From the NCBI GenBank assembly GCA_946699065.1, contig CAMPDV010000019.1, forward strand, positions 1,116,001 to 1,180,000: a stretch of 64,000 nucleotides of DNA. The letters are read 5' to 3'. The notes beneath the pieces were generated by a model. The model had not been told where the DNA came from. It did not search any database and saw only the letters and a list, made by a program, of their open reading frames with translations. The position numbers and the translations under genes are program-made. Origin of the DNA: Loxodes magnus (Eukaryota; Ciliophora; Karyorelictea; Loxodida; Loxodidae). This document shows positions 1 through 64,000 of the stretch, one piece after another (the stretch's first letter is position 1; each line of letters opens with the position of its first letter).

Positions 1-2415
1 ACTCCAATAATAAATCCTAATTATAATAAGAAGCTTTAAGAGATGGATAAAGTAGACCCACATGAAGGAATAGACTCCAAAAACTTAGATTACAAGAGAT
101 ATGTTGATATATGCAAGTAAAATTTACTATTTTAGTACAAGGCATTGAAACGAACTTAAAGTTGACTATGCAAAAAGATAATTTTGACTCGATGCAGTTT
201 TCAAGAAATTTGCTTAAGGAGTCTTAGATGATGAAGCATGGCTACGATAGAATGATTTTATTTCATTTTGTAGACTGGTAAGTTTATAATTAAATTAGTC
301 AGGCTTGATAAAAGACGACCATGATAAGAATACAATGATTACAATGTATGTAAAGCTAACAAATAGGAATTATTAAGGGTAACTGATTGAATTTAACTTC
401 AATAGAAAAATGTTTCACACTGATTTCCTTAAAAATGTCTCCAGCTTAATGTATCCAGATATCCATTTTTCTATAGCTATACAGAAGTTAATAATGGAAG
501 TTATTTACCCAAGGTTAATAAATAATTTCCCTTAGTTAGCTGATGAAAGCGAGTATGTAAAAGATATAGCTCAAGTAGTAGATCCTTCAATAATGTAGCA
601 TCAAGGGTTACCAACTGCTTATATTGAATCAATCTAAAACTAACCTACTTAAAAAGAACCATAGCAACCTATTAAATAAAAAAGACCTTAAACTCCTACT
701 GATATGGTTATATATTTTGAAGAAGAAGAAAAATAAATCTTAAAAGCAATTCCAGTAGATGATACCTTTAAAAAAGATGATTAGTTTTATAAAGCTTTCA
801 TAATGAAAGATATTGATTTAAAAAAAGAAGAAACTACTTAACTAAACTAGAACATTAATATGAATGAAAAGGAAAAAGAAAAGCTGGAAAAGCAATAATG
901 AGTAGACAAGCAAATAAAAAATGAATCTAAATAAGACCTCAAAGAACTATCATGCTGCTAGAAGCTTAAAAGAAAACTTCTTTTATGTTGGTTAAGTAAA
1001 GTTTAGTATAATTTATATAAGATGAAATAGAATATCATTCTTTAAAAAAATTATGGCTTTGAAGATGAAGTTGCTTCTCCACGATCTTCTTTTACAATAG
1101 ATACAGAAGAAATGGAAGTTTTTGAATTAGATAAAGTAAGTGACAAGATTTTTAAAAAAATAGAAAAACTATTAGAAAAAATGAAAAATAAGCAAACTTA
1201 AGATTTGAAAATGAACTGAAATTCTACTAATATTATGGCATTAGTATCTCAAGTTAGCTTCTTTTATAGTACATGTGCCTTGGCTTTTTCTGATTAAGTT
1301 GGATGGCCTTATTCAGAAACTTAAGCGTAGGCTACAAATATTTTATTAGTCAAAATTAACTATTGGAAATACTTATATTACATAAGCTGGGGCTGTGCTT
1401 TAATCTACTTGTGATTAGCTAAAGTTGCATTTAAATATGCAAGAGAGTAAAAATTAGGATGGGTAAGATTATTATACAGGACGATTAGAAGGGTAAAAAA
1501 GCAGGACTTTTGCATAGACAGTATTGGCTTCAACAAGGAGTAAACATATTTGGAAATACTTTGTATTTATAAATTTTAAAAACTATGCTAGCCTCCTGAT
1601 CTTGTAACTTTGAAACAGAGCCTTTTCAATTATATTAAGACAGTGACATTCAATGCTTTACAAACACTCATATGCTTTATGCAATCTTAGGACTTTTATG
1701 CATCGTTATTTATTATCCTGTTGCTACTTTTATGTATCCGAACTTACAGTTTGGTAATAAAGCTCTTGATATTAAATTTAATCCTGATTTTATGATATAC
1801 TAGAACTAAGGTAAGCTAATAATAGCTGGAGTAGCTACTTTCTTCCCTGAATAGGATTAATTGGGAATGTAATTGGCAAGCTCAGCCTTTGTTTCACTAA
1901 TAATGGCATTAATCAGCTTAAAGTCAGACACTTGCTTATTAGCTAAAATCAATAAATGGATTATTTGTGGATACTCCGTTGCCTTTTGGTGTTGCATTTG
2001 CGCATTTTTCAAATGGTACTTTCCAGGAAAGCTAGATGATTTGCTGCTGCTTATAATACTATATGTAGTAGGTGCAAGTATGATTCTGATAACTCTGCTG
2101 TATTAGCTAATTAAAGAAGAAAAAATACATTAAAAGATAAGAAACTGCTGTAAAAAGGGATAAGTTGCTGAACAACCAAAAATCTTATAGTAAAACTCTT
2201 TGAAGCTAGAGAATTAAGAGAAGCACAAAACCTAGTAAAGAGTAATCAAGTCTGTATTACTAGATACCAAAGATAATCTTATAAATAATGAAGAATTGAA
2301 GCAAGAAGCTTCAAGTGCTATGCAAAAAACCTCCTCAAGATTCGATAGATATGATCTGAAAATTGAAGACATTAATGAAGAAGATAAAGAACACGAACTG
2401 CTAATGAAAGATTGA
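1..2415 (+). CDS. Large polytopic membrane protein, 3' part (5' cut by window edge)
   Basis: The gene is open at the left edge in frame 1 and ends at TGA 2413-2415. Removing a 19-nt intron (117-135) and a 17-nt intron (1463-1479) leaves 793 codons. The visible part has a soluble region (with VDYAKRQF), a charged Lys/Gln-rich linker, then about five membrane segments between roughly 1220 and 2105, including VAFWCCIC, and a charged tail. In-frame TGA codons, for example 899-901 and 1597-1599, are needed to keep the frame, and homologous positions carry Trp. The closest relative is the inverted full-length gene at 24869-31660; long blocks are nearly identical at DNA level, so the copies are recent. 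The family is not one I recognise; transport or sensing would be a guess. Confidence 0.85.
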
Positions 2416-2833
2416 AAATAAACTTACAAATTAATAAATATCAATAAAATCATATTATTCATATCTATTCAAACTCGTCCTTACTTTAGCAATCATTCAG
2501 TTATATTTAACATCAACTTAAATAAAAGTCTCAGAGTAATAAATTTAAAGGCTTATTAATGAAAACTTAATAAAGAGCCTCTATAATTAAATATAGTATA
2601 ATCTGAACTATTTAACTAAATGATTAACTTAAAGGAATTTAAATATTAATACTTTAAACTAATTTAACTTTGCTGGGAATTAATACTTACAAAACTTGAT
2701 AATACATAAATAGGAAAAAGCATTAATATTAAAAGACTTAAGAAAGTAGAAGCAAGAGATTAAGATATATTATAAGACTTGATTTCTTTAGGATTCTAAT
2801 AAATTGATTAGTTATTTAAATTCCTCTTTGAAT

Positions 2834-5248
2834 ATGCTAAGATATTAAAAATAGCAGCTAAATTTTGCTATATAGTATAAATATAAAAACAATATTAGCA
2901 AATAAATAAAATATAAAGATGAAAAGAAAGTTATGTCTAGAGTATCTAAATGAGTAATTATTCAATTTCAAAATGAAGAAGGGAGTTTCGAAATTTTATA
3001 GTGGATCATTATTATAATTATATTTAAAAAATTAACTTAATATATCACTAAAATTTACAAATAAGAATGAGTTTTATAAACAGTTACTTCTTCAAAAAAA
3101 GAAGAAAAAGTTAAATAATAAGAATTAATTAGAATACTTAAAAGTAATCAAATGAATAAGAACTTCAATAAATATCTCAAACTTTTTTAGTCATTAAAAG
3201 AAATAAGAGGAAATAAAGATATTTAAGGTGTGTCCAGAAGACAAAAAAGATATATAAGATATAATTTAAGCAAATTAAATTTAATAGACAAAAGAAAAAA
3301 AAAACATAAAAATTGCATCTTTTCAATGTAAAATTTGCATCAAATATAAAAATCCTAGTTTTCAATAATTCTTAGTATGAGAAATATCTGAAAAAAATTG
3401 TAAAAATATATCATAAAAAGATAAAAAATATGTGTCATTTGACAGGCAAAATAACAGAGATAAAAGCAAATTTTTTTCATATAAAGATCTATTGAAAAAT
3501 AGGAAGAAAAAGGAAATAGAAAGAAATAAATTAAATATTTACGACAAATATCTAAGTGAAATACTTAGATAAAAAATTGGAAGAAAAGCTACTAAAATCA
3601 ATATGATAATACAGTCAAGTAAATAAAAAAACTCTGTGCATTATGTGAAATTTAGCTAGGTAAGTGAGCTTTATACTAAAAATTTTAAATTAATTCCCAA
3701 GCTTTGATGAATGAGAAACAATCTTTATTAATTTAACTTAAAAATTCTATAATTATTGGATTAAAGTAATTAAGTAATAAAAAATAATAATTAGATATAT
3801 CTCCAAGAGTAATACTCTAAAGATAGATATCAATAGTACTAAGACGGTATAATCAAGTTTTTTATCTATTCCTCTACAACTGGAAAAAATTAAAAAATTC
3901 TATAAGAAACAGATTATTAATTCCTAAATTTACCTTAGAACTTCTTGAAAATAAGATAGAAACGATTTGAATTATTCAGATTTAAACAAAAAGAGCTTTC
4001 AAGATATAAAATTGCGATTTTATATATATCAACTAAAATTAACAAGTTTAACCTATATTGAGCATAATAAAAAAACTTTAAGTATTTAAATCTATTTCTT
4101 TAGTTTTCTTCACTAATTCAAAAATTCTCTATATTGTATACTTTCTTTTAATTTACCTATATTAAAATGCTAAAGAGATATAATATGACAATCCAATTTT
4201 ATTTATTTAACTAGATTTTCATAAATTATTTAATCAGTCTAGAGCAGATAGATAAACTTTAAGAGTAGTGTCAAACACTAATCAGATTTTAATAATTCTT
4301 TGCTTATTTTAATCTTCAGGTGAAGTTTTCCTTTCTTATAAAAATAGTTTAATTTATTTCTACCTAGAGCTAACTAATATCTACAAATCAAAAAGCATAC
4401 TTATCTTTTAACTATAAATTTATGATATTAGATAAGATAAAGCTCATATGTAAATAGTTATTTTGACTGTAGCATTCATATTCTTAAAGCTAATGCTACT
4501 GCAGTTTTATTTTTTTGTCAAAATATAATTATGAAATTTGAAACGAAAGCTTATTCAAATAGATGCTTATGGTATGCATACTTAAGCTAACTTCTACTAG
4601 AGAAAATTAAGTAAAGCAATGATATATAAATTTATAGCCAACTTTGTAATTATACTAATAAAACATATTATAGGTGTAGTAGCTCATAGTCCACCTAGCT
4701 AGTGTAAATTTAATTTCCTTTAAAGTTATTGCATATACTAATACAACTATTCATCTTTCTTACATTAGTATACATATCAAATTACTAATTGTCTGTATTT
4801 CATATCTATAATTGGATGGTTTAAATATATAAATTAGATAGTTTGCTTACTCAGATAGTTTAATCAATCATTTACTATTTCGTCTGAACTCTTAATTACT
4901 ATTTAGCTTATAACTTAAGCTCTTATAAAATGATAAAATAAAAAGGCTTTAGTAGGTTTAGCTTAATAGGGCTTCTTTTAACTAAATGCTCCTTAGTTTA
5001 CTCCCTTAGCAGTAAATAGCTAGTAGGTATTTTTCTTATCTATTTACTTCTTATTTTCATAGAACTGAAAGTGCTATTTAAATAAGCTTAAATGAATCCT
5101 ATTTAACTAAACTACTTTGTGTCTCAAAAGTCTAACTCAGATTATAATAACCACTCTCTTATCTAAGGTACTTCTATAGATGGCTTTTACAGTTACCAAT
5201 CAGCTAAGGTAGGTATTTTTCTAATAAGTGTAAGTGTAGGAAATATGA
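2834..5248 (+). CDS. Possible polytopic membrane protein, weakly supported
   Basis: With TAA/TAG as Gln and TGA as Trp, one frame can be followed from an ATG at 2834 to TGA at 5246-5248. The first half is Lys/Gln/Asn-rich and very A+T-rich. The second half (about 4260-5250) contains several hydrophobic stretches that look like membrane segments. The frame carries about eleven internal TGA codons, close to the number expected by chance at this composition. The call therefore rests only on hydrophobic patterning in the 3' half, and the 5' part may be intergenic. No family recognised and the start is arbitrary. Confidence 0.28.
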
Positions 5249-5337
5249 TACTAAGAGTAATAGAGATATAAATAAGTTAAAGGGAAATAAAGATAAAGGA
5301 TGGATATTAAATTATATTACTGCTTTATTAAATTAAA

Positions 5338-5937
5338 ATGAGTTAATAATCTAAGAGAACGGATTAACAAGAACTATATGGAGTCAATTCAGAGTTATAA
5401 GCTAGAATGACAGACCTATAATAATCACTGCAGGTGAATAAGTCTATGATTCAATAACTTGCAGATAAAAAACTGATTAACCTCCTAAAAATAAATTAAG
5501 AGTACCATAACAATCTATAATAAATCTTTCAGTAGAGAAACAGCGCCTAGATTAAATCCTTGCTAAGTGAATAAATTGCTGAGGAAACTCATAGGAGAGA
5601 ATTTGAAACTGAAATGGAGTTTCAGGAAAAGTTGGCGGAAATTGATTACAAAGAGCAAAGAAAGATATTTCTAATAAAGCAGCTAAAGCAGAAACTAACA
5701 GATACATAAGAATACGCTGAATTCGTTAAGTAATTGAACTCAAATAAAATAGTGCTTCCCACACCTAAAGTCCTTAAGAAGCATAACAAGCTAATGAAAC
5801 TGTAAGATAATATATAAAAAGCTGCTAAGGAGATCAACACGTTTAAAGAACAGGCTAGAAAGCTAGAATAAAAATGTGAATAAGTTCGTTTAAGCAATGA
5901 CAAATATATGGCAATGCTTTATAGTCCTATACATTGA
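5338..5937 (+). CDS. Coiled-coil protein, 199 residues
   Basis: The ORF runs from ATG 5338 to TGA 5935-5937, 200 codons with no internal TGA. The protein is strongly helical, rich in Gln, Lys, Glu and Leu, with heptad-like spacing over most of its length and a short non-coiled end (YMAMLYSPIH). No membrane segment, signal peptide or catalytic motif is visible. It resembles small cytoskeletal or ciliary coiled-coil proteins of ciliates, but I cannot name a family. It sits about 110 bp upstream of the next + strand gene. Confidence 0.75.
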
Positions 5938-6050
5938 AGTAAGTAGAAAGAGAAAAAAACAAAACAAAAGAAAGGGAAGAATAATTAAACGACTTTGGAT
6001 AGATCATTCAGTAATTTTTAAATATAGGTGAGTATTATAATTTCAATTCT

Positions 6051-7157
6051 ATGATATCTGAGGAAAATAGTAGCATCAGCTCTTTTGAAGATATCCAGTT
6101 TGATGAAAAAATTTAAATTCCTACAAAGCAAAAAATCCTGCCAACTTCTGTAATGCCAAGTCTTAATATGAGTAAAGTTAGACTTAATCAAGCAGAGTAG
6201 ATAATAAGATAGAAATAGAAAAGTAGCATGTCTGCTAGTTACGCTAATTCATTCGAATTTAACATTTCAAATTAAGTTGAGCCACAGCACGAAAAATCTT
6301 AATAGGAGTTTAAACTGGAATTTAAACTCGATAGATGGAAAAGACTAAAAAAGGAAAACTAAATAGCCTCAGAAGAACTATCAGATTTGATTTAGAAACT
6401 CAAGAAGAAGATTAAATTCTTCTAAAGCTAGAATCATAAGCTAACATTAGCCTTGCAAAATCAAAGTTAATTTAGTGAAAAATACTAGAAAATAATAAAA
6501 AGAGTAAGAGCAAATAATTAACTAAGCAGAGCTAATTCTAATCCTTTAGAATATGTTTAATAGTCATCTACACAAGAAGAAGATGAAAGCACGATTAAAA
6601 AAAGAAGCAAATCAGTTAATGAAAGAATTTTCTAACACATTTATTCATAATTCATTATTCAATAAGTTAAACTATTAATTAAAGCTCTAGAATAATCTAT
6701 TTCTTTGGTACAGTTAAATATCATAAGTAAATACCAAACATTAACTTCGAGTATATTAAATGGATAAGAGACATTTTCTTTTATTCTCCGAACTTTAAGT
6801 AATAAAGAAGTTGATATTAGCCTCTATTTATTAATCATCAAAGAAGCTTTAAATAGCATTAGAGTTATAAACATGCAAAGCCTGTAAAATATGTAAAGGT
6901 TTTAGACATATAGAAGCAGCTTGCTTATAAACTTATAATTTAATAGGAAAGAAGAAAGATCTACATTCATTATTATTAAGGTACAGCTAAGATGCTAATT
7001 GATAAGAGTATCTAAGCATATGCTTAACTTTAATGACTATTACTATATGAGAGATTTAGATAATTAAGAATAATTAAACTATATTATGTCTACTAACTAA
7101 ACTAAAGCAATTTTGGTATTTAAATATGGAATTAGAAGTATTAGATTATAATTTTGA
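6051..7157 (+). CDS. Unknown helical protein, 368 residues
   Basis: The ORF runs from ATG 6051 to TGA 7155-7157 with 368 codons free of TGA, about one fifth of the number expected by chance, so it is very likely coding. The N-terminal 100 residues are Ser/Gln-rich and probably disordered. Residues about 100-170 form a basic coiled coil, and the rest is mixed helical with no membrane segment or known motif. The next ORF on the same strand starts at 7126 in another frame, so the two overlap by 32 bp or are joined by an unseen intron. Confidence 0.7.
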
Positions 7158-7558
7158 GTTTTAAAGCCCATTAGAGCTCTAATTTTATGCCAGCAGGCAT
7201 TTAACTTCTTATTTAGTTGCTTTATTAGGCGAAGGCTTTGAATTTTAAATAAAAATTTACATTATAACATATTAAATCTAATGTATTTACTATCGAACTA
7301 GAAGCCTAGCTTATTAAGAAGTTCTTTATACTATATTAAAGCAGCTCTATTGTCTTGTGTATTAAAGTAGCTTAATATATAAATAAAGCTAGTGCTAGTC
7401 TCATATCACTGCTTAGAGATATGCTTTTTAACTCATTTAGAAAATTAAGTAATTTGAAACTAATTAAATACTTCTCTAGACAGCTTGAAGGTGAAGAATT
7501 ACGCATATAATTCATATTTAGCGAAGATAAAAACTCTATAATTTGGATTTATTCCTGA
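7126..7558 (+). CDS. Small unknown protein, one intron
   Basis: From ATG 7126 the frame reads through a well-composed segment (SYLVALLGEGFEF). A 19-nt GT...AG intron (7283-7301) joins it to a second segment (IKYFSRQLEGEELRIQF) that reaches TGA 7556-7558, giving 137 residues. Removing the intron restores one frame, which supports it. Beyond 7558 the same frame still looks coding up to about 7680, so the TGA may be read as Trp and the true end is unsure. No domain recognised. It overlaps the preceding gene's 3' end and is followed 176 bp later by the CNBP-type gene. Confidence 0.45.
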
Positions 7559-7734
7559 TACTAGACTAACTAGGCTAGAATACAAAGTAACTAGTATTTA
7601 GGTATGGGAGTAGATGAGTTAAGTAGAAGCAAAGCTGAAATAAGGCCTTTTAATAGTAAATAAATAAATAAGCTGAAAGTTTTGAAGAGGAATTTATTTT
7701 ATTTTATACCATTTTATAAAAAAGGAAAGTTCGT

Positions 7735-8262
7735 ATGTAGAGTTGCTATAATTGTAGAGAATAAGGCCACTTTGCCAGAGAGTGTCCTAAAGCTGGAATG
7801 TAGCTGTGTTTTAATTGTTAGTAGGAAGGACATATCGCAAGAGATTGCCCATAAGGTATTATATGTCATCTCTGTAAATAAACAGGACATTTAGCAAGGG
7901 AATGCACTGAAATAAATGAATAGTAATATTCTGGCGGTGGTGGTGGCAGAGGATACAGTTAGAAATGCTTTATATGTAACTAGGCTGGACATTTTGCACG
8001 AGATTGTCCATAGAATTAATAAGAAGAATAATATGGAGGATAATATAAAAACGAAGCTTGCTATAATTGTGGAAAAACTGGGCATTTTGCTAGAGATTGC
8101 AAAGATGAAAGCAGCGGAAAAAATCAAAGTGGAGTAGAGTGCTATAATTGCGGAGAAGTAGGACACTTTTCAAGAAATTGTCCTAATAAAGAAGGTGGTG
8201 GTGAAACTAGATGCTTTAAATGTAATGATTGCGGACACTTCGCACGGGATTGCCCCAATTGA
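7735..8262 (+). CDS. CCHC zinc-knuckle nucleic-acid-binding protein, CNBP/ZNF9 type
   Basis: The ORF runs from ATG 7735 to TGA 8260-8262, 175 residues. It contains seven retroviral-type zinc knuckles, each C-x2-C-x4-H-x4-C, for example CYNCREQGHFAREC and [14 protein letters not shown], separated by short Gly/Gln/Asn linkers. Seven knuckles is the classical number in CNBP/Gis2 proteins. These bind single-stranded G-rich RNA or DNA and act in translation and mRNA handling. Many linker positions are TAA/TAG, so the gene is invisible under the standard code and gives only shadow ORFs. The stop directly follows the last knuckle, which fixes TGA as a terminator here. There is no signal or membrane segment; it is expected in cytoplasm or nucleus. 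Confidence 0.95.
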
Positions 8263-8762
8263 ACTGAACTCAATAAAGATAAACTTAGTGATTAAAATTA
8301 AATCTATCCTTATTAAAAGTTATCTAATCTAATATTTTAATACAATTCATTAGGGTAGACAGTCTATGAATTTCCATATTAATAATATAGAAATATTAAG
8401 TTAAATAGAGAGTAAATTATCATACCTATCTTAGCTTATTAATGTTATAGCTAAATCTTATATTACTATTAAAAATGCTATTTTAATTATTTTTGGTAAG
8501 CCGAATTAAAAAAAAATTTTAAAGGTAATCTCCACTCAAAAATATCATCATAGAGGAATGATTCAATTTAAAGATAAAACGCCTGATTGATAATAAAAAT
8601 AGATAGTTAACAAAAACTTTAATACAAGGTATAAAATTAACCTCTGCTATTATCTTCATGATTCATTTAACACAAGACTAGTTTAATTAGGAGGAATATA
8701 AGAAAAGATTTAATTTAATTGAATTAGTAAAATTGAACCTTTTAAAGAAGCTAATATTAAAC
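8263..8762. other. A+T-rich spacer
   Basis: About 500 bp between the CNBP-type gene and the next ATG. It has no knuckle-like or other recognisable coding pattern on either strand, no tRNA-like fold and no repeat. It probably holds the 3' end of one transcript and the promoter of the next. Confidence 0.5.
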
Positions 8763-10271
8763 ATGAATTAACTGTATTTTCTATCATTTATTATCCTTTA
8801 TCTAAGTTTGGCGTTTACTTTTTTTCTCATTTTTATAAATATTTATCCACTTGCACTTTTTATAACTTTATCATTCTGCTCTAATTTTGGAAAAGCGAAA
8901 GTTTTTACTTTAACAAGGCTTTTTAATTTTTATCCTTATTTATTGCTATAATTTTTTAAATAGTCAATATGCAAACCTCGCTAAGCATATAATCTATGCA
9001 CATTTTTCACTTTAAGCATATCATTTAGCTTTATGCCATTAATCTAAACTGAATCATTTAAGCTTTGAGTTAGTAGACTTTTAATTTAGGTAGGACTATT
9101 TGTCACTCTTTTTGCATTCATTATTTTGCTTGTTTTCTATTTGCTAGATTTATCTCCTTTAAATCATTCCTTTTTATGTCTTATATCAGCTAAGCTCTAG
9201 TTTAATAGCCCCTCATTAGTTTAAGGTTTACTTTTTATAAATTTTTCAAAGCTAGCAAAGCAATTTCCTGTCTAATTTAAATCAGATTAACTGCTAACTT
9301 AAAGCTAAGATGTATCTGCTTGCGTCTCTAAATATAAATGTGGTTTAATTCCATACTTTCTTGAATAGTATCTGATAGCATCTACAACATGCTGCTGCTT
9401 ATATTATTTGTATAATGAGCATTAAGAGTGTGAATGTATGATCTTTACACTTTATGCTTTCATTTATTATTATACATACCATTATGCTACTTTATTTAAA
9501 TATTAGTCTCCCACTTTATTATCTCTATTTTATTAAAATTATACCTTTAATTGTACTATTTTAACCAATAATAGGATTTTAATATAGTAATTTAAGGCTA
9601 ACTCTTACATAGGTTTTCAACAGAATAAATAGAGAAGCATAGGTATAAATAAATATGATAGGATATAGTATTCTACTAAGGATAAGAGCATACTAGGTAT
9701 ATTATTTATAAGGCTAGATTAATTCTTATTGTTATAAAGATCTATCCAAATTATACACTCTAAGTAGCATAAACTGATAGTTCTCATTTATATAGAACTA
9801 TAAATAATCTTAGAAAACAGTTGTTAAAGCATTTAATCTTGAGAGCTAGTAAACTAATATCATAGTATTATGACTATAAAGAGTATTATGCTATCCTAAA
9901 AGTTATGGTTCATGGTGGTAATTTGCTTTAAATATGGATATTAAAGCTAGAAGCTTAAATGCAATGTTATAATAACTATATTTATTGAAATATACAAAAT
10001 TTCTAGGATTTAAGAAATTAATAACGGAAAGCTTCCAGAAGAGGAATATAAAAATGACTTGAAAGTAATACTGGTAGCTTATCGTTATTTATTACATAAA
10101 TAGTATTAATATATTGATAGTTTAAGAAAAGCAGGTATAAAGAAGAGGGTTAAGGAATGGAAGAGTGGGAACTAGTTGGATAGTTTGGAGCCTGATTAAA
10201 TTGATGTTTCAAGTTATTTGATTATAAAGTTAAGCTAAATTATTAAAATATTCTTTAAAAATGCATCTTGA
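8763..10271 (+). CDS. Polytopic membrane protein, 502 residues
   Basis: A single frame runs from ATG 8763 to TGA 10269-10271 with two internal TGA codons read as Trp. The N-terminal half holds about four hydrophobic segments (for example FIILLVFYLLDL) and a Cys cluster near the middle (TTCCCLYYL). A further segment lies near residue 380. The C-terminal about 110 residues are soluble and charged (NGKLPEEEYKNDLKVILVAY). The layout suggests a channel or receptor-like membrane protein with a cytosolic tail. I do not recognise the family; a tetraspanin-like origin of the Cys cluster is possible but unsupported. No introns are needed. Confidence 0.6.
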
Positions 10272-10413
10272 AAATAAGTTCTAATATCAGAAACCAAAAC
10301 TTTTATCCCCATTGAGAAAATAACCTTGAAAGGAAGTAAAATTGAACAAAAGATATCTAATTTGAGAGTCATCTGTACCTTAATCTGAAAGGGACTAATG
10401 CGAAAAAATAGAA

Positions 10414-12213
10414 ATGAAGGATACTGACAAGTTCATTAAAACTAACTATAACGAATACATTTCGAAAATTCAGCGAGTAGAAGAAAAAGTTACTAAAAAT
10501 TTGAAAGAGAAGAAGAATAATGAAAAGATAAACCAAAAGAAAATTAGCATTTTAAGCTTTTTAACTAAGTAAAATTAGCAACCAGAGGATCCAAACTAGC
10601 CAATTAAAAAGTCTGCTACTATTTTATCTACCAATGAAGAACCGCAGGGATTTCTAAAACAATTTTTTAAGAAATAAGAGCCAGAAGAAGTGATAATAGA
10701 ACAGGAAAGTATCTAGAAAGCTCCTTAAAATTTTAAAGAGCTAAAGCTTCCTAAACAGTATTATGTAATGTATTACAAGTTATAAAAGAAGAAACTATCA
10801 AAGGCAAAAAGTAATGGAGATTTACTAGATTAAGAGATTTGAAAGAATAAGAAAGCCCTTAATCAAATAGATATTAAGAATAAAAGGAATAGACAGTTAT
10901 TCTAAAATTTTGTTACAACTAAATCAAACTAATTTCCATAATAAGAATAACAATCTACTCAGAAGGAAATTTTCAGATCAGAACGTTCAAGTTCTATATT
11001 TCACTTTCCTTCATTGTAATTAAAACCTACTTTATCAACATAAAATCTATAAACCGAGAGATAGCCATATGATCGTATTGTATATCCTCCTTTATTTTCT
11101 CAAGGATCCTTCTAGCATCATTAAGGATAAAAAATATAAAAAGTCAGATTAAATGAGTAGCTGGAATTAAAAGAATCTCTAAGTCAGTTTCCTTTAACTT
11201 ACGATCCAAAATCCCCTTAAAGTTCGATTTTATAAATAATGAGAAACATAGAGCAAGAGTAGCAAGTAAATACTCGTGATATAGGAACACAAGACAATAT
11301 CCTAGAAATCCTTAAGGATGACTAATGAGATAACTTTCTATACGCCTAAACATCCAAAGATGCCATAAGGGATCTCAATTAGATAAATATCAGAAATAAA
11401 AATTATAACAAGAAAAGAGAAAAAAAGTAGATAATATCTAAAAAAATAATTTTGCCTAATGTAAGCTTATTACTTATGCAGGATATGTACTTTCAATTTT
11501 TGAAGTTTGAAAAATCTAAAAAAAACAGTTAGCTAAGCGAAAGGGGAAAGCAAGAATTAAATAAAAAATAAAGGATTTTTAAGTATTAAATGCACTTTCC
11601 TTATCTCATCATTTTATTAGTTTTCTATCTTTATACTAAAGTCTATGAATACTTTCAGTATAATAATGTGAATTTCATGAAATAAAATGACTTAAAATGT
11701 ATTGAGTGTAGTATTAAGGATAATAGATAAAGCTTTATAGCTGTAATACAACTCTCAGTACAGCCTAAAGAATCAGCTTCTTAGGATGCCAATTTTATCC
11801 TCAGTTACTTATATTATTTAAAATAGCAAATATATAAACATAAAGAGAGAGTAATTTATATACTAGAGTCAATATTTCAAAGCATATAAATTAAGAAGTA
11901 TATTCCTTTTAATGTTAGATAGACATTAAGCTAAGAATCCTAAAACTTAACAAAAGCAGTTTAGGATTAATTAATAAAATTACAGCTGCTACTTTATGTA
12001 GATTCTCTGATCAAATTGAAGTTGAAATTATAAAAAGTGAAACTTAACTGTCGGTCGAAGTTAATAATAACGGTTTACTAAGAATTATACTATTTAAGTA
12101 TCCAAAAATATCCACATCATATGCATTTAAAGATAGAATTTGTAAGAACAAGGAAATTTTAAAAGCTAAAAAGATTTAGATGTTTTGCCTATTATTCTTG
12201 CAGTAAAAAATGA
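10414..12213 (+). CDS. Unknown protein with one central membrane segment, 599 residues
   Basis: The frame is continuous from ATG 10414 to TGA 12211-12213, with in-frame TGA at 10840-10842 and 11326-11328 read as Trp; about ten would be expected by chance. The N-terminal 380 residues are Lys/Gln/Ser-rich and look largely disordered, with proline patches. A single membrane segment (FPYLIILLVFYLYTKVYEYF) follows near residue 395. The last about 190 residues are helical with two Cys pairs (CIECS). No family recognised. The next ATG lies only four bases after the stop, in another frame. Confidence 0.65.
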
Positions 12214-12217
12214 TAAA

Positions 12218-13222
12218 ATGAATACTAATCTAAAAGCTGAAGATATAGTATCTAGAAAAGGATAAAAGAAAACAATCTAGCTTAATGATATTTGAAACCT
12301 TAATTTCATAAATAAATCTATATTTTCTAACTAAATAAAGTACCTTAAAATTAAATAAAGCATATTGTTAAGATATAGTAATGAAAGCATTAGATTATAG
12401 TTATAAAATATAACTAAATACTACGAAAATCAATTATTTATATGAAATGCATAATTAAGAATAGGAATAATACTACTAACAATACTGTCATGACTCTTCA
12501 AAATTAATTTGTCATTTTTAATATTATAGTAGTTGCAGAAGCAAAAAGACAGAAGAATCAATACCTGTCGACTTAAGCAAAAATCTCTAAGTTTAAGTTT
12601 AAATCCTTTAGAAATATTCAAGTATGCTTAAAGTTATTTCTGATAATAGTTATACATTTCTAAAGGTTCAAAATAGAGTAGCTGAAGTGTCTAGGAAATT
12701 ACTCTAAGTAACTATTAAAGATAGCTATTTACAAAATAATAAGTAACTAAACTAGTTATTTCCTCACAGTTATTATAATTTATTAAGCCTAAGATAGCTT
12801 ATTTATTATAAGTTAAAATGTATATAAGTCATTCAAACATTAAATAAAGCGCTACTTAGTTGTAGATGAATAAGTTAAATATACTACTTTAAATGATTTA
12901 AATATTCTAAAAGAAACTAAAGCTTAATTAGTTTATAAAGTATACCAGTTACTAAAAAGCAAAACTGTAAGCTAGAAATATAAGAAGTAAAGCTAGAAAG
13001 AACTTAATCTTGGATATCATTATTTTAAATCATAGCTAGTAGTTCTATCATTACCATTTCTTACTTTCTTATTCCTTTTTTTCTGAAGTAGTTAACTTTT
13101 TTTTCACTGTTCTTCTAGTTTATTCCTTTATTTAATTTAAATAGATATAACTGTAAATAAAAACGATAACATTGGTAGGTATTAATGAAGTTTGAAAATT
13201 CATTAAGGATTTAAAAATATGA
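12218..13222 (+). CDS. Putative protein with membrane segments, unknown
   Basis: The frame runs from ATG 12218 to TGA 13220-13222 (334 residues) with five or six internal TGA codons, near the chance level, so support is modest. A hydrophobic stretch near residue 85 (IGIILLTILSWLF) and another near the C-terminus could be membrane segments; between them the protein is Gln/Lys/Ser-rich. It begins four bases after the previous stop, which is unusually tight for separate eukaryotic transcripts. It could instead be a frameshifted or spliced extension of the previous gene. Confidence 0.35.
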
Positions 13223-13355
13223 CTGGATTATAAGAATGGATTAAAAGTAAAGATTCGTTAAATGTCTGCTAATTAGAATCTTATAATGTGATAGTTAATA
13301 ATTATTAATCATTTACTTAAGAAGGATATTAGGTAAATTAAGAAGCTATTTAAAA

Positions 13356-13985
13356 TCAATTAGTTTGACACTGAATGCATTTATAAATTGATATATTATC
13401 TACTTCCTACTATGTTAAATTCAGACATTTCCAATGAAACCATTTCTAACAGGCATCACATTGGATATAGCTTAAATCGGGGTTGCTTGGCTGCTGACAT
13501 ATGCATATTTTGGTCCATTATTCTAGATCAGGAATTAGCTTCAGATTGATATTATCTCATATAGCTCTATAATAATAAACTTCATTAAGATCTTCCATAT
13601 TTTCATACACCTCTAGAGGAACAACTTTAATTTTCCCATTAAGACTGTGTGCACTTACTTCTTATTCATGATACGAATCGAATAGCTCTTTTTACCCAAG
13701 GAATTCATAATTAAGTTAAACATCTTTCATTGTATACCACCAACTCACAGTTACCATAGGACAGTCAGTTTAGAAAATTTCAAGGATTCTACAAAAACCA
13801 AAATCTTCCCCTTCCAGCTTAATTATGGCATCATCTCCGATCTTATAAATAACTTAAGCAATTTTAATCTTCTTATAGGTTCTTTTTACAGTTTATTCCT
13901 AAGCTAAATTTATTTTCTATCTTTTAACAAGGGAATTCTATTTCTTCTCCTCTTAACTTTCAGTTGAAGAGTGTGCTCTTTTCAT
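13356..13985 (-). CDS. BAH-PHD chromatin reader, 209 residues
   Basis: The ORF runs from ATG at 13985 down to TGA at 13358-13356, 209 residues. Residues 1-40 are basic and nuclear-signal-like (VKRQKIN, VKRTYKK). Residues about 41-150 form a BAH domain (YKIGDDAIIKL, CRILEIF, VSWWYTMKDV, DSYHEQEVSAHSLNGKI, YYYRAIWDN). Residues 161-206 form a C4HC3 PHD finger with C161, C163, C176, C179, H184, C187, C203 and C206; the stop follows three residues later. BAH-PHD proteins read histone marks, often H3K4 or H3K27 methylation, in silencing or activating complexes. TGA encodes Trp in YYYRAIWDN. The protein is nearly the minimal two-domain unit, much shorter than plant or animal relatives such as SHL/EBS. 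Confidence 0.92.
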
Positions 13986-14053
13986 AGTTTAATGTATAAT
14001 TTAAGCTTTAAATTAGTAATTAAAATCATTGGATATAACTTACTCTTTTATAT

Positions 14054-14848
14054 TCATTTAGTTTATCTTCAGAAAGATGAACGAACCTTCTTGCTAGCTT
14101 TTAGGCCACTTTGGATATAGTTTGTAAGGGTTTATGGGATTGATCTGCTTTAGCTCTCTTATTCTTAAAAGGTAAATTGACTTAATAGTTTAGATAGCGA
14201 GAAAAACCTAAACGTCCTTGGTTTATTTTTTTCCTCGATATATCTAAGCAAGGATTCAGCTCTGTGCTAATGCACTTTTTAAACTTGTTCTTCAGCTTAA
14301 AAATGACTTAGAGGGAGAAGACTAAAAACGAATGCGATTGGTACTTTTTAAATATAATGATCGATTGTACTTTTGGAACCATATTGGCATGAATATTCAT
14401 TAATACGATTACAGCCTAGGCTAAGAAGAAAGGAATCAAAAGACTAATTTCAGGAGTGTATGTGGTAGAAAGCGAAAGGGATATAGTTTGAAGAAACTGC
14501 AATATCAGTGCATGGTTTTTGTAGATTACAATATGAGGCATAATAGCAGTTCTGGTATATTATAATACAGATAAAAGGAATCATTGCTACCAATATGTAT
14601 TTCTTCTAATTCAACTTACTATGAATGGCCCACTGGGCTCTTTCTCCACTTTATCCATGGCCTAAAATTCATCTACTGATAGTAATGATATTTGTTCCTA
14701 TGATCATGAACAGTGTATAATTCTGGGTGTAAGACAACTTCTTAAAAGCAAAGGTGGATAGTAAGCCTTTAAACACTTTTGATAGAGAGGAATAATCAAT
14801 AACCCCAATATCAAATTCAGCAAGTAAGCAAGCAACTGAAAAATACAT
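14054..14848 (-). CDS. Polytopic membrane protein, unknown
   Basis: Read from ATG at 14848, the frame gives about 265 residues with hydrophobic segments near residues 45-65 (YTLFMIIGTNIITISRWIL), 85-105 (YILVAMIPFICIIIY) and 165-185 (VPIAFVFSLLPL), and a basic C-terminal tail. A short motif, SRWILGHGQSGERAQWAI, looks specific, but I cannot place it. In-frame TGA is read as Trp in SRWILGHG and in HSWNQSF. The stop is either TGA at 14071-14069 or at 14056-14054; the latter is given. It lies upstream of, and on the same strand as, the BAH-PHD gene. Confidence 0.55.
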
Positions 14849-15684
14849 ATTTGAAAAGTTTCAAATTTAAGCTTTTAATTTATTTATGTTCTGATCTATC
14901 ATTTTACTATACTATGCTCATTAATATACCATAGAAGTACAATATTTATAAGATCTACTTATTAAGTTCAATATAAATAGCAAGCTTCATACCTAATAGA
15001 TAAATAAGAAAAATATAGTTCTAGATTATTAGCTCTATTAATACTAGATTAAGCAAGATTTTTATAATGAGAGAATATAAAAACAAAGCAAATAAAGGGA
15101 TATAATAAGACATAAGAAATTACAAGTATGAGCATATGGAGAAGATAATGTTTAATATTAAATCTTAAATGATAAGTATAAACATCATGGTTATAATATA
15201 AAATAAACTTGGAAAGGAGAATTGCAAAACTAAGATTTTGTATATTTCAAGATAATGCTTATAAATGCTTAAAGTTTATTACCTCATTTAAGGTAAATAT
15301 AAAGAATTATTTTTTGAAATCTTGCAAAGTAATACTTAAGAAAGTATAATAAGTTGTGTATTTTTATAATGTTTAAAGATAATTTCCGTTTTGTATTTTA
15401 ATACTAAAAATAGAAAGTTAATGTTAAGTACATAAGGAGTAAATAGATAGAAGATAGGGTGATTTTAAAATCTAGAGTTGAGAATATTTTAGGTTGAGAG
15501 TAGATTTAAAATTCTTGACAACTTTTCAAAAACAGTAAATGAAGTTCTTTCTTATGCATATAATGACTTAATTAGCTAAACCTGAAAATATAAGGATTAT
15601 GAATGCTTAGTTATAACCTTTAGAATTAAATTGTTTAAGTTAGATATTATTTTAATTAATAGTTTGAAATTAAGCTTTTTTAAA
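14849..15684. other. A+T-rich intergenic region
   Basis: About 830 bp of very A+T-rich sequence with scattered short repeats of A and T. I see no convincing frame, zinc or membrane pattern, tRNA or inverted repeat. It lies downstream of the TTD14-like gene and upstream of the membrane protein gene, both on the minus strand. Confidence 0.5.
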
Positions 15685-17822
15685 TCAGTCTTTAGCCTCC
15701 TCACTCCTTAGATCTTTGGGAAGAAACGAATTAAAAATTTCCGGTACTTCACTATCCATATCCTTTAAAACCTTTAAATCCTCAGGATAAAAATAATACT
15801 CTTCTTTAGCAAGAGTAGTCGACATATAGCCTTTGTCATCTGTAACCTCTTTTACAACCTCAATAAAAGGTGGAATTTAAATATCTAGACTTTTTTTATC
15901 TGATTGAATTTTAAGCAAAGTAATAGGTGTATCTAAGTTAATATAGGAATCTAATTAAAAGGATACTTAATTCCATATGAAGAACTATTTCATACGTTTT
16001 AGTATTTTTCTACCTCTCTCCTTCTGTTGACTTAATTGTAGGTATTCCTAAGGGGCAATTATGTTCTTAGTTTCTAGTTTTTATCCATCTTTAATCTAAA
16101 TTTAATGTCTATAGTATATGTACCTCTAAAACTACCCTCTCTTTCTTACTTTAACTACTTCGTTCTCAGTAACCTTTAAGTAAACATCGTCCACTTGAAT
16201 TCTCTCGGAATGAATATCTTCAGGTAAGATATATCATAAATTTTGAGGTTAAGGAGATACCAAAAACTTTTTAAAGAAAGAAGGAGGATTTCCAAGCCCA
16301 AGAGCATAAGTGACAACTTTTAAGCATTCATGCATTTTATCTTCAAAAGTGATATTATTTTCGTTTGTTATGATAGTGAAATTTGGATGGCCAGTGTATG
16401 CTTTTTATATGGTTTTATCGAGATATATAGCTTATTTAATATCTTTCTAAAATAGAATATTACCTCATATCTAGCTGTATTACTTTCACTTGAAAAAAAT
16501 TAAGGCGCTCCATCAGCAGCTGTCACAAGATGAACCACATGATCATATCTCTTATCTCTTAGTTATACGACACTCCAACCCAAATCATCAAGTAAAGCTT
16601 GCCATGCTTTTCTACTTACATAAGCACTACCATCCATAGTACCCCTATCACACAAAATTACTTTATTCGTTCCAGCTTAAGATTAGGCCATTTCTGTAAA
16701 AATATCTTCTAAAGCTATTTGAATTCTTATAAGGTTTATCTAAAACCTAACTTGCTATGCTATTGTTTGATGACTGATATCTAAATTTATTCCTCCTTTA
16801 AATAATAAAGTAGCTGCTTCAGGAACGTTAAAAACTCTCCATCCGCTTTCAGAAAGCTTTTCAGAAACATGCTAAACTGCAGTAGTTTTTCCGGCACATG
16901 GTCCGCCAGTAAGGCAAATTTTGGATATTTATTATCTTTAAGGGCCATAGTTATAAGATTATTAAGTAGGTACACTAAATGACTACTAGGCTAATTTAGA
17001 AAATGTTGTTGAAGATTCGTCAAGCAAATGTTCAATAGAACTAGCTCTTGGTCGCTTCTACTCTTGGACTATTTGGACTATTGGTTCCTTTTTCTACTAA
17101 ACCTACTTTGATTTTTTATTTTCAATAATCAAATAAATAATAAGTCCGAAATACAGAGCCATCATTACAGGTCCATAAAGAATTTCCTGCCAGCCTTCCA
17201 TATTTGCAGAATATATGGAAAGTACAATGAAAGGATTACAATGAAAGCCATTTAAATGAATAGAATTAGTTAATTTAAAGCAATTGAATTGGTAATTCTT
17301 CTTCTCTTTAATTAAGTTAACTTTGTTACTATTTACTGTTATATTTATGAGGCAAAATTAAAACAAACTTCCTTTGGTTAAAAGCTTCATTGAGTCTCCT
17401 AAAAATAAACTAAAAACGTCATTTGATGTAAACTATGGATCGCCTAAAACGATAAGCTCTACCTAGAATGAACTAAGGACTAGATGTACCTCTCCTATGA
17501 GTTTTAATGCTAATAGTGTTATAACTAGGAATAGATAAATTGTCAACTTGAAGTAGTTTTCTGAAAAAAAAGTGAAGTGAGAAAGGTTTAAAAGCAAGTG
17601 TATAAATACATAGCAATAGATTCTAGAAAAGCTTTGATTGATAGATGCTAAAATGTCCAAAAAACCTGAAATTTAGCATATCAAAGTTGCCTTTAGATGC
17701 TTGTAGTATCTGGCATAGTAAGCTCTTATTTCAGATAAGATAGTTTGTATGAGTAGGTTTTGACTAGGATTATGGAAATCTTGTGGAAGGCAATTTGAAC
17801 TACTAAAGAGAGACTCCCTCAT
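15685..17822 (-). CDS. TTD14-like P-loop/CYTH-like protein with membrane N-terminus
   Basis: ATG at 17822, TGA at 15687-15685 and one 17-nt intron (16447-16463) give exactly 706 residues. Residues about 50-110 and 205-235 contain hydrophobic segments (YLFLVITLLALKLI, MMALYFGLIIYLII). A disordered linker follows, then a P-loop GGPCAGKTT near residue 302 and the motif ILCDRGTMDGSAY. The C-terminal 220 residues include RKRGQFRGTY and resemble the CYTH-like domain of TTD14. Family members are nucleotide-binding proteins; Drosophila TTD14 binds GTP and phosphoinositide and directs TRPL channel traffic. TTD14 proteins are normally soluble, so the membrane part is unusual. An alternative in-frame ATG at 17201 would keep one membrane segment. 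Its first 50 bp overlap the head-to-head gene at 17772. Confidence 0.87.
16447..16463 (-). other. 17-nt spliceosomal intron
   Basis: On the minus strand the segment reads gtaatattctattttag. Removing it joins NTARYE to KDIKQA in one frame and makes the whole TTD14-like ORF close from ATG to TGA. Length, GT...AG ends and a TATTTTAG 3' end match the other introns in the window. Confidence 0.88.
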
Positions 17823-18806
17823 TAGCTAATTAAGGAAATAGAACTGCATACTTAACTCCTATTGGACACTACTTAAGATGTTCCATACTTCCTACTAATA
17901 GACCTTTTAGAGTCTTATATAGAATACTAGAAGCAAATTAAAATCGATTAAACCTTGCACTCTAAAGAAAGGCTTGAAGAACTACAGAACTAATTATCTT
18001 CCAAAAATTTTCAAATCTTAAAACTAGAAAACCAGATACAAGAGCTATTGGAAAAGCCTTAGAAGGAACAGCAAAAGATAAAAGAACTACAAGCTCAAAT
18101 TTGCGAGCAGATTAAAGTAATAAACTAGTTAAATTAAAGGGTAGAAGACTAGTAACTCAAGATAAGAGAGATTGATTAGCTTGACTAGCTAGAGCAAAAA
18201 ATTAGCTAACAAGAAAAAGATTTAAAACTGAAGTAACTTTAAATAGATAACCTGAATAAGATTATTTCAGAAATGGAAGACGAAAATGCTTATTAGAAGA
18301 AGATAAGCTTGCAGATATAAGAACTGTACCAAAACGCTGTTATTAAACTAACTTAGAATACTAATTTCGTTTAGGAAATGAAAATTAAAATAGAACAGTT
18401 AGAAGATGAAAATAAGTCTCTTTTCATTAGAGCTGCGGCAAGTTTTGATGATATGACGCCAAGACCTGATTGAAGAGTGGGATTTAAGCAAATGAAAACT
18501 TTTCCTTAACCTGAATAAAACTTTACAAGTAAACAGATGTGGGATTATGTAACAACCAATATAACCAAAGTATTATAGGATTTCAACATTACCGAAAAGT
18601 ACTTTAAGCAAGTTAAGAAAGACAAAGTTAATTTAATGAAGCAAAAAAGCGAATTGAAATTGAGTATAACTAAAGAAAATTAGCCACCTAAAAACGAAGC
18701 AAGCGATTAAATTTAGGAAGCTAAAAACGACTCATCTTAAGAGATAAAAACAAACAGTTCCTTTTTGTTAAATAAGAAGATGAAAACATCAAATTTCAAT
18801 ACTTGA
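17772..18806 (+). CDS. Coiled-coil protein, possible TSNAXIP1-like, with internal TGA
   Basis: The frame from ATG 17772 to TGA 18804-18806 gives 344 residues. Residues 1-60 are helical (DVPYFLLIDLLESYIEYQKQ), 60-215 are a long coiled coil rich in Glu/Gln/Leu, then DDMTPRPDW and a Lys/Gln-rich C-terminus. An in-frame TGA at 18471-18473 could be the end (233 residues), but read as Trp it gives TPRPDW and the frame continues as good coding sequence through an ATG at 18492. The helix plus coiled coil plus TPRP-W pattern is reminiscent of TSNAXIP1-type ciliary proteins; this is a tentative match from memory. The first 50 bp overlap the opposite-strand TTD14-like gene. Confidence 0.72.
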
Positions 18807-19035
18807 CTGTTATTTATATAAACTACTTGCATTAAAGGGAAATGTAATACTATTTTACTATTTATATGTCTCTTCTTTTATCGTTCCTTCATTAATAATA
18901 CTAAGCAACATTATTTATCTTCATACTATTGCTAACATAAATCTATTATATAGTGCACTTAAACAGTAATACTTTATAGGATCTTAATATTATAAGCATA
19001 AATTTTAAGCACTTTTAGTAAAAATAAATATATAA

Positions 19036-20637
19036 ATGTAGCTAAAAACTGAAAATAAGACAGTGAAGCATAAAATCTGGAAATATAACTAAATTGAGAG
19101 TTGTGAGAATTGGATCAAGAAGCCTGAAGAACCTATGAAGAAGCAGCAAAAGAAGATATTTGAGCTTTAAAATCTTAAACCTTAAAAGTTTATCAATACA
19201 CAGAGCAAATTAACTACTAGTACTTCTTCTTAAAAGTAAACGATTCTCCCTTAAAATTTCTCTTAGCTAAATACCTATGAATTTGGAGGTGGCCATTACT
19301 CATAAAACAGTTAAGAATCTTAGACTTTAGAACTATGAAAAAATAGTAAATTCAATTTATCCAAATAAAGCAAAAAGCTATTTCTAAATAATACAATAGC
19401 AAGAATACGAAGCGTCAAGGAGTAGTTTAAGAAACTGAAGATTGAAAACTTAAAGGAAAATTAGTAAAAGGTAAAAGATATCAAAACTAACCAAAATAAA
19501 GTGTTCGTTAAAATAATCAGAAGGAATGCATCATAAGTTAACAAATTATAAGATAAATACAAGTTCAATATTACTTCTCCTTTCTTTTCTTGCTTCCCTT
19601 CAGCAAGATCTCCTAGAATCAAAACATATCAATTAAACTAAGTGATGAATAAAGACTGGTCTTAAACTCAAAGAGAGGAAATGGATCTATAAGCATCAAG
19701 TAACTAGTTACTATGCTAATCATAGCAGCAAATTAGCTTTAATTAAGTTTCTGATGATAAATAGAGATAGAAAGATTAATAGATGGAGGAACATAATAAA
19801 GGCATTCATTAATAATCCAAGTCTTGTAAAGAAGAAAATAAAAGAAAAATTTAACTTCCTATGCATATATAAAAGCTTATAAATATCTAGCGCATATCTT
19901 CTAGCCATAACATAAGAAACTAAGCTTCAAGATTACCAGATCAAAGGAACTTCGGCACATAAGATGACGTTTGTGAACTTATAACTTAAAGAAAGTTAAT
20001 GCAGCATTTGAAATATAATATAACTAACTAAACTAGAAAAGAAGTTGAAAACAGGTAAAAAGTTTTCTAGATGGAAAAAATCGAAGAGATTTTATAAGAT
20101 AAAAAAGCACTCTTTATCAATAGTAAGGGTTTAATTCAGCAAACACATATAACTAAATAATTAATCTTCTCTAATCTAAACTTACATTTTCTCACATAAC
20201 CTTCCTTTTTTGTAACGATACTATATGAGTAACCTATTTTAACTATCTAATCCAAGTTAGAATTGTTCACTTAATTATATAACTAGGATTTTTATGTTCT
20301 GAAGATAAGTTTTGTATAAATAGCTTCAATATACTATTTTACCTAACAGTCAAAAGGAAACTTTAGACTCCTTTCTTATTAATAAGATTTATAATACTCC
20401 TAGCTATAAAATCTATTAGGTATCTTATATTTTACCTCTTTTACTTGCATCATTACCTTATGTAATTTTTTAAGTTAAACTGGTATGATGAAATTTGGAT
20501 TTATAAGATAAAACTAAACAAGCTATTTTTAAGTAGATAAGTAAATGGAAATTTAAATAAATAGAGGTTTAGGACTAAAGTTTTATAATATTGTGAAAGA
20601 AGCTTCTAAGGTTTAAGGATGGAAATTTAAAAATTGA
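19036..20637 (+). CDS. Unknown Lys/Gln-rich protein, 533 residues
   Basis: One frame runs from ATG 19036 to TGA 20635-20637 with a single clear internal TGA (19336-19338), against about ten expected by chance. The N-terminal half is basic, Ser/Gln/Lys-rich and probably disordered (EFGGGHYSQ, SCFPSARSPRIKTYQ). A helical stretch lies near residues 330-370. The C-terminal third has hydrophobic stretches that could be one or two membrane segments (LGILYFTSFTCIITLCNFL). No family recognised. A 230-bp A+T-rich gap separates it from the gene upstream. Confidence 0.62.
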
Positions 20638-20996
20638 TGGACTGAATAAATTGATTAATTGATATATATTTAAGTTAGGAATGTCTATATGCTATAATTA
20701 TAGTCCTAAAGAGATAGATATTAAATAAAGCATCAGTCTTATAAATAATATCCATATTAAGACTGAGAAGATAAGAAGTATGATAATCAATTAAATAACT
20801 TGATATATCAATCTAAATTTCCATACTCAGTCTAGTAGAAGATAGAAATTAGTTGCATAGTGATTGAATGTACAAAGAGGTAGCAATTAAAGAGTAATGC
20901 TTAGTATATTTTCTAAATGAGATAAATATAATTAAATAGTTAGATCCCTTTAATTTTGTGATTAAGCTTAAGCTTCTATTAATAAAAATTACATAA
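20638..20996. other. A+T-rich spacer
   Basis: About 360 bp between two + strand genes. No coding pattern, repeat or RNA fold is visible. Confidence 0.45.
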
Positions 20997-21851
20997 ATGG
21001 AAAAATTTTATTTTAACAGGCTCTTTACTTTGCATAAACCAAGGAAGGATGCAATAGGAGAAGCTAGAGCTTAAAACCATGATACCGAGTACAGACTTCT
21101 TTCCAAATAGGAAAAAAGAAAGCTATTTCTTAAGTAAAAAACTAAAAACATTTAAGGAATTTTAGGAGCTGCTGTCTTCCTAGGGATATTTTAGTATACC
21201 TCTATTTATCCTTATTTAAGTACATTTATCTAACCTAGAATTGATAGGTTTTTTCAATGGCTAATTCCAGAATATGGTCCTCCTATTTCAGCAAAGGAAA
21301 CTCGAAAAACAAAAGAAAATAAAGAACTGAAGCCTTTGCTAGATTTGTTCGTAGAACTTGACAGAAAAACATTTGATGGAGTATCAAAACAATCGGTGAT
21401 TAAGACAATGTCATAAGTTAAGTGCTAAGGCTATCACCTTTAAGATAAGAATCCTTCATAAACAATATCTCTATAGGAGTTCAGCTAAGTAATCCAATTT
21501 TGCTATAAGTAAAAGACCCCAAACACTCCAAAAGAATAGTTTATTCAAGAGTTTGGACTAAATTTAATGGCAAGTTTATCCATGGAAGATCCTTCAAGCT
21601 TATTGGAAGCGGAAATGTATTAAGAGAAGCCAAAAGAACAAGAAAATAATGCTTAGGATGAACTGGACTAGATAGATCTAAGTATTAAAGTACTGAGGAA
21701 TGAATATGAAAAGCTTCAGAACTCAATTTAATAGAAAAATTTGGAGAAATTAGAATCCATTTAGAGAGAAATATCAGAACTTTTAGAGTACAAGCAGAAA
21801 TTTTAGTAGTAACACATATTGACTATTAACTAAATTTATATCTTAAAATGA
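20997..21851 (+). CDS. Single-pass membrane protein with coiled-coil tail, 284 residues
   Basis: ATG 20997 to TGA 21849-21851, 284 codons with no internal TGA. Residues 1-55 are basic and end in a membrane segment (GILGAAVFLGIFQYTSIYPYL). The soluble C-terminal part includes LLDLFVELDRKTFDGVSKQS, and from about residue 220 a coiled coil (EKLQNSIQQKNLEKLESIQ). The short basic N-terminus suggests a type II or tail-in orientation. No known family; the LDRKTFDG segment is only faintly EF-hand-like. Context gives no functional clue. Confidence 0.75.
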
Positions 21852-21947
21852 AAGCTATACTCCCTAATTCTAATTTGTTTAAGTTAGCTTTATTATTCGT
21901 TTATGATTATATGATAAGTAATCTAGATAGGATTACTATTTTGATTA

Positions 21948-22154
21948 TTGAAGACTAAATTAAGAAATTATAAATTTCTTGTCTCTCAACTCAAGTTAAG
22001 CTCTGTTGAAAGTGATTACTTGATAATTATTTTGAAAAGCTTTTACATCCTAAAGCCATTTTTGCCGTGCTTAAAAAGGATATTTAATCTTATTTTTGCT
22101 TTAGTATTTTTAATTATCTATAATTTTTCAAAAGCCATTAAGGTATAATGTTGA
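21948..22154 (+). CDS. Short hydrophobic ORF, start unknown
   Basis: A 66-codon stretch lacking all three classical stops runs from about 21948 and ends at TGA 22152-22154. It encodes a basic segment followed by a membrane-like helix (FNLIFALVFLIIYNF). There is no in-frame ATG close upstream. An ATG at 21848, overlapping the previous stop, opens a different frame and could be linked by an unseen intron. It may be a small membrane protein or a chance ORF. Confidence 0.28.
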
Positions 22155-22252
22155 TGAGGCTTTTAATAAACATAGTAACATATTATATTTACTTTAGGTA
22201 ACTTGCTTCAAATAAAAATTTTTTAAATCGTTAGAAGTCCAAAAATAAAGGC

Positions 22253-24371
22253 TCAGCCAAACAAATCTTTAGCCTTTCCACTAAGATTATCTTTCTTTAA
22301 CTACCCTTGATTAGGTTTTTCCTATTGTATTTGCTTTTTCATATCCTGCTTTTGCTAAATATGAGCACTTACTTCCTTTTCTTTTTATAGTCTTTCTTGA
22401 TTTTTTAATTCTTCTTCAATAAGATCTGCTTGTTATGCTAAGCTGAATACTAAAATCAACTTACTTTGGATCTCTTCTTATAACCTTATGTGCGCGTTTC
22501 AAGATTTCTAATGTATTAGCGAGTGTTTCTCTTTCTCTGGCCACATGTTCAGGCTCACTTAAAATTTCAATTATATTAGAATTGTTATTTATACTGTTAT
22601 AAAGCTCAAACTAAAGTTTGTCCACTATTTATCTAACCAAGAAATATCCTATAGTCTTTGGGACTGTATCTCTTACATTCCTTATCACGATTTAGAAATA
22701 AGAATCGAGTCTTTCTTTCATTTCATTTATAAAGATTTTTTCCGCATCAACCTATTGCTTTGCTTCTGGCTGAGATCCTTTTGGAATGAAATGTGAACGC
22801 TTAGTTAAATAATCGTCGTCGTTAGTAAAAATAAAGCTTTCTTCTGCGAAAATAATACTCTCAACTATTTCGGTAGTAACTTCCTTCTCCTTATTCATTA
22901 CAATTGATACCAAATCTTGAATTTCTGAAATCATCTAAGGGAATCTATAGAATATTCTCTCAATCAAAATATGAGCGAGCTACTCTAAAAACATGTTTAT
23001 TTCCTATAAACATTCAACTACTGGATCCTTCAATTTTTCTAATTATGGCTGTAATAAATACATAAAGGCATCGATACTAGGGAATCCTGGCAATGCGTCT
23101 CCATGAATTTTAATTGCCTCTTTAATATCTGAATCTGTAAACTCTTATGATATTTTGAAGTTTCCTGAATATTCCTACAAAAGCTTGTTAAAGGTAGTTC
23201 TTATTCTGGCACCTCCTTCCAAATCTTTAGTCAAAGTCGAGGTTCTTCCACGTTTATCGTACTTTCCTCTTACTGTATTTTTAAATACTTCGACGAACTC
23301 ATTTACCATGCCCCAAATTAGTTATATCTTTCCTTACATTGTAACGGGTAGTTGTGGTCCTAGCTATTTAAGTCTGTCTTCGCATTCTTTAATTTTAGAA
23401 ACGATTTCTCTGACTATTTCTGGTAGTATATTTCTAATATGTGAAAAGAGTACTTAGGAACATTTCTAACTGAGTGTATCAGTACCACAATATCCAGGTG
23501 GCATTGTTGAGTAAACTGGATGATTTTAGAAAAATTCCTTTTCTTCAGCTAAAGCAGCCTTTACAGGAACTTAGGTTAATATATCTTACTAGCTTCTTAA
23601 TTTAACACCAACATAGCCAAGTCTTAGTGGTACTTCTTCTCCCAATAGTAAATTCCTTGCATTCGTACCTTTGTCCATGATATCAATTTTAGTTACTACA
23701 CCAAGAGTTCTTTTACCTTCAGGATCAACCCTTCTAGCCATTTGTATAGCCTCACTTGTGCTTATATCCATATTTGCTGGAACAACACATAGAATAATAG
23801 TTCTTACATCACTTACATATCTATAGGCCATCTGTTTAGTAATCTATTCAATGTTTTCAGGCTAATCGGAGTTTTTCAGTGGTATACGTGTAATTCCTGG
23901 AAGATCAATAAGACTAAGATCAGGACAAGTAGGAGAATGAATAGTAAGAATTATAGGCTCATCTACAATACCCTTGTTAGCTCCTGCAACACGATCAGTC
24001 AAAGATTCAATTGTTCTCCTAACTTCTTTAAAATCGGTAAACTTTTTGTCTGGCGCTTCCTCAAATTCAGCCCAAGGTTTTACATCTTTCTCAGCTACAT
24101 GAATTAATCTCAATTCTAAAGGTCTTCTTGTGCATACACCTTCACCTCTTGGAAGGAAATCTAAACCGACAATACTTTCCATAACACTTGATTTTCCACT
24201 TGATTAGGTTCCAAGAGTTGCAATTTTAGGTAGTGTTATGTACTTTTAGAGACCAACATCACGAAGATCATCAACAAGATCGATGAAAGTTCTTAAATTA
24301 GAGAATAATGAAGTATCAAGAGATTCACCTTAGTTTACAGAAGATTGTCTTTCTCTTTAGAGTCCTTCCAT
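22253..24371 (-). CDS. Dynamin-related GTPase (Drp1/Vps1 type)
   Basis: ATG at 24371, TGA at 22255-22253 and two introns (22443-22464, 22 nt; 22355-22372, 18 nt) give exactly 692 residues. The GTPase domain has G1 GTQSSGKS at residues 54-61, the RPLEL region, G3 DLPG and G4 TKIDIMDKG. It is followed by the dynamin stalk (QLPVTMQGKIQLIWGMVNEF) and a C-terminal GED region (RRDP, helical, Lys/Gln-rich). There is no PH or proline-rich domain, so it belongs with soluble dynamin-related proteins that drive membrane fission, for example mitochondrial, peroxisomal or endocytic. Ciliates have expanded this family. Length and domain order are normal and the gene looks functional. Confidence 0.97.
22355..22372 (-). 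other. 18-nt intron in dynamin gene
   Basis: Minus strand reads gtaagtgctcatatttag. Its removal is in frame (18 = 6 x 3); it is called by its GT...AG ends and match to the other introns rather than by a frame need, so retention would add six residues. Confidence 0.65.
22443..22464 (-). other. 22-nt intron in dynamin gene
   Basis: Minus strand reads gtaagttgattttagtattcag. Removing 22 nt joins RRDP to NLAQQADLIEEE and is required for the frame to reach the terminal TGA; the internal AG at 15 nt would break the frame. Confidence 0.85.
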
Positions 24372-24437
24372 TTCTTATTAATGAAGTATATTATTTCAAT
24401 TATTTAATCATGCAAAACTTAGAAGAAAGTACACTTT

Positions 24438-24543
24438 TATAAAGTATTTAGCACCATCGCTTCAAATTCCTCCGCTAAATTTTTGCTGTTTGAAATAACT
24501 CATCTTCCACAGAGGTTTTTTTGTCGATTACTAAATCAAGCAT
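24438..24543 (-). CDS. Short coding-like segment, doubtful
   Basis: From an ATG at 24543 (minus) the reading MLDLVIDKKTSVEDELFQTA looks coding, and a neighbouring frame continues as NLAEEFEAMVLNT. The two join only if the run of five A (T on +) near 24485 is one base longer. It may be a small gene with a homopolymer error, a 5' exon of the dynamin gene, or chance. No function suggested. Confidence 0.2.
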
Positions 24544-24868
24544 ATAAAATAAAATAAAAGGAAAGCTAATTAACTTAAATACTCTAATTAGAAGCCTAAA
24601 TAAAATTAATTTCCTTTTGAGCATTTCTAAGATAATAAGTCTTATAATATATTTTAACCTCTTGCTTCTACTTCTATAGTTTTTTATCCTAACATGCTTA
24701 TCTTATTTCATGCTTTATCAATTCATGAAAGTATAATTTCCCAACAAAGTTAAATTAGCTTTAATTATTAAATTTAAATTCTCTTAAGTTAGTTGTTAAA
24801 TAGATCAAATGATACTACATTATATTATAGAGGATCTTTATAAAATTGATATTAGTAAACTTTAAATT

Positions 24869-27800
24869 TCAATAGATTGGAATTTTTTTATTTAGCTAGT
24901 TTTAAATATATTTGAATGATATGCTTATGTTGGTGCTATTTTGAATAGATATGAATGATATTGAAATCTAAATTTATTAATTTTGAAGTTTATTTTTTGG
25001 GTCAAACTTTTCTATTTCTTTATCTTCATAAGATATTTCTTCAACTTTCAATTTCTCTCCCTCGAATCTTGAGGACGTTTTTTGCATAGCAATTTATTCA
25101 TCAAATTTAATTTCTTCCCTGTTATCTTGATTATCTTAGGTATTAATTCTTGAGAAAATATCTTCTTCTGTCTATGAATTTTGATTCTTTTAACTCTCTG
25201 ATTTCTAATAATTTTCCTTTTGGTTTTCTTTTTGGTCCTCTTTCTATTCTATGTTTTAGCTCTCTTTTAATTTATCATTTTATTTTTATCTTATTTATAT
25301 AATTGCAACTATTAGGATTATGCAAAAGCCTACTACATCCATTAAAGTAAGCAGAAGTAAATCATCTATTATTTCTGGAAAATACCATTTGAAGATTGAA
25401 CAAATGCAGCATCAGAAGGCAACTAAGTATCCACAAATAACCCATTTTTTAAATGAGTTTACCAAGCAGCTTTGATTCTGAAAGCTGATTACTATCATTA
25501 TTAGTGAAACAAAGGCTGAAACTGACAATTAAATTCCTAATTAATCCTGCTAAGGAAAAAAGGTATCAACTCCAGCTATTATTAACTTACCTAAGTTCTA
25601 GCAAATCATGAAATCAGTACTAAATTTGATATCAAGATCTTTATCACTAACTTTGAACTTCAGCTACATAAAAGTAGCAACAAAATAATATATAATGAGG
25701 AATATAAAGCCTAATGCAGCATAAAATATATGAATATTTGAAAAGCATTCAATGTCACTACTTTAATATAATTAAAATGGTTCTGCTTCAAAGTTGCAAG
25801 ACCAGGAAGCTAGCAAGATTTTTATGATTTATAAATATAAAAAATTTCCCAGAAATTTTACTACATGCTAAAGCCAAAATAACGTAGTGCAATACTTTTT
25901 TTTCTTTTTTTCTTAATTTTAGCTATTGTTCAAATTCTAATTCAAGTTATCGTTCTGTATAAAAATCTTACTTCACTTTTTTTTGCCTTCTCGGATTATA
26001 TAATTGTGACTCTAACCAATATCAAATAAATTAGAACAATACCTAAGCTTATGTAATATGAATTTTTTCACCATGGAATTTTTACTAGCAAAAATTTTGT
26101 GGTTGTATTTTAAACCTCAGAATAGGGTCATCCAACCTCGTCAGAAAAAGCCAAAGCACATGTAGAATAAAAGAAAAAAATTTGAGAAATTATTTCGATT
26201 ATATTGGAAAAATTTCAGTTCAATTTTACATCTTATTAATCATTAATCTTCAATTACTCTCATAATCTCTTAATTTCTTATTTAATTTTACCACAGATTT
26301 CATTTAATTCTGGAGCTTTAATATATTTTAACGATTTTTAATTGAAAATCCCTGGAGAAGCGATTTCATCTTCATGATCTTCATTTTTCTAGTTTCCACT
26401 TAAGTTGTCTTTTATTATTTTTTTCTTAAACTATCAGCAATTTAACAAATGAAAGGAAATTTTTGTTTTACTTTTACTTTATTGCTGTACTTCTTATTCC
26501 ATTTTCGGTTTTTCTTTTTGCTTCTTATCTTATTTCTGAGTCTGTTTTAATTAGATACTTTCTTCTTTATCCTCTTACATTATGAAAACTTTATAAAACT
26601 TATCTCTATCTAAAATAGGTTAATTTTGTTGCATTTATTGATAATCCTCTTGCTCCTTTTTTTCAAGCTCTATAATAAAATCAGATAGTGGTCATGAATC
26701 ATTTTATATAGGATTATTTTAGATAGATTTAATGAAAGAAGTTGGTAACCCTTGATGCTACATTATTTCTGAGTCAACAACTTAGTTGATATTTTTGAGA
26801 TATTAACTTTCATCAGCTAACTAAGGGAAATTATTTATTAACCTTGGGTAAATAACTTCCATTATTAACTTCTGTATAGCTATAGAAAAATGGATATCTG
26901 GATACATTAAGCTGGAGACATTTTTAAGGAAATCAGTGTGAAACATTTTTCTATTGAAGTTAAATTCAATCAGTTACCCTTAATAATTCCTATTTGTTAG
27001 CTTTACATACATTGTAATCATTGTATTCTTATCATGGTCGTTTTTTATCAAGCCTGACTAATTTAATTATAAACTTACCAGTCTACAAAATGAAATAAAA
27101 TCATTCTATCGTAGCCATGCTTCATCATCTAAGACTCCTTAAGCAAATTTCTTGAAAACTGCATCGAGTCAAAATTGTCTTTTTGCATAATCAACTTTAA
27201 GTTAATTTGCATGCCTTGAACTAAAATAGTAAGACTTACTTGCATATTTCAACATATCTCTTATAATCTAAGCTTTTAGAGTCTAATTCTACATATGGAT
27301 CTATTTTCTCCATTTCTTAAAGTTTCTTATTATAATTAGAATTTACTACTGGTGTTAATAACCTTGATGAAAGATCTGATTGCTGAGAATTGGGCCTCGA
27401 TTCATTCAAAATTTTAGACTCAATATCAGTTTTAGAATAAGAATCTTTATCAAGATCTAACTAGTGCTAGTTATGCTGGAAATCAAAGCTAACTTCAATT
27501 TAATCTTCCCCCTTTTTTTCCTCTTCCATTGGTTTTTTATTTTCATCATTTGCTTAGTTTACTTTATTTTCATCTTGAACTTTTTTTTTTAAACTACTTA
27601 TGAAGCAATTTTTTAATGAAGCTAAGCAGCTATTATCTTGATAATCAATATCTTCCTACCCAGTAGATTTTTCGCTTTTATTAGTGACTTCAATATCAAA
27701 TGTTTTGCGATCTGAATAAAGACTTACAATTTTTTTGAAAGAGCTTTTAATCTTAAGGAATATCAAGGTATAGAATTTTATTTTAAAAGGATTTGTAAAA

Positions 27801-30800
27801 ATTTTAATTTTCGTCCCGATTATCTAGATATATTTCAACTATGATCCTTGCTATTTTTTAATTCAAATAGATGTAGTTCTAGCGAAGAAACGATATTAAA
27901 TGCTCAATGCATTTCTTTATTTTCGGTTCTTCTTATAGAGATTTAAAAATCTTAATTAATATTAGGGAAATGAAACTAGCACTAAACAGTACTACTAAGT
28001 AAAAACTTATTATTGCTAAACTTAGGATGCTTTTTGAATTCTCTTCGTTAGAGAAAGCAAATATGCATGGTATTATTACACCAAAAGGAATGATTATTGC
28101 AAATCAGCAGTATAAAGAGCATATTAATGATACGATTCTTCCTATTTCCATCATTATAATCTTCATGCATAAGCAACAACAAAATATTATTCCGATTATA
28201 ACGCTTATAATTGCAGACCCTTAGAGCTAAATTTCTATTTATAACTCAAATTCCATAGAATTCTGTACGATTAGATACATTACAGGCAATATGATTATTA
28301 GAGCAAGGCAAGTCATAATAAAGACTGATTTTTTCTTAGCAATAATATCTTTATAGTATTTAGAAATTTCTTATTTCGTTTTGTTTTGTTTTCCCTTATC
28401 ATATCTAAAAAGTTTCTTTAGTATCCTAAAAAATTCTTTTTTTATTTCATTAAAGTTAGATATATCAATCACTTAATTTGTCTCCTTTCGATCGAATAGC
28501 TCAATTCTGTTAATAATGAAAGTCAAAGAGAAAATTAAAGGAATTGATAAGATAGCAATTCCTACTATTCCAAGATTCCAAGATTATCCATCTCCAAAGT
28601 TCCAGCTATAAAAGAGGAAAAAGCAGCTGATAGTGAAAGCGATTATATAGAAGTATATAGAAATATAGTATAAGTTCTGCATGTTACTCTTTTATCCTTC
28701 TTCTTACTATTTCATTCTGAATCACTTTATTATTTTCTTTATAATCCAAATTAGGATAATCACTACAAAGCTTCCTACCAGAATTAAGAAAATTGGAACA
28801 AAGACTGCCTAGCTTATGAAGTCTAGTTCATAAAAGGGAAATATAAATGCGAAGGGGAATATTAGGAATAAGCATATAAAGGTGCTTAATAGTTAGAACA
28901 GTTGCTTGTCTTTCTTATATACAAAGCCTAGACCTATTCATAACAGACTATAAAACGAAGGACCTATTAAAAATATGATGCCTAGCGTACTACTGTTGGT
29001 TAGTTCTTTAATAGTCTTATAATAAGGCATTGTACCAAAAAAAGGAGCGAATGTAATTAATAGTGGCATGATGCAAAACTTATCTTCTATTTTAATATCA
29101 ATAACTGCTAAAACTATTCCTCCTATCATAAAAATAGGAGTTATGATAATAAAGATACCACATATCATTAAATATTATATCTTGTCTGTAAAACTTAAAC
29201 TATCATCTTTCAATACTTCCAGTGCAAACCAGAAAGAAACTAGTTCAACTAAAATAAGGATTGACAGTTGAATGATACTAGCTATTTAATTAACTCTGGG
29301 ATATAATCAATTTATTAGTCTGTTTTTGTACTAAGTTTAGTTTTAATTAATTCGCTTCTTTCTCATAAATAGTCTATAAGCATAGTATCACATCATAACT
29401 ATAATAATTATAAAAGGAACAGCCAGAATGTAAGATAAGTTCATTATATGGCTAATTTTAAATTCATCCAATAGAAGTCAATAAGTCAGTGGAATTAAAA
29501 AGATAGGAATAACAATTAGTAGGCATAGAATCAGAGTGAAGCAATAAGTAGTTCTTTCGTTAGAAATTTCTTCAATGCTTTGTAAGATAAATCGTATAAA
29601 AGCTGAAAATGCTAATAAAGCAATGATAGAACCTAAGGTAGAAACATTATATATACTTATGCTTCATGGTTTACCATACTATATAAAACACTTACTCATA
29701 TAATAGTGAAGATTAATGTGGAACAAATGAACATTATCGATCATAAGATTAACGAAATTCACCATCTCATTTTAATTATAATAATTCTGTTTTAATGACT
29801 TACATTAATGATAAGGGAGTAAAAATGAGTATTACTTTCCATATTACTGAAGTGAGTGGTTTTCTAATAGTATCTTATTCTACTTAATGATTTTTTGATA
29901 AACCCTGAATTTTTAAAGCTTACTATTATTCAACCAGCAATTCCAATTCCTATCAGAGTATACATTACAATAAACAAAATTTACCAAGCATTGGAATTTT
30001 TCTAGCAGCAACGGATTTCTTGATTTTCATTTTATCTTGTAAATTTAAAATCTTCCTAAAATTTAGCAAGATTACTATTAGGATTATCAGGAGAATCGAA
30101 AAATTTTATTTGTTTTTTTTTCTAGGTTCTAAGCTTTCTAAATCTTTTTCCACTTATAATATAGTATTCTGATAATTTTAAATAAAAGTTAACTAATTTT
30201 GCATAATTTTTCCCATTTGATCATATCTTTAAAGGATTAGCTTGACATCTTTCGCTATTCCATCAAAAAAAATTTTATTTTGACCAAACTCACTTTATTC
30301 ATCATTGTAGTTTTTTTCATAGTTTGTCACTAAAAAGTTAAAAATTTGAGCTAATATCCAACATTATTAATCTATGCTTTACTTAAATTTACTTTCTATC
30401 TCTTTCCAATATTAACCTGCTAGTTATTCAAACCCTTTATAAGTATTAATATCTACTAGATACATCCAAAGTATTTCTGATTTTTCTTTAAGTCAAAGAT
30501 TTCCATATATTTATAGAATCCTTTTAGTCAAATCTTCGTCAATTTAAAACTGTTAAATGCTGAAGACTTTTGAAATAAAGCTCAAAGTCATTTATTTGAG
30601 ATACTCATTATGAGGTTGATTTTTTTCTTACTAAAAAATGGAGTTTGTTCCAAGATCTTCACAATAATCCTTTAAAATTTGCTTTAAAATATCAGAATTT
30701 TATTCTTATTCTAATAGCTTTTTAAAAATTTTGAAGCACATTTTAACACAATACCATCTATTATTTTTATAATGATCAGACAGTAAATCTTAATATTTTG

Positions 30801-31660
30801 TAGCCTCATTTCCTACCGGATTTATGTAAAATGCATTCAATTAAATTCAATTAAATTCAATCAAAAACTTAAGGCCTTTGATCAGAACTTTTTACACCAT
30901 CTTCATGTATTTTCTAATATTCCTGTATGGCTTAAGCTAGTTAAGGATTACCTTCTATTTTACTATTCTACCATGAAGCATACATTATATAAGAAATATT
31001 GATTCCATAAGGATTTGTACTTTAATTTACGAATAAGGTAAGGATTTCCTTAGCTATTTATAAGTAATACTCACTTTTCATTCGATATTTTGAGCTTTAC
31101 TTTTTAAGACTCCGCAGACATTAATCTAAGATATCTGGTGCCTTTTCTATTTCTCCTTCTCTAAACTGCTAGTTTTCTCAAAATTGGGCAACTACAAAGC
31201 TATGAGCGCATATAAACTTACATATTTTTGCAGCAAATCAATTTCATTCCTTAAGACCTTAAATAGTTCCAGTAAGTTTGGATAAGAACTAATAAGGATT
31301 TGGCATTTAAGCTAAGTTTATCTTTTTCATTTTTTTTCATAAATCCTTCCATTCATCTTCCTTTAATTTTTATCAGGAAGTAAAGAAAGTCTGTTTAATT
31401 TCCTAAACATAAGGTTCTGGATCAAGACTTAGCTTCTATGATTAAGATTTATCTAATAACAAGTTTAGATTTCCTCCTCCTCTTAACTTTATTTAAGATT
31501 TATATCAAGTCACTCCCAGTTCACCAGCACCATTATTATCTTTAAGCTACCTAGACTGAGCAATTTGAATTTCTCCTTTTTTATTGTCAGATCTAAATAT
31601 CAGGATAAAGTTTTTAAAAAGGTATTAAGAGTCTTAAAGAATTCTTTATATACTTGACAT
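24869..31660 (-). CDS. Giant polytopic membrane protein, about 2233 residues
   Basis: ATG at 31660, TGA at 24871-24869. Five introns (30876-30897, 29679-29695, 27712-27727, 27221-27239, 25955-25971; 22, 17, 16, 19 and 17 nt) remove 91 nt. The remaining 6701 nt need one extra base, which fits a nine-base A run at 30113-30121 that should hold ten. The N-terminal about 500 residues are soluble and helical (INISYIMYASWQNSKIEGN), like the helical-repeat part of large ciliate membrane proteins. A dense block of about fifteen membrane segments follows, then a cytosolic region and a last membrane block shared with gene 1-2415. TGA is Trp at many sites. The family is unknown to me; a sensory or transport role is only a guess. 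The final stop could lie slightly upstream. Confidence 0.85.
30113..30121 (-). other. A-run frameshift site in giant membrane protein gene
   Basis: On the minus strand a run of nine A separates frame VEKDLESLEPRK from frame QIKFFDSPDNPN. One additional A would fuse them in frame and make the whole gene length divisible by three. This points to a homopolymer undercall in assembly or to a real one-base lesion. Confidence 0.7.
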
Positions 31661-31886
31661 TTTCTATAAAGAATATATAATAAACGATTATGGTATCTCA
31701 CTATATCTCTTTGCTTCATTTAATTTGAATATACCTCTTATTTAAACTAATTAAATAGCTTACTGTTTTTGTATTAACTTAGATATCAAAGAATTAGGTC
31801 TATCACCTGCTTTACTTATTTAATCCTTAAAGCTTTCCTACACTTGATATCTATAAAGAGGATTTATACTCTCTTGCTTGCTTTCA

Positions 31887-33284
31887 ATGATACCTATACT
31901 TATTTATACTTCCTTGCTAGATCTTTTTATTTAACCTATTTAGCTTTATAAAATAATAGTTATTAATAGAGATTATAGGCTTAAGCTAATACGTTAAGAT
32001 GATAGAGAAGAGATAGTGATTAGATAAGCAAAAATAGGTACTTTAAATAAGAGAAAAGCAAAGTATTAGGTTCCAAATGCTAAAGTGCTGAATACTAAGG
32101 AGTCTTATATAGTAGGATAGTAATTATAGGTATAGAGAAATAAAATTAGGTTACACTAATGATTATTAAATTAATAGTTCTTTACAAATCTATAATTCTG
32201 CTTATAAGATTAGCCTAGCTTGTTCATTAAGATATTAGAAAACTAATTAATTGAGAAAGGATAATTATCTGTCAATAAGAAATCGCTAAATGTTACTAAT
32301 GCCTATAAAGAGAAATATTAATTTATGAGTATTAAGCTTTCATATTATTTACTTTAAAAGGAGCTGAAGAGAAATAAGCTTTAATTAAGAATGCTTATTA
32401 GCTTTATTAATACTTAGTTTAAATCTATTTTGCTTCTTATTTCATTCTCTATATATGAGTCATATTTAAGTACTTTACTTTTGCTCTTTAATAAGAGTGC
32501 TAAAAAATATAGTAGCTAGTATAATCCAAAATCCCCTCTTTTAAAGATATAATTATAACTATTTTTTAATTTAAATCAGAAAAGAAACCTTAAGTAGCCT
32601 CTATCAATACCACTACAATGACTACCACATGGTTATAAAATAAGGAAGGTTCTATTAACTAATGATATTTAGATAATTTTATTGATAACTAGCTTAATAC
32701 TTCTAATAATATAAGCTTGTTACTATTATTCTGATCAAATAATATAAATCTAACTAAGCTTATTTTAATTATATTTACTATAGATAGATGCAAGTCTGGT
32801 TACTGGAAGGAAAGTAATCTATAGAGAGTTTATCCGTTAAATTATTTAGGATGTAGACTATAAGAGCTTATATTAGGAGCTGAGGGTAAGATAATTAAGT
32901 GTATTATTTCAAAGACTAGAAAACTATAAAAGTACTATAAAGAAGAGCTTTGTAAGGTATAAAAATTGCTTAAATATCTTGAATTTTCATTTAATCCAAT
33001 TCTACTTTTTTAGAAATAAAGAAAATGAAATAAAGCTTTTTTCAAGCTAGCTTAGTTAACTGGAAAGACAAGCGAAAAAACTACTGGAAGAAATCTAATA
33101 ATTTCTGCTTGTAAATTGATATATTAGAAAAGGCGAAAATACCTTTATTTTTTAAGCAAATCACAGCAGTTAAAAGATGAATTAGATACTTATTTTATTA
33201 ATTAATATCTAAGAATACATGCAGATAGTTAATCTAAGTTAATCTTTAGTTTCTAATGTAATTGGAATGGCTTTTGGTAAATGA
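31887..33284 (+). CDS. Putative hydrophobic protein, unknown
   Basis: One frame runs from ATG 31887 with few internal TGA codons (about three in 465 codons; eight expected). The terminal TGA is either 33117-33119 or 33282-33284; the longer version is given because sequence after the first still looks coding (SSQKMNQILILL). The protein is Leu/Ile/Gln/Lys-rich with hydrophobic stretches (FKSILLLISFSI, QIILLITSLILLIIQACYY) that may be two or three membrane segments. It starts 227 bp from the divergent giant membrane gene. No family recognised. Confidence 0.45.
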
Positions 33285-33591
33285 ATGAGTAATATCAAAA
33301 AAAGTTTTTTTTCTTCAATTAAACTTGTTCCTCAATTATAATTCATTAAGAGTTTTAAAACTCAAATTTGATATATAGCTCTATATTTATCAATTCTTAT
33401 TCTCTCATTATCAAATAATGATAATTAATAAGCTTATAAAAAAGAATTTATCAGAAGTAAAGCATAGATTATCAATATTCTTATGGAGATATTAGATAAT
33501 AAGAACTTGAATAGTAGCAATTATATGTAAGATATAGAGTTTTATTTTCTAAAGTCTAGATATTTGTCTAGAAAAGCAAAATAAATTAATT
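33285..33591. other. A+T-rich spacer
   Basis: About 300 bp between converging genes. It contains poly-T and A+T-rich stretches only; nothing coding or repeated is seen. Confidence 0.45.
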
Positions 33592-34494
33592 TCATTTCTT
33601 ATTTATTTTTATTAAATGCCATTTCATACTTTTTTCTTCAAATATGTGTAGTATCATTTTAGATATTCCGTATACCCTTCCTAAATATCTTACACATGGG
33701 AATATAAATAAATTTCCTGGTCCTTCTATTTGCTTAGTTACTTTCTACTATTAAACGTTTAAAATCCAAGAATAGTCTTAAGTTTCGAATCCACCTGCAA
33801 CTAATATCTCATTGTTACTAGATAGAGGACTAACTATTTAGTAATAACTAGGTTATGGTAATTGAAGGTTTAGTATACTTCATTATTGTCTTTATATATC
33901 AAGTTTCTATATTTATGAAGTGGGAGCTCCTGAACTTTCTTAACCACCAACAATATAAATACTCCCATTCATAAATACTCCTGAACTGTGTATTATAGCA
34001 ATAGGTATATCAGGAAGCTTGCCAAATTTTTATTTTTCGCAATCAAAAGCCTCGCATTCTTGCTACCACCCTGTTATTCCAAACCCAGAGAAAATGTAAA
34101 CTTTAGATTTAGAGTATAAGCAAGTATGGCTAACATGTCCTTAGAGCATAAGGGACTAATTTAGCAATTATTAGCCAGAATTATTGGAATCTTCCGTTAT
34201 AATATAAAATAAATTAGTTACTTAGTCTTACTAATCTAACCCACCTGTTATAAAAATACCATAAGGACTAAAGCAAATTTTACATGATTTAGGAATATAA
34301 TTAATATTAGTCTCTAATTTAACAATTTTTGGCTGGTCATTTAAGTCAAACGTTGGCTATACATAAAATATCGAAGAATTTTAGGAAGTTAGTCAGTATA
34401 ATTAAGGACTCCCACATTATTCATTATCTTACAAATTAGTTTTCTTACAATTATTGCAGCTAATTACTTCTTAGCAACTTAAAACTTTTCCCAT
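33592..34494 (-). CDS. Kelch-repeat protein, 300 residues
   Basis: ATG at 34494, TGA at 33594-33592, 300 residues. The first 30 residues contain a Cys-rich cluster (SCQEVISCNNCKK, then a further Cys) that may bind zinc. Four to five Kelch blades follow, with signatures such as GIFITGGLDQ, VYIFSGFG, SIYIVGGQE and EILVAGGFE, and aromatic partners (QRQQWSIL). Kelch propellers are protein-interaction platforms, often ubiquitin-ligase adaptors. The Trp in QRQQWSIL, a canonical blade position, is TGA. The upstream Stealth-type gene is in the same frame and separated by one TGA, so a fusion protein cannot be excluded from sequence alone. Confidence 0.85.
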
Positions 34495-34533
34495 TTATAT
34501 CTAAAGAACAAATTCAAATTAAAGTTACTTAAT

Positions 34534-35946
34534 TCAAGCTAATTTGATAGTTTCAAGTCTCAAATAAGCTTACTCAAACAATTAAAATCTTGACTAATAT
34601 ATAAAAAGCACCACTTAAAGTACCAGAATGATATAAAGATACTAATTACTAAACTCTTTTAATAAGGCAGCTATGGCCATTTAGTAATTGAACTGATTAA
34701 TTGAAGAACCATAAGACAATTAAATATTTTTGGAATGTTTCATCACTTTATCACAATTTTTTAATATTAAAACTGCTATTATACAAGCATGCACTGCTAT
34801 ATATATAACGTAGCTCATTACTATATATAAATCGAATTGCCAGTATTTATACTCTTTTACTTCCTGCAAATTTAAAAAATTCTTTTCGCTTAGGTTTAAG
34901 TTTTGATACTCATAAATGAGATATGAATCTGTTCTTTCTCATTCTGAAGGAGTTGGAAATTAGCTAAGATAGAATAATTATTGTATATAGCTTGTCTATT
35001 CTCCTCCTTACTTTTTATCGTCATTTAAACAGGCAAGTTTCGGTTAATAAGTATAGATCCTGTGAAAATCCTTCACATTGCTTCAAAAGTCTTAGTCAAT
35101 CATTTGAAAACCATACTTCACTTCTAAAGGACTTAGTCTCATTTCAACTTTATCAGGATATTTTAGCAGCATATAATTATAAAATAAGCTAACCAACTAA
35201 GGACTTTACAACGAATCTCTAAATTTAGCTTTTCTGGATGCCTCAAAAATATCCTGAAACTCCATTTCCAGTTCTGTGATATAATGCTTATTCAATACAT
35301 AAACAGAATGCCAAGGGATATAAAACTATCAGTCTTTGTTATAACTTTCTTTTCCCTTTTTTGTATTTCCAAGATATTCATTTAGCAAATTATTTCCATA
35401 ATGATAGGCATAAAGAACATCTCCACTCTCTTCATTGTTTATACTGAACAACTTCTTTTCAAATCTCAATATTAGCTTCCCATCATTCATTATAAAGTCT
35501 TAGATATTAACATTTCTTGAGAAAAAGAAGTCGTCATTGAAATAAAGAAAATTGTCAGAAATATTTTAAATCTTATGCAGGTTGAATTCAATAGCACGTG
35601 AACTAAATATAGGCAAATCTGATGAGTTTGGATAAAATTAATCATGTCTAATTGGTATAATTTAAGGATGGGAAATATTCAATCAATTTGGAATCTGACC
35701 ATTGGTTATTAAATATATATTGTTAATTCAAGAAGCATAGACTGATACACTTCTCAGCGAAAATAAAAGCTCGTTGTTATCCCAAAATCTATGCTTCGGG
35801 AAAATTTTTTTAAACTTCAGAAAACTAGCTATAAAGCTAGATTCACTTCCATTTACTCACTGATAAACAATATCAATCTTCTAAGAATTAACCCTTACAG
35901 TAATTATAATCCTTAGCAATAATCAAAAGATAGATGAATATCTCAT
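34534..35946 (-). CDS. Stealth-family sugar-phosphate transferase, GNPTAB-like
   Basis: ATG at 35946, TGA at 34536-34534, 470 residues. An N-terminal signal anchor (residues 6-18) is followed by Stealth conserved region 1 (IDIVYQWVNGSE, 24-35) and region 2 (DNNELLFSLRSVS, NIYLITNGQIPNW, LPIFSSRAIEFNLHKI, FLYFNDDFF, about 56-142). Region 3 contains DWQFYIPWHSVYVL and RDSLQSPQLVSLF, then region 4 and two C-terminal membrane segments. Stealth enzymes transfer sugar-1-phosphate from nucleotide sugars; GNPTAB makes the mannose-6-phosphate tag in the Golgi. Three family-conserved Trp positions (QWVNG, YASWINN, IPNWLN) are TGA here. A Golgi role in glycan phosphorylation is inferred. The second membrane segment is not typical. 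Confidence 0.92.
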
Positions 35947-36035
35947 TTATTCCTTTACTATTTATTTATATGCTAGTATATTTAAACCTTTGATACTTTA
36001 ATTTATCAAATTTTCTACCCAAGCCTGCTAGTTTT

Positions 36036-36770
36036 TCAAAGCTATGCCTATCTTTAACTTAAGCTTATACTAAAGTGCTCTATCTCTTCTTCCAGTTCTG
36101 ATGATAAAGATATTGATATATTATACACGATTAAATATCTCCCTTGCTATTACTTTGTATTAAGGATTTATCTTGGTAATGCTCTTTATTTTACTTATTT
36201 AAAATACCTTAGAGACTTCCAATCTGGTATTATTTGGCTTATAAAAAGATTAGATTTTTGAAGCAACTCTAGGAAAATATTTAGAAGTAAGAAAAGCAAT
36301 TTCTACTTTAAAAACTGTTTAAAGTACTTAGCTGAAAATACTACAATAATCCATTCTTTCTTTTAACTATTTGATAGCTACTAAAGATTTACGAAGAATT
36401 TAGCTTTCATAAGCTATTTATATATCTCTTAATTACTCTTTAATTAAAAGCAAACAGTCAGTAAATGGTAAATAATACTAGCACCATACACTAAAGCTAA
36501 ACTAAATTACAAAGATACTACTTTTATTACCTACTTCTTACTTCAACTTCGTTCTAAATCCTTTGTAGGATGAAATCTATTTCGTTTGATTTTTGATAAA
36601 AGCTTATATTTAGAGCAAATTAAGCTAGCAGTGCTAATTAAATTTGGGAATGTAATTCTAGAATGTGTTAATGAAGTGGTATAGCTCTTTGACTTTAAAA
36701 TATCTATATCTTTGATTTACTACAAATACATATTTAACTATACCTTTTATGACTTTTAAAAATAGGATAT
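36036..36770 (-). CDS. Unknown Gln/Leu-rich protein
   Basis: The minus-strand frame ends at TGA 36038-36036 and is free of other TGA for about 240 codons. A 17-nt intron (36502-36518, gtatctttgtaatttag) joins NEVEVRS to LALVYGASIIYHLL in frame. The protein is helical with amphipathic segments (LFLLLNIFLELLQKS) and an acidic patch near the end (SSELEEEIEHF). No in-frame ATG was found near 36770, so the start may lie behind a further intron. No family recognised. It lies directly upstream of the Stealth-type gene on the same strand. Confidence 0.5.
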
Positions 36771-37078
36771 AATATAATTAAGTCTTATATAAGAAAAAAG
36801 TAAATCAGTTAGAGAACTTTATTTAAATGCTTATTTTAGTTATATTAGCATAAGAAAATACAACTAAGGAATAGTAAGGATAAGTTATAATCCTAAAGGA
36901 GTAAAAATAGGATAAATGGTTATTAGAGTGAATAGTACTTTAGGTAGAGCATTTGGAATAGATTGAAGTATAGTGATAGTGAAAGAGATAGGAATAATAA
37001 TGATTGTGTAGCACTCTATAGATATAGGTATTTTAATTAATTGGTTTTTACTTTTAGAGAATAAATTATTGATTAAAA

Positions 37079-40000
37079 ATGTCGCGTCCTTATACAAATT
37101 CACAACGTTAACCTAGATCAGCTAACCTACAAGTACCTTATTCAGCTCCTTAAGAAAATTAGATATTAAGATAAACTCCTAATTATAAATAAATCAAGCC
37201 AGTAATTTAATAGCCAAATGCTTATCAACAGTAATAAAGACCACAATCAACTAATAAACTACGTCTTTAAGAGCAAAACTCTTTTGTTAGCGAATCTCCT
37301 CTTTATAACCAGCTTTACTCCTTAAATCAGAACTAGATATTCAAAACCAATGAATCTTTTACTTAATCCCCTATGATTAATTAAAGCTAAGACTTCTCAA
37401 AACTAGAAATTTCAGATCTAAAGGAAGAGCTAGTTAGAAAAAGTAACAGGATCTAGTAGCTTTTAAGCAATAGTGAAAAGAGAATGCAAGCTAGATCGAT
37501 CTCTCCTTAATCTAAATCAGCAGCTAAGAATATTATTAATGCCCCTTCTGCTGAAAAGAAACAAGATTTTACACCTTCTAAGAACTATGAATAAGGACAA
37601 GAAATAAAAGACATGCTAGCTGCCAAAGTATAAGAACTAGAAAAACTGAAAAACAAAGGGAATTTTCAATCCAATGCCTAAGAATTCAAATTTTAGTTTG
37701 AAGTAGAAAAGAAAAAATATGACAATATCACTAACATACTACAGTAGAAAGTAGCCAATGCATCAAATTCAGCTAACGTATTACATAAACCACCTACTTA
37801 GTCCCATTCTCAAACTTCATAACAGCTGATTTAGTATATTAAATCAAGCCCTCAATTAATCGAAAAAATCAAAAAGCGTGAAAAAATACAAAGTCCAGAT
37901 CTCAGGAGGAATTTGCATAAGTTTAAGGAAGAAGAAAATGCTAAAAAAATGGAAGTTCAAAGTTCAGAGATTGATTTACGCTTAGAGAAGGAAAATTCTT
38001 TAAGCTATAGGAATAACTCGTTCGTAAGTATGAACGATAATTAGGAAAAATACTAGATAAATCTCCAAAAAGTTTAAAAGCAAAACACTAAAATTAACAG
38101 TGAATAACAAAGCTTTTAGAGTCAGTTTGATACTTTTTAAAACGATAATACTAAATTATGGGAGGAAGTGAATCAACTGTAAGACTAGAATGAGAAAAAT
38201 AACTTGCAAATTAAGCAGTTGAAAGGTGATCTATAAAGAGAGAAATAGCAAACCACTACTCTGAAAAACGAAAATTAAGTTTTAAAGCAAGACAAAATAA
38301 TTTTACACGATTAGGTAGAAAGCTAGAAAACTATCGAAGCTAATATTTCATCATCGCAAACGCCTAATAAAAAGCAACTGGAAGAAAAAAGAAGAACTGA
38401 ACATTTCAAAGAGCTAACAGATTCATTTAAACAATAGTTAAAAAATGCTAAGGAAGAAAATGAAAAATTACAAACAGAGATAAATAAACTAAACTCTTAA
38501 GTTTCTAAAAGTAAATAAGAGAAATAAACTTTAACAGACAAAACAGGAAATTTATAAACTCAAGTTGAAGAACTTTAGAACTAAATAAATGATTTTAAAG
38601 AGCATAATATTCAATTATAAGACAGAATTAGAAAATAAGAAAATGAAAATAAGCAATCACAAAGATCCTGGAAAATAGAGTAGAAATCATTACTCTAGTA
38701 AATTAAAATCCTTTAAGAAGAAAACGAAAAAATATCTTCGATGAATACTGATTTATAGTATGCTAATCTAGATTTAAAAAATCAGATGTAATCTAAAGTC
38801 AAAGAAATGGTGAAACAAGCTGAATCTAAAATAGAGAAATAATTGAACTAAATTAACTTTCGTCTTTAAGAAAAAGAGCAAAACCTTGAAAAGCTAAATT
38901 TATTGATTAAATAAAAACTTACATACGATTTACAGTCCTTAATGGATATCCAAGAGTAAATGATATCAGAAGATTTAGATATTAGTTAAATAAAAAGTCC
39001 AAATCAAAAATTACAATCCCAAGAACAAGAAATCGAAAACTTAGTATAAGAAAAGGATAAACTAGAATATATGCTCCGTCAAAGCTAAGACTATCATTCA
39101 AGCAAAATAAAAGAACTAGAGTCAGATGTTTAGGTGATTTCAAAAGAAAAGAATACATTGGTACAAGAAATCTAGTAGAAATAGGAAATTTAAAATTAGT
39201 AGTAAACTATAATAAGTCAACTTAAGTAAGACGTTCTCTTGAAAGAATAGCAGTTAGAAAAGATAAAAAAGGACTTATAGAATCTTTAGATGTAAATTGA
39301 AGAATAAAACGATATCAATAGATAACTTTCAGAGGAAAATGGATTTTAACAATCAGAAATATCTAACATTAAGTAAGAGCTCGTAAATACCTAACTGAAT
39401 GCTAATGAATCAATTTAGAGATTAGAAAGCAAGATAGAAGTCCTAACTGAGCAGTATTAAAACCTATTTAGCGAACTTTCTTCTGCTACCTTTCAACTTC
39501 CTGAAACTTAAGAATTTGTTTGGAACCTTCTTTGAGAAAACGAATTTCTCAAGCAAAAAGAGGTTAAGAATTTGAAAGTATAATCGTTCTTCAGCGGAGA
39601 AAGTAGCTTAAAGTCTCTAAATCAGGAAGAGGATAATTGTAACCTTTCAATGGAAGATTTAATTAAAGAGAATTAGTAATTGAAGATGGATAAACAGGAG
39701 CTTTAAATTTAAATTTAACTAATTAACTAATAGTAAGATCAAAGGCTGTCAAAACTAAGTAATTCAAGTAGAAAATTTTAAATAGAAGAACTTAAAGGAA
39801 ATAACTAATAATACCTTCGTGAGAACTCTAATCTAAAAAATCAAATTAATGATTTGCATGAGCTAAATGACAATTTATATAAAGAGCTGAACTAAGTAAA
39901 AGAAGAGTTACTTCTACTACAATCAAAGTCAAAATAAACATAGCCTGATAAGTAGTTTTCCCTTTAGCTTAAAGAGTATTAAAATAAGATCCAGATGCTA

Positions 40001-43000
40001 GATAATGATATTAAGAAAAAGGATAAAGCTTTCAATGAACTAAACGAATAAATTAATGAGCTTAAACGAAAAAACTCTTAGGTTTAAGAAGAAAATACAG
40101 ATCTAAGTTCAAAAGTAAAGGCCTAGCAGTAGAGGATAAAAGAGTAAGAAAGGACTATAATTGATTTTAAATCAAGTTTAGAAGACGCTTTAACTTCGTA
40201 ATCTAATGAGGAGTATATACAAAATATTGAGAGCTAAAAGTAAGAACTTAGAACTGAAGTAGAGAATTGTCATATCTAAATAAGTGAAGCAGATTAATAG
40301 ATAACTAATCAAATAGATTAGTTGGACTAATAAAGAAAGACTATTAATTAACTAAACTCAAAGCTAATGTAAAAATAGGATGAACATGATAACCTACACT
40401 AGAAACTGGAAAATATAAGCTAGCAGCATACTTAGCTTAGTAGAGAGCATGATCTAGTTCTATAAGGACTTTAGAGTTTAGAAGAAGATAATTAATTTTT
40501 AAAAGATTCCATAGGAAAATAGGCTGAAGAGCTGTAAAAGATAACAGAATAATCTAACAAAAAAACATAAAAAATCAATGAACTTGAAAATAACAACACC
40601 AAACTATCCACTGAGAGTTATTAAATCCAATAGCAATTAAAGAAAAAAGAAGCTGAACTAGGAAAGTTAGAAAAGAGAATTAAGGAGACTAAGTAAATAG
40701 AGGATTAAAAGAGTAATTAATCAGGAGAGCTTAGAAAGTAGCTTTATACGACTAAATAGGCTATAAATGATCTAGAATAAGAAATTTAGTCTCTTTAAAC
40801 CTAAAATCAAGATCTATAAAATGAAAACTTGAAGATAAGAAATGAAAACATTCAATTACAAAAAAATATCGAAGAAACTAAACAATCGACTTATGACTTA
40901 CAAGCTTTAAACCAAAAATTGAAGAACGAAAATAGCAAAATAAGCCAAAACGCAGAGTTGATGAAATCACAATACACTTAATTGAAACTAATTAACGATT
41001 AAAATGAAAACTCAATCCTAGACTAGCAATAGAAATAGAGTGAGCTATAACTTCAATTAATGGAAGTATAAAATTAGCTTTCTGATTCAAATCTCAACAA
41101 CTAAGAATTAAACTAAAAGTATGAATAAATACTAACCTAAAGTAAGAAACATTAGGACTATCTAGAAGAACTTCAAGAGACAAAAACCATTGCTGAGAAT
41201 GAATTGTAGAAAGCTCAGAAGTAAATAAGCAGCAAGAAGTAAGAAATTACTAGCCTTTAATAGTAAAATGAATGACTTGAAAAAGAAAACGAGAAGATTA
41301 ACAAGGAAATGTAGCAGCTAAAGTTGTAATAAGAAAAGTCTTAGCAATCTTTATCTCAGCTAAAGAACTAAGTTTCTAGCCTAGACTAGGAAAATCAAGA
41401 TTTAACTTTGAGCAACAAATAGCTTAATGAAACTATCTTGAGCTTAAAACTAGATGACAGCAAGAAGATATTTAAGCAATAAATTGAAAGCTTATAAGCT
41501 AATTTATCAGAAATACAGGAAGCGCATAAGAAGTAAGTGCTGGAGCTTAATCAGAAAAACTTAAATCTGTAGAACTAAGTTTAGAACTTGAATAAATTAA
41601 ACTAAGAGGCTAAAAGAGGAGAATCTTTCCAAATAACTGAACTTAATAAATAATTAAGCTAAATTCAAATCCAGAACTAAGACTTAACCGAACAAGCAAA
41701 GGAAAAATAGAATTAAGTAACTTAAAAATAAGCTTAAATACATGAGCTCTAAAATCAAAAGAGAGAATTAGAGTTCCAACTTTAGCTAACAAACTAGAAT
41801 AAAAAGCAGCAAGAAGAATAAACTAAAAAACTAGAGAGTTTCATAAGAGAACAGAAGCAAAGTTTGCAATCTTAGGAAAACAAACAAATAGAATTTGTAA
41901 ACGAGATTAAGAAAATGCAGAACATGAGCAAGTAGTAAGAGATGACATTAGAAAACAGCAAAGAAATTATTAGAACCTTAGAAGAAAACTGCAAAATTAA
42001 GAATGAAGCTTGTGAAAAACTAGCGTCAGAAATACAGCGCTTGCAAGGAGTTGAGAAATAAAATAAACAAAGAATTGCAGAAATGGAAGCAGCTAGTAAA
42101 GAAAGTAATAACTAAAACTAAGAACTTCTTAAATATAAAGCTAACGTTGAATCGTAAATTACCAAATTACAGTAGCAAGCCGAAAATCTAAATAAGAAAG
42201 TAGAAGAGTTAACTAAGCAAAACTAAACACTCTAGTTACAGCTAAATGACTTCTAGGCTAAAGTAAAAGAATTGAATGATGAAATAACAGAAAAGTAAGG
42301 AAAACTAGAAGTGCTAGAAAAAAGCAATCAGTCTTTTAAATTGCTTAACGATGCTTTAGAATTATAAAACTAGAAATCTGATTAAAAAGTAAGATCTTCA
42401 ATAGAGTCAAAGGAGAACTTAATAAAATCTCTATAAGAAGATCTAACTTAATAAAAGTCAGAACTGAACTCATAAACGTAAAATCTAAACTCTTAGCTTC
42501 AAAAAACAATATAAGAAAAATTAGAGTTGGAAATAAAGTTAAATGAAGCATTAAAAGATAAATAAGATCTTATTAAAAAATAGTAGTCATTAAATCTTAA
42601 AGCCTAAGAGAAAGATTAGTAGTTAGTGTTACAATAAGAGAATCAAAAACTATAAAAAAACGTCCAAGATATAGCCTAAGACAATAAAAATAAAGATTAA
42701 AAGATACAAGAAATGCAATAAGAAATCTCCAAGCTTTAGAAAGAAACTTCAGAGTTAAAAAAATAGATAGATAATTAAACTTAACTCATTTAAAAGGAAA
42801 AGCCAAAAGAGATAAGTGATACTAAAAATTACTAAGAGGAAATTAAGTAAATTCAAACCTAAAATGAGAAATTACAAAAGGATAAGAAGTTACTACAAGA
42901 TCAAATATAGGAACTTTATATACAGAATGAAGAGTTTTAACAGAAAATCGATCAAAGCAATTTTAATATAGAAAAGCTAAAAGAGCAAACAAAGCAGTTA

Positions 43001-46000
43001 TACACTCAGAATTAGTAAGTAATATAATAAAATTAATTACTAACATAGCAAGCTAAACTACCTTCATAAAGTGCCACTTATCAACCATCTCCCACTAAGG
43101 GATCAACCTCTGGAAAATAACAGGAGGACTTATAAAGTTAACTTTCAATAGCTTTAGGAGTAAAATAAGAACTTCAGTAATAACTACAAGTAGCAATAGA
43201 AAAGTACAACACTGAGAAATTTAAGCAAGACCAGTTTTAAAAGAAATTGGATAAGTATACCGACAAAATCTAATCTTTAGAAAACGAAAATAAAGATTTA
43301 ATAAAGCTAAACTCAGAAGCTGGAACTTAAAAGTTTAAGCTAGAATAACAATTATAGCAGCTACTGTAAAAAATAGAACACAAAGAAAATATAATTTAGA
43401 ATTAGCAGGATAAACTCAATGAGTTCTAGGAAGAAATTGAGGATTCTAAAAGTAAGATTAAAGAAATTTAAAGCTCTAGAGGAAAGTAGAATAAATCGGT
43501 ACATTAAGAGAACGAAGAAGATTCTGATCAATAAATTTTCGATAACTAAGATTTGCAAGAAGAGTTTAATAACGCTTAATCAATAATATAAACACTATAA
43601 AGCTAGATCAATATATTAAGAGAGGATTTAGCTTAGAAGGAAGAAGAAAATTATGATTTACAATAAGAAATTAATTATCAATAGGAGGAGGTGGAAACTT
43701 TAAAACAGTAATTGGATAACTTGAGAATAAGCGACGAGAACTAAATAAAATAAAAGCTAAAAGCTTCTTAAGATTTATATAGATAAACAGTGAGTTAATT
43801 AGAGGAACTACAACAAGTAAAAAATGAGCATGAAGAATTAATTAAAGAACTTCAAGAATAGATAAAGAGATAAAAAGTCAATGTAGATACAGAAGAATCA
43901 GCTAGACAAACTTTAATAGAAATTTCTAAAATGAGAGAAGAAAACGATGCTTTGAAAAGAGGTTTGAAGCAGTAATTAAAAGAAAATGTACTACATGAGC
44001 AAAACATAATTTAGCTCCAATAAGCTGTAATATAAAAAGATCAAATGAGCCCCTAGTTTTTCAATGAATTTAACAAAATGAAGTAAACAAACAAAGAACT
44101 AGAATTAAAAGTGCTAGAACTAATGGACCAGAAGTAAAGAGTTCAAGAATTGATGGATTATATACAATAGATACATGAGATCTTGAAACTTGAAAGCGTA
44201 GAAAATGAATAAATTGGATTAATCACTTAACTAGAAATTATGCTTAAAGAAATAACTGAAAAATGCTCTTAAATGGCAAGTTAAACTGAAAGACTGGAAA
44301 ACATGACAAAGGATAATTTGAGTGGCAGTTTATCAAGTAGAATTAAGCAGCTAGTACAGGCTTATAATGGATAACTTAAACGTAAATCAATCGAACAAAA
44401 AAGCCAAAAACCAGAAAAATCTAAGTAATAAGATAAATAATTTGAAGATCTATAAAAGAAGTATAATGACTTGTAGCTTGATAATCAGATATTAAAAGCT
44501 GAGCTGAAAGAAACCTAAGAAGAGTTAAAAGAGTTCCACTAATTGATTTCATCAAGGCCTGATAAAGAGTATAATGAACGATCCTAAGTTGCTGATCTTA
44601 AACTAGAGATTTACGAGTTAAATAATCAAGTAAAGTAGAAAGACGAATAATTTAAGATGCTAAGTGAAGATTTTGTTAGAATTGAAATTAAGAAGGAATA
44701 GATGGAAGAAATGGCACGACTTCTCTAGGAGCATGTACAAATTAGAAAATAACTTGAGCAAAAGATAATTAAACTAGAAGAACAGCTCAAGGACGAAAAG
44801 AATATTTTCACCAATTTGGAAAATATACTTTAGTAAAAAACCCTGTAAATAGAAAAATTAACTGACGAAAAGGAAGAACTTTTGAGTAAGTTAAATTATA
44901 TAAAATCACAAACTCCTAGATCTTAACTGAAGGAAGAGCTTGAAAAAATGAGTACTCATTGTCTAAAACTACAGAAGGAACTAAAAAAGGCAGAATTAAT
45001 TTAAAAATAGTACTAAGAATTAAAATAAATGAACTTAATGCTAGAAGAAAAGACTAAGTTCCTACTAACACAATTGAAAGAAAGAGACGCTGCAACTTCA
45101 ACAGAACTACTAGAACTTTCACAGGCACATAAGAATGATAAGGAAAAATTTACGGATATCTTGTCAGATGCTGAAAGTAAGATTTTAGGTCTATCAGAGT
45201 AAAAAGAGACTTTAAACGAGTAGATTTCGATTTTATAGTAATAGTATGATAATGATACCTATACTTTGTAGACTAACCTTAGAGATGTATAAGAATAGTT
45301 GCATAAAGTTCAAAAGGAAAAAGAGCAATTCTAGAATAAAGTTCAAGAGCTTAATAATGAAATAGAGTAAATGTATACAAATGGCAGAAAACAACAGGAA
45401 GAGTCAAGCTAGAGAGAAAAATAATCGCCTTTCTAGACTTAAAGCGATAAAAATCAGATGCAAAATACTTTTGGAAGTTCAATTCACTAAACTAACGAAC
45501 AAAATTTCTTTGAAATGTCTAATGAAGATCTATATGAGTTTTCTCCTAAAATAGAGAAGGAAAAATCTTTTAATGAAAGCTTAAATAATATTCTCTCAGA
45601 TAAATCAATTAAATCAGATTAAGTATATTAGATATGTAAAAGAGTTAGATTTTAAGATACTATCTGATGCTTAGTAAAATTGGATGAAGATAGATTAGAC
45701 TGGTGGATTTAGTAAGACTTAATAGCTTTTGAAAGTTAAAGAGGCAACGATATAAATCCAGAAGAATTTATCATTATAGAAGATAAGTTAGCTGATGAGA
45801 TTAAAGAAATGAAGGATTTTATTTAAAATCTGTTACAAAGCTATGCATAAAGCTAATTTAAACGAGATCAAAATCTATTAAGTTAATTACAGAACTTGAT
45901 TTTACAATTAACTCAGTAGCTTCAATAATAATCCTCCAAAAATACTTCCAAAACTATATAGTCTGCTAAAAATGTATCGGTTTAGGCTAGTATAGATTTT

Positions 46001-46688
46001 GCGTCTGCTGGGTCAGACAATCAAGCTGTAGCATTCGCAGCTATGATAGGAAAAGGATTAACAGATAGAATGGAAGAAAATTCTTTTGATATAGGTATGC
46101 ATAATGACCCAGAATAAAGTCTATTTGAAGCAAGTTCATAAGATGTTTAATAAATGTCTGCAAAATAGCAAAAAGTATAAATTAAGTAATCAGTTGCCAA
46201 AATTGAAAAGACTAAAAATGAGGTAGCAACGTAAACATAGGCTGAAGAAAATGAAATGCAAGATAAACTGGACAACTCAACAATAGAATAAAATGAACAA
46301 ATTTATAAATTACTAGCAAATAATAAAAAATTGAAATCAGATTTAGATAAGGCAGAGCAAGAATAACAACTTACTTAAAATTAAGTAATTCTTTAATACA
46401 GTTAAAATTAGTAACTGAGGAAATGAAGGAGTTAGACAGAAAATATTAAAGATCCATTATGTAAAATGAAGCTTAAGCAGTAGAGCATTTAAAAGAAGTA
46501 TTTTCGAAGTTAATCAAACTTATTCCACCTCTGTAAGTTAATTTAAAATATTCAGAGCAAAAGAAATAGAAGCTTTAATCTAGCTAATTTATTCAATGCT
46601 GTATTTTTCTCCTTCTGAAAAATAAGAAATAGAAAGTGAAAGAAAATCTAATATAAAGAATAAAAAGAAACATCTTTTTAAACTGTGA
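37079..46688 (+). CDS. Giant golgin with C-terminal GRIP domain, 3189 residues
   Basis: ATG 37079, TGA 46686-46688, introns 46385-46401 (17 nt) and 46533-46555 (23 nt); the spliced ORF is exactly 3190 codons. Residues 1-200 are Pro/Gln/Ser-rich and disordered. Nearly everything up to about residue 2780 is coiled coil rich in Glu, Lys, Gln and Leu. The last about 60 residues form a GRIP domain (HLKEVFSKLIKLIPPL, EALIQLIYSMLYFSPSEKQEI) plus a basic tail. GRIP domains bind Arl1-GTP and place long tethers on the trans-Golgi. The position usually Tyr at the start of GRIP appears to be His. In-frame TGA at 39533 and 45665 must be Trp (LLWENEF, TIWCLVKL). Most golgins are 700-2300 residues, so this one is very long. 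Confidence 0.93.
46385..46401 (+). other. 17-nt intron in golgin gene
   Basis: Sequence gtaattctttaatacag. Removing it shifts the frame into the GRIP-domain frame (KLVTEEMKELDRKY), and the full gene then closes exactly in frame. Confidence 0.9.
46533..46555 (+). other. 23-nt intron inside the GRIP domain
   Basis: It begins gtaagttaat and ends tattcag. Its removal joins KLIKLIPPL to AKEIEALIQLI, restoring a complete GRIP domain and the reading frame to TGA 46686. Confidence 0.9.
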
Positions 46689-47483
46689 TCTGAAATATTA
46701 AATTAAATTTGTTTCCGAAATTATTCATTATCTTTTAGATGCTTTTCAATACATTTTTTAAAACAATTTATTAAAGAAAATAAATATTATTAACTAGCAT
46801 AGTAATAAGTCTTAATAATACTCCACATAAGTATTTATAATATATAATTAATATTGAATATGAAAATGAGTTCGTAAATAAAAATTAATTGTGTAGTAAT
46901 TTTGATGTTTCTTAGCTAATCTAATTTTTCATGTTTATATACTTCTGCAAAACTTATAAAAGATTATTTTCTATGAAAATATAAAGTTAGATATATTAGA
47001 TTATCAATATTTATCTATTTGTAGCAATACACTGATTAAGTATATTTAAACTTAATTTTGGTGTATTTTATTTTTATGATATTAGTTACTTTATTATCTA
47101 TAACTCTTATATCTGCCAGCGTTTTATTGATTATATGCCAAATTTAAACAAACTTATTTTTTAATAAAGTTGATTATCTGTACAAGATTAAACTAAATAA
47201 CTATAATAATAATAAGATTTAATAGTAAATATAGTAGGACTTATCATTATTAAATGATATATATCTTTCTAATTCTCTGAAATAGCAATTCTCAGAGTGC
47301 TTTACTAAATAATGAGGTTATTATATGTGATGAAAAGATTCTGCTTTATGATTATTTCGCTATAGTTATTGAATGATTTAATTTCTTTAAAGCTTATATT
47401 TATTTATTACAATTTATAGCAAGAATCATTATATATTAAAACTCTGCATTTATCTATTTTAAGCTTTTTTTCAAAGCTTAATA
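46689..47483. other. A+T-rich intergenic region
   Basis: About 800 bp between converging genes, with long A and T tracts and no coding composition that I can recognise on either strand. No tRNA, inverted repeat or tandem repeat was seen. Confidence 0.5.
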
Positions 47484-47977
47484 TCACTTAATTCGATAAA
47501 AGAGGTTAAGTTCGTTTGCTTATTATAGCGAAATATTAAAATTAATTATAGTAGCTTAATTTTCAATTGTATCGAAATGGTTTTTTTCTATGTAAAGTAA
47601 TAACCATAAATTCTTCTTGCTCGATCCTATTGCTTCAAGTATTTTTTGATTATCACTATTAATTTGACATCATAATACTACATTTGCATTAAGAAGTTTT
47701 CTAGTCATTCTTTTATTAGCTTCTTTGCAATGCTACAATATATTCTTAAATAAGCTCAGGTTAAATTACGAGGAACTTATTAGATTCTATCTATGCTCTA
47801 ATTGAGGGTATTTTGCTAAGTAGTTTCCATTTACTCTAACAAATACTCAATTAGGGGACAAATCTTCTAGAGTCAGCTTATAAAAAACCTTAAAATTTAT
47901 CTTTAAAAATCATTGCTTCCAATGTATATAGCATCTGCTTAATTTAAGGCATAAGTAACTAGGAGATGAAATTTCAT
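47484..47977 (-). CDS. Possible CGI121/TPRKB-like KEOPS subunit
   Basis: The minus-strand frame ends at TGA 47486-47484 and gives about 120 well-composed residues (LTLEDLSPNWVFVRVNG, LFKNILQHCKEANKRMTRKL, NANVVLWCQINSDNQKILEA, SSKKNLWLLLYIEKN). The order 'helix ending in ANK, basic turn, hydrophobic strand, short S-x-N loop, helix, glycine, final strand' resembles CGI121/TPRKB, the small KEOPS subunit that stimulates tRNA threonylcarbamoyladenosine synthesis. The match is by pattern only. The 5' end is unresolved: ATG 47977 opens a different frame and no short GT...AG intron joins the two cleanly. TGA is Trp in SPNWVFV and VVLWCQI. Confidence 0.4.
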
Positions 47978-48525
47978 ATACAAAGTAAAAAAAAGAAATA
48001 TATAATAAGTGTGAAATATTATGATGCAACAGTTATATTATGATTATATCATTCATATGAACATTCTAAATAGGTAAACTTTATTGACTTTAGATACTTT
48101 CTAAATCCTATGCTTGGTTTTAAAATTTAGGTATTATAGCAAAATAGTTAACTTAATTTTATTTTTGTTTATAGTGTTAATAAATTAGCCATATTAAATA
48201 TTTAGAGCATATATATAATTAAGTATAGTTTTATTTAAGTTCTAGATTTCCTAAATAGAAATCTAAATTATAATTAAGTAATATAGACATAATTCTCACT
48301 TTATTGTACTAAGATTAGTTTCAGAACTAATAAAGGAACTTAAATCTACTATTTAGAGTATATTCTTTAAATATGATGCAGTTAATGCTACATCGATAGA
48401 AAGAGAAAATAGAAGAAGTTTAGTAATTAGAGTCTTATTAGAGTTTTACTAATTGATAGATTAATTACATTCTTTATAAAAAATGAAGGATAAGCTAAAA
48501 TCAATTAGAAGGAATTCTAATTAGT
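47978..48525. other. A+T-rich spacer
   Basis: About 550 bp upstream of the KEOPS-like ORF and downstream of the Ku80-like gene. No coding pattern, repeat or RNA fold seen. Confidence 0.45.
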
Positions 48526-50085
48526 TCATTCTATATCTTTCATTAGCTCTTCTTCTATTAACTACGAAACCGGTTTCTATTCTATAATTAAGAAAGCTTG
48601 CCACTCTTTTTCGGAAATTTCTGACTTAACGCTTTCGTATTTACTTATTAGACTAATTCCTTTTTACACGATCATTTATCAGAACTCAGAATGTTATCCC
48701 ACTGAGAATATTTTTATTCTGTTTTACATGAAATCGTTAAACCATAGAGCTTAATCTTCATATACACATACTTTTCTCAAAACTTCTAGTCATTCAAGTG
48801 CTTATGGATAGAAATTTTCTAGAAAAGTGTATTTCACTCTTAAAATAATTAAGTTACCAAACTACTAAACAGCATCAGAAACTCTATCAGTAGTTCTATC
48901 ATTTAAAAGTGTATTAAAATCCTCAATAGCATTATCAAATCTGATGCTTGTATTCAAAACAGTAGCAGGCTCTTACTCTTTTTCTACTAAATTTTCAAAT
49001 GGCTCTTCCTTTATTTCCGTCTAGAAAGTAAATACTTTTTGTTAAAGTTAATTATCTTAAAGAAGGAATATTTCTTATAGTTCTTGAGTATTAATCTTTT
49101 TAACTAGCTTTTCATCTGGACAAACTTATTTAAAAATATTAGGATCAGGCTCTGGAATTCCTTGCTGATTCAAGCTTTTATACTCTAAACATTAGTAAAA
49201 GTATTACAATACAGGATTAAAAGTAGTCTTCACTTATAGAAGTTCGCCTTCTTCTGGATCTTCTTAATCTAGATCCATTGCATCTATCATCTTATCTATG
49301 GCTTCTTATTACTTTTTTGTAGATTCTTAAAGAGATCTGAAAGATAGATTTTTAATATCTCAGGAAGTAGGTAGCTGATTCATATAAAAGCACATATATT
49401 TAGAGTGAATATAGGGAATAAGGCAAACTAATTTAGGAGCTTAATTATCTCTATAAGTTAATCTTCCTATTATGTAAACATCTTTTTCTTAGCAAGCTAC
49501 TACCATAGCATTAAAGGCTTTATTGTTGTTTTAGTTGTTGCTTTAGGGGAAAACAATATCAACTCCAGATAAGAATAAGTCACGATTTATATGTTGCTTA
49601 TCTAAAAATCCCATAAATAAAAACTCTTTAGAAAATTTGAATTGCAAAGACTTTTAATCAGTTTCAGATACAGGAACCAACCAATTTCCATAATAATACG
49701 CTTTTGTTAATTAGTCTTTGTCTAATTTCTCTCTCTATAGATCGTCTCATTTAGCATAGAAACGTTTCATACCAACTTTTCCACTTGTAATTTCCTCGCT
49801 AAACTCCACTAGTTTACTATATTTACCAAGTAAAGGTAATTTTTCTTCCTCTACTTTCGAATAAATTTCGACAGATAGTTTTAATTAAGTACCAAAATCA
49901 ATAGTTCCTTTAAATTTGTAAACAGGATTGTATATCCTTTTTTTAAAGCTTTTATAGGATTAAAATTCAAACTCATTTCATTTTTAACCTTCATCAGCTT
50001 CTCCTTTTTATTCATTAAGGAGAGCCTAGTTTGATTTTTTATTTTAGCTAAGTTTTTTGCCTTTGTCTTTAGCTTACTCCTACAT
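48526..50085 (-). CDS. Ku80 core-domain protein, no recognisable vWA domain
   Basis: ATG at 50085, TGA at 48528-48526, 519 residues. After a 40-residue basic low-complexity start comes the Ku beta-barrel/core: NPVYKFKGTIDFGTQLKLSV, RFYAKWDDL, YYYGNWLVPVSE, FSKEFLFMGFLD, PKLVCLIPYI and FYMNQLPTSWDI. The helical arm with FNPVLQYFYQCLEYKSL and a C-terminal helical region follow. Ku70/80 rings bind DNA ends in non-homologous end joining and, in some ciliates, in genome rearrangement. The usual about 240-residue N-terminal vWA domain is not encoded here or evident upstream; in-frame sequence before the ATG reads KLKRLLALILINSTILAV, signal-like rather than vWA. At least four in-frame TGA act as Trp. 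Confidence 0.9.
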
Positions 50086-50241
50086 TAATTCTTACACTGC
50101 TAAAATGGTTGAATTAATTAAAATAAGAGCTAAAAGCCTCTTGAGCTTTTTTGGATTATATACAATTTAAGTCTCAAATGGTAAGTATGATTGAGCATGA
50201 AGAGCTATTTAGAGTAATTTAGAATGAAGATTTACTTTCTT

Positions 50242-50671
50242 TCAGTGAAGTATATAATCAAATTTAAAATAAGATTAAGAACATTAAAATTACTCTTTGT
50301 TAATATTAGTGATTAATCAAACGATTGTAGAGAAGTTATCATCTTTTAGGTGAGAGATATAATCATTTCCTTCTAATTCTTCTCTTATATTGGAAGAAAA
50401 TATAAATCTAAACACTTTTTTCAGTCTTAATTTTATTACTATAATGCATATAATCAAAATTATAATTATAGATATTTCTAAAAATTTGGAGAAGTATATA
50501 GCTTTAAAATGAAGTGATGAAAAAGCCTACATACTTATAGTAAATATTCAATTTTGAATCTTTTTTTTCAACTAATATTGTAGCATAAAGGATTACTTCC
50601 AGGTTGCTATATAGTAATAGTATTATTAATAGACTAATTTAAAGTTTTTTATCTTTGATTCTTCATTTCAT
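50242..50671 (-). CDS. Doubtful small membrane protein
   Basis: Minus-strand reading from ATG 50671 gives a signal-like start (SLLIILLLYSNLEVIL). Another frame downstream gives a clear membrane segment followed by basic residues (IIIILIICIIVIKLRLKK) and ends at TGA 50244-50242. Together they would make a type I single-pass protein, but I find no intron that joins them. A T run near the junction could hide a length error. No family recognised. Confidence 0.25.
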
Positions 50672-52047
50672 TACTAAAGTTATTTCTTCTTTTATCTTTA
50701 AATTTAAAGTTTTTAAGGGTTTGAGTTGACCAAAAAATAATCTGGCTATAAATGATTTCTTTATAATTAACTTAGTCAGTCTCCTATAATTCTGGAAAGA
50801 ATATGATATAACTATTTTAAATTATTTTGCTAATTTAAATGAAGGCATTTAATATAGTTAAATATTAAATAACTTCAAACTAGCTTAAAAACCATAATCT
50901 AGCATCAAAATGTATGATTCTTTATATCAAATAGAAAATAATCTATTTCTTAAAGCAAGCTTTGGCAATTAGTCTATGATCATTTTAAAGAAAATATTTA
51001 AACTTGAAGGTTCGAATAAATAGTTAGATTCTTATGAAAGAGAAGTAACTATTAAGTATAGAACTATCAACTGAGTGTAAATAAGATCTTGCTAGTTTAA
51101 AATCCTATTGTATAGACTAATTCTCAATTGTCACTGTCATAGAAAGATTTTTTGTGCTATTCTCTTTATTGTGGTGAATAATGAATAAAAAGACATTATA
51201 GCTAGATTTAGTTAGGTAAATTTTCTTAATTTAATAGAGTTAATTATCTATAGCTAGAAAAGATTTGCTCACTTAACATTAATAATTTTTCTTGCAAGAG
51301 TTGATAAAATAAATTGAAGGAAGGTTTTATAGCAGTCTCTTATTGAAACAGAAAGACATTCTGCATTTTATTAATTGTCCATAGCTTTTATATTTTATTC
51401 TGTTTTTAAGCTTTATTTCTAAATTTAAAATTAATTAAATTGGAGACCTTTGCTAGTGCAAAAGTTACACTAGTGATAAATGTAAACTAAATGGTTTTAT
51501 TTGAAATAACTTTATTTGGCTACTAATAAATTATAAGGTTTATTAATTTTAATCTTCTATAAATTAAAATCTTCAGCAAGGCTACTTTAATTAAGCTTCT
51601 GATATAGATTTACTTTATAACAGAATCTGATCATAAAGGAAAATGCTAAATGTATTTTGATTTTATTAATTTTTATATTAATAAATCTAATAACATCTAT
51701 TTACTCTAATTATCATTATGCTCCTTAAGTGTCTATTAGCTAAGCTTTTCCTCTTTACTTTTCTATATTAATGCATTCAGAAAATCACTAATTATATTTA
51801 ACTAAAACATAAAGTTAATATTTATTCACCTGATATATTTTTACATTAGATTTGGAAAAGTAAGTGTAGATTGATAAGTTTAATGGGTAAAAGGCATTTA
51901 TAAAATGGGAGTAATAAGAATTTAATATAAAAGAAATATAGAAATATGTTGTAATAAATGTATCAATAAATCTGTTAAAGTCTATTTCAATCAATAATTA
52001 CAATATAATTTCCTTTAAATGCGCTCTATCAATTTATCTTTATAAAA
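50672..52047. other. A+T-rich region without recognised gene
   Basis: About 1.4 kb of very A+T-rich sequence upstream of the first SGNH-family gene. Frames on both strands show TGA at about the chance rate and no family signature. I looked for the missing Ku80 vWA domain here and saw none. Confidence 0.45.
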
Positions 52048-53652
52048 ATGAGTTACAGTCAAACCTTAAGCTTTGATATAAAGAGCGAAAGAGACATTAG
52101 GAATCTTAGTGACATTTCTTTAGAAATTAAAGACAATTAAGGAAGATGACACAAAATCTAAACCTCTTAATACAGTTAGATTTCCATTATCACTGTAATA
52201 GAAAATAATTATGTTCATGCGGGCTTTATTGCGGAAAATAAATGGAACGTAGACAGAAAAATTTATAACTACATGCTTATTCACTGCTAACCTTTAAATA
52301 GTTAATTGTGCTTTCAAGTTAAATTTTATCAAGAATAGAACGAATATATTGAGTAATTTTAAAAAATATTAGGAACTGGATAAGTTTGGTAATCTTAATC
52401 TGAGACTTGCTCATGTTCATTAATCGTTTTATCGACGATAGCTGAGCAAATTAGTGGCAACAATTTCGAAATACTAAAGATTGAAAATCTACTCAATTAA
52501 GAGGCTTTAAGTAGCAGAAACTTAAACTGTTTAAAATTCATCGTATAAGTCTCAAAGATAATCAACTATCCTTTTGATCTTTCAAAATGAATATAAAATA
52601 TTTAAATGAAATAGTAGCAAACGCTTAAAAATAGTAATATATAAAAAACTTATCTAGAAAGAGAAAACTAAAGCGATTATTACAATCGTTCGAATGAAAA
52701 ATCCATTCAAAATTTTTAATTACAAGAGTCATTATACAATAATCTATTTAACTCTAAGAAATAAACTATTAGCTTTCCGTATAATTAATCTGAATAAATA
52801 CGAAACTATAATATATAGAATATTCAAAAAAATAATAAATTTTAATATTAAGAAAACTAAAATAATCATCAATAATAACTCGTTTTGATTGGAGACTCTA
52901 CTATTGATAACATCGCATGGGTTAAGAAAGCAAAATGATCTATACCCTCACTTATTAAAGATAAATTACCTTAGTTTTAAGTTATCAACTATGCTGTAGA
53001 TGGATTCACTAGTTAAGATGTTATAAATGGAAATAATCTTATCATTTCTAAATAGACTCGTTGAGCTTAAGGAAATCTCTTTCCTAACGAATAATTTTTC
53101 TAACCACTGAAAGAGCTTCAAAAATTGTAAAATGTAAAGTATATTATACTAAGTATAGGTGGAAATGATATCCGAGAAATTCTAGGAAAGATACATCTTT
53201 TACCTTAAAGATTGATGTAATTGAAGAAGAACTATCGATAAATTTTAAATCAATGCTATTAAAAATATACTAATTTAATTGTGATGCTATAATATAGACC
53301 AAGTTTCTATGATGACTAATATTATGGTGTATATAAAGCGATGGAGTAAACTTCCTTTGATGGAAATAGTATTGATAAAATAAATTACTTGATAGAAAGT
53401 ATTTACAGGGAGTTTTTCGAAGAGTTCAGAAGAAAGAAAGTAGCAATAGTAGATTTACCTAATTCCTTTGATATTTTCGATTCTGATTTATATACTAAAC
53501 AGATTGAACCGAGTTATAAAGGAGGCTAAATAATAGCAAAATTAATCGAACATATAGTTAAATATGGTGATTTTAGTAGATCATAAATCTACAGTGTTGC
53601 AAATGAAAATGGAGAAGTTTGCGTAAAAGAAAATAAGGCTAATTTTAAGTGA
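52048..53652 (+). CDS. SGNH/GDSL hydrolase-like protein, copy A
   Basis: ATG 52048 to TGA 53650-53652, 534 residues, four internal TGA read as Trp. Residues 1-120 form a mixed alpha/beta domain (SIITVIENNYVHAGFIAEN), possibly PH/EVH1-like. A Gln/Asn-rich linker leads to an SGNH fold: block I VLIGDSTIDN (nucleophile Ser), block III LSIGGNDIRE (Asn), and the region normally carrying Asp-x-x-His reads KQIEPSYKGGQIIA, where both catalytic partners appear absent. SGNH enzymes are esterases, lipases or acetyl-hydrolases; this copy may be inactive or use other residues. The same frame continues without a break beyond the TGA into copy B, so the TGA may be read through as Trp. Confidence 0.8.
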
Positions 53653-54609
53653 AAAATAAAAAACAATAACTAATACAATAAATAATAAAATAAAGAGTTT
53701 AATATTTTACACGTTAAAAGAAATGATATTTTAAGTCCTTCATTACAAGATGAATAATAAAGATAGCTATCTAGCTCATAGAAAAGCTCCAATAAAGTTT
53801 CGGTTAATGAATTTGATCACTAAAATAATCGTAAATGCCACAATTCTTAAGATATTCAAAAAAATAATATCTAATAATCTTAAAAAAACTAAAATAATTC
53901 TTAATAATAACTCTCTTAAGCTGGGGACTTAATTATTGATAAAATCGTATGGGTCAAATAAACAAAGTGGTCCATTCCTTAATTTATTAAAAATGTATTA
54001 CCTTGGCTTTAAGAAATCAATTTAGCTTAATAAGGATTAATTATTTAATATTTCTAATAGTCACTAATGGAAATTTAAAATCTTTAAAATGTTAACTATA
54101 TTCTACTAAGCATAGATGTGAATGATATTCAAGAAAATATAAGAAGCGAGTATCTTTTACCTTAAATATTGAATTAATTGAAGAATAACTATATCTAAAT
54201 TTTAAACTAATGCTATAAGAAAACTACTAATTTGATTGTGATGTTATAGTATTTACCAAGTTTTTACAACAACTAATATCATGGTGGAAATTAAACGACG
54301 GGGTAAATCCCTTTAGGTTGGAATGACATTTATAAAATAAATTGCTTGATAGAAAAATTTTACAGTGAGCTTTTCGAAGAGTTCAGAAGAAAGAAAGTAG
54401 CAATAGTAGATTTACCTAATTCCTTTGATATTTTCGATTCTGATTTATATACTAAACAGATTGAACCGAGTTATAAAGGAGGTTAAGTAATAGCAAAATT
54501 AATCGAACATATAGTTAAATATGGTGATTTTAGTAGATCATAAATCTACAGTGTTGCAAATGAAAATGGAGAAGTTTGCGTAAAAGAAAATAAGGCTAAT
54601 TTTAAGTGA
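53653..54609 (+). pseudogene. SGNH-family tandem copy B (no start; diverged or second domain)
   Basis: It is in the same frame as copy A after TGA 53650 and ends at TGA 54607-54609. The linker and SGNH part match copy A (IQKNN, then AGDLIIDKIVW in place of GDST, and SIDVNDIQE in place of GGND), so the nucleophile Ser and the Asn block are lost. From about 54340 to 54609 it is nearly identical at DNA level to copy A, including the terminal TGA, a sign of gene conversion or recent duplication. No in-frame ATG was found. It is either a dead tandem copy or the second half of an A-B fusion protein. Reading on past 54609 gives a Gln/Asn/Arg-rich tail to TGA 54757-54759. Confidence 0.7.
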
Positions 54610-56347
54610 AGAATAGAAAATTTTAATAAGAATGTGATGGAGAACTAAAAGTAATAATAACCAGAGAAAAATGTAAATTCGGCAACATATGTAGAAGACA
54701 ATCGAAAGAGGCAAAGAAATGGATAGACCGGATGTAAAGTTAATGGATATCGTTAGTGAACTTTTAAAAAAATTTAGTTTTTCAGCTTTAAAATATCTTA
54801 TTATTTTTAATTATATATGAAAGAGTTAAAGATTAGTGTATATATGGATATAAGAATTATTATTACTACTTGCTAACATTTAATATACCTTTATTATGTT
54901 CTCTCTAATGATAATTTCCATAATAATCTCACAAAATATATTCTTGAATCATCTTTTTCTTTACAAATCAAAATCATATACATTTAAAAAATTTCCGAAT
55001 TATAAACTTTACATCTTTACAATTATACAGATTATAATCGCTATAAAATATCCATTAAAAATTTTTTTTTTATGAAAAGTCTTTGAAGAAAAGAAGTTGC
55101 ATAAATGATAGAATGATGGATGAAATCTTAATGATATCATAATAAGCCCTATTGCTTGAATCAAGGATTGAAAATAAGACAATTAGAATGAATATTAATT
55201 GTAGTGTGATAGTTTAAGACTCTATTATGCGACAGTAACAAGATAAAACCAACTATATACATTTCTCTAATTTAAAGTCTTAGCGTCTATTCAGTTATAA
55301 ATAAATCTCATAAAATTACAACAGTATGAGAATCAAAGCAAAATAAAATGAATCGAATCAACTCAAATAAAATTTAGCCTAAGGATTTACTAAAAAGTTT
55401 ATACCATTAAACCAAATCAATCCAGCTTACATTAATTTATTTCAGCATTCTAGTATGAGTAAATTAATAATATCTTTCAATATTAGTTAATGTGAGGAAA
55501 ATTAGTTCCGAAATTAAACAAAAACAAGAAAAATATAAAAAATAAATTAAAGCTGATTTATCAAGAAAAAATAAAATTCAAGCGAAGAAAAAATATAAAG
55601 TAAAATATAGAAAATAGCATATAACTAATTAAACTTAAACATTATCTAGCAAAAGATAATTAATACAGTTATGCTATCATGAATCTTATAAACATAAACT
55701 CTTGAAACATATATACAAAAGAAGAAAATCAAAGTTTTATGTAAATGTTTACAAAGAATATTATTAAAGTTGCAGCAATAATTTTAAACAATATAAATTA
55801 TTAAAACATTAAGAAGGCAGTTTAAGAAAATTCCTAAATTTTCTTAATTAAAGTCTTTACTTATTCGTCTAGAATAAAGAATCTTAGATTAAATAGATTA
55901 CCTTCTAAATTTAATTCGTAATTTTTTGTGAAAAAAAAAGTTATTCTAACTGGAATTTACCTATATATTTAATATAAAAGAAAGATGGTTGATTGATAAT
56001 TTAATAACTCTTGCATTTAACATATATGAAATTTTAGTAGTTTTGGACATGTCTAAAAAATATTTAATGTGATTTACTATAGATCTAAAGAGAGGTATGT
56101 TTCTTAGAATTCACGAACATTAAGTTTGCTTACAACTAAACTTAGAAAAATTAGAGATTTATTATAATAACATAACAATTTTCTTACTAAAGATCAAGAA
56201 GGTTAAAAAATTAATTCATAAATTATCAAAATAATCTGCAGCACAAAATTTGCTTGATTTTTTATTTTCATTCTATTCAGGATATTTAGAATTTATATCC
56301 TCTTATTATCCCTTCAACCCAACATCCATTTTAAAATTTTAAATTCT
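54610..56347. other. A+T-rich spacer between SGNH copies
   Basis: After a short Gln-rich in-frame tail to 54759, the rest is A+T-rich with no recognised coding pattern. It separates the tandem + strand pair from the inverted copy C. Confidence 0.45.
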
Positions 56348-57961
56348 TCATTAAAAGGTAATCTTATTTTCTTTTACGCAAACTTCTCCGTTTTCATTTG
56401 CAACACTGTAAACGTATGACTTACTAAAATCACCATATTTAACTATATGTTCGATTAATTTTGCTATTATTTAACCTCCTTTATAACTCGGTTCAATCTG
56501 TTTAATATATAAATCAGAATCGAAAATATCAAAGGAATTAGGTAAATCTACTATTGCTACTTTCTTTCTTCTGAACTCTTCGAAAAACTCCCTGTAAATA
56601 CTTTCTATCAAGTAATTTATTTTATCAATACTATTTCCATCAAAAGAAGTTTACTCCATCGCTTTATATACACCATAACATTAGTCATCTTTAAAACTTG
56701 GTCGATACTATAACATCACAATTAAATTAGTAGTTTTCTCGTAGCATTAGTTTAAAATTTATCGATAGTTCTTCTTCAATTACATCAATCTTTAAGGTAA
56801 AAGATTCATTCTTACTAGAATTTCTCGAATATCATTTCCACCTATACTTAGTATAATATACTTTACATTTTACAATTTTTGAAGCTCTTTCAGTGGTTAG
56901 AAAAATTATTCGTTAGGAAAGGGATCTCCTTAATTTCTACGAGCCACTTTGGAAATGATAGGATTATTTCCATTTATAACATCTTGACTAGTGAATCCAT
57001 CTGCAGCATAGTTGATAACTTAAAACTAAGGTAATTTATCTTTAATAAGTGAGGGAATAGATAATTAAGCTTATTTAACCCATGCGATGTTATCAATAGT
57101 AGAGTCTCCAATCAAAACTAGTTATTATTGATGATTAGTTTAGTTTTTTTGGGATTATTAGATATTAGTCTTTTGAACATTTTAAGAATCGCTATAAATT
57201 TTTACAAACGGTTTTTCAGGCTTTATAGGTTGAGCGCTAGTTGAGCATTTCTAAGAATTTTATTGAAAGTTGCTTAATGTTTTTAATTGAAAATTATTTG
57301 AGATTTTTTAATTAGCTTGATGATGCTAATTCTTAGTTTAATTTTCTCTTTTTGGTTAAAGTAAAAGTGTCTCTTTATTTTAAACTACAGCTCTCCATCG
57401 CTTTATTACCTAATTTTTCCAATCTGATAGAGAGAATTGATTGTTAAGTAACTCATTTACAAGTTAAATAAATTTGAAGTAGTTAAAATAAGTACTTCTA
57501 GTTGTCTCTTAGATTTCTAGTTCTTAAATATATAGATTTTAAAAAGTTTTCCCACAAACTTGCTTTGCTATTTTTGAAAAAAAAGAATCTGGTTTTTAAC
57601 AGAATTTTAATTTTGTTTACCAATTAGTTTCTGCTGCTGTAGCTTCTTTAAATTTCTAAATACAGATTTTCTCATTTTGACATAGTTCCAATTAAATTGC
57701 TGCTTTATTATTACTTGGGATAAGTTAAATAAGCATATAATTGTAATTTACATTACTTACATTTCATTAGTTTTTTGCAATTAAAGCAGCATATACAGTG
57801 TTATTTTCTATTGCAGTGATAAGGTAAAATTAGCTAGTCTAATTAGTTTAGATTCTTCTTAATATACTATTTTAGTGTTTAGCATCTATAGAATATAAAT
57901 CTTCTTTTTTGATATCTTCTGCAGAATAAATTTTGAAAAGTAAGGATTAAGTGGCTTTCAT
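56348..57961 (-). CDS. SGNH/GDSL hydrolase-like protein, inverted copy C
   Basis: ATG at 57961, TGA at 56350-56348, 537 residues, same architecture as copy A: N-terminal alpha/beta domain (YLITAIENNTVYAALIAKN), a longer Gln/Asn/Lys linker, then an SGNH domain with VLIGDSTIDN and LSIGGNDIRE. The C-terminal block again reads KQIEPSYKGGQIIA. The SGNH half is almost identical to copy A; the N-terminal domains have diverged, so the halves evolve at different rates. Codon 66 is TGA here and TGG in copy A, both within N-x-WNV. It lies in inverted orientation about 1.7 kb from copy B. Confidence 0.8.
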
Positions 57962-59820
57962 ATGTTATAAAATAATTAGATATAAGAATTTAAATAAAAT
58001 TATGTTGTAATTTATGATTTAATGGATTTAATAACTTTAGTAAGTTATTATATTTGAATGTATCTTATCATATTCATTTCTATTCAGTTTTATTTTACTG
58101 TAAAGGCTTTTCTTGTTAAATACCTTATAACTATTTTATTTTCATTTGAAGATTCCAAAAATAGTAGATGAAACTATTAGTAAAAAGATCCCAATATTCT
58201 TATTTATCCTTATAGCTTTAAATAGCAACAGTATAAAGCTAAGAAATGTATATATTATCTGGTGACCTCAAACTAAATTAAGTGTAAATAGACTTTATTA
58301 GATTCCATTAATAAAATAACTAAGCCTAACATATTTTGCTTATGGTCAGATTTAAATAAATAGAAGCTTTAATGTGAAGCTTAATTGAAGAATAATTTTA
58401 TAAGAATATAGAAATAGTTAAATCAAACTAAATTAAAAATAATGAAAATGTATTAGTAAATTTGATTATTTCACTAAAATGTAAGTATAAAGTTAAATCA
58501 TTCAACTAGTGAACTATAATAGTCAACTAAGTTATTTTAATTTGTTGTTTATTTCAGTGTAAACTAAGGGGGAAGACAGTACTGGATTATTATATTTAGT
58601 TCCTATTAATGATATACTTATTATTTAATTATTTATTAATAAAAGAAAAATAAAATAAATTGATAGGAATTTTTCTTTTAATTATTTAAAATTAAATATT
58701 CAACAAGAAGATGAGAATAGGATATTATGTTTTAGGTGTAAGCTTTTAGACAGTAAAAAATCTTAAATAATTCAAATAATTCTATTAATTAGCACTATCT
58801 GCAAGTTAATTTACTGTTCTTATACTATCGGTACAATCTAACTTTGCAAAGGATTTTACGCTTCTCCTTCACTTTTATAAACATATCAGATGAAAAGAGC
58901 TGATACCATCCATATAGTTTATAATAATCACTGATATATAAGAATATTTCTGCATGATTGAAATTGAATATAAAATGAATCTAGTACTGCTTTAAAAATA
59001 ACTAACTTTCAGAATTACCATAAAGTAATTGGCTTGTTTCAATATAACTAAAATAATTACCTTAAGCAGTAAAACTTGATAAACTTCAAGTAAGTTAATC
59101 TGGGTTATAAAAATAAGATAGGATTTTATATACTTCATAGTTTGATAATTATTACTAGCTTTTTAAAATCCAAATTAAGATAGGAATGAAATTGTAAAAT
59201 GATGCTTTCTCATTCTTTTCACTCTTTTCAAATATTTTATCTTTACTCCTTAAAGATTCACTCCAATCTGCTATATCATCTTTTTATTTTCCACTATTTA
59301 AATGTTTATCTGATGTTCATTCAACTAACTTTTTTCCTTAAATATTTCTTAGAAGCATTTTAAACCATTTTAAGAAAAGATTCTAGTGAAATATACTCTA
59401 GAGCAAAACAGAACGAAATCACCTCAATTTATCAACTTACTGAGATCAAATTAAAGCCTAAGCATGAGGATCTCCGCCTTTCCTATAAACAGATTTATGT
59501 TTAAAGCTTTTTAATATTGAACAATTAATAAACCTATTTAAATAAATTGATCAAATGAAAAGGAAAATATTCATATAAAAAATAGAATTTTAAAATATAA
59601 AAATGAAGGTATAATTTATGTTAGAATGCAAAAAGCAGAATAATAAAGTAGATAGTTATGATTATAATAGAACTATATGATTGAATATACTTTATTAGAT
59701 TATAATTTGCTTTTATTTATTTAAAATCTCATTTTATTACCAAATAGTATTAATTCTTTTCATTATGAAAGTTAAAGTATATCATTATTTTGGAGTCTCA
59801 CTTTGAACTAGTAGTATAAA
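57962..59820. other. A+T-rich gene-poor region
   Basis: About 1.9 kb with no recognisable frame, motif or RNA. It contains a short G+C-bearing patch near 59400-59500 but nothing that can be named. Confidence 0.45.
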
Positions 59821-61125
59821 ATGCAATCCAAATATCCATATTTTCAAATTATAAGCTCAGCATATATTAGAAATGGATCTACTGTTTCTTTAGAGGGGTG
59901 CTTGAAGATAAATAGAAATCACAAAAAGCTGCAAAATCGGTTAGCTGTAGTAATGGAAACTGATTAATGTCCCTTCGGTATGATTTTAAAAATTAATGGG
60001 ATTTTTATTATGAAGAGTATTCTAATATGTTAGCTAATTTTGTACCCAAAGATGGTAAACGGTAATTAGAGATAACTTCTTTAATTTTTAGCGTTAATGT
60101 TGTGATTAACTTAAGGTAAGTGCAAGAAAATCAAGTATGTACAAAACTGAACATCAAAGGAATTACTCTCAATCTCTAAAATAGCAGAAAATGATTGTGG
60201 AAAACCTTTCGACCCTTATCCTTATGAATCCATGTCAAAGCAAAAAAAATAAATGAAATCTCATATGAATTGTATCAAATTCATTTGCGAGGCAGCGAAA
60301 ATTCCTTTACTACGACAATTCTTAGAAGTGAATGACTTAAATGACAAAGAAATATTAAGACATAAAAGACTGAAATAGTGGAAGCAACAACTGAGATAAC
60401 ATGGAAGATTTATTATAGGAACTTTATTTAGACTGATTCGATACGAACTTTTAATCGTATTTCAATTTTAAATTTTTTAACTATCAAAAGTATTTTGCAC
60501 TTGGATGCACTTATTGGTAAGTCTTTCATAAAAGGTGTAAAAGATATAAAGCTTTGTTATTTTTAATGGCTAATTTATTATTTATCATCTTTTAATTTAT
60601 AACAGAAGTAAAATGCTTTATGACTATTTTTCTACAAAGACAGTCTAATTAAAATATTCCAAGATTTTTAGTAAATGTGTATATTCTTGGATTATGATCA
60701 ATATTTTTAAAGAACTTTGTATTGCTTATTTTGCATAGGATTGCAGATGAAGAATTAAGAGTTTTAAAACGTGGATGGTTAATAGTTTTATTAAAAATAA
60801 GCATTTAAGAAATTTATAGTGGAATGTATTTATAAAATAAAGAATAAGCTATAACAAATATTTGGGATATATTTCTTTACTTTTCTATTCATTTTAAGAG
60901 ATCTCTAAATACTAAATCAATTTTAAGATAAAGATATTATTTCCAAGTTTTTAAATAAAATTCCTCTATTTTCATCAATAATTTTAGCATAAACTTTCAG
61001 CTAAAAGGAAAGCATAATTTTGGTATAATGGAAAAGACTAGAATTAATTATAGAACTCAATTTAAGTCAATTTGAAATCTAAAAATTTTGATTAAAGCAG
61101 TAAATTTATTGCAAAAAGGCAATCT
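59821..61125 (+). CDS. Ambiguous ORF, unknown
   Basis: A frame from ATG 59821 to TGA 61123-61125 has only about three internal TGA in 434 codons (eight expected), and a stretch near 60180-60450 looks like protein (GKPFDPYPYES, KFICEAAKIPLLRQF, KRLKQWKQQLRQHGRF). However, the two other frames also look partly coding here (for example WDFYYEEYSNMLANFV from ATG 59967), so the true structure is unclear; short introns may switch frames. G+C is a little higher than around it. A decayed transposase was considered but no DDE motif is clear. Confidence 0.25.
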
Positions 61126-61676
61126 AATACTTGAGCCCACTTTTTCTAAGTATAGATTACTTGCTTAAAGCCAAAATTTGGAATTCCTTAGAAAAATAAA
61201 ATAAGTCCCTCAAAAAGTATATTGCTTTCTCTTAAATTCTCTAAAACTAGAGTAGTTAATTACTAGGTATCTTCCAAATTACAAAGTGGCTCTATTCTTT
61301 GTTTTTATATATTTTACAATTTTTTAGTTCCTTAAGTTATTAACCTATTGAAAGGAACTAAAATTTAATGTGACGATTTCCTTCTTTCTATAATCAGAAT
61401 TCTATAAATGACTCATGACAGGTAAAATCTTTTTTATCCTTAATAAGGAAATATATGCAAACGGAGAGAAACTAAAATAAATAAGAATTAATAAAAAACT
61501 TCATAATTATCAGTTTTAATCTCTACTGTTGTCTAGAATACGAAAAAAACTCCATACTTGGTGAGTAAGCTAATCCTGAAACTTTAATTAACAAAATATT
61601 TTAAAATGAAATTGAACAAATAAAAATACAGATTGTAAAGTATTAAGCTTAGTTAAGGAGAAAAATAAGGGAAATA

Positions 61677-62330
61677 ATGAGCTGCATAGAAGACCAAAAC
61701 AATGAATTGTTAATTATTAAAAGTTATCTGATAAAAACTATTTTAAGTAACAGAAAATTATGTTTATGAAATGCTTTACGTAATCAAAAGAATGATTATA
61801 GAAGAAAATTTGCAATACTTACAGCATTAAGAAAGTAAAGTTAAAAACAAATTGATAAAAGTCATTTCAAAAGAATTGAGGTGTTGGAATAAAATTTATC
61901 CAAAGAAGAAAATAGAAAAATAATATAAAAATTGGTGTATTGTTAATCTAATATCCCAACTTATACAATGCAAAAAATAAAGCAACTCAAGCATAATGAA
62001 GAATAAAGAACCTGGAGAAACGAATATTAATAATAACTCGTTTTGATTGGAGACTCTACTATTGATAACATCGTATGGGTTAAATAAGCTTAATTATCTA
62101 TTCCCTCACTTATTAAAGATAAATTACCTTAGTTTTATTTCCAAAGTGGCTCGAAGAAATATAGGAGATCCCTTTCCTAACGAATCACTTTTCTAACCAA
62201 TGACGCTAAGCATTTGCATATTTCAGTTAATCGAAACTATATATAGATGCATTTACTTAAGTATTTTAAGTAAAGCAAATAGTGCTAAATGCATTTACTA
62301 ATAAAAAGCTTGAGTTGGGATTTTCTATGA
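61677..62330 (+). CDS. Chimeric ORF with captured SGNH fragment, 217 residues
   Basis: ATG 61677 to TGA 62328-62330, 217 codons. The first about 118 residues are a basic helical sequence not found in the SGNH genes (DYRRKFAILTALRK). They join in frame to the SGNH block LVLIGDSTIDNIVW and then to a segment that matches the family only in another frame or after a deletion. The C-terminal 50 residues are unrelated. The fragment lacks everything after block I, so no hydrolase can form. It could be a young chimeric gene or an accident of insertion. Confidence 0.5.
62028..62199 (+). repeat. SGNH-gene fragment with internal deletion
   Basis: About 170 bp almost identical to the block-I region of copies A and C (for example ttttgattggagactctact). 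Relative to those copies about 70-80 bp are missing at about 62137, between the sequence encoding the LPQF segment and the later PNEQFF segment. Past the junction it is closest to copy C (tttccaaagtggctcg). It starts and ends abruptly with no flanking repeat visible. Confidence 0.85.
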
Positions 62331-62846
62331 GATATTAATTTTTAATAGAAGCGCCTTATTTTTAAACTACTATATGTTTAATGGCCAATTAAATCAATAA
62401 AGCAAGACTCTTTTATGAGATTATCTAAAAGCCTATGTTGCAATATTTCTTAACGATTTAGTAATTTATTTGTTGCTTTTAGTTTTGGAAGCAAAGGAGT
62501 AGACATTCATTTACTTTAGGATAAAAGTAGTGCAAAATGTTTTAAAGTTAAGATGTTTGTGCATAGGAGTAGCTGTTGTAATTGGTATTCTACATTTAGA
62601 TGTTACTACTGCATAATGCATTTTCATATAAATGGATTAATTAAATTGGAAATATCAAATGGAGTTTGTTTCTTGATTCTAAGGCAACATAAGAGTCTAA
62701 GCTAATAATTTAATTTATCTGTTTTTATACTTCTTACTTAAGATTCTTTCTATTATTTGCATAATTCTATATTAAAAGACTTTACTATCATTGCTGTTTG
62801 AGAAATATGGAACTTAGATGAGTAAATCTAGACGCTTAAAGTGTAC

Positions 62847-63245
62847 ATGTTGCTAATAATAAATACAGAAATAGAAAACTAACTTAAAAGTAATAATCAG
62901 CAAGAAACCATTATTTGTAGCAAGCTCGTTTAGACCAATAAAAATACACAATTCTGTAACATTGTAAATAGTAAACTTTCAACGATAACAAAAGAGATGT
63001 TAAGTTTGTATTTATGCAAGGAACTTAAAGAAGCATATGTTTTAAAATGTTACAATAACTCTATAATTATATCTAGTCATTCCAATTATATTCAATTTAT
63101 GCTTTCCTCTAAGCAGAAAGCTTATGCAAAACTCATTAAAAATATTTATTTTCCTCATGGAAATAACGTCTAAAGATTGACTCTGTATTTAGAGAAATTT
63201 TAAAATGAAAGAAAAAATGAAAAGATAAATATAAATGGTAGTTGA
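62847..63245 (+). CDS. Small unknown protein, 132 residues
   Basis: ATG 62847 to TGA 63243-63245, 132 codons free of TGA. Composition is protein-like (ITKEMLSLYLCKELKEAYVL, SKQKAYAKLIKNIYFPHG), mixed alpha/beta, with several Cys. No family recognised. A competing ORF from ATG 62818 in another frame is less well composed. Confidence 0.45.
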
Positions 63246-63718
63246 AGCTTATTCTTTGCTTATAGATACTTTCAATTAGAAACATTTTATAGCTTTAATA
63301 AAATTCATTATACAACTGTATTTTAGAAACCTTAGCTCTTCTGCTGCCTAATCATTAAAACAAGGGCTGAATAACTATCACCTTAAGAAAATACAATTAA
63401 AATTAGCATTTTATGTGCCTTTCTTCGAAGAATAATAGTTATTAGCACTTTAAAGAATAAAATTCTTTGATATTTAAAATTTTATAAACTTTAAAGAGTG
63501 TAGAATATAGCATATAGCAACCATGAAAGATATCAAAACTTTTTATCTTCATAGCTTTTGTAAAAGACTTTGCATCAATTCTTCGCTTTTAAATACTAAG
63601 TACTTTTGAAAATTAAGATATTTAAAATGCAAGAGTTCATTTTGACTCATTCAAATAAAGCTTCTATAATAAATCATCCGTGCAATCCCAGTCCTTACTT
63701 TCGCTATTTCTTTCTATT

Positions 63719-64000
63719 ATGCTTTAAAATTTATTTGTCATTTCGGTCATTCAATTCTAAGGAACGTTATAGTTAATCAGTTTCGTTGCTTTATAGACAA
63801 ATTTTATGCAATTTGTATGAGAATTTTTAGATGCATCTTACATAGACAAGGTCTTATAAGGCTGGCAATTGAAAGGCTATCCACAAATACTTTTTGCAAT
63901 TCCAGAGCAAACTGACATTGGAGAATAATTTGATTAATACTCTGTTTAGAAGATATCTGGGCTTGTCACATAACGCTTAAGTTCATTATGGCATTAAACC
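63719..64000 (+). CDS. 5' part of unknown gene, cut by window end
   Basis: From ATG 63719 one frame stays open to the end of the window with a single TGA read as Trp. The later part (YIDKVLQGWQLKGYPQILFA, IPEQTDIGEQF) looks coding, with clearly higher G+C than its surroundings. The start is uncertain and too little is visible to name a family. Confidence 0.4.

Follow-up and report, generated by a model that had tools for sequence, protein, structure and literature searches.

The window, a stretch of 64,000 nucleotides within the 705,730,643 bases and 7843 contigs of the Loxodes magnus assembly, is almost certainly written in the karyorelict code (NCBI table 27), in which UAA and UAG stand for Gln, UGA inside genes for Trp and UGA at 3′-ends for stop, with tRNA and eRF1 parts as proposed below. 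A preliminary description had proposed this code from the letters of the window, and the proposal is supported by TGA behaving like TGG inside papain genes, by TGA at C-termini, by tRNA genes for both UAA and UAG, and by the use of table 27 in PMC11441545. The code itself is already published for the genus, table 27 being stated for the L. magnus macronuclear assembly in the text available of that paper, so the window adds a further example rather than a discovery. All codon evidence was drawn from genomic DNA.

Under the standard code no frame of at least 150 codons was present on either strand of the 64-kb window, which bears out the earlier explanation of why a standard search for open reading frames fails here; with TGA as the sole stop, the longest frame reached 1464 codons. 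Readings in table 27 recovered the Pfam families of dynamin, Ku80, Stealth, BAH, PHD, GDSL, AAA_28 and kelch (Table 1), in agreement with the claim that the dynamin, Ku80, Stealth and BAH-PHD genes become legible only with TAA and TAG as Gln. The Pfam scan covered 33 chosen readings; the frames were picked by a codon-likelihood model trained on the first open frames, which the coiled-coil gene swamped and which served for this choice alone. The tRNA scan and the Rfam family scan of the window gave no matches.

Table 1. Frames read in the window with TAA and TAG as Gln and internal TGA as Trp
Feature	Positions	Strand	Observations
CNBP-like gene	7735..8262	+	7 zinc knuckles of CCHC type; 175 aa if counted from a putative start ATG; TGA end 8260-8262
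BAH + PHD exon frame	13400..13997	-	Pfam BAH 1.1e-6, PHD 2.5e-6; internal TGA 13559
AAA_28-domain frame	15990..18266	-	Pfam 2.6e-16; bounded by TGA 15990-15992
Dynamin frame	22416..24395	-	Pfam Dynamin_M 3.7e-76, Dynamin_N 9e-49, GED 1.6e-23; TGA end 22416-22418
Kelch-repeat frame	33600..34500	-	Kelch families of Pfam (up to 1e-16); adjoins Stealth on its downstream side; TGAs 34395 and 33882 in the interior
Stealth protein frame, CR1-CR4	34830..36030	-	Pfam Stealth_CR2 4.6e-37, far over cut-off; CR1, CR3 and CR4 slightly under theirs
Golgin-like coiled-coil frame	37073..46426	+	3117 codons; TGA end 46424-46426
Ku80, C-terminal part	48526..49950	-	Pfam Ku 7.9e-32, Ku_PK_bind 1.5e-23; stop TGA 48526-48528
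Tandem GDSL-lipase-like domains	51799..54750	+	Pfam; TGAs 52936, 53650, 54607
Third GDSL-lipase-like copy	56220..57901	-	Pfam; TGA 56350

TAA and TAG were found as sense codons throughout these frames. The CNBP-like gene holds 16 of them against a single CAA/CAG and has no internal TGA; likewise, the dynamin frame, with its first ATG at 24371, carries 28 in-frame TAA/TAG and no internal TGA, and 23 TAA plus 22 TAG lie in the interior of the AAA_28 frame. The golgin-like gene runs through four successive TGA-bounded frames in one reading frame and comprises 351 TAA/TAG, 179 CAA/CAG and 5 TGG; it contains only three internal TGAs (39533, 41273 and 45665), against the 58 that base composition alone would give and the 53 and 121 counted in the strand's two remaining frames, and a Pfam search of the golgin-like frame returned no match. 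Among the domain assignments, the BAH match (29 bits) is slightly below its cut-off of 30.8 and PHD is above its own, while for Ku80 the Ku and Ku_PK_bind domains exceed their cut-offs and Ku_C falls under.

The meaning of internal TGA was then read from alignment columns, every TAA, TAG and TGA being masked as X before the residues of the homologues were read (38 homologues for Stealth, 5 for Ku80). In the alignment of the table 27 translation of Stealth to its family, the TGAs at 35859, 35730 and 35685 faced Trp in 34/36, 31/38 and 36/38 homologues, respectively, and the chance of all three of these Trp columns being TGA, given 7 TGAs in 400 codons, is P = 3.3e-6. The TGA at 34941 faces mostly aromatic residues (F 19, Y 11 and W 3 of 37), and those at 35331, 35085 and 35925 lie in unconserved columns, the last being upstream of CR1. 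A further TGA, at 34534-34536, could be either the end of Stealth or Trp, because 42 bases beyond it, and in frame with it, there is an ATG belonging to the kelch frame.

Ku80 gave a mixed result. Its TGA at 48681 corresponds to Trp in human Ku80 and in the one homologue covering it, and that at 48792 faces Cys in one of one homologue; the TGAs at 49749 (His 3, Asn 2) and 49362 (Glu in 5/5 homologues) are real misses of Trp columns. As a TGG of the same Ku80 also stands at a Ser column (5/5), Trp outside Trp columns is not peculiar to TGA, and this Ku80 has gained Trp at unusual places. Hence the earlier expectation that internal TGAs would coincide with Trp in homologues held for the three Stealth positions and for Ku80 48681, failed at Ku80 49362 and 49749, which are clearly non-Trp columns, and found nothing to act on in dynamin and CNBP. 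Among the GDSL-lipase-like copies, the TGA at 52936 is matched by TGG (53968) in the second tandem copy and by TTA in the third copy; the TGAs at 53650 and 54607 occupy the matching place in both tandem copies, with 56350 as their equivalent in the third.

A broader measure was obtained from the papain family (PF00112) of the same genome, for which 154 matches were found in 150 scored of 331 candidates. Fifty loci were used, namely the 30 best and 20 chosen ones, 16 of the latter for holding TGA; 39 were distinct and 26 remained below 85% identity. With a conserved column defined as one in which at least half of no fewer than eight other sequences agree, 25 of the 42 TGAs in the 26 representatives could be judged and 17 lay in columns too variable for this: 21 of the 25 were at Trp, two at Gly and one each at Ala and Asp. 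TGG itself was at Trp in 93 of 109 conserved cells, and conserved cells other than TGG were at Trp columns in just 35 of 3201, yielding a hypergeometric P of 3.9e-41 for the enrichment of TGA. The reading of UGA as Cys, known from Euplotes, is without support, as 0/25 conserved-column papain TGAs stood at a Cys column. The share of TGA among Trp codons varied between papain genes from 0/9 to 7/7 (permutation p < 1e-4), from which no claim is made because 16 of the 20 chosen loci had been selected for holding TGA.

The same columns fit TAA and TAG as Gln in a soft and not decisive manner. TAA was at Q in 15 and at E in 13 of 57 conserved cells, CAA at Q in 12 and E in 4 of 33, and TAG at K in 7, Q in 6 and R in 5 of 28. 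Since this signal is soft, the assignment to Gln leans on the tRNA genes and on the eRF1 record of Loxodes striatus. A Gln-type tRNA pattern matched 340 times in the genome and its reversed control not once, and the anticodons among the about 100 matches listed were TTG, TTA, CTA and TTT. ARAGORN called tRNAs with TTA (L099, L103), CTA (L100), TTG (L101) and TTT (L102), and Rfam scored L099, L100 and L101 as tRNA.

For tRNA-Trp, the pattern matched 128 places in the genome (control: 0), about 9 of these 128 lying outside the matches listed, and two large arrays were present. On contig C67, 47 exact copies, plus one from which a base is missing, extend over 482293-491213 at a spacing of about 187, and on C148, 66 minus-strand copies and one plus-strand copy are spaced by 241. 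At least 115 copies in the two arrays all bear CCA and a 4-bp anticodon stem in which the 27-43 pair is broken, as A27.C43 on C67 and U27.C43 on C148 in our reading of the sequence; Rfam marks a non-standard pair in one C67 copy. Copies with all five pairs were located at C110:362484 and C110:470077, with a diverged third at C110:422958, and a match on C7736 was discarded because ARAGORN did not call it a tRNA. Tandem arrangement as such was dropped as a special feature of tRNA-Trp, tRNA-Lys(UUU) being arrayed too. The portions available of PMC13092985 and PMC12005148 name Swart et al., eLife 2024, as the source for the short-stem tRNA-Trp of Loxodes, and in those of PMC13092985 the reading of UGA by short-stem tRNA-Trp is demonstrated in other species. 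An improbable alternative is that UGA is read by a cognate tRNA-Trp(UCA), either nuclear or imported from the mitochondrion: no UCA form that fitted the body pattern with zero mismatches was seen among 126 matches, of which the 100 listed were all CCA, a search that a diverged body could escape, and the tRNA-Trp(CCA) copies of the arrays carry the very 27-43 mismatch known from UGA decoders.

The eRF1 gene occurs in two copies on contig C196, neither with an internal TGA. Its best protein match is labelled Loxodes striatus, to which the copies are identical at 415/436 and 431/436 positions, and this places the genome among the karyorelicts. Substitutions were numbered by alignment to human eRF1, with residue numbers checked against the positions named in the Blastocrithidia literature. 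Both copies and the L. striatus protein show E55A, T58R, S60Q, S70A, L123F, Y125F, D128E and K130T relative to human, with GTS, NIKS and C127 retained. Among the 118 other top matches, E55 and Y125 were present in 118/118 and S60 in 116/118, and site 70 was S in 116 and A in two (P0047 and P0063); as the comparison comprises the best 120 of 7988 matches, largely animals and metagenome proteins, it says little on S70A across ciliates, and the eRF1 of Blepharisma stoltei, a ciliate that reads UGA as Trp, has S70A as well. The Q60 codon is TAA in both copies and is read as Q in the L. striatus record, so that an eRF1 stopping at UAA would truncate its own synthesis.

That TGA also terminates was evident from gene ends. 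The first in-frame TGA came within four codons past the papain domain in 38 of 45 loci (8/15 chosen and 30/30 best; the set comprises 15 of the 20 chosen loci and all 30 best, many of the latter being near copies of each other), and at 7-51 codons in the remaining seven; in the 30 best loci it was always codon 2 after the domain, following Leu or Ile. Four papain genes (L040, L041, L044 and L045) contain 1, 3, 7 and 7 internal TGAs, yet have their terminal TGA 2-3 codons beyond the domain, and thus use one codon as sense and as stop in a single gene. Both eRF1 copies have TGA directly after ...DPDEDFL, the exact end of the L. striatus record. Of the genes named in the preliminary description, all given there as ending at TGA, such an end was seen for the CNBP-like, dynamin, golgin-like and Ku80 genes.

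These ends bear on the very improbable possibility that UGA is wholly Trp and that another codon, such as UAA, stops some messages in the manner of Condylostoma or Blastocrithidia. A minority use of UAA as stop in karyorelicts was reportedly noted by Seah in 2022, and no gene forced to end at TAA or TAG was seen among a few dozen ends, many of them near copies. In the related Condylostoma all three codons serve as stops, according to the text available of PMC4967479; against a similar usage here stand the papain ends and the TGA ends of eRF1, CNBP, dynamin and Ku80. Less probable still is a code like table 6, with UGA always stop and the internal TGAs being introns, sequencing errors or pseudogenes, to which the lack of internal TGA in dynamin, CNBP and both eRF1 copies, the few internal TGAs at non-Trp columns and the decayed look of the weaker papain matches L050 and L055 could be counted, but random stops or decay would not select the Trp columns occupied by most of the judged papain TGAs, the three Stealth TGAs lie within unbroken motifs that stay in frame before and after each TGA, published introns avoid 3n lengths (in the part available of PMC11441545), and TGA stands opposite TGG between tandem GDSL paralogues.

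Under the karyorelict code, UAA and UAG would be read as Gln by the Gln-type tRNAs whose anticodons are UUA and CUA, the genes of which were seen, and internal UGA most likely by the tRNA-Trp(CCA) without the top anticodon-stem pair 27-43, as judged from decoding in other species. The changes at E55, T58, S60, S70 and Y125 predict an eRF1 that would ignore UAA and UAG and compete weakly at internal UGA. What makes a UGA a stop may be its closeness to the 3′-end and poly(A), following the model of Swart 2016, in which a codon near the poly(A) end is pushed towards stop (stated in the text available of PMC4967479); in L. magnus the median 3′-UTR is 41 bases and coding UGA is depleted over the final ~20 codons of genes, ahead of the stop, as given in the part available of PMC11441545. 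It is conceivable, if somewhat less probable than its opposite, that nearly the whole nuclear tRNA-Trp pool of Loxodes is unpinned and UGA-reading, held in two homogeneous arrays (48 + 67 copies) with perhaps almost no UGG-only tRNA-Trp, and that this pool is paired with an eRF1 changed at five sites with a known role in stop recognition, S70A among them, UGA then being sense by default and termination wholly a matter of 3′-end context.

Compared with known systems, the code is no different from that of table 27, as described for Loxodes and Parduczia with UAA/UAG as Gln and UGA as Trp inside genes and stop at ends, and what is added here are tRNA gene dosage and eRF1 residues. Tetrahymena and Paramecium (table 6) likewise read UAA/UAG as Gln, but UGA is known there only as a stop, unlike in Loxodes. 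In Condylostoma magnum, whose code is NCBI table 28, all three codons can stop, whereas only TGA was seen at ends in the Loxodes window and the genes examined. The two are alike in the context-dependent use of stop and sense and in a tRNA-Trp(CCA) with a 4-bp stem; no tRNA-Trp(UCA) was found in C. magnum, as far as the portions available of PMC4967479 and PMC13092985 state, nor in Loxodes with zero mismatches among the 126 pattern matches. Blastocrithidia nonstop is alike in reading UGA as Trp via a short-stem tRNA-Trp(CCA) together with a change of eRF1 Ser70 (S70G there, S70A here), and differs in that UAR is Glu and UAA the stop. No report of the array dosage of Loxodes tRNA-Trp or of S70A in Loxodes eRF1 was found in the literature, of which parts were available, and this is weak evidence of absence; the words tRNA and eRF1 do not occur in the main text of PMC11441545.

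The karyorelict code accounts for the failure of standard gene finding in this genome stretch, and genomic sequence alone shows one codon as both sense and stop within single genes. For the question of how UGA as Trp is told apart from UGA as stop, the dosage of tRNA genes and the altered residues of eRF1 are concrete components that lend themselves to experiment.

Among the 128 matches of the Trp-pattern search, tRNA-Trp(CCA) genes with a broken 27-43 pair, and so a 4-bp anticodon stem, were found in two homogeneous tandem arrays in the genome. The form with the 5-bp stem was represented by only two clean copies and one diverged copy, all on contig C110, among the matches listed, which comprise all but about nine of the 128. 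One 5-bp copy lies near a tRNA-Met(CAU) gene with a nearly identical body, the anticodon arm excepted, and one tRNA of this pair has apparently been converted into another. Evenly spaced tandem arrays were not confined to tRNA-Trp, as tRNA-Lys(UUU) is arrayed likewise; these Lys arrays came from the initial tRNA search, in which 63 of 42,786 candidates were scored. In addition, a Gln-type tRNA body carrying the anticodon TTT (Lys) recurs on two contigs, and could be either a pseudogene or a tRNA of altered identity.

Coordinates of the tRNA and release-factor features
Feature	Location	Remarks
tRNA-Trp(CCA) array	L083-L084 (G000:C67:482293-491213)	48 copies, spacing ~187 bases
tRNA-Trp(CCA) array	L085-L087 (G000:C148:155434-173067)	67 copies, spacing ~241 bases
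tRNA-Met(CAU)	L039:711-783 (C110)	near 5-bp tRNA-Trp at L039:1486-1558
Gln-type tRNA body, anticodon TTT	L102 (C397:14870-14980)	similar places on C397 and C1529
tRNA-Lys(UUU) array	G000:C103:669738-672972	spacing 527 bases; single copy checked
tRNA-Lys(UUU) array	C158:171420-182004	spacing 1752 bases; single copy checked
Candidate tRNA-Lys(UUU) array	C78:681122-688206	spacing 1753; equal score
eRF1 genes (two)	L061:1456-2766; L062:1456-2766	contig C196
Third PF03463 match	L060 (G000:C2:1762690-1763037)	besides the two eRF1 genes

Among genes of the papain-family loci L009-L038 and L040-L059, a sample partly selected for bearing TGA, the TGA share of Trp codons per gene ranged from 0/9 to 7/7, and in this sample was lower at higher GC (Spearman -0.58).

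Within the window, a single reading frame is common to the Stealth and kelch domains at 34494-34536 (-), where a TGA is followed 42 bases on by an ATG; the sequence alone is compatible with one fused gene and with two genes. Three GDSL paralogues carry a TGA at an equivalent place (53650 (+), 54607 (+) and 56350 (-)), followed by K/R-I-x-N, and since DNA identity among them drops roughly at this codon, it may be either a stop or a conserved Trp.

The third PF03463 match, by visual inspection, belongs to a pelota-type protein, and one in-frame TGA lies downstream of it. Both eRF1 copies carry E55A, T58R, S60Q, S70A, L123F and Y125F (human numbering), with Q60 encoded by TAA in each, so that an eRF1 stopping at UAA would truncate its own chain.
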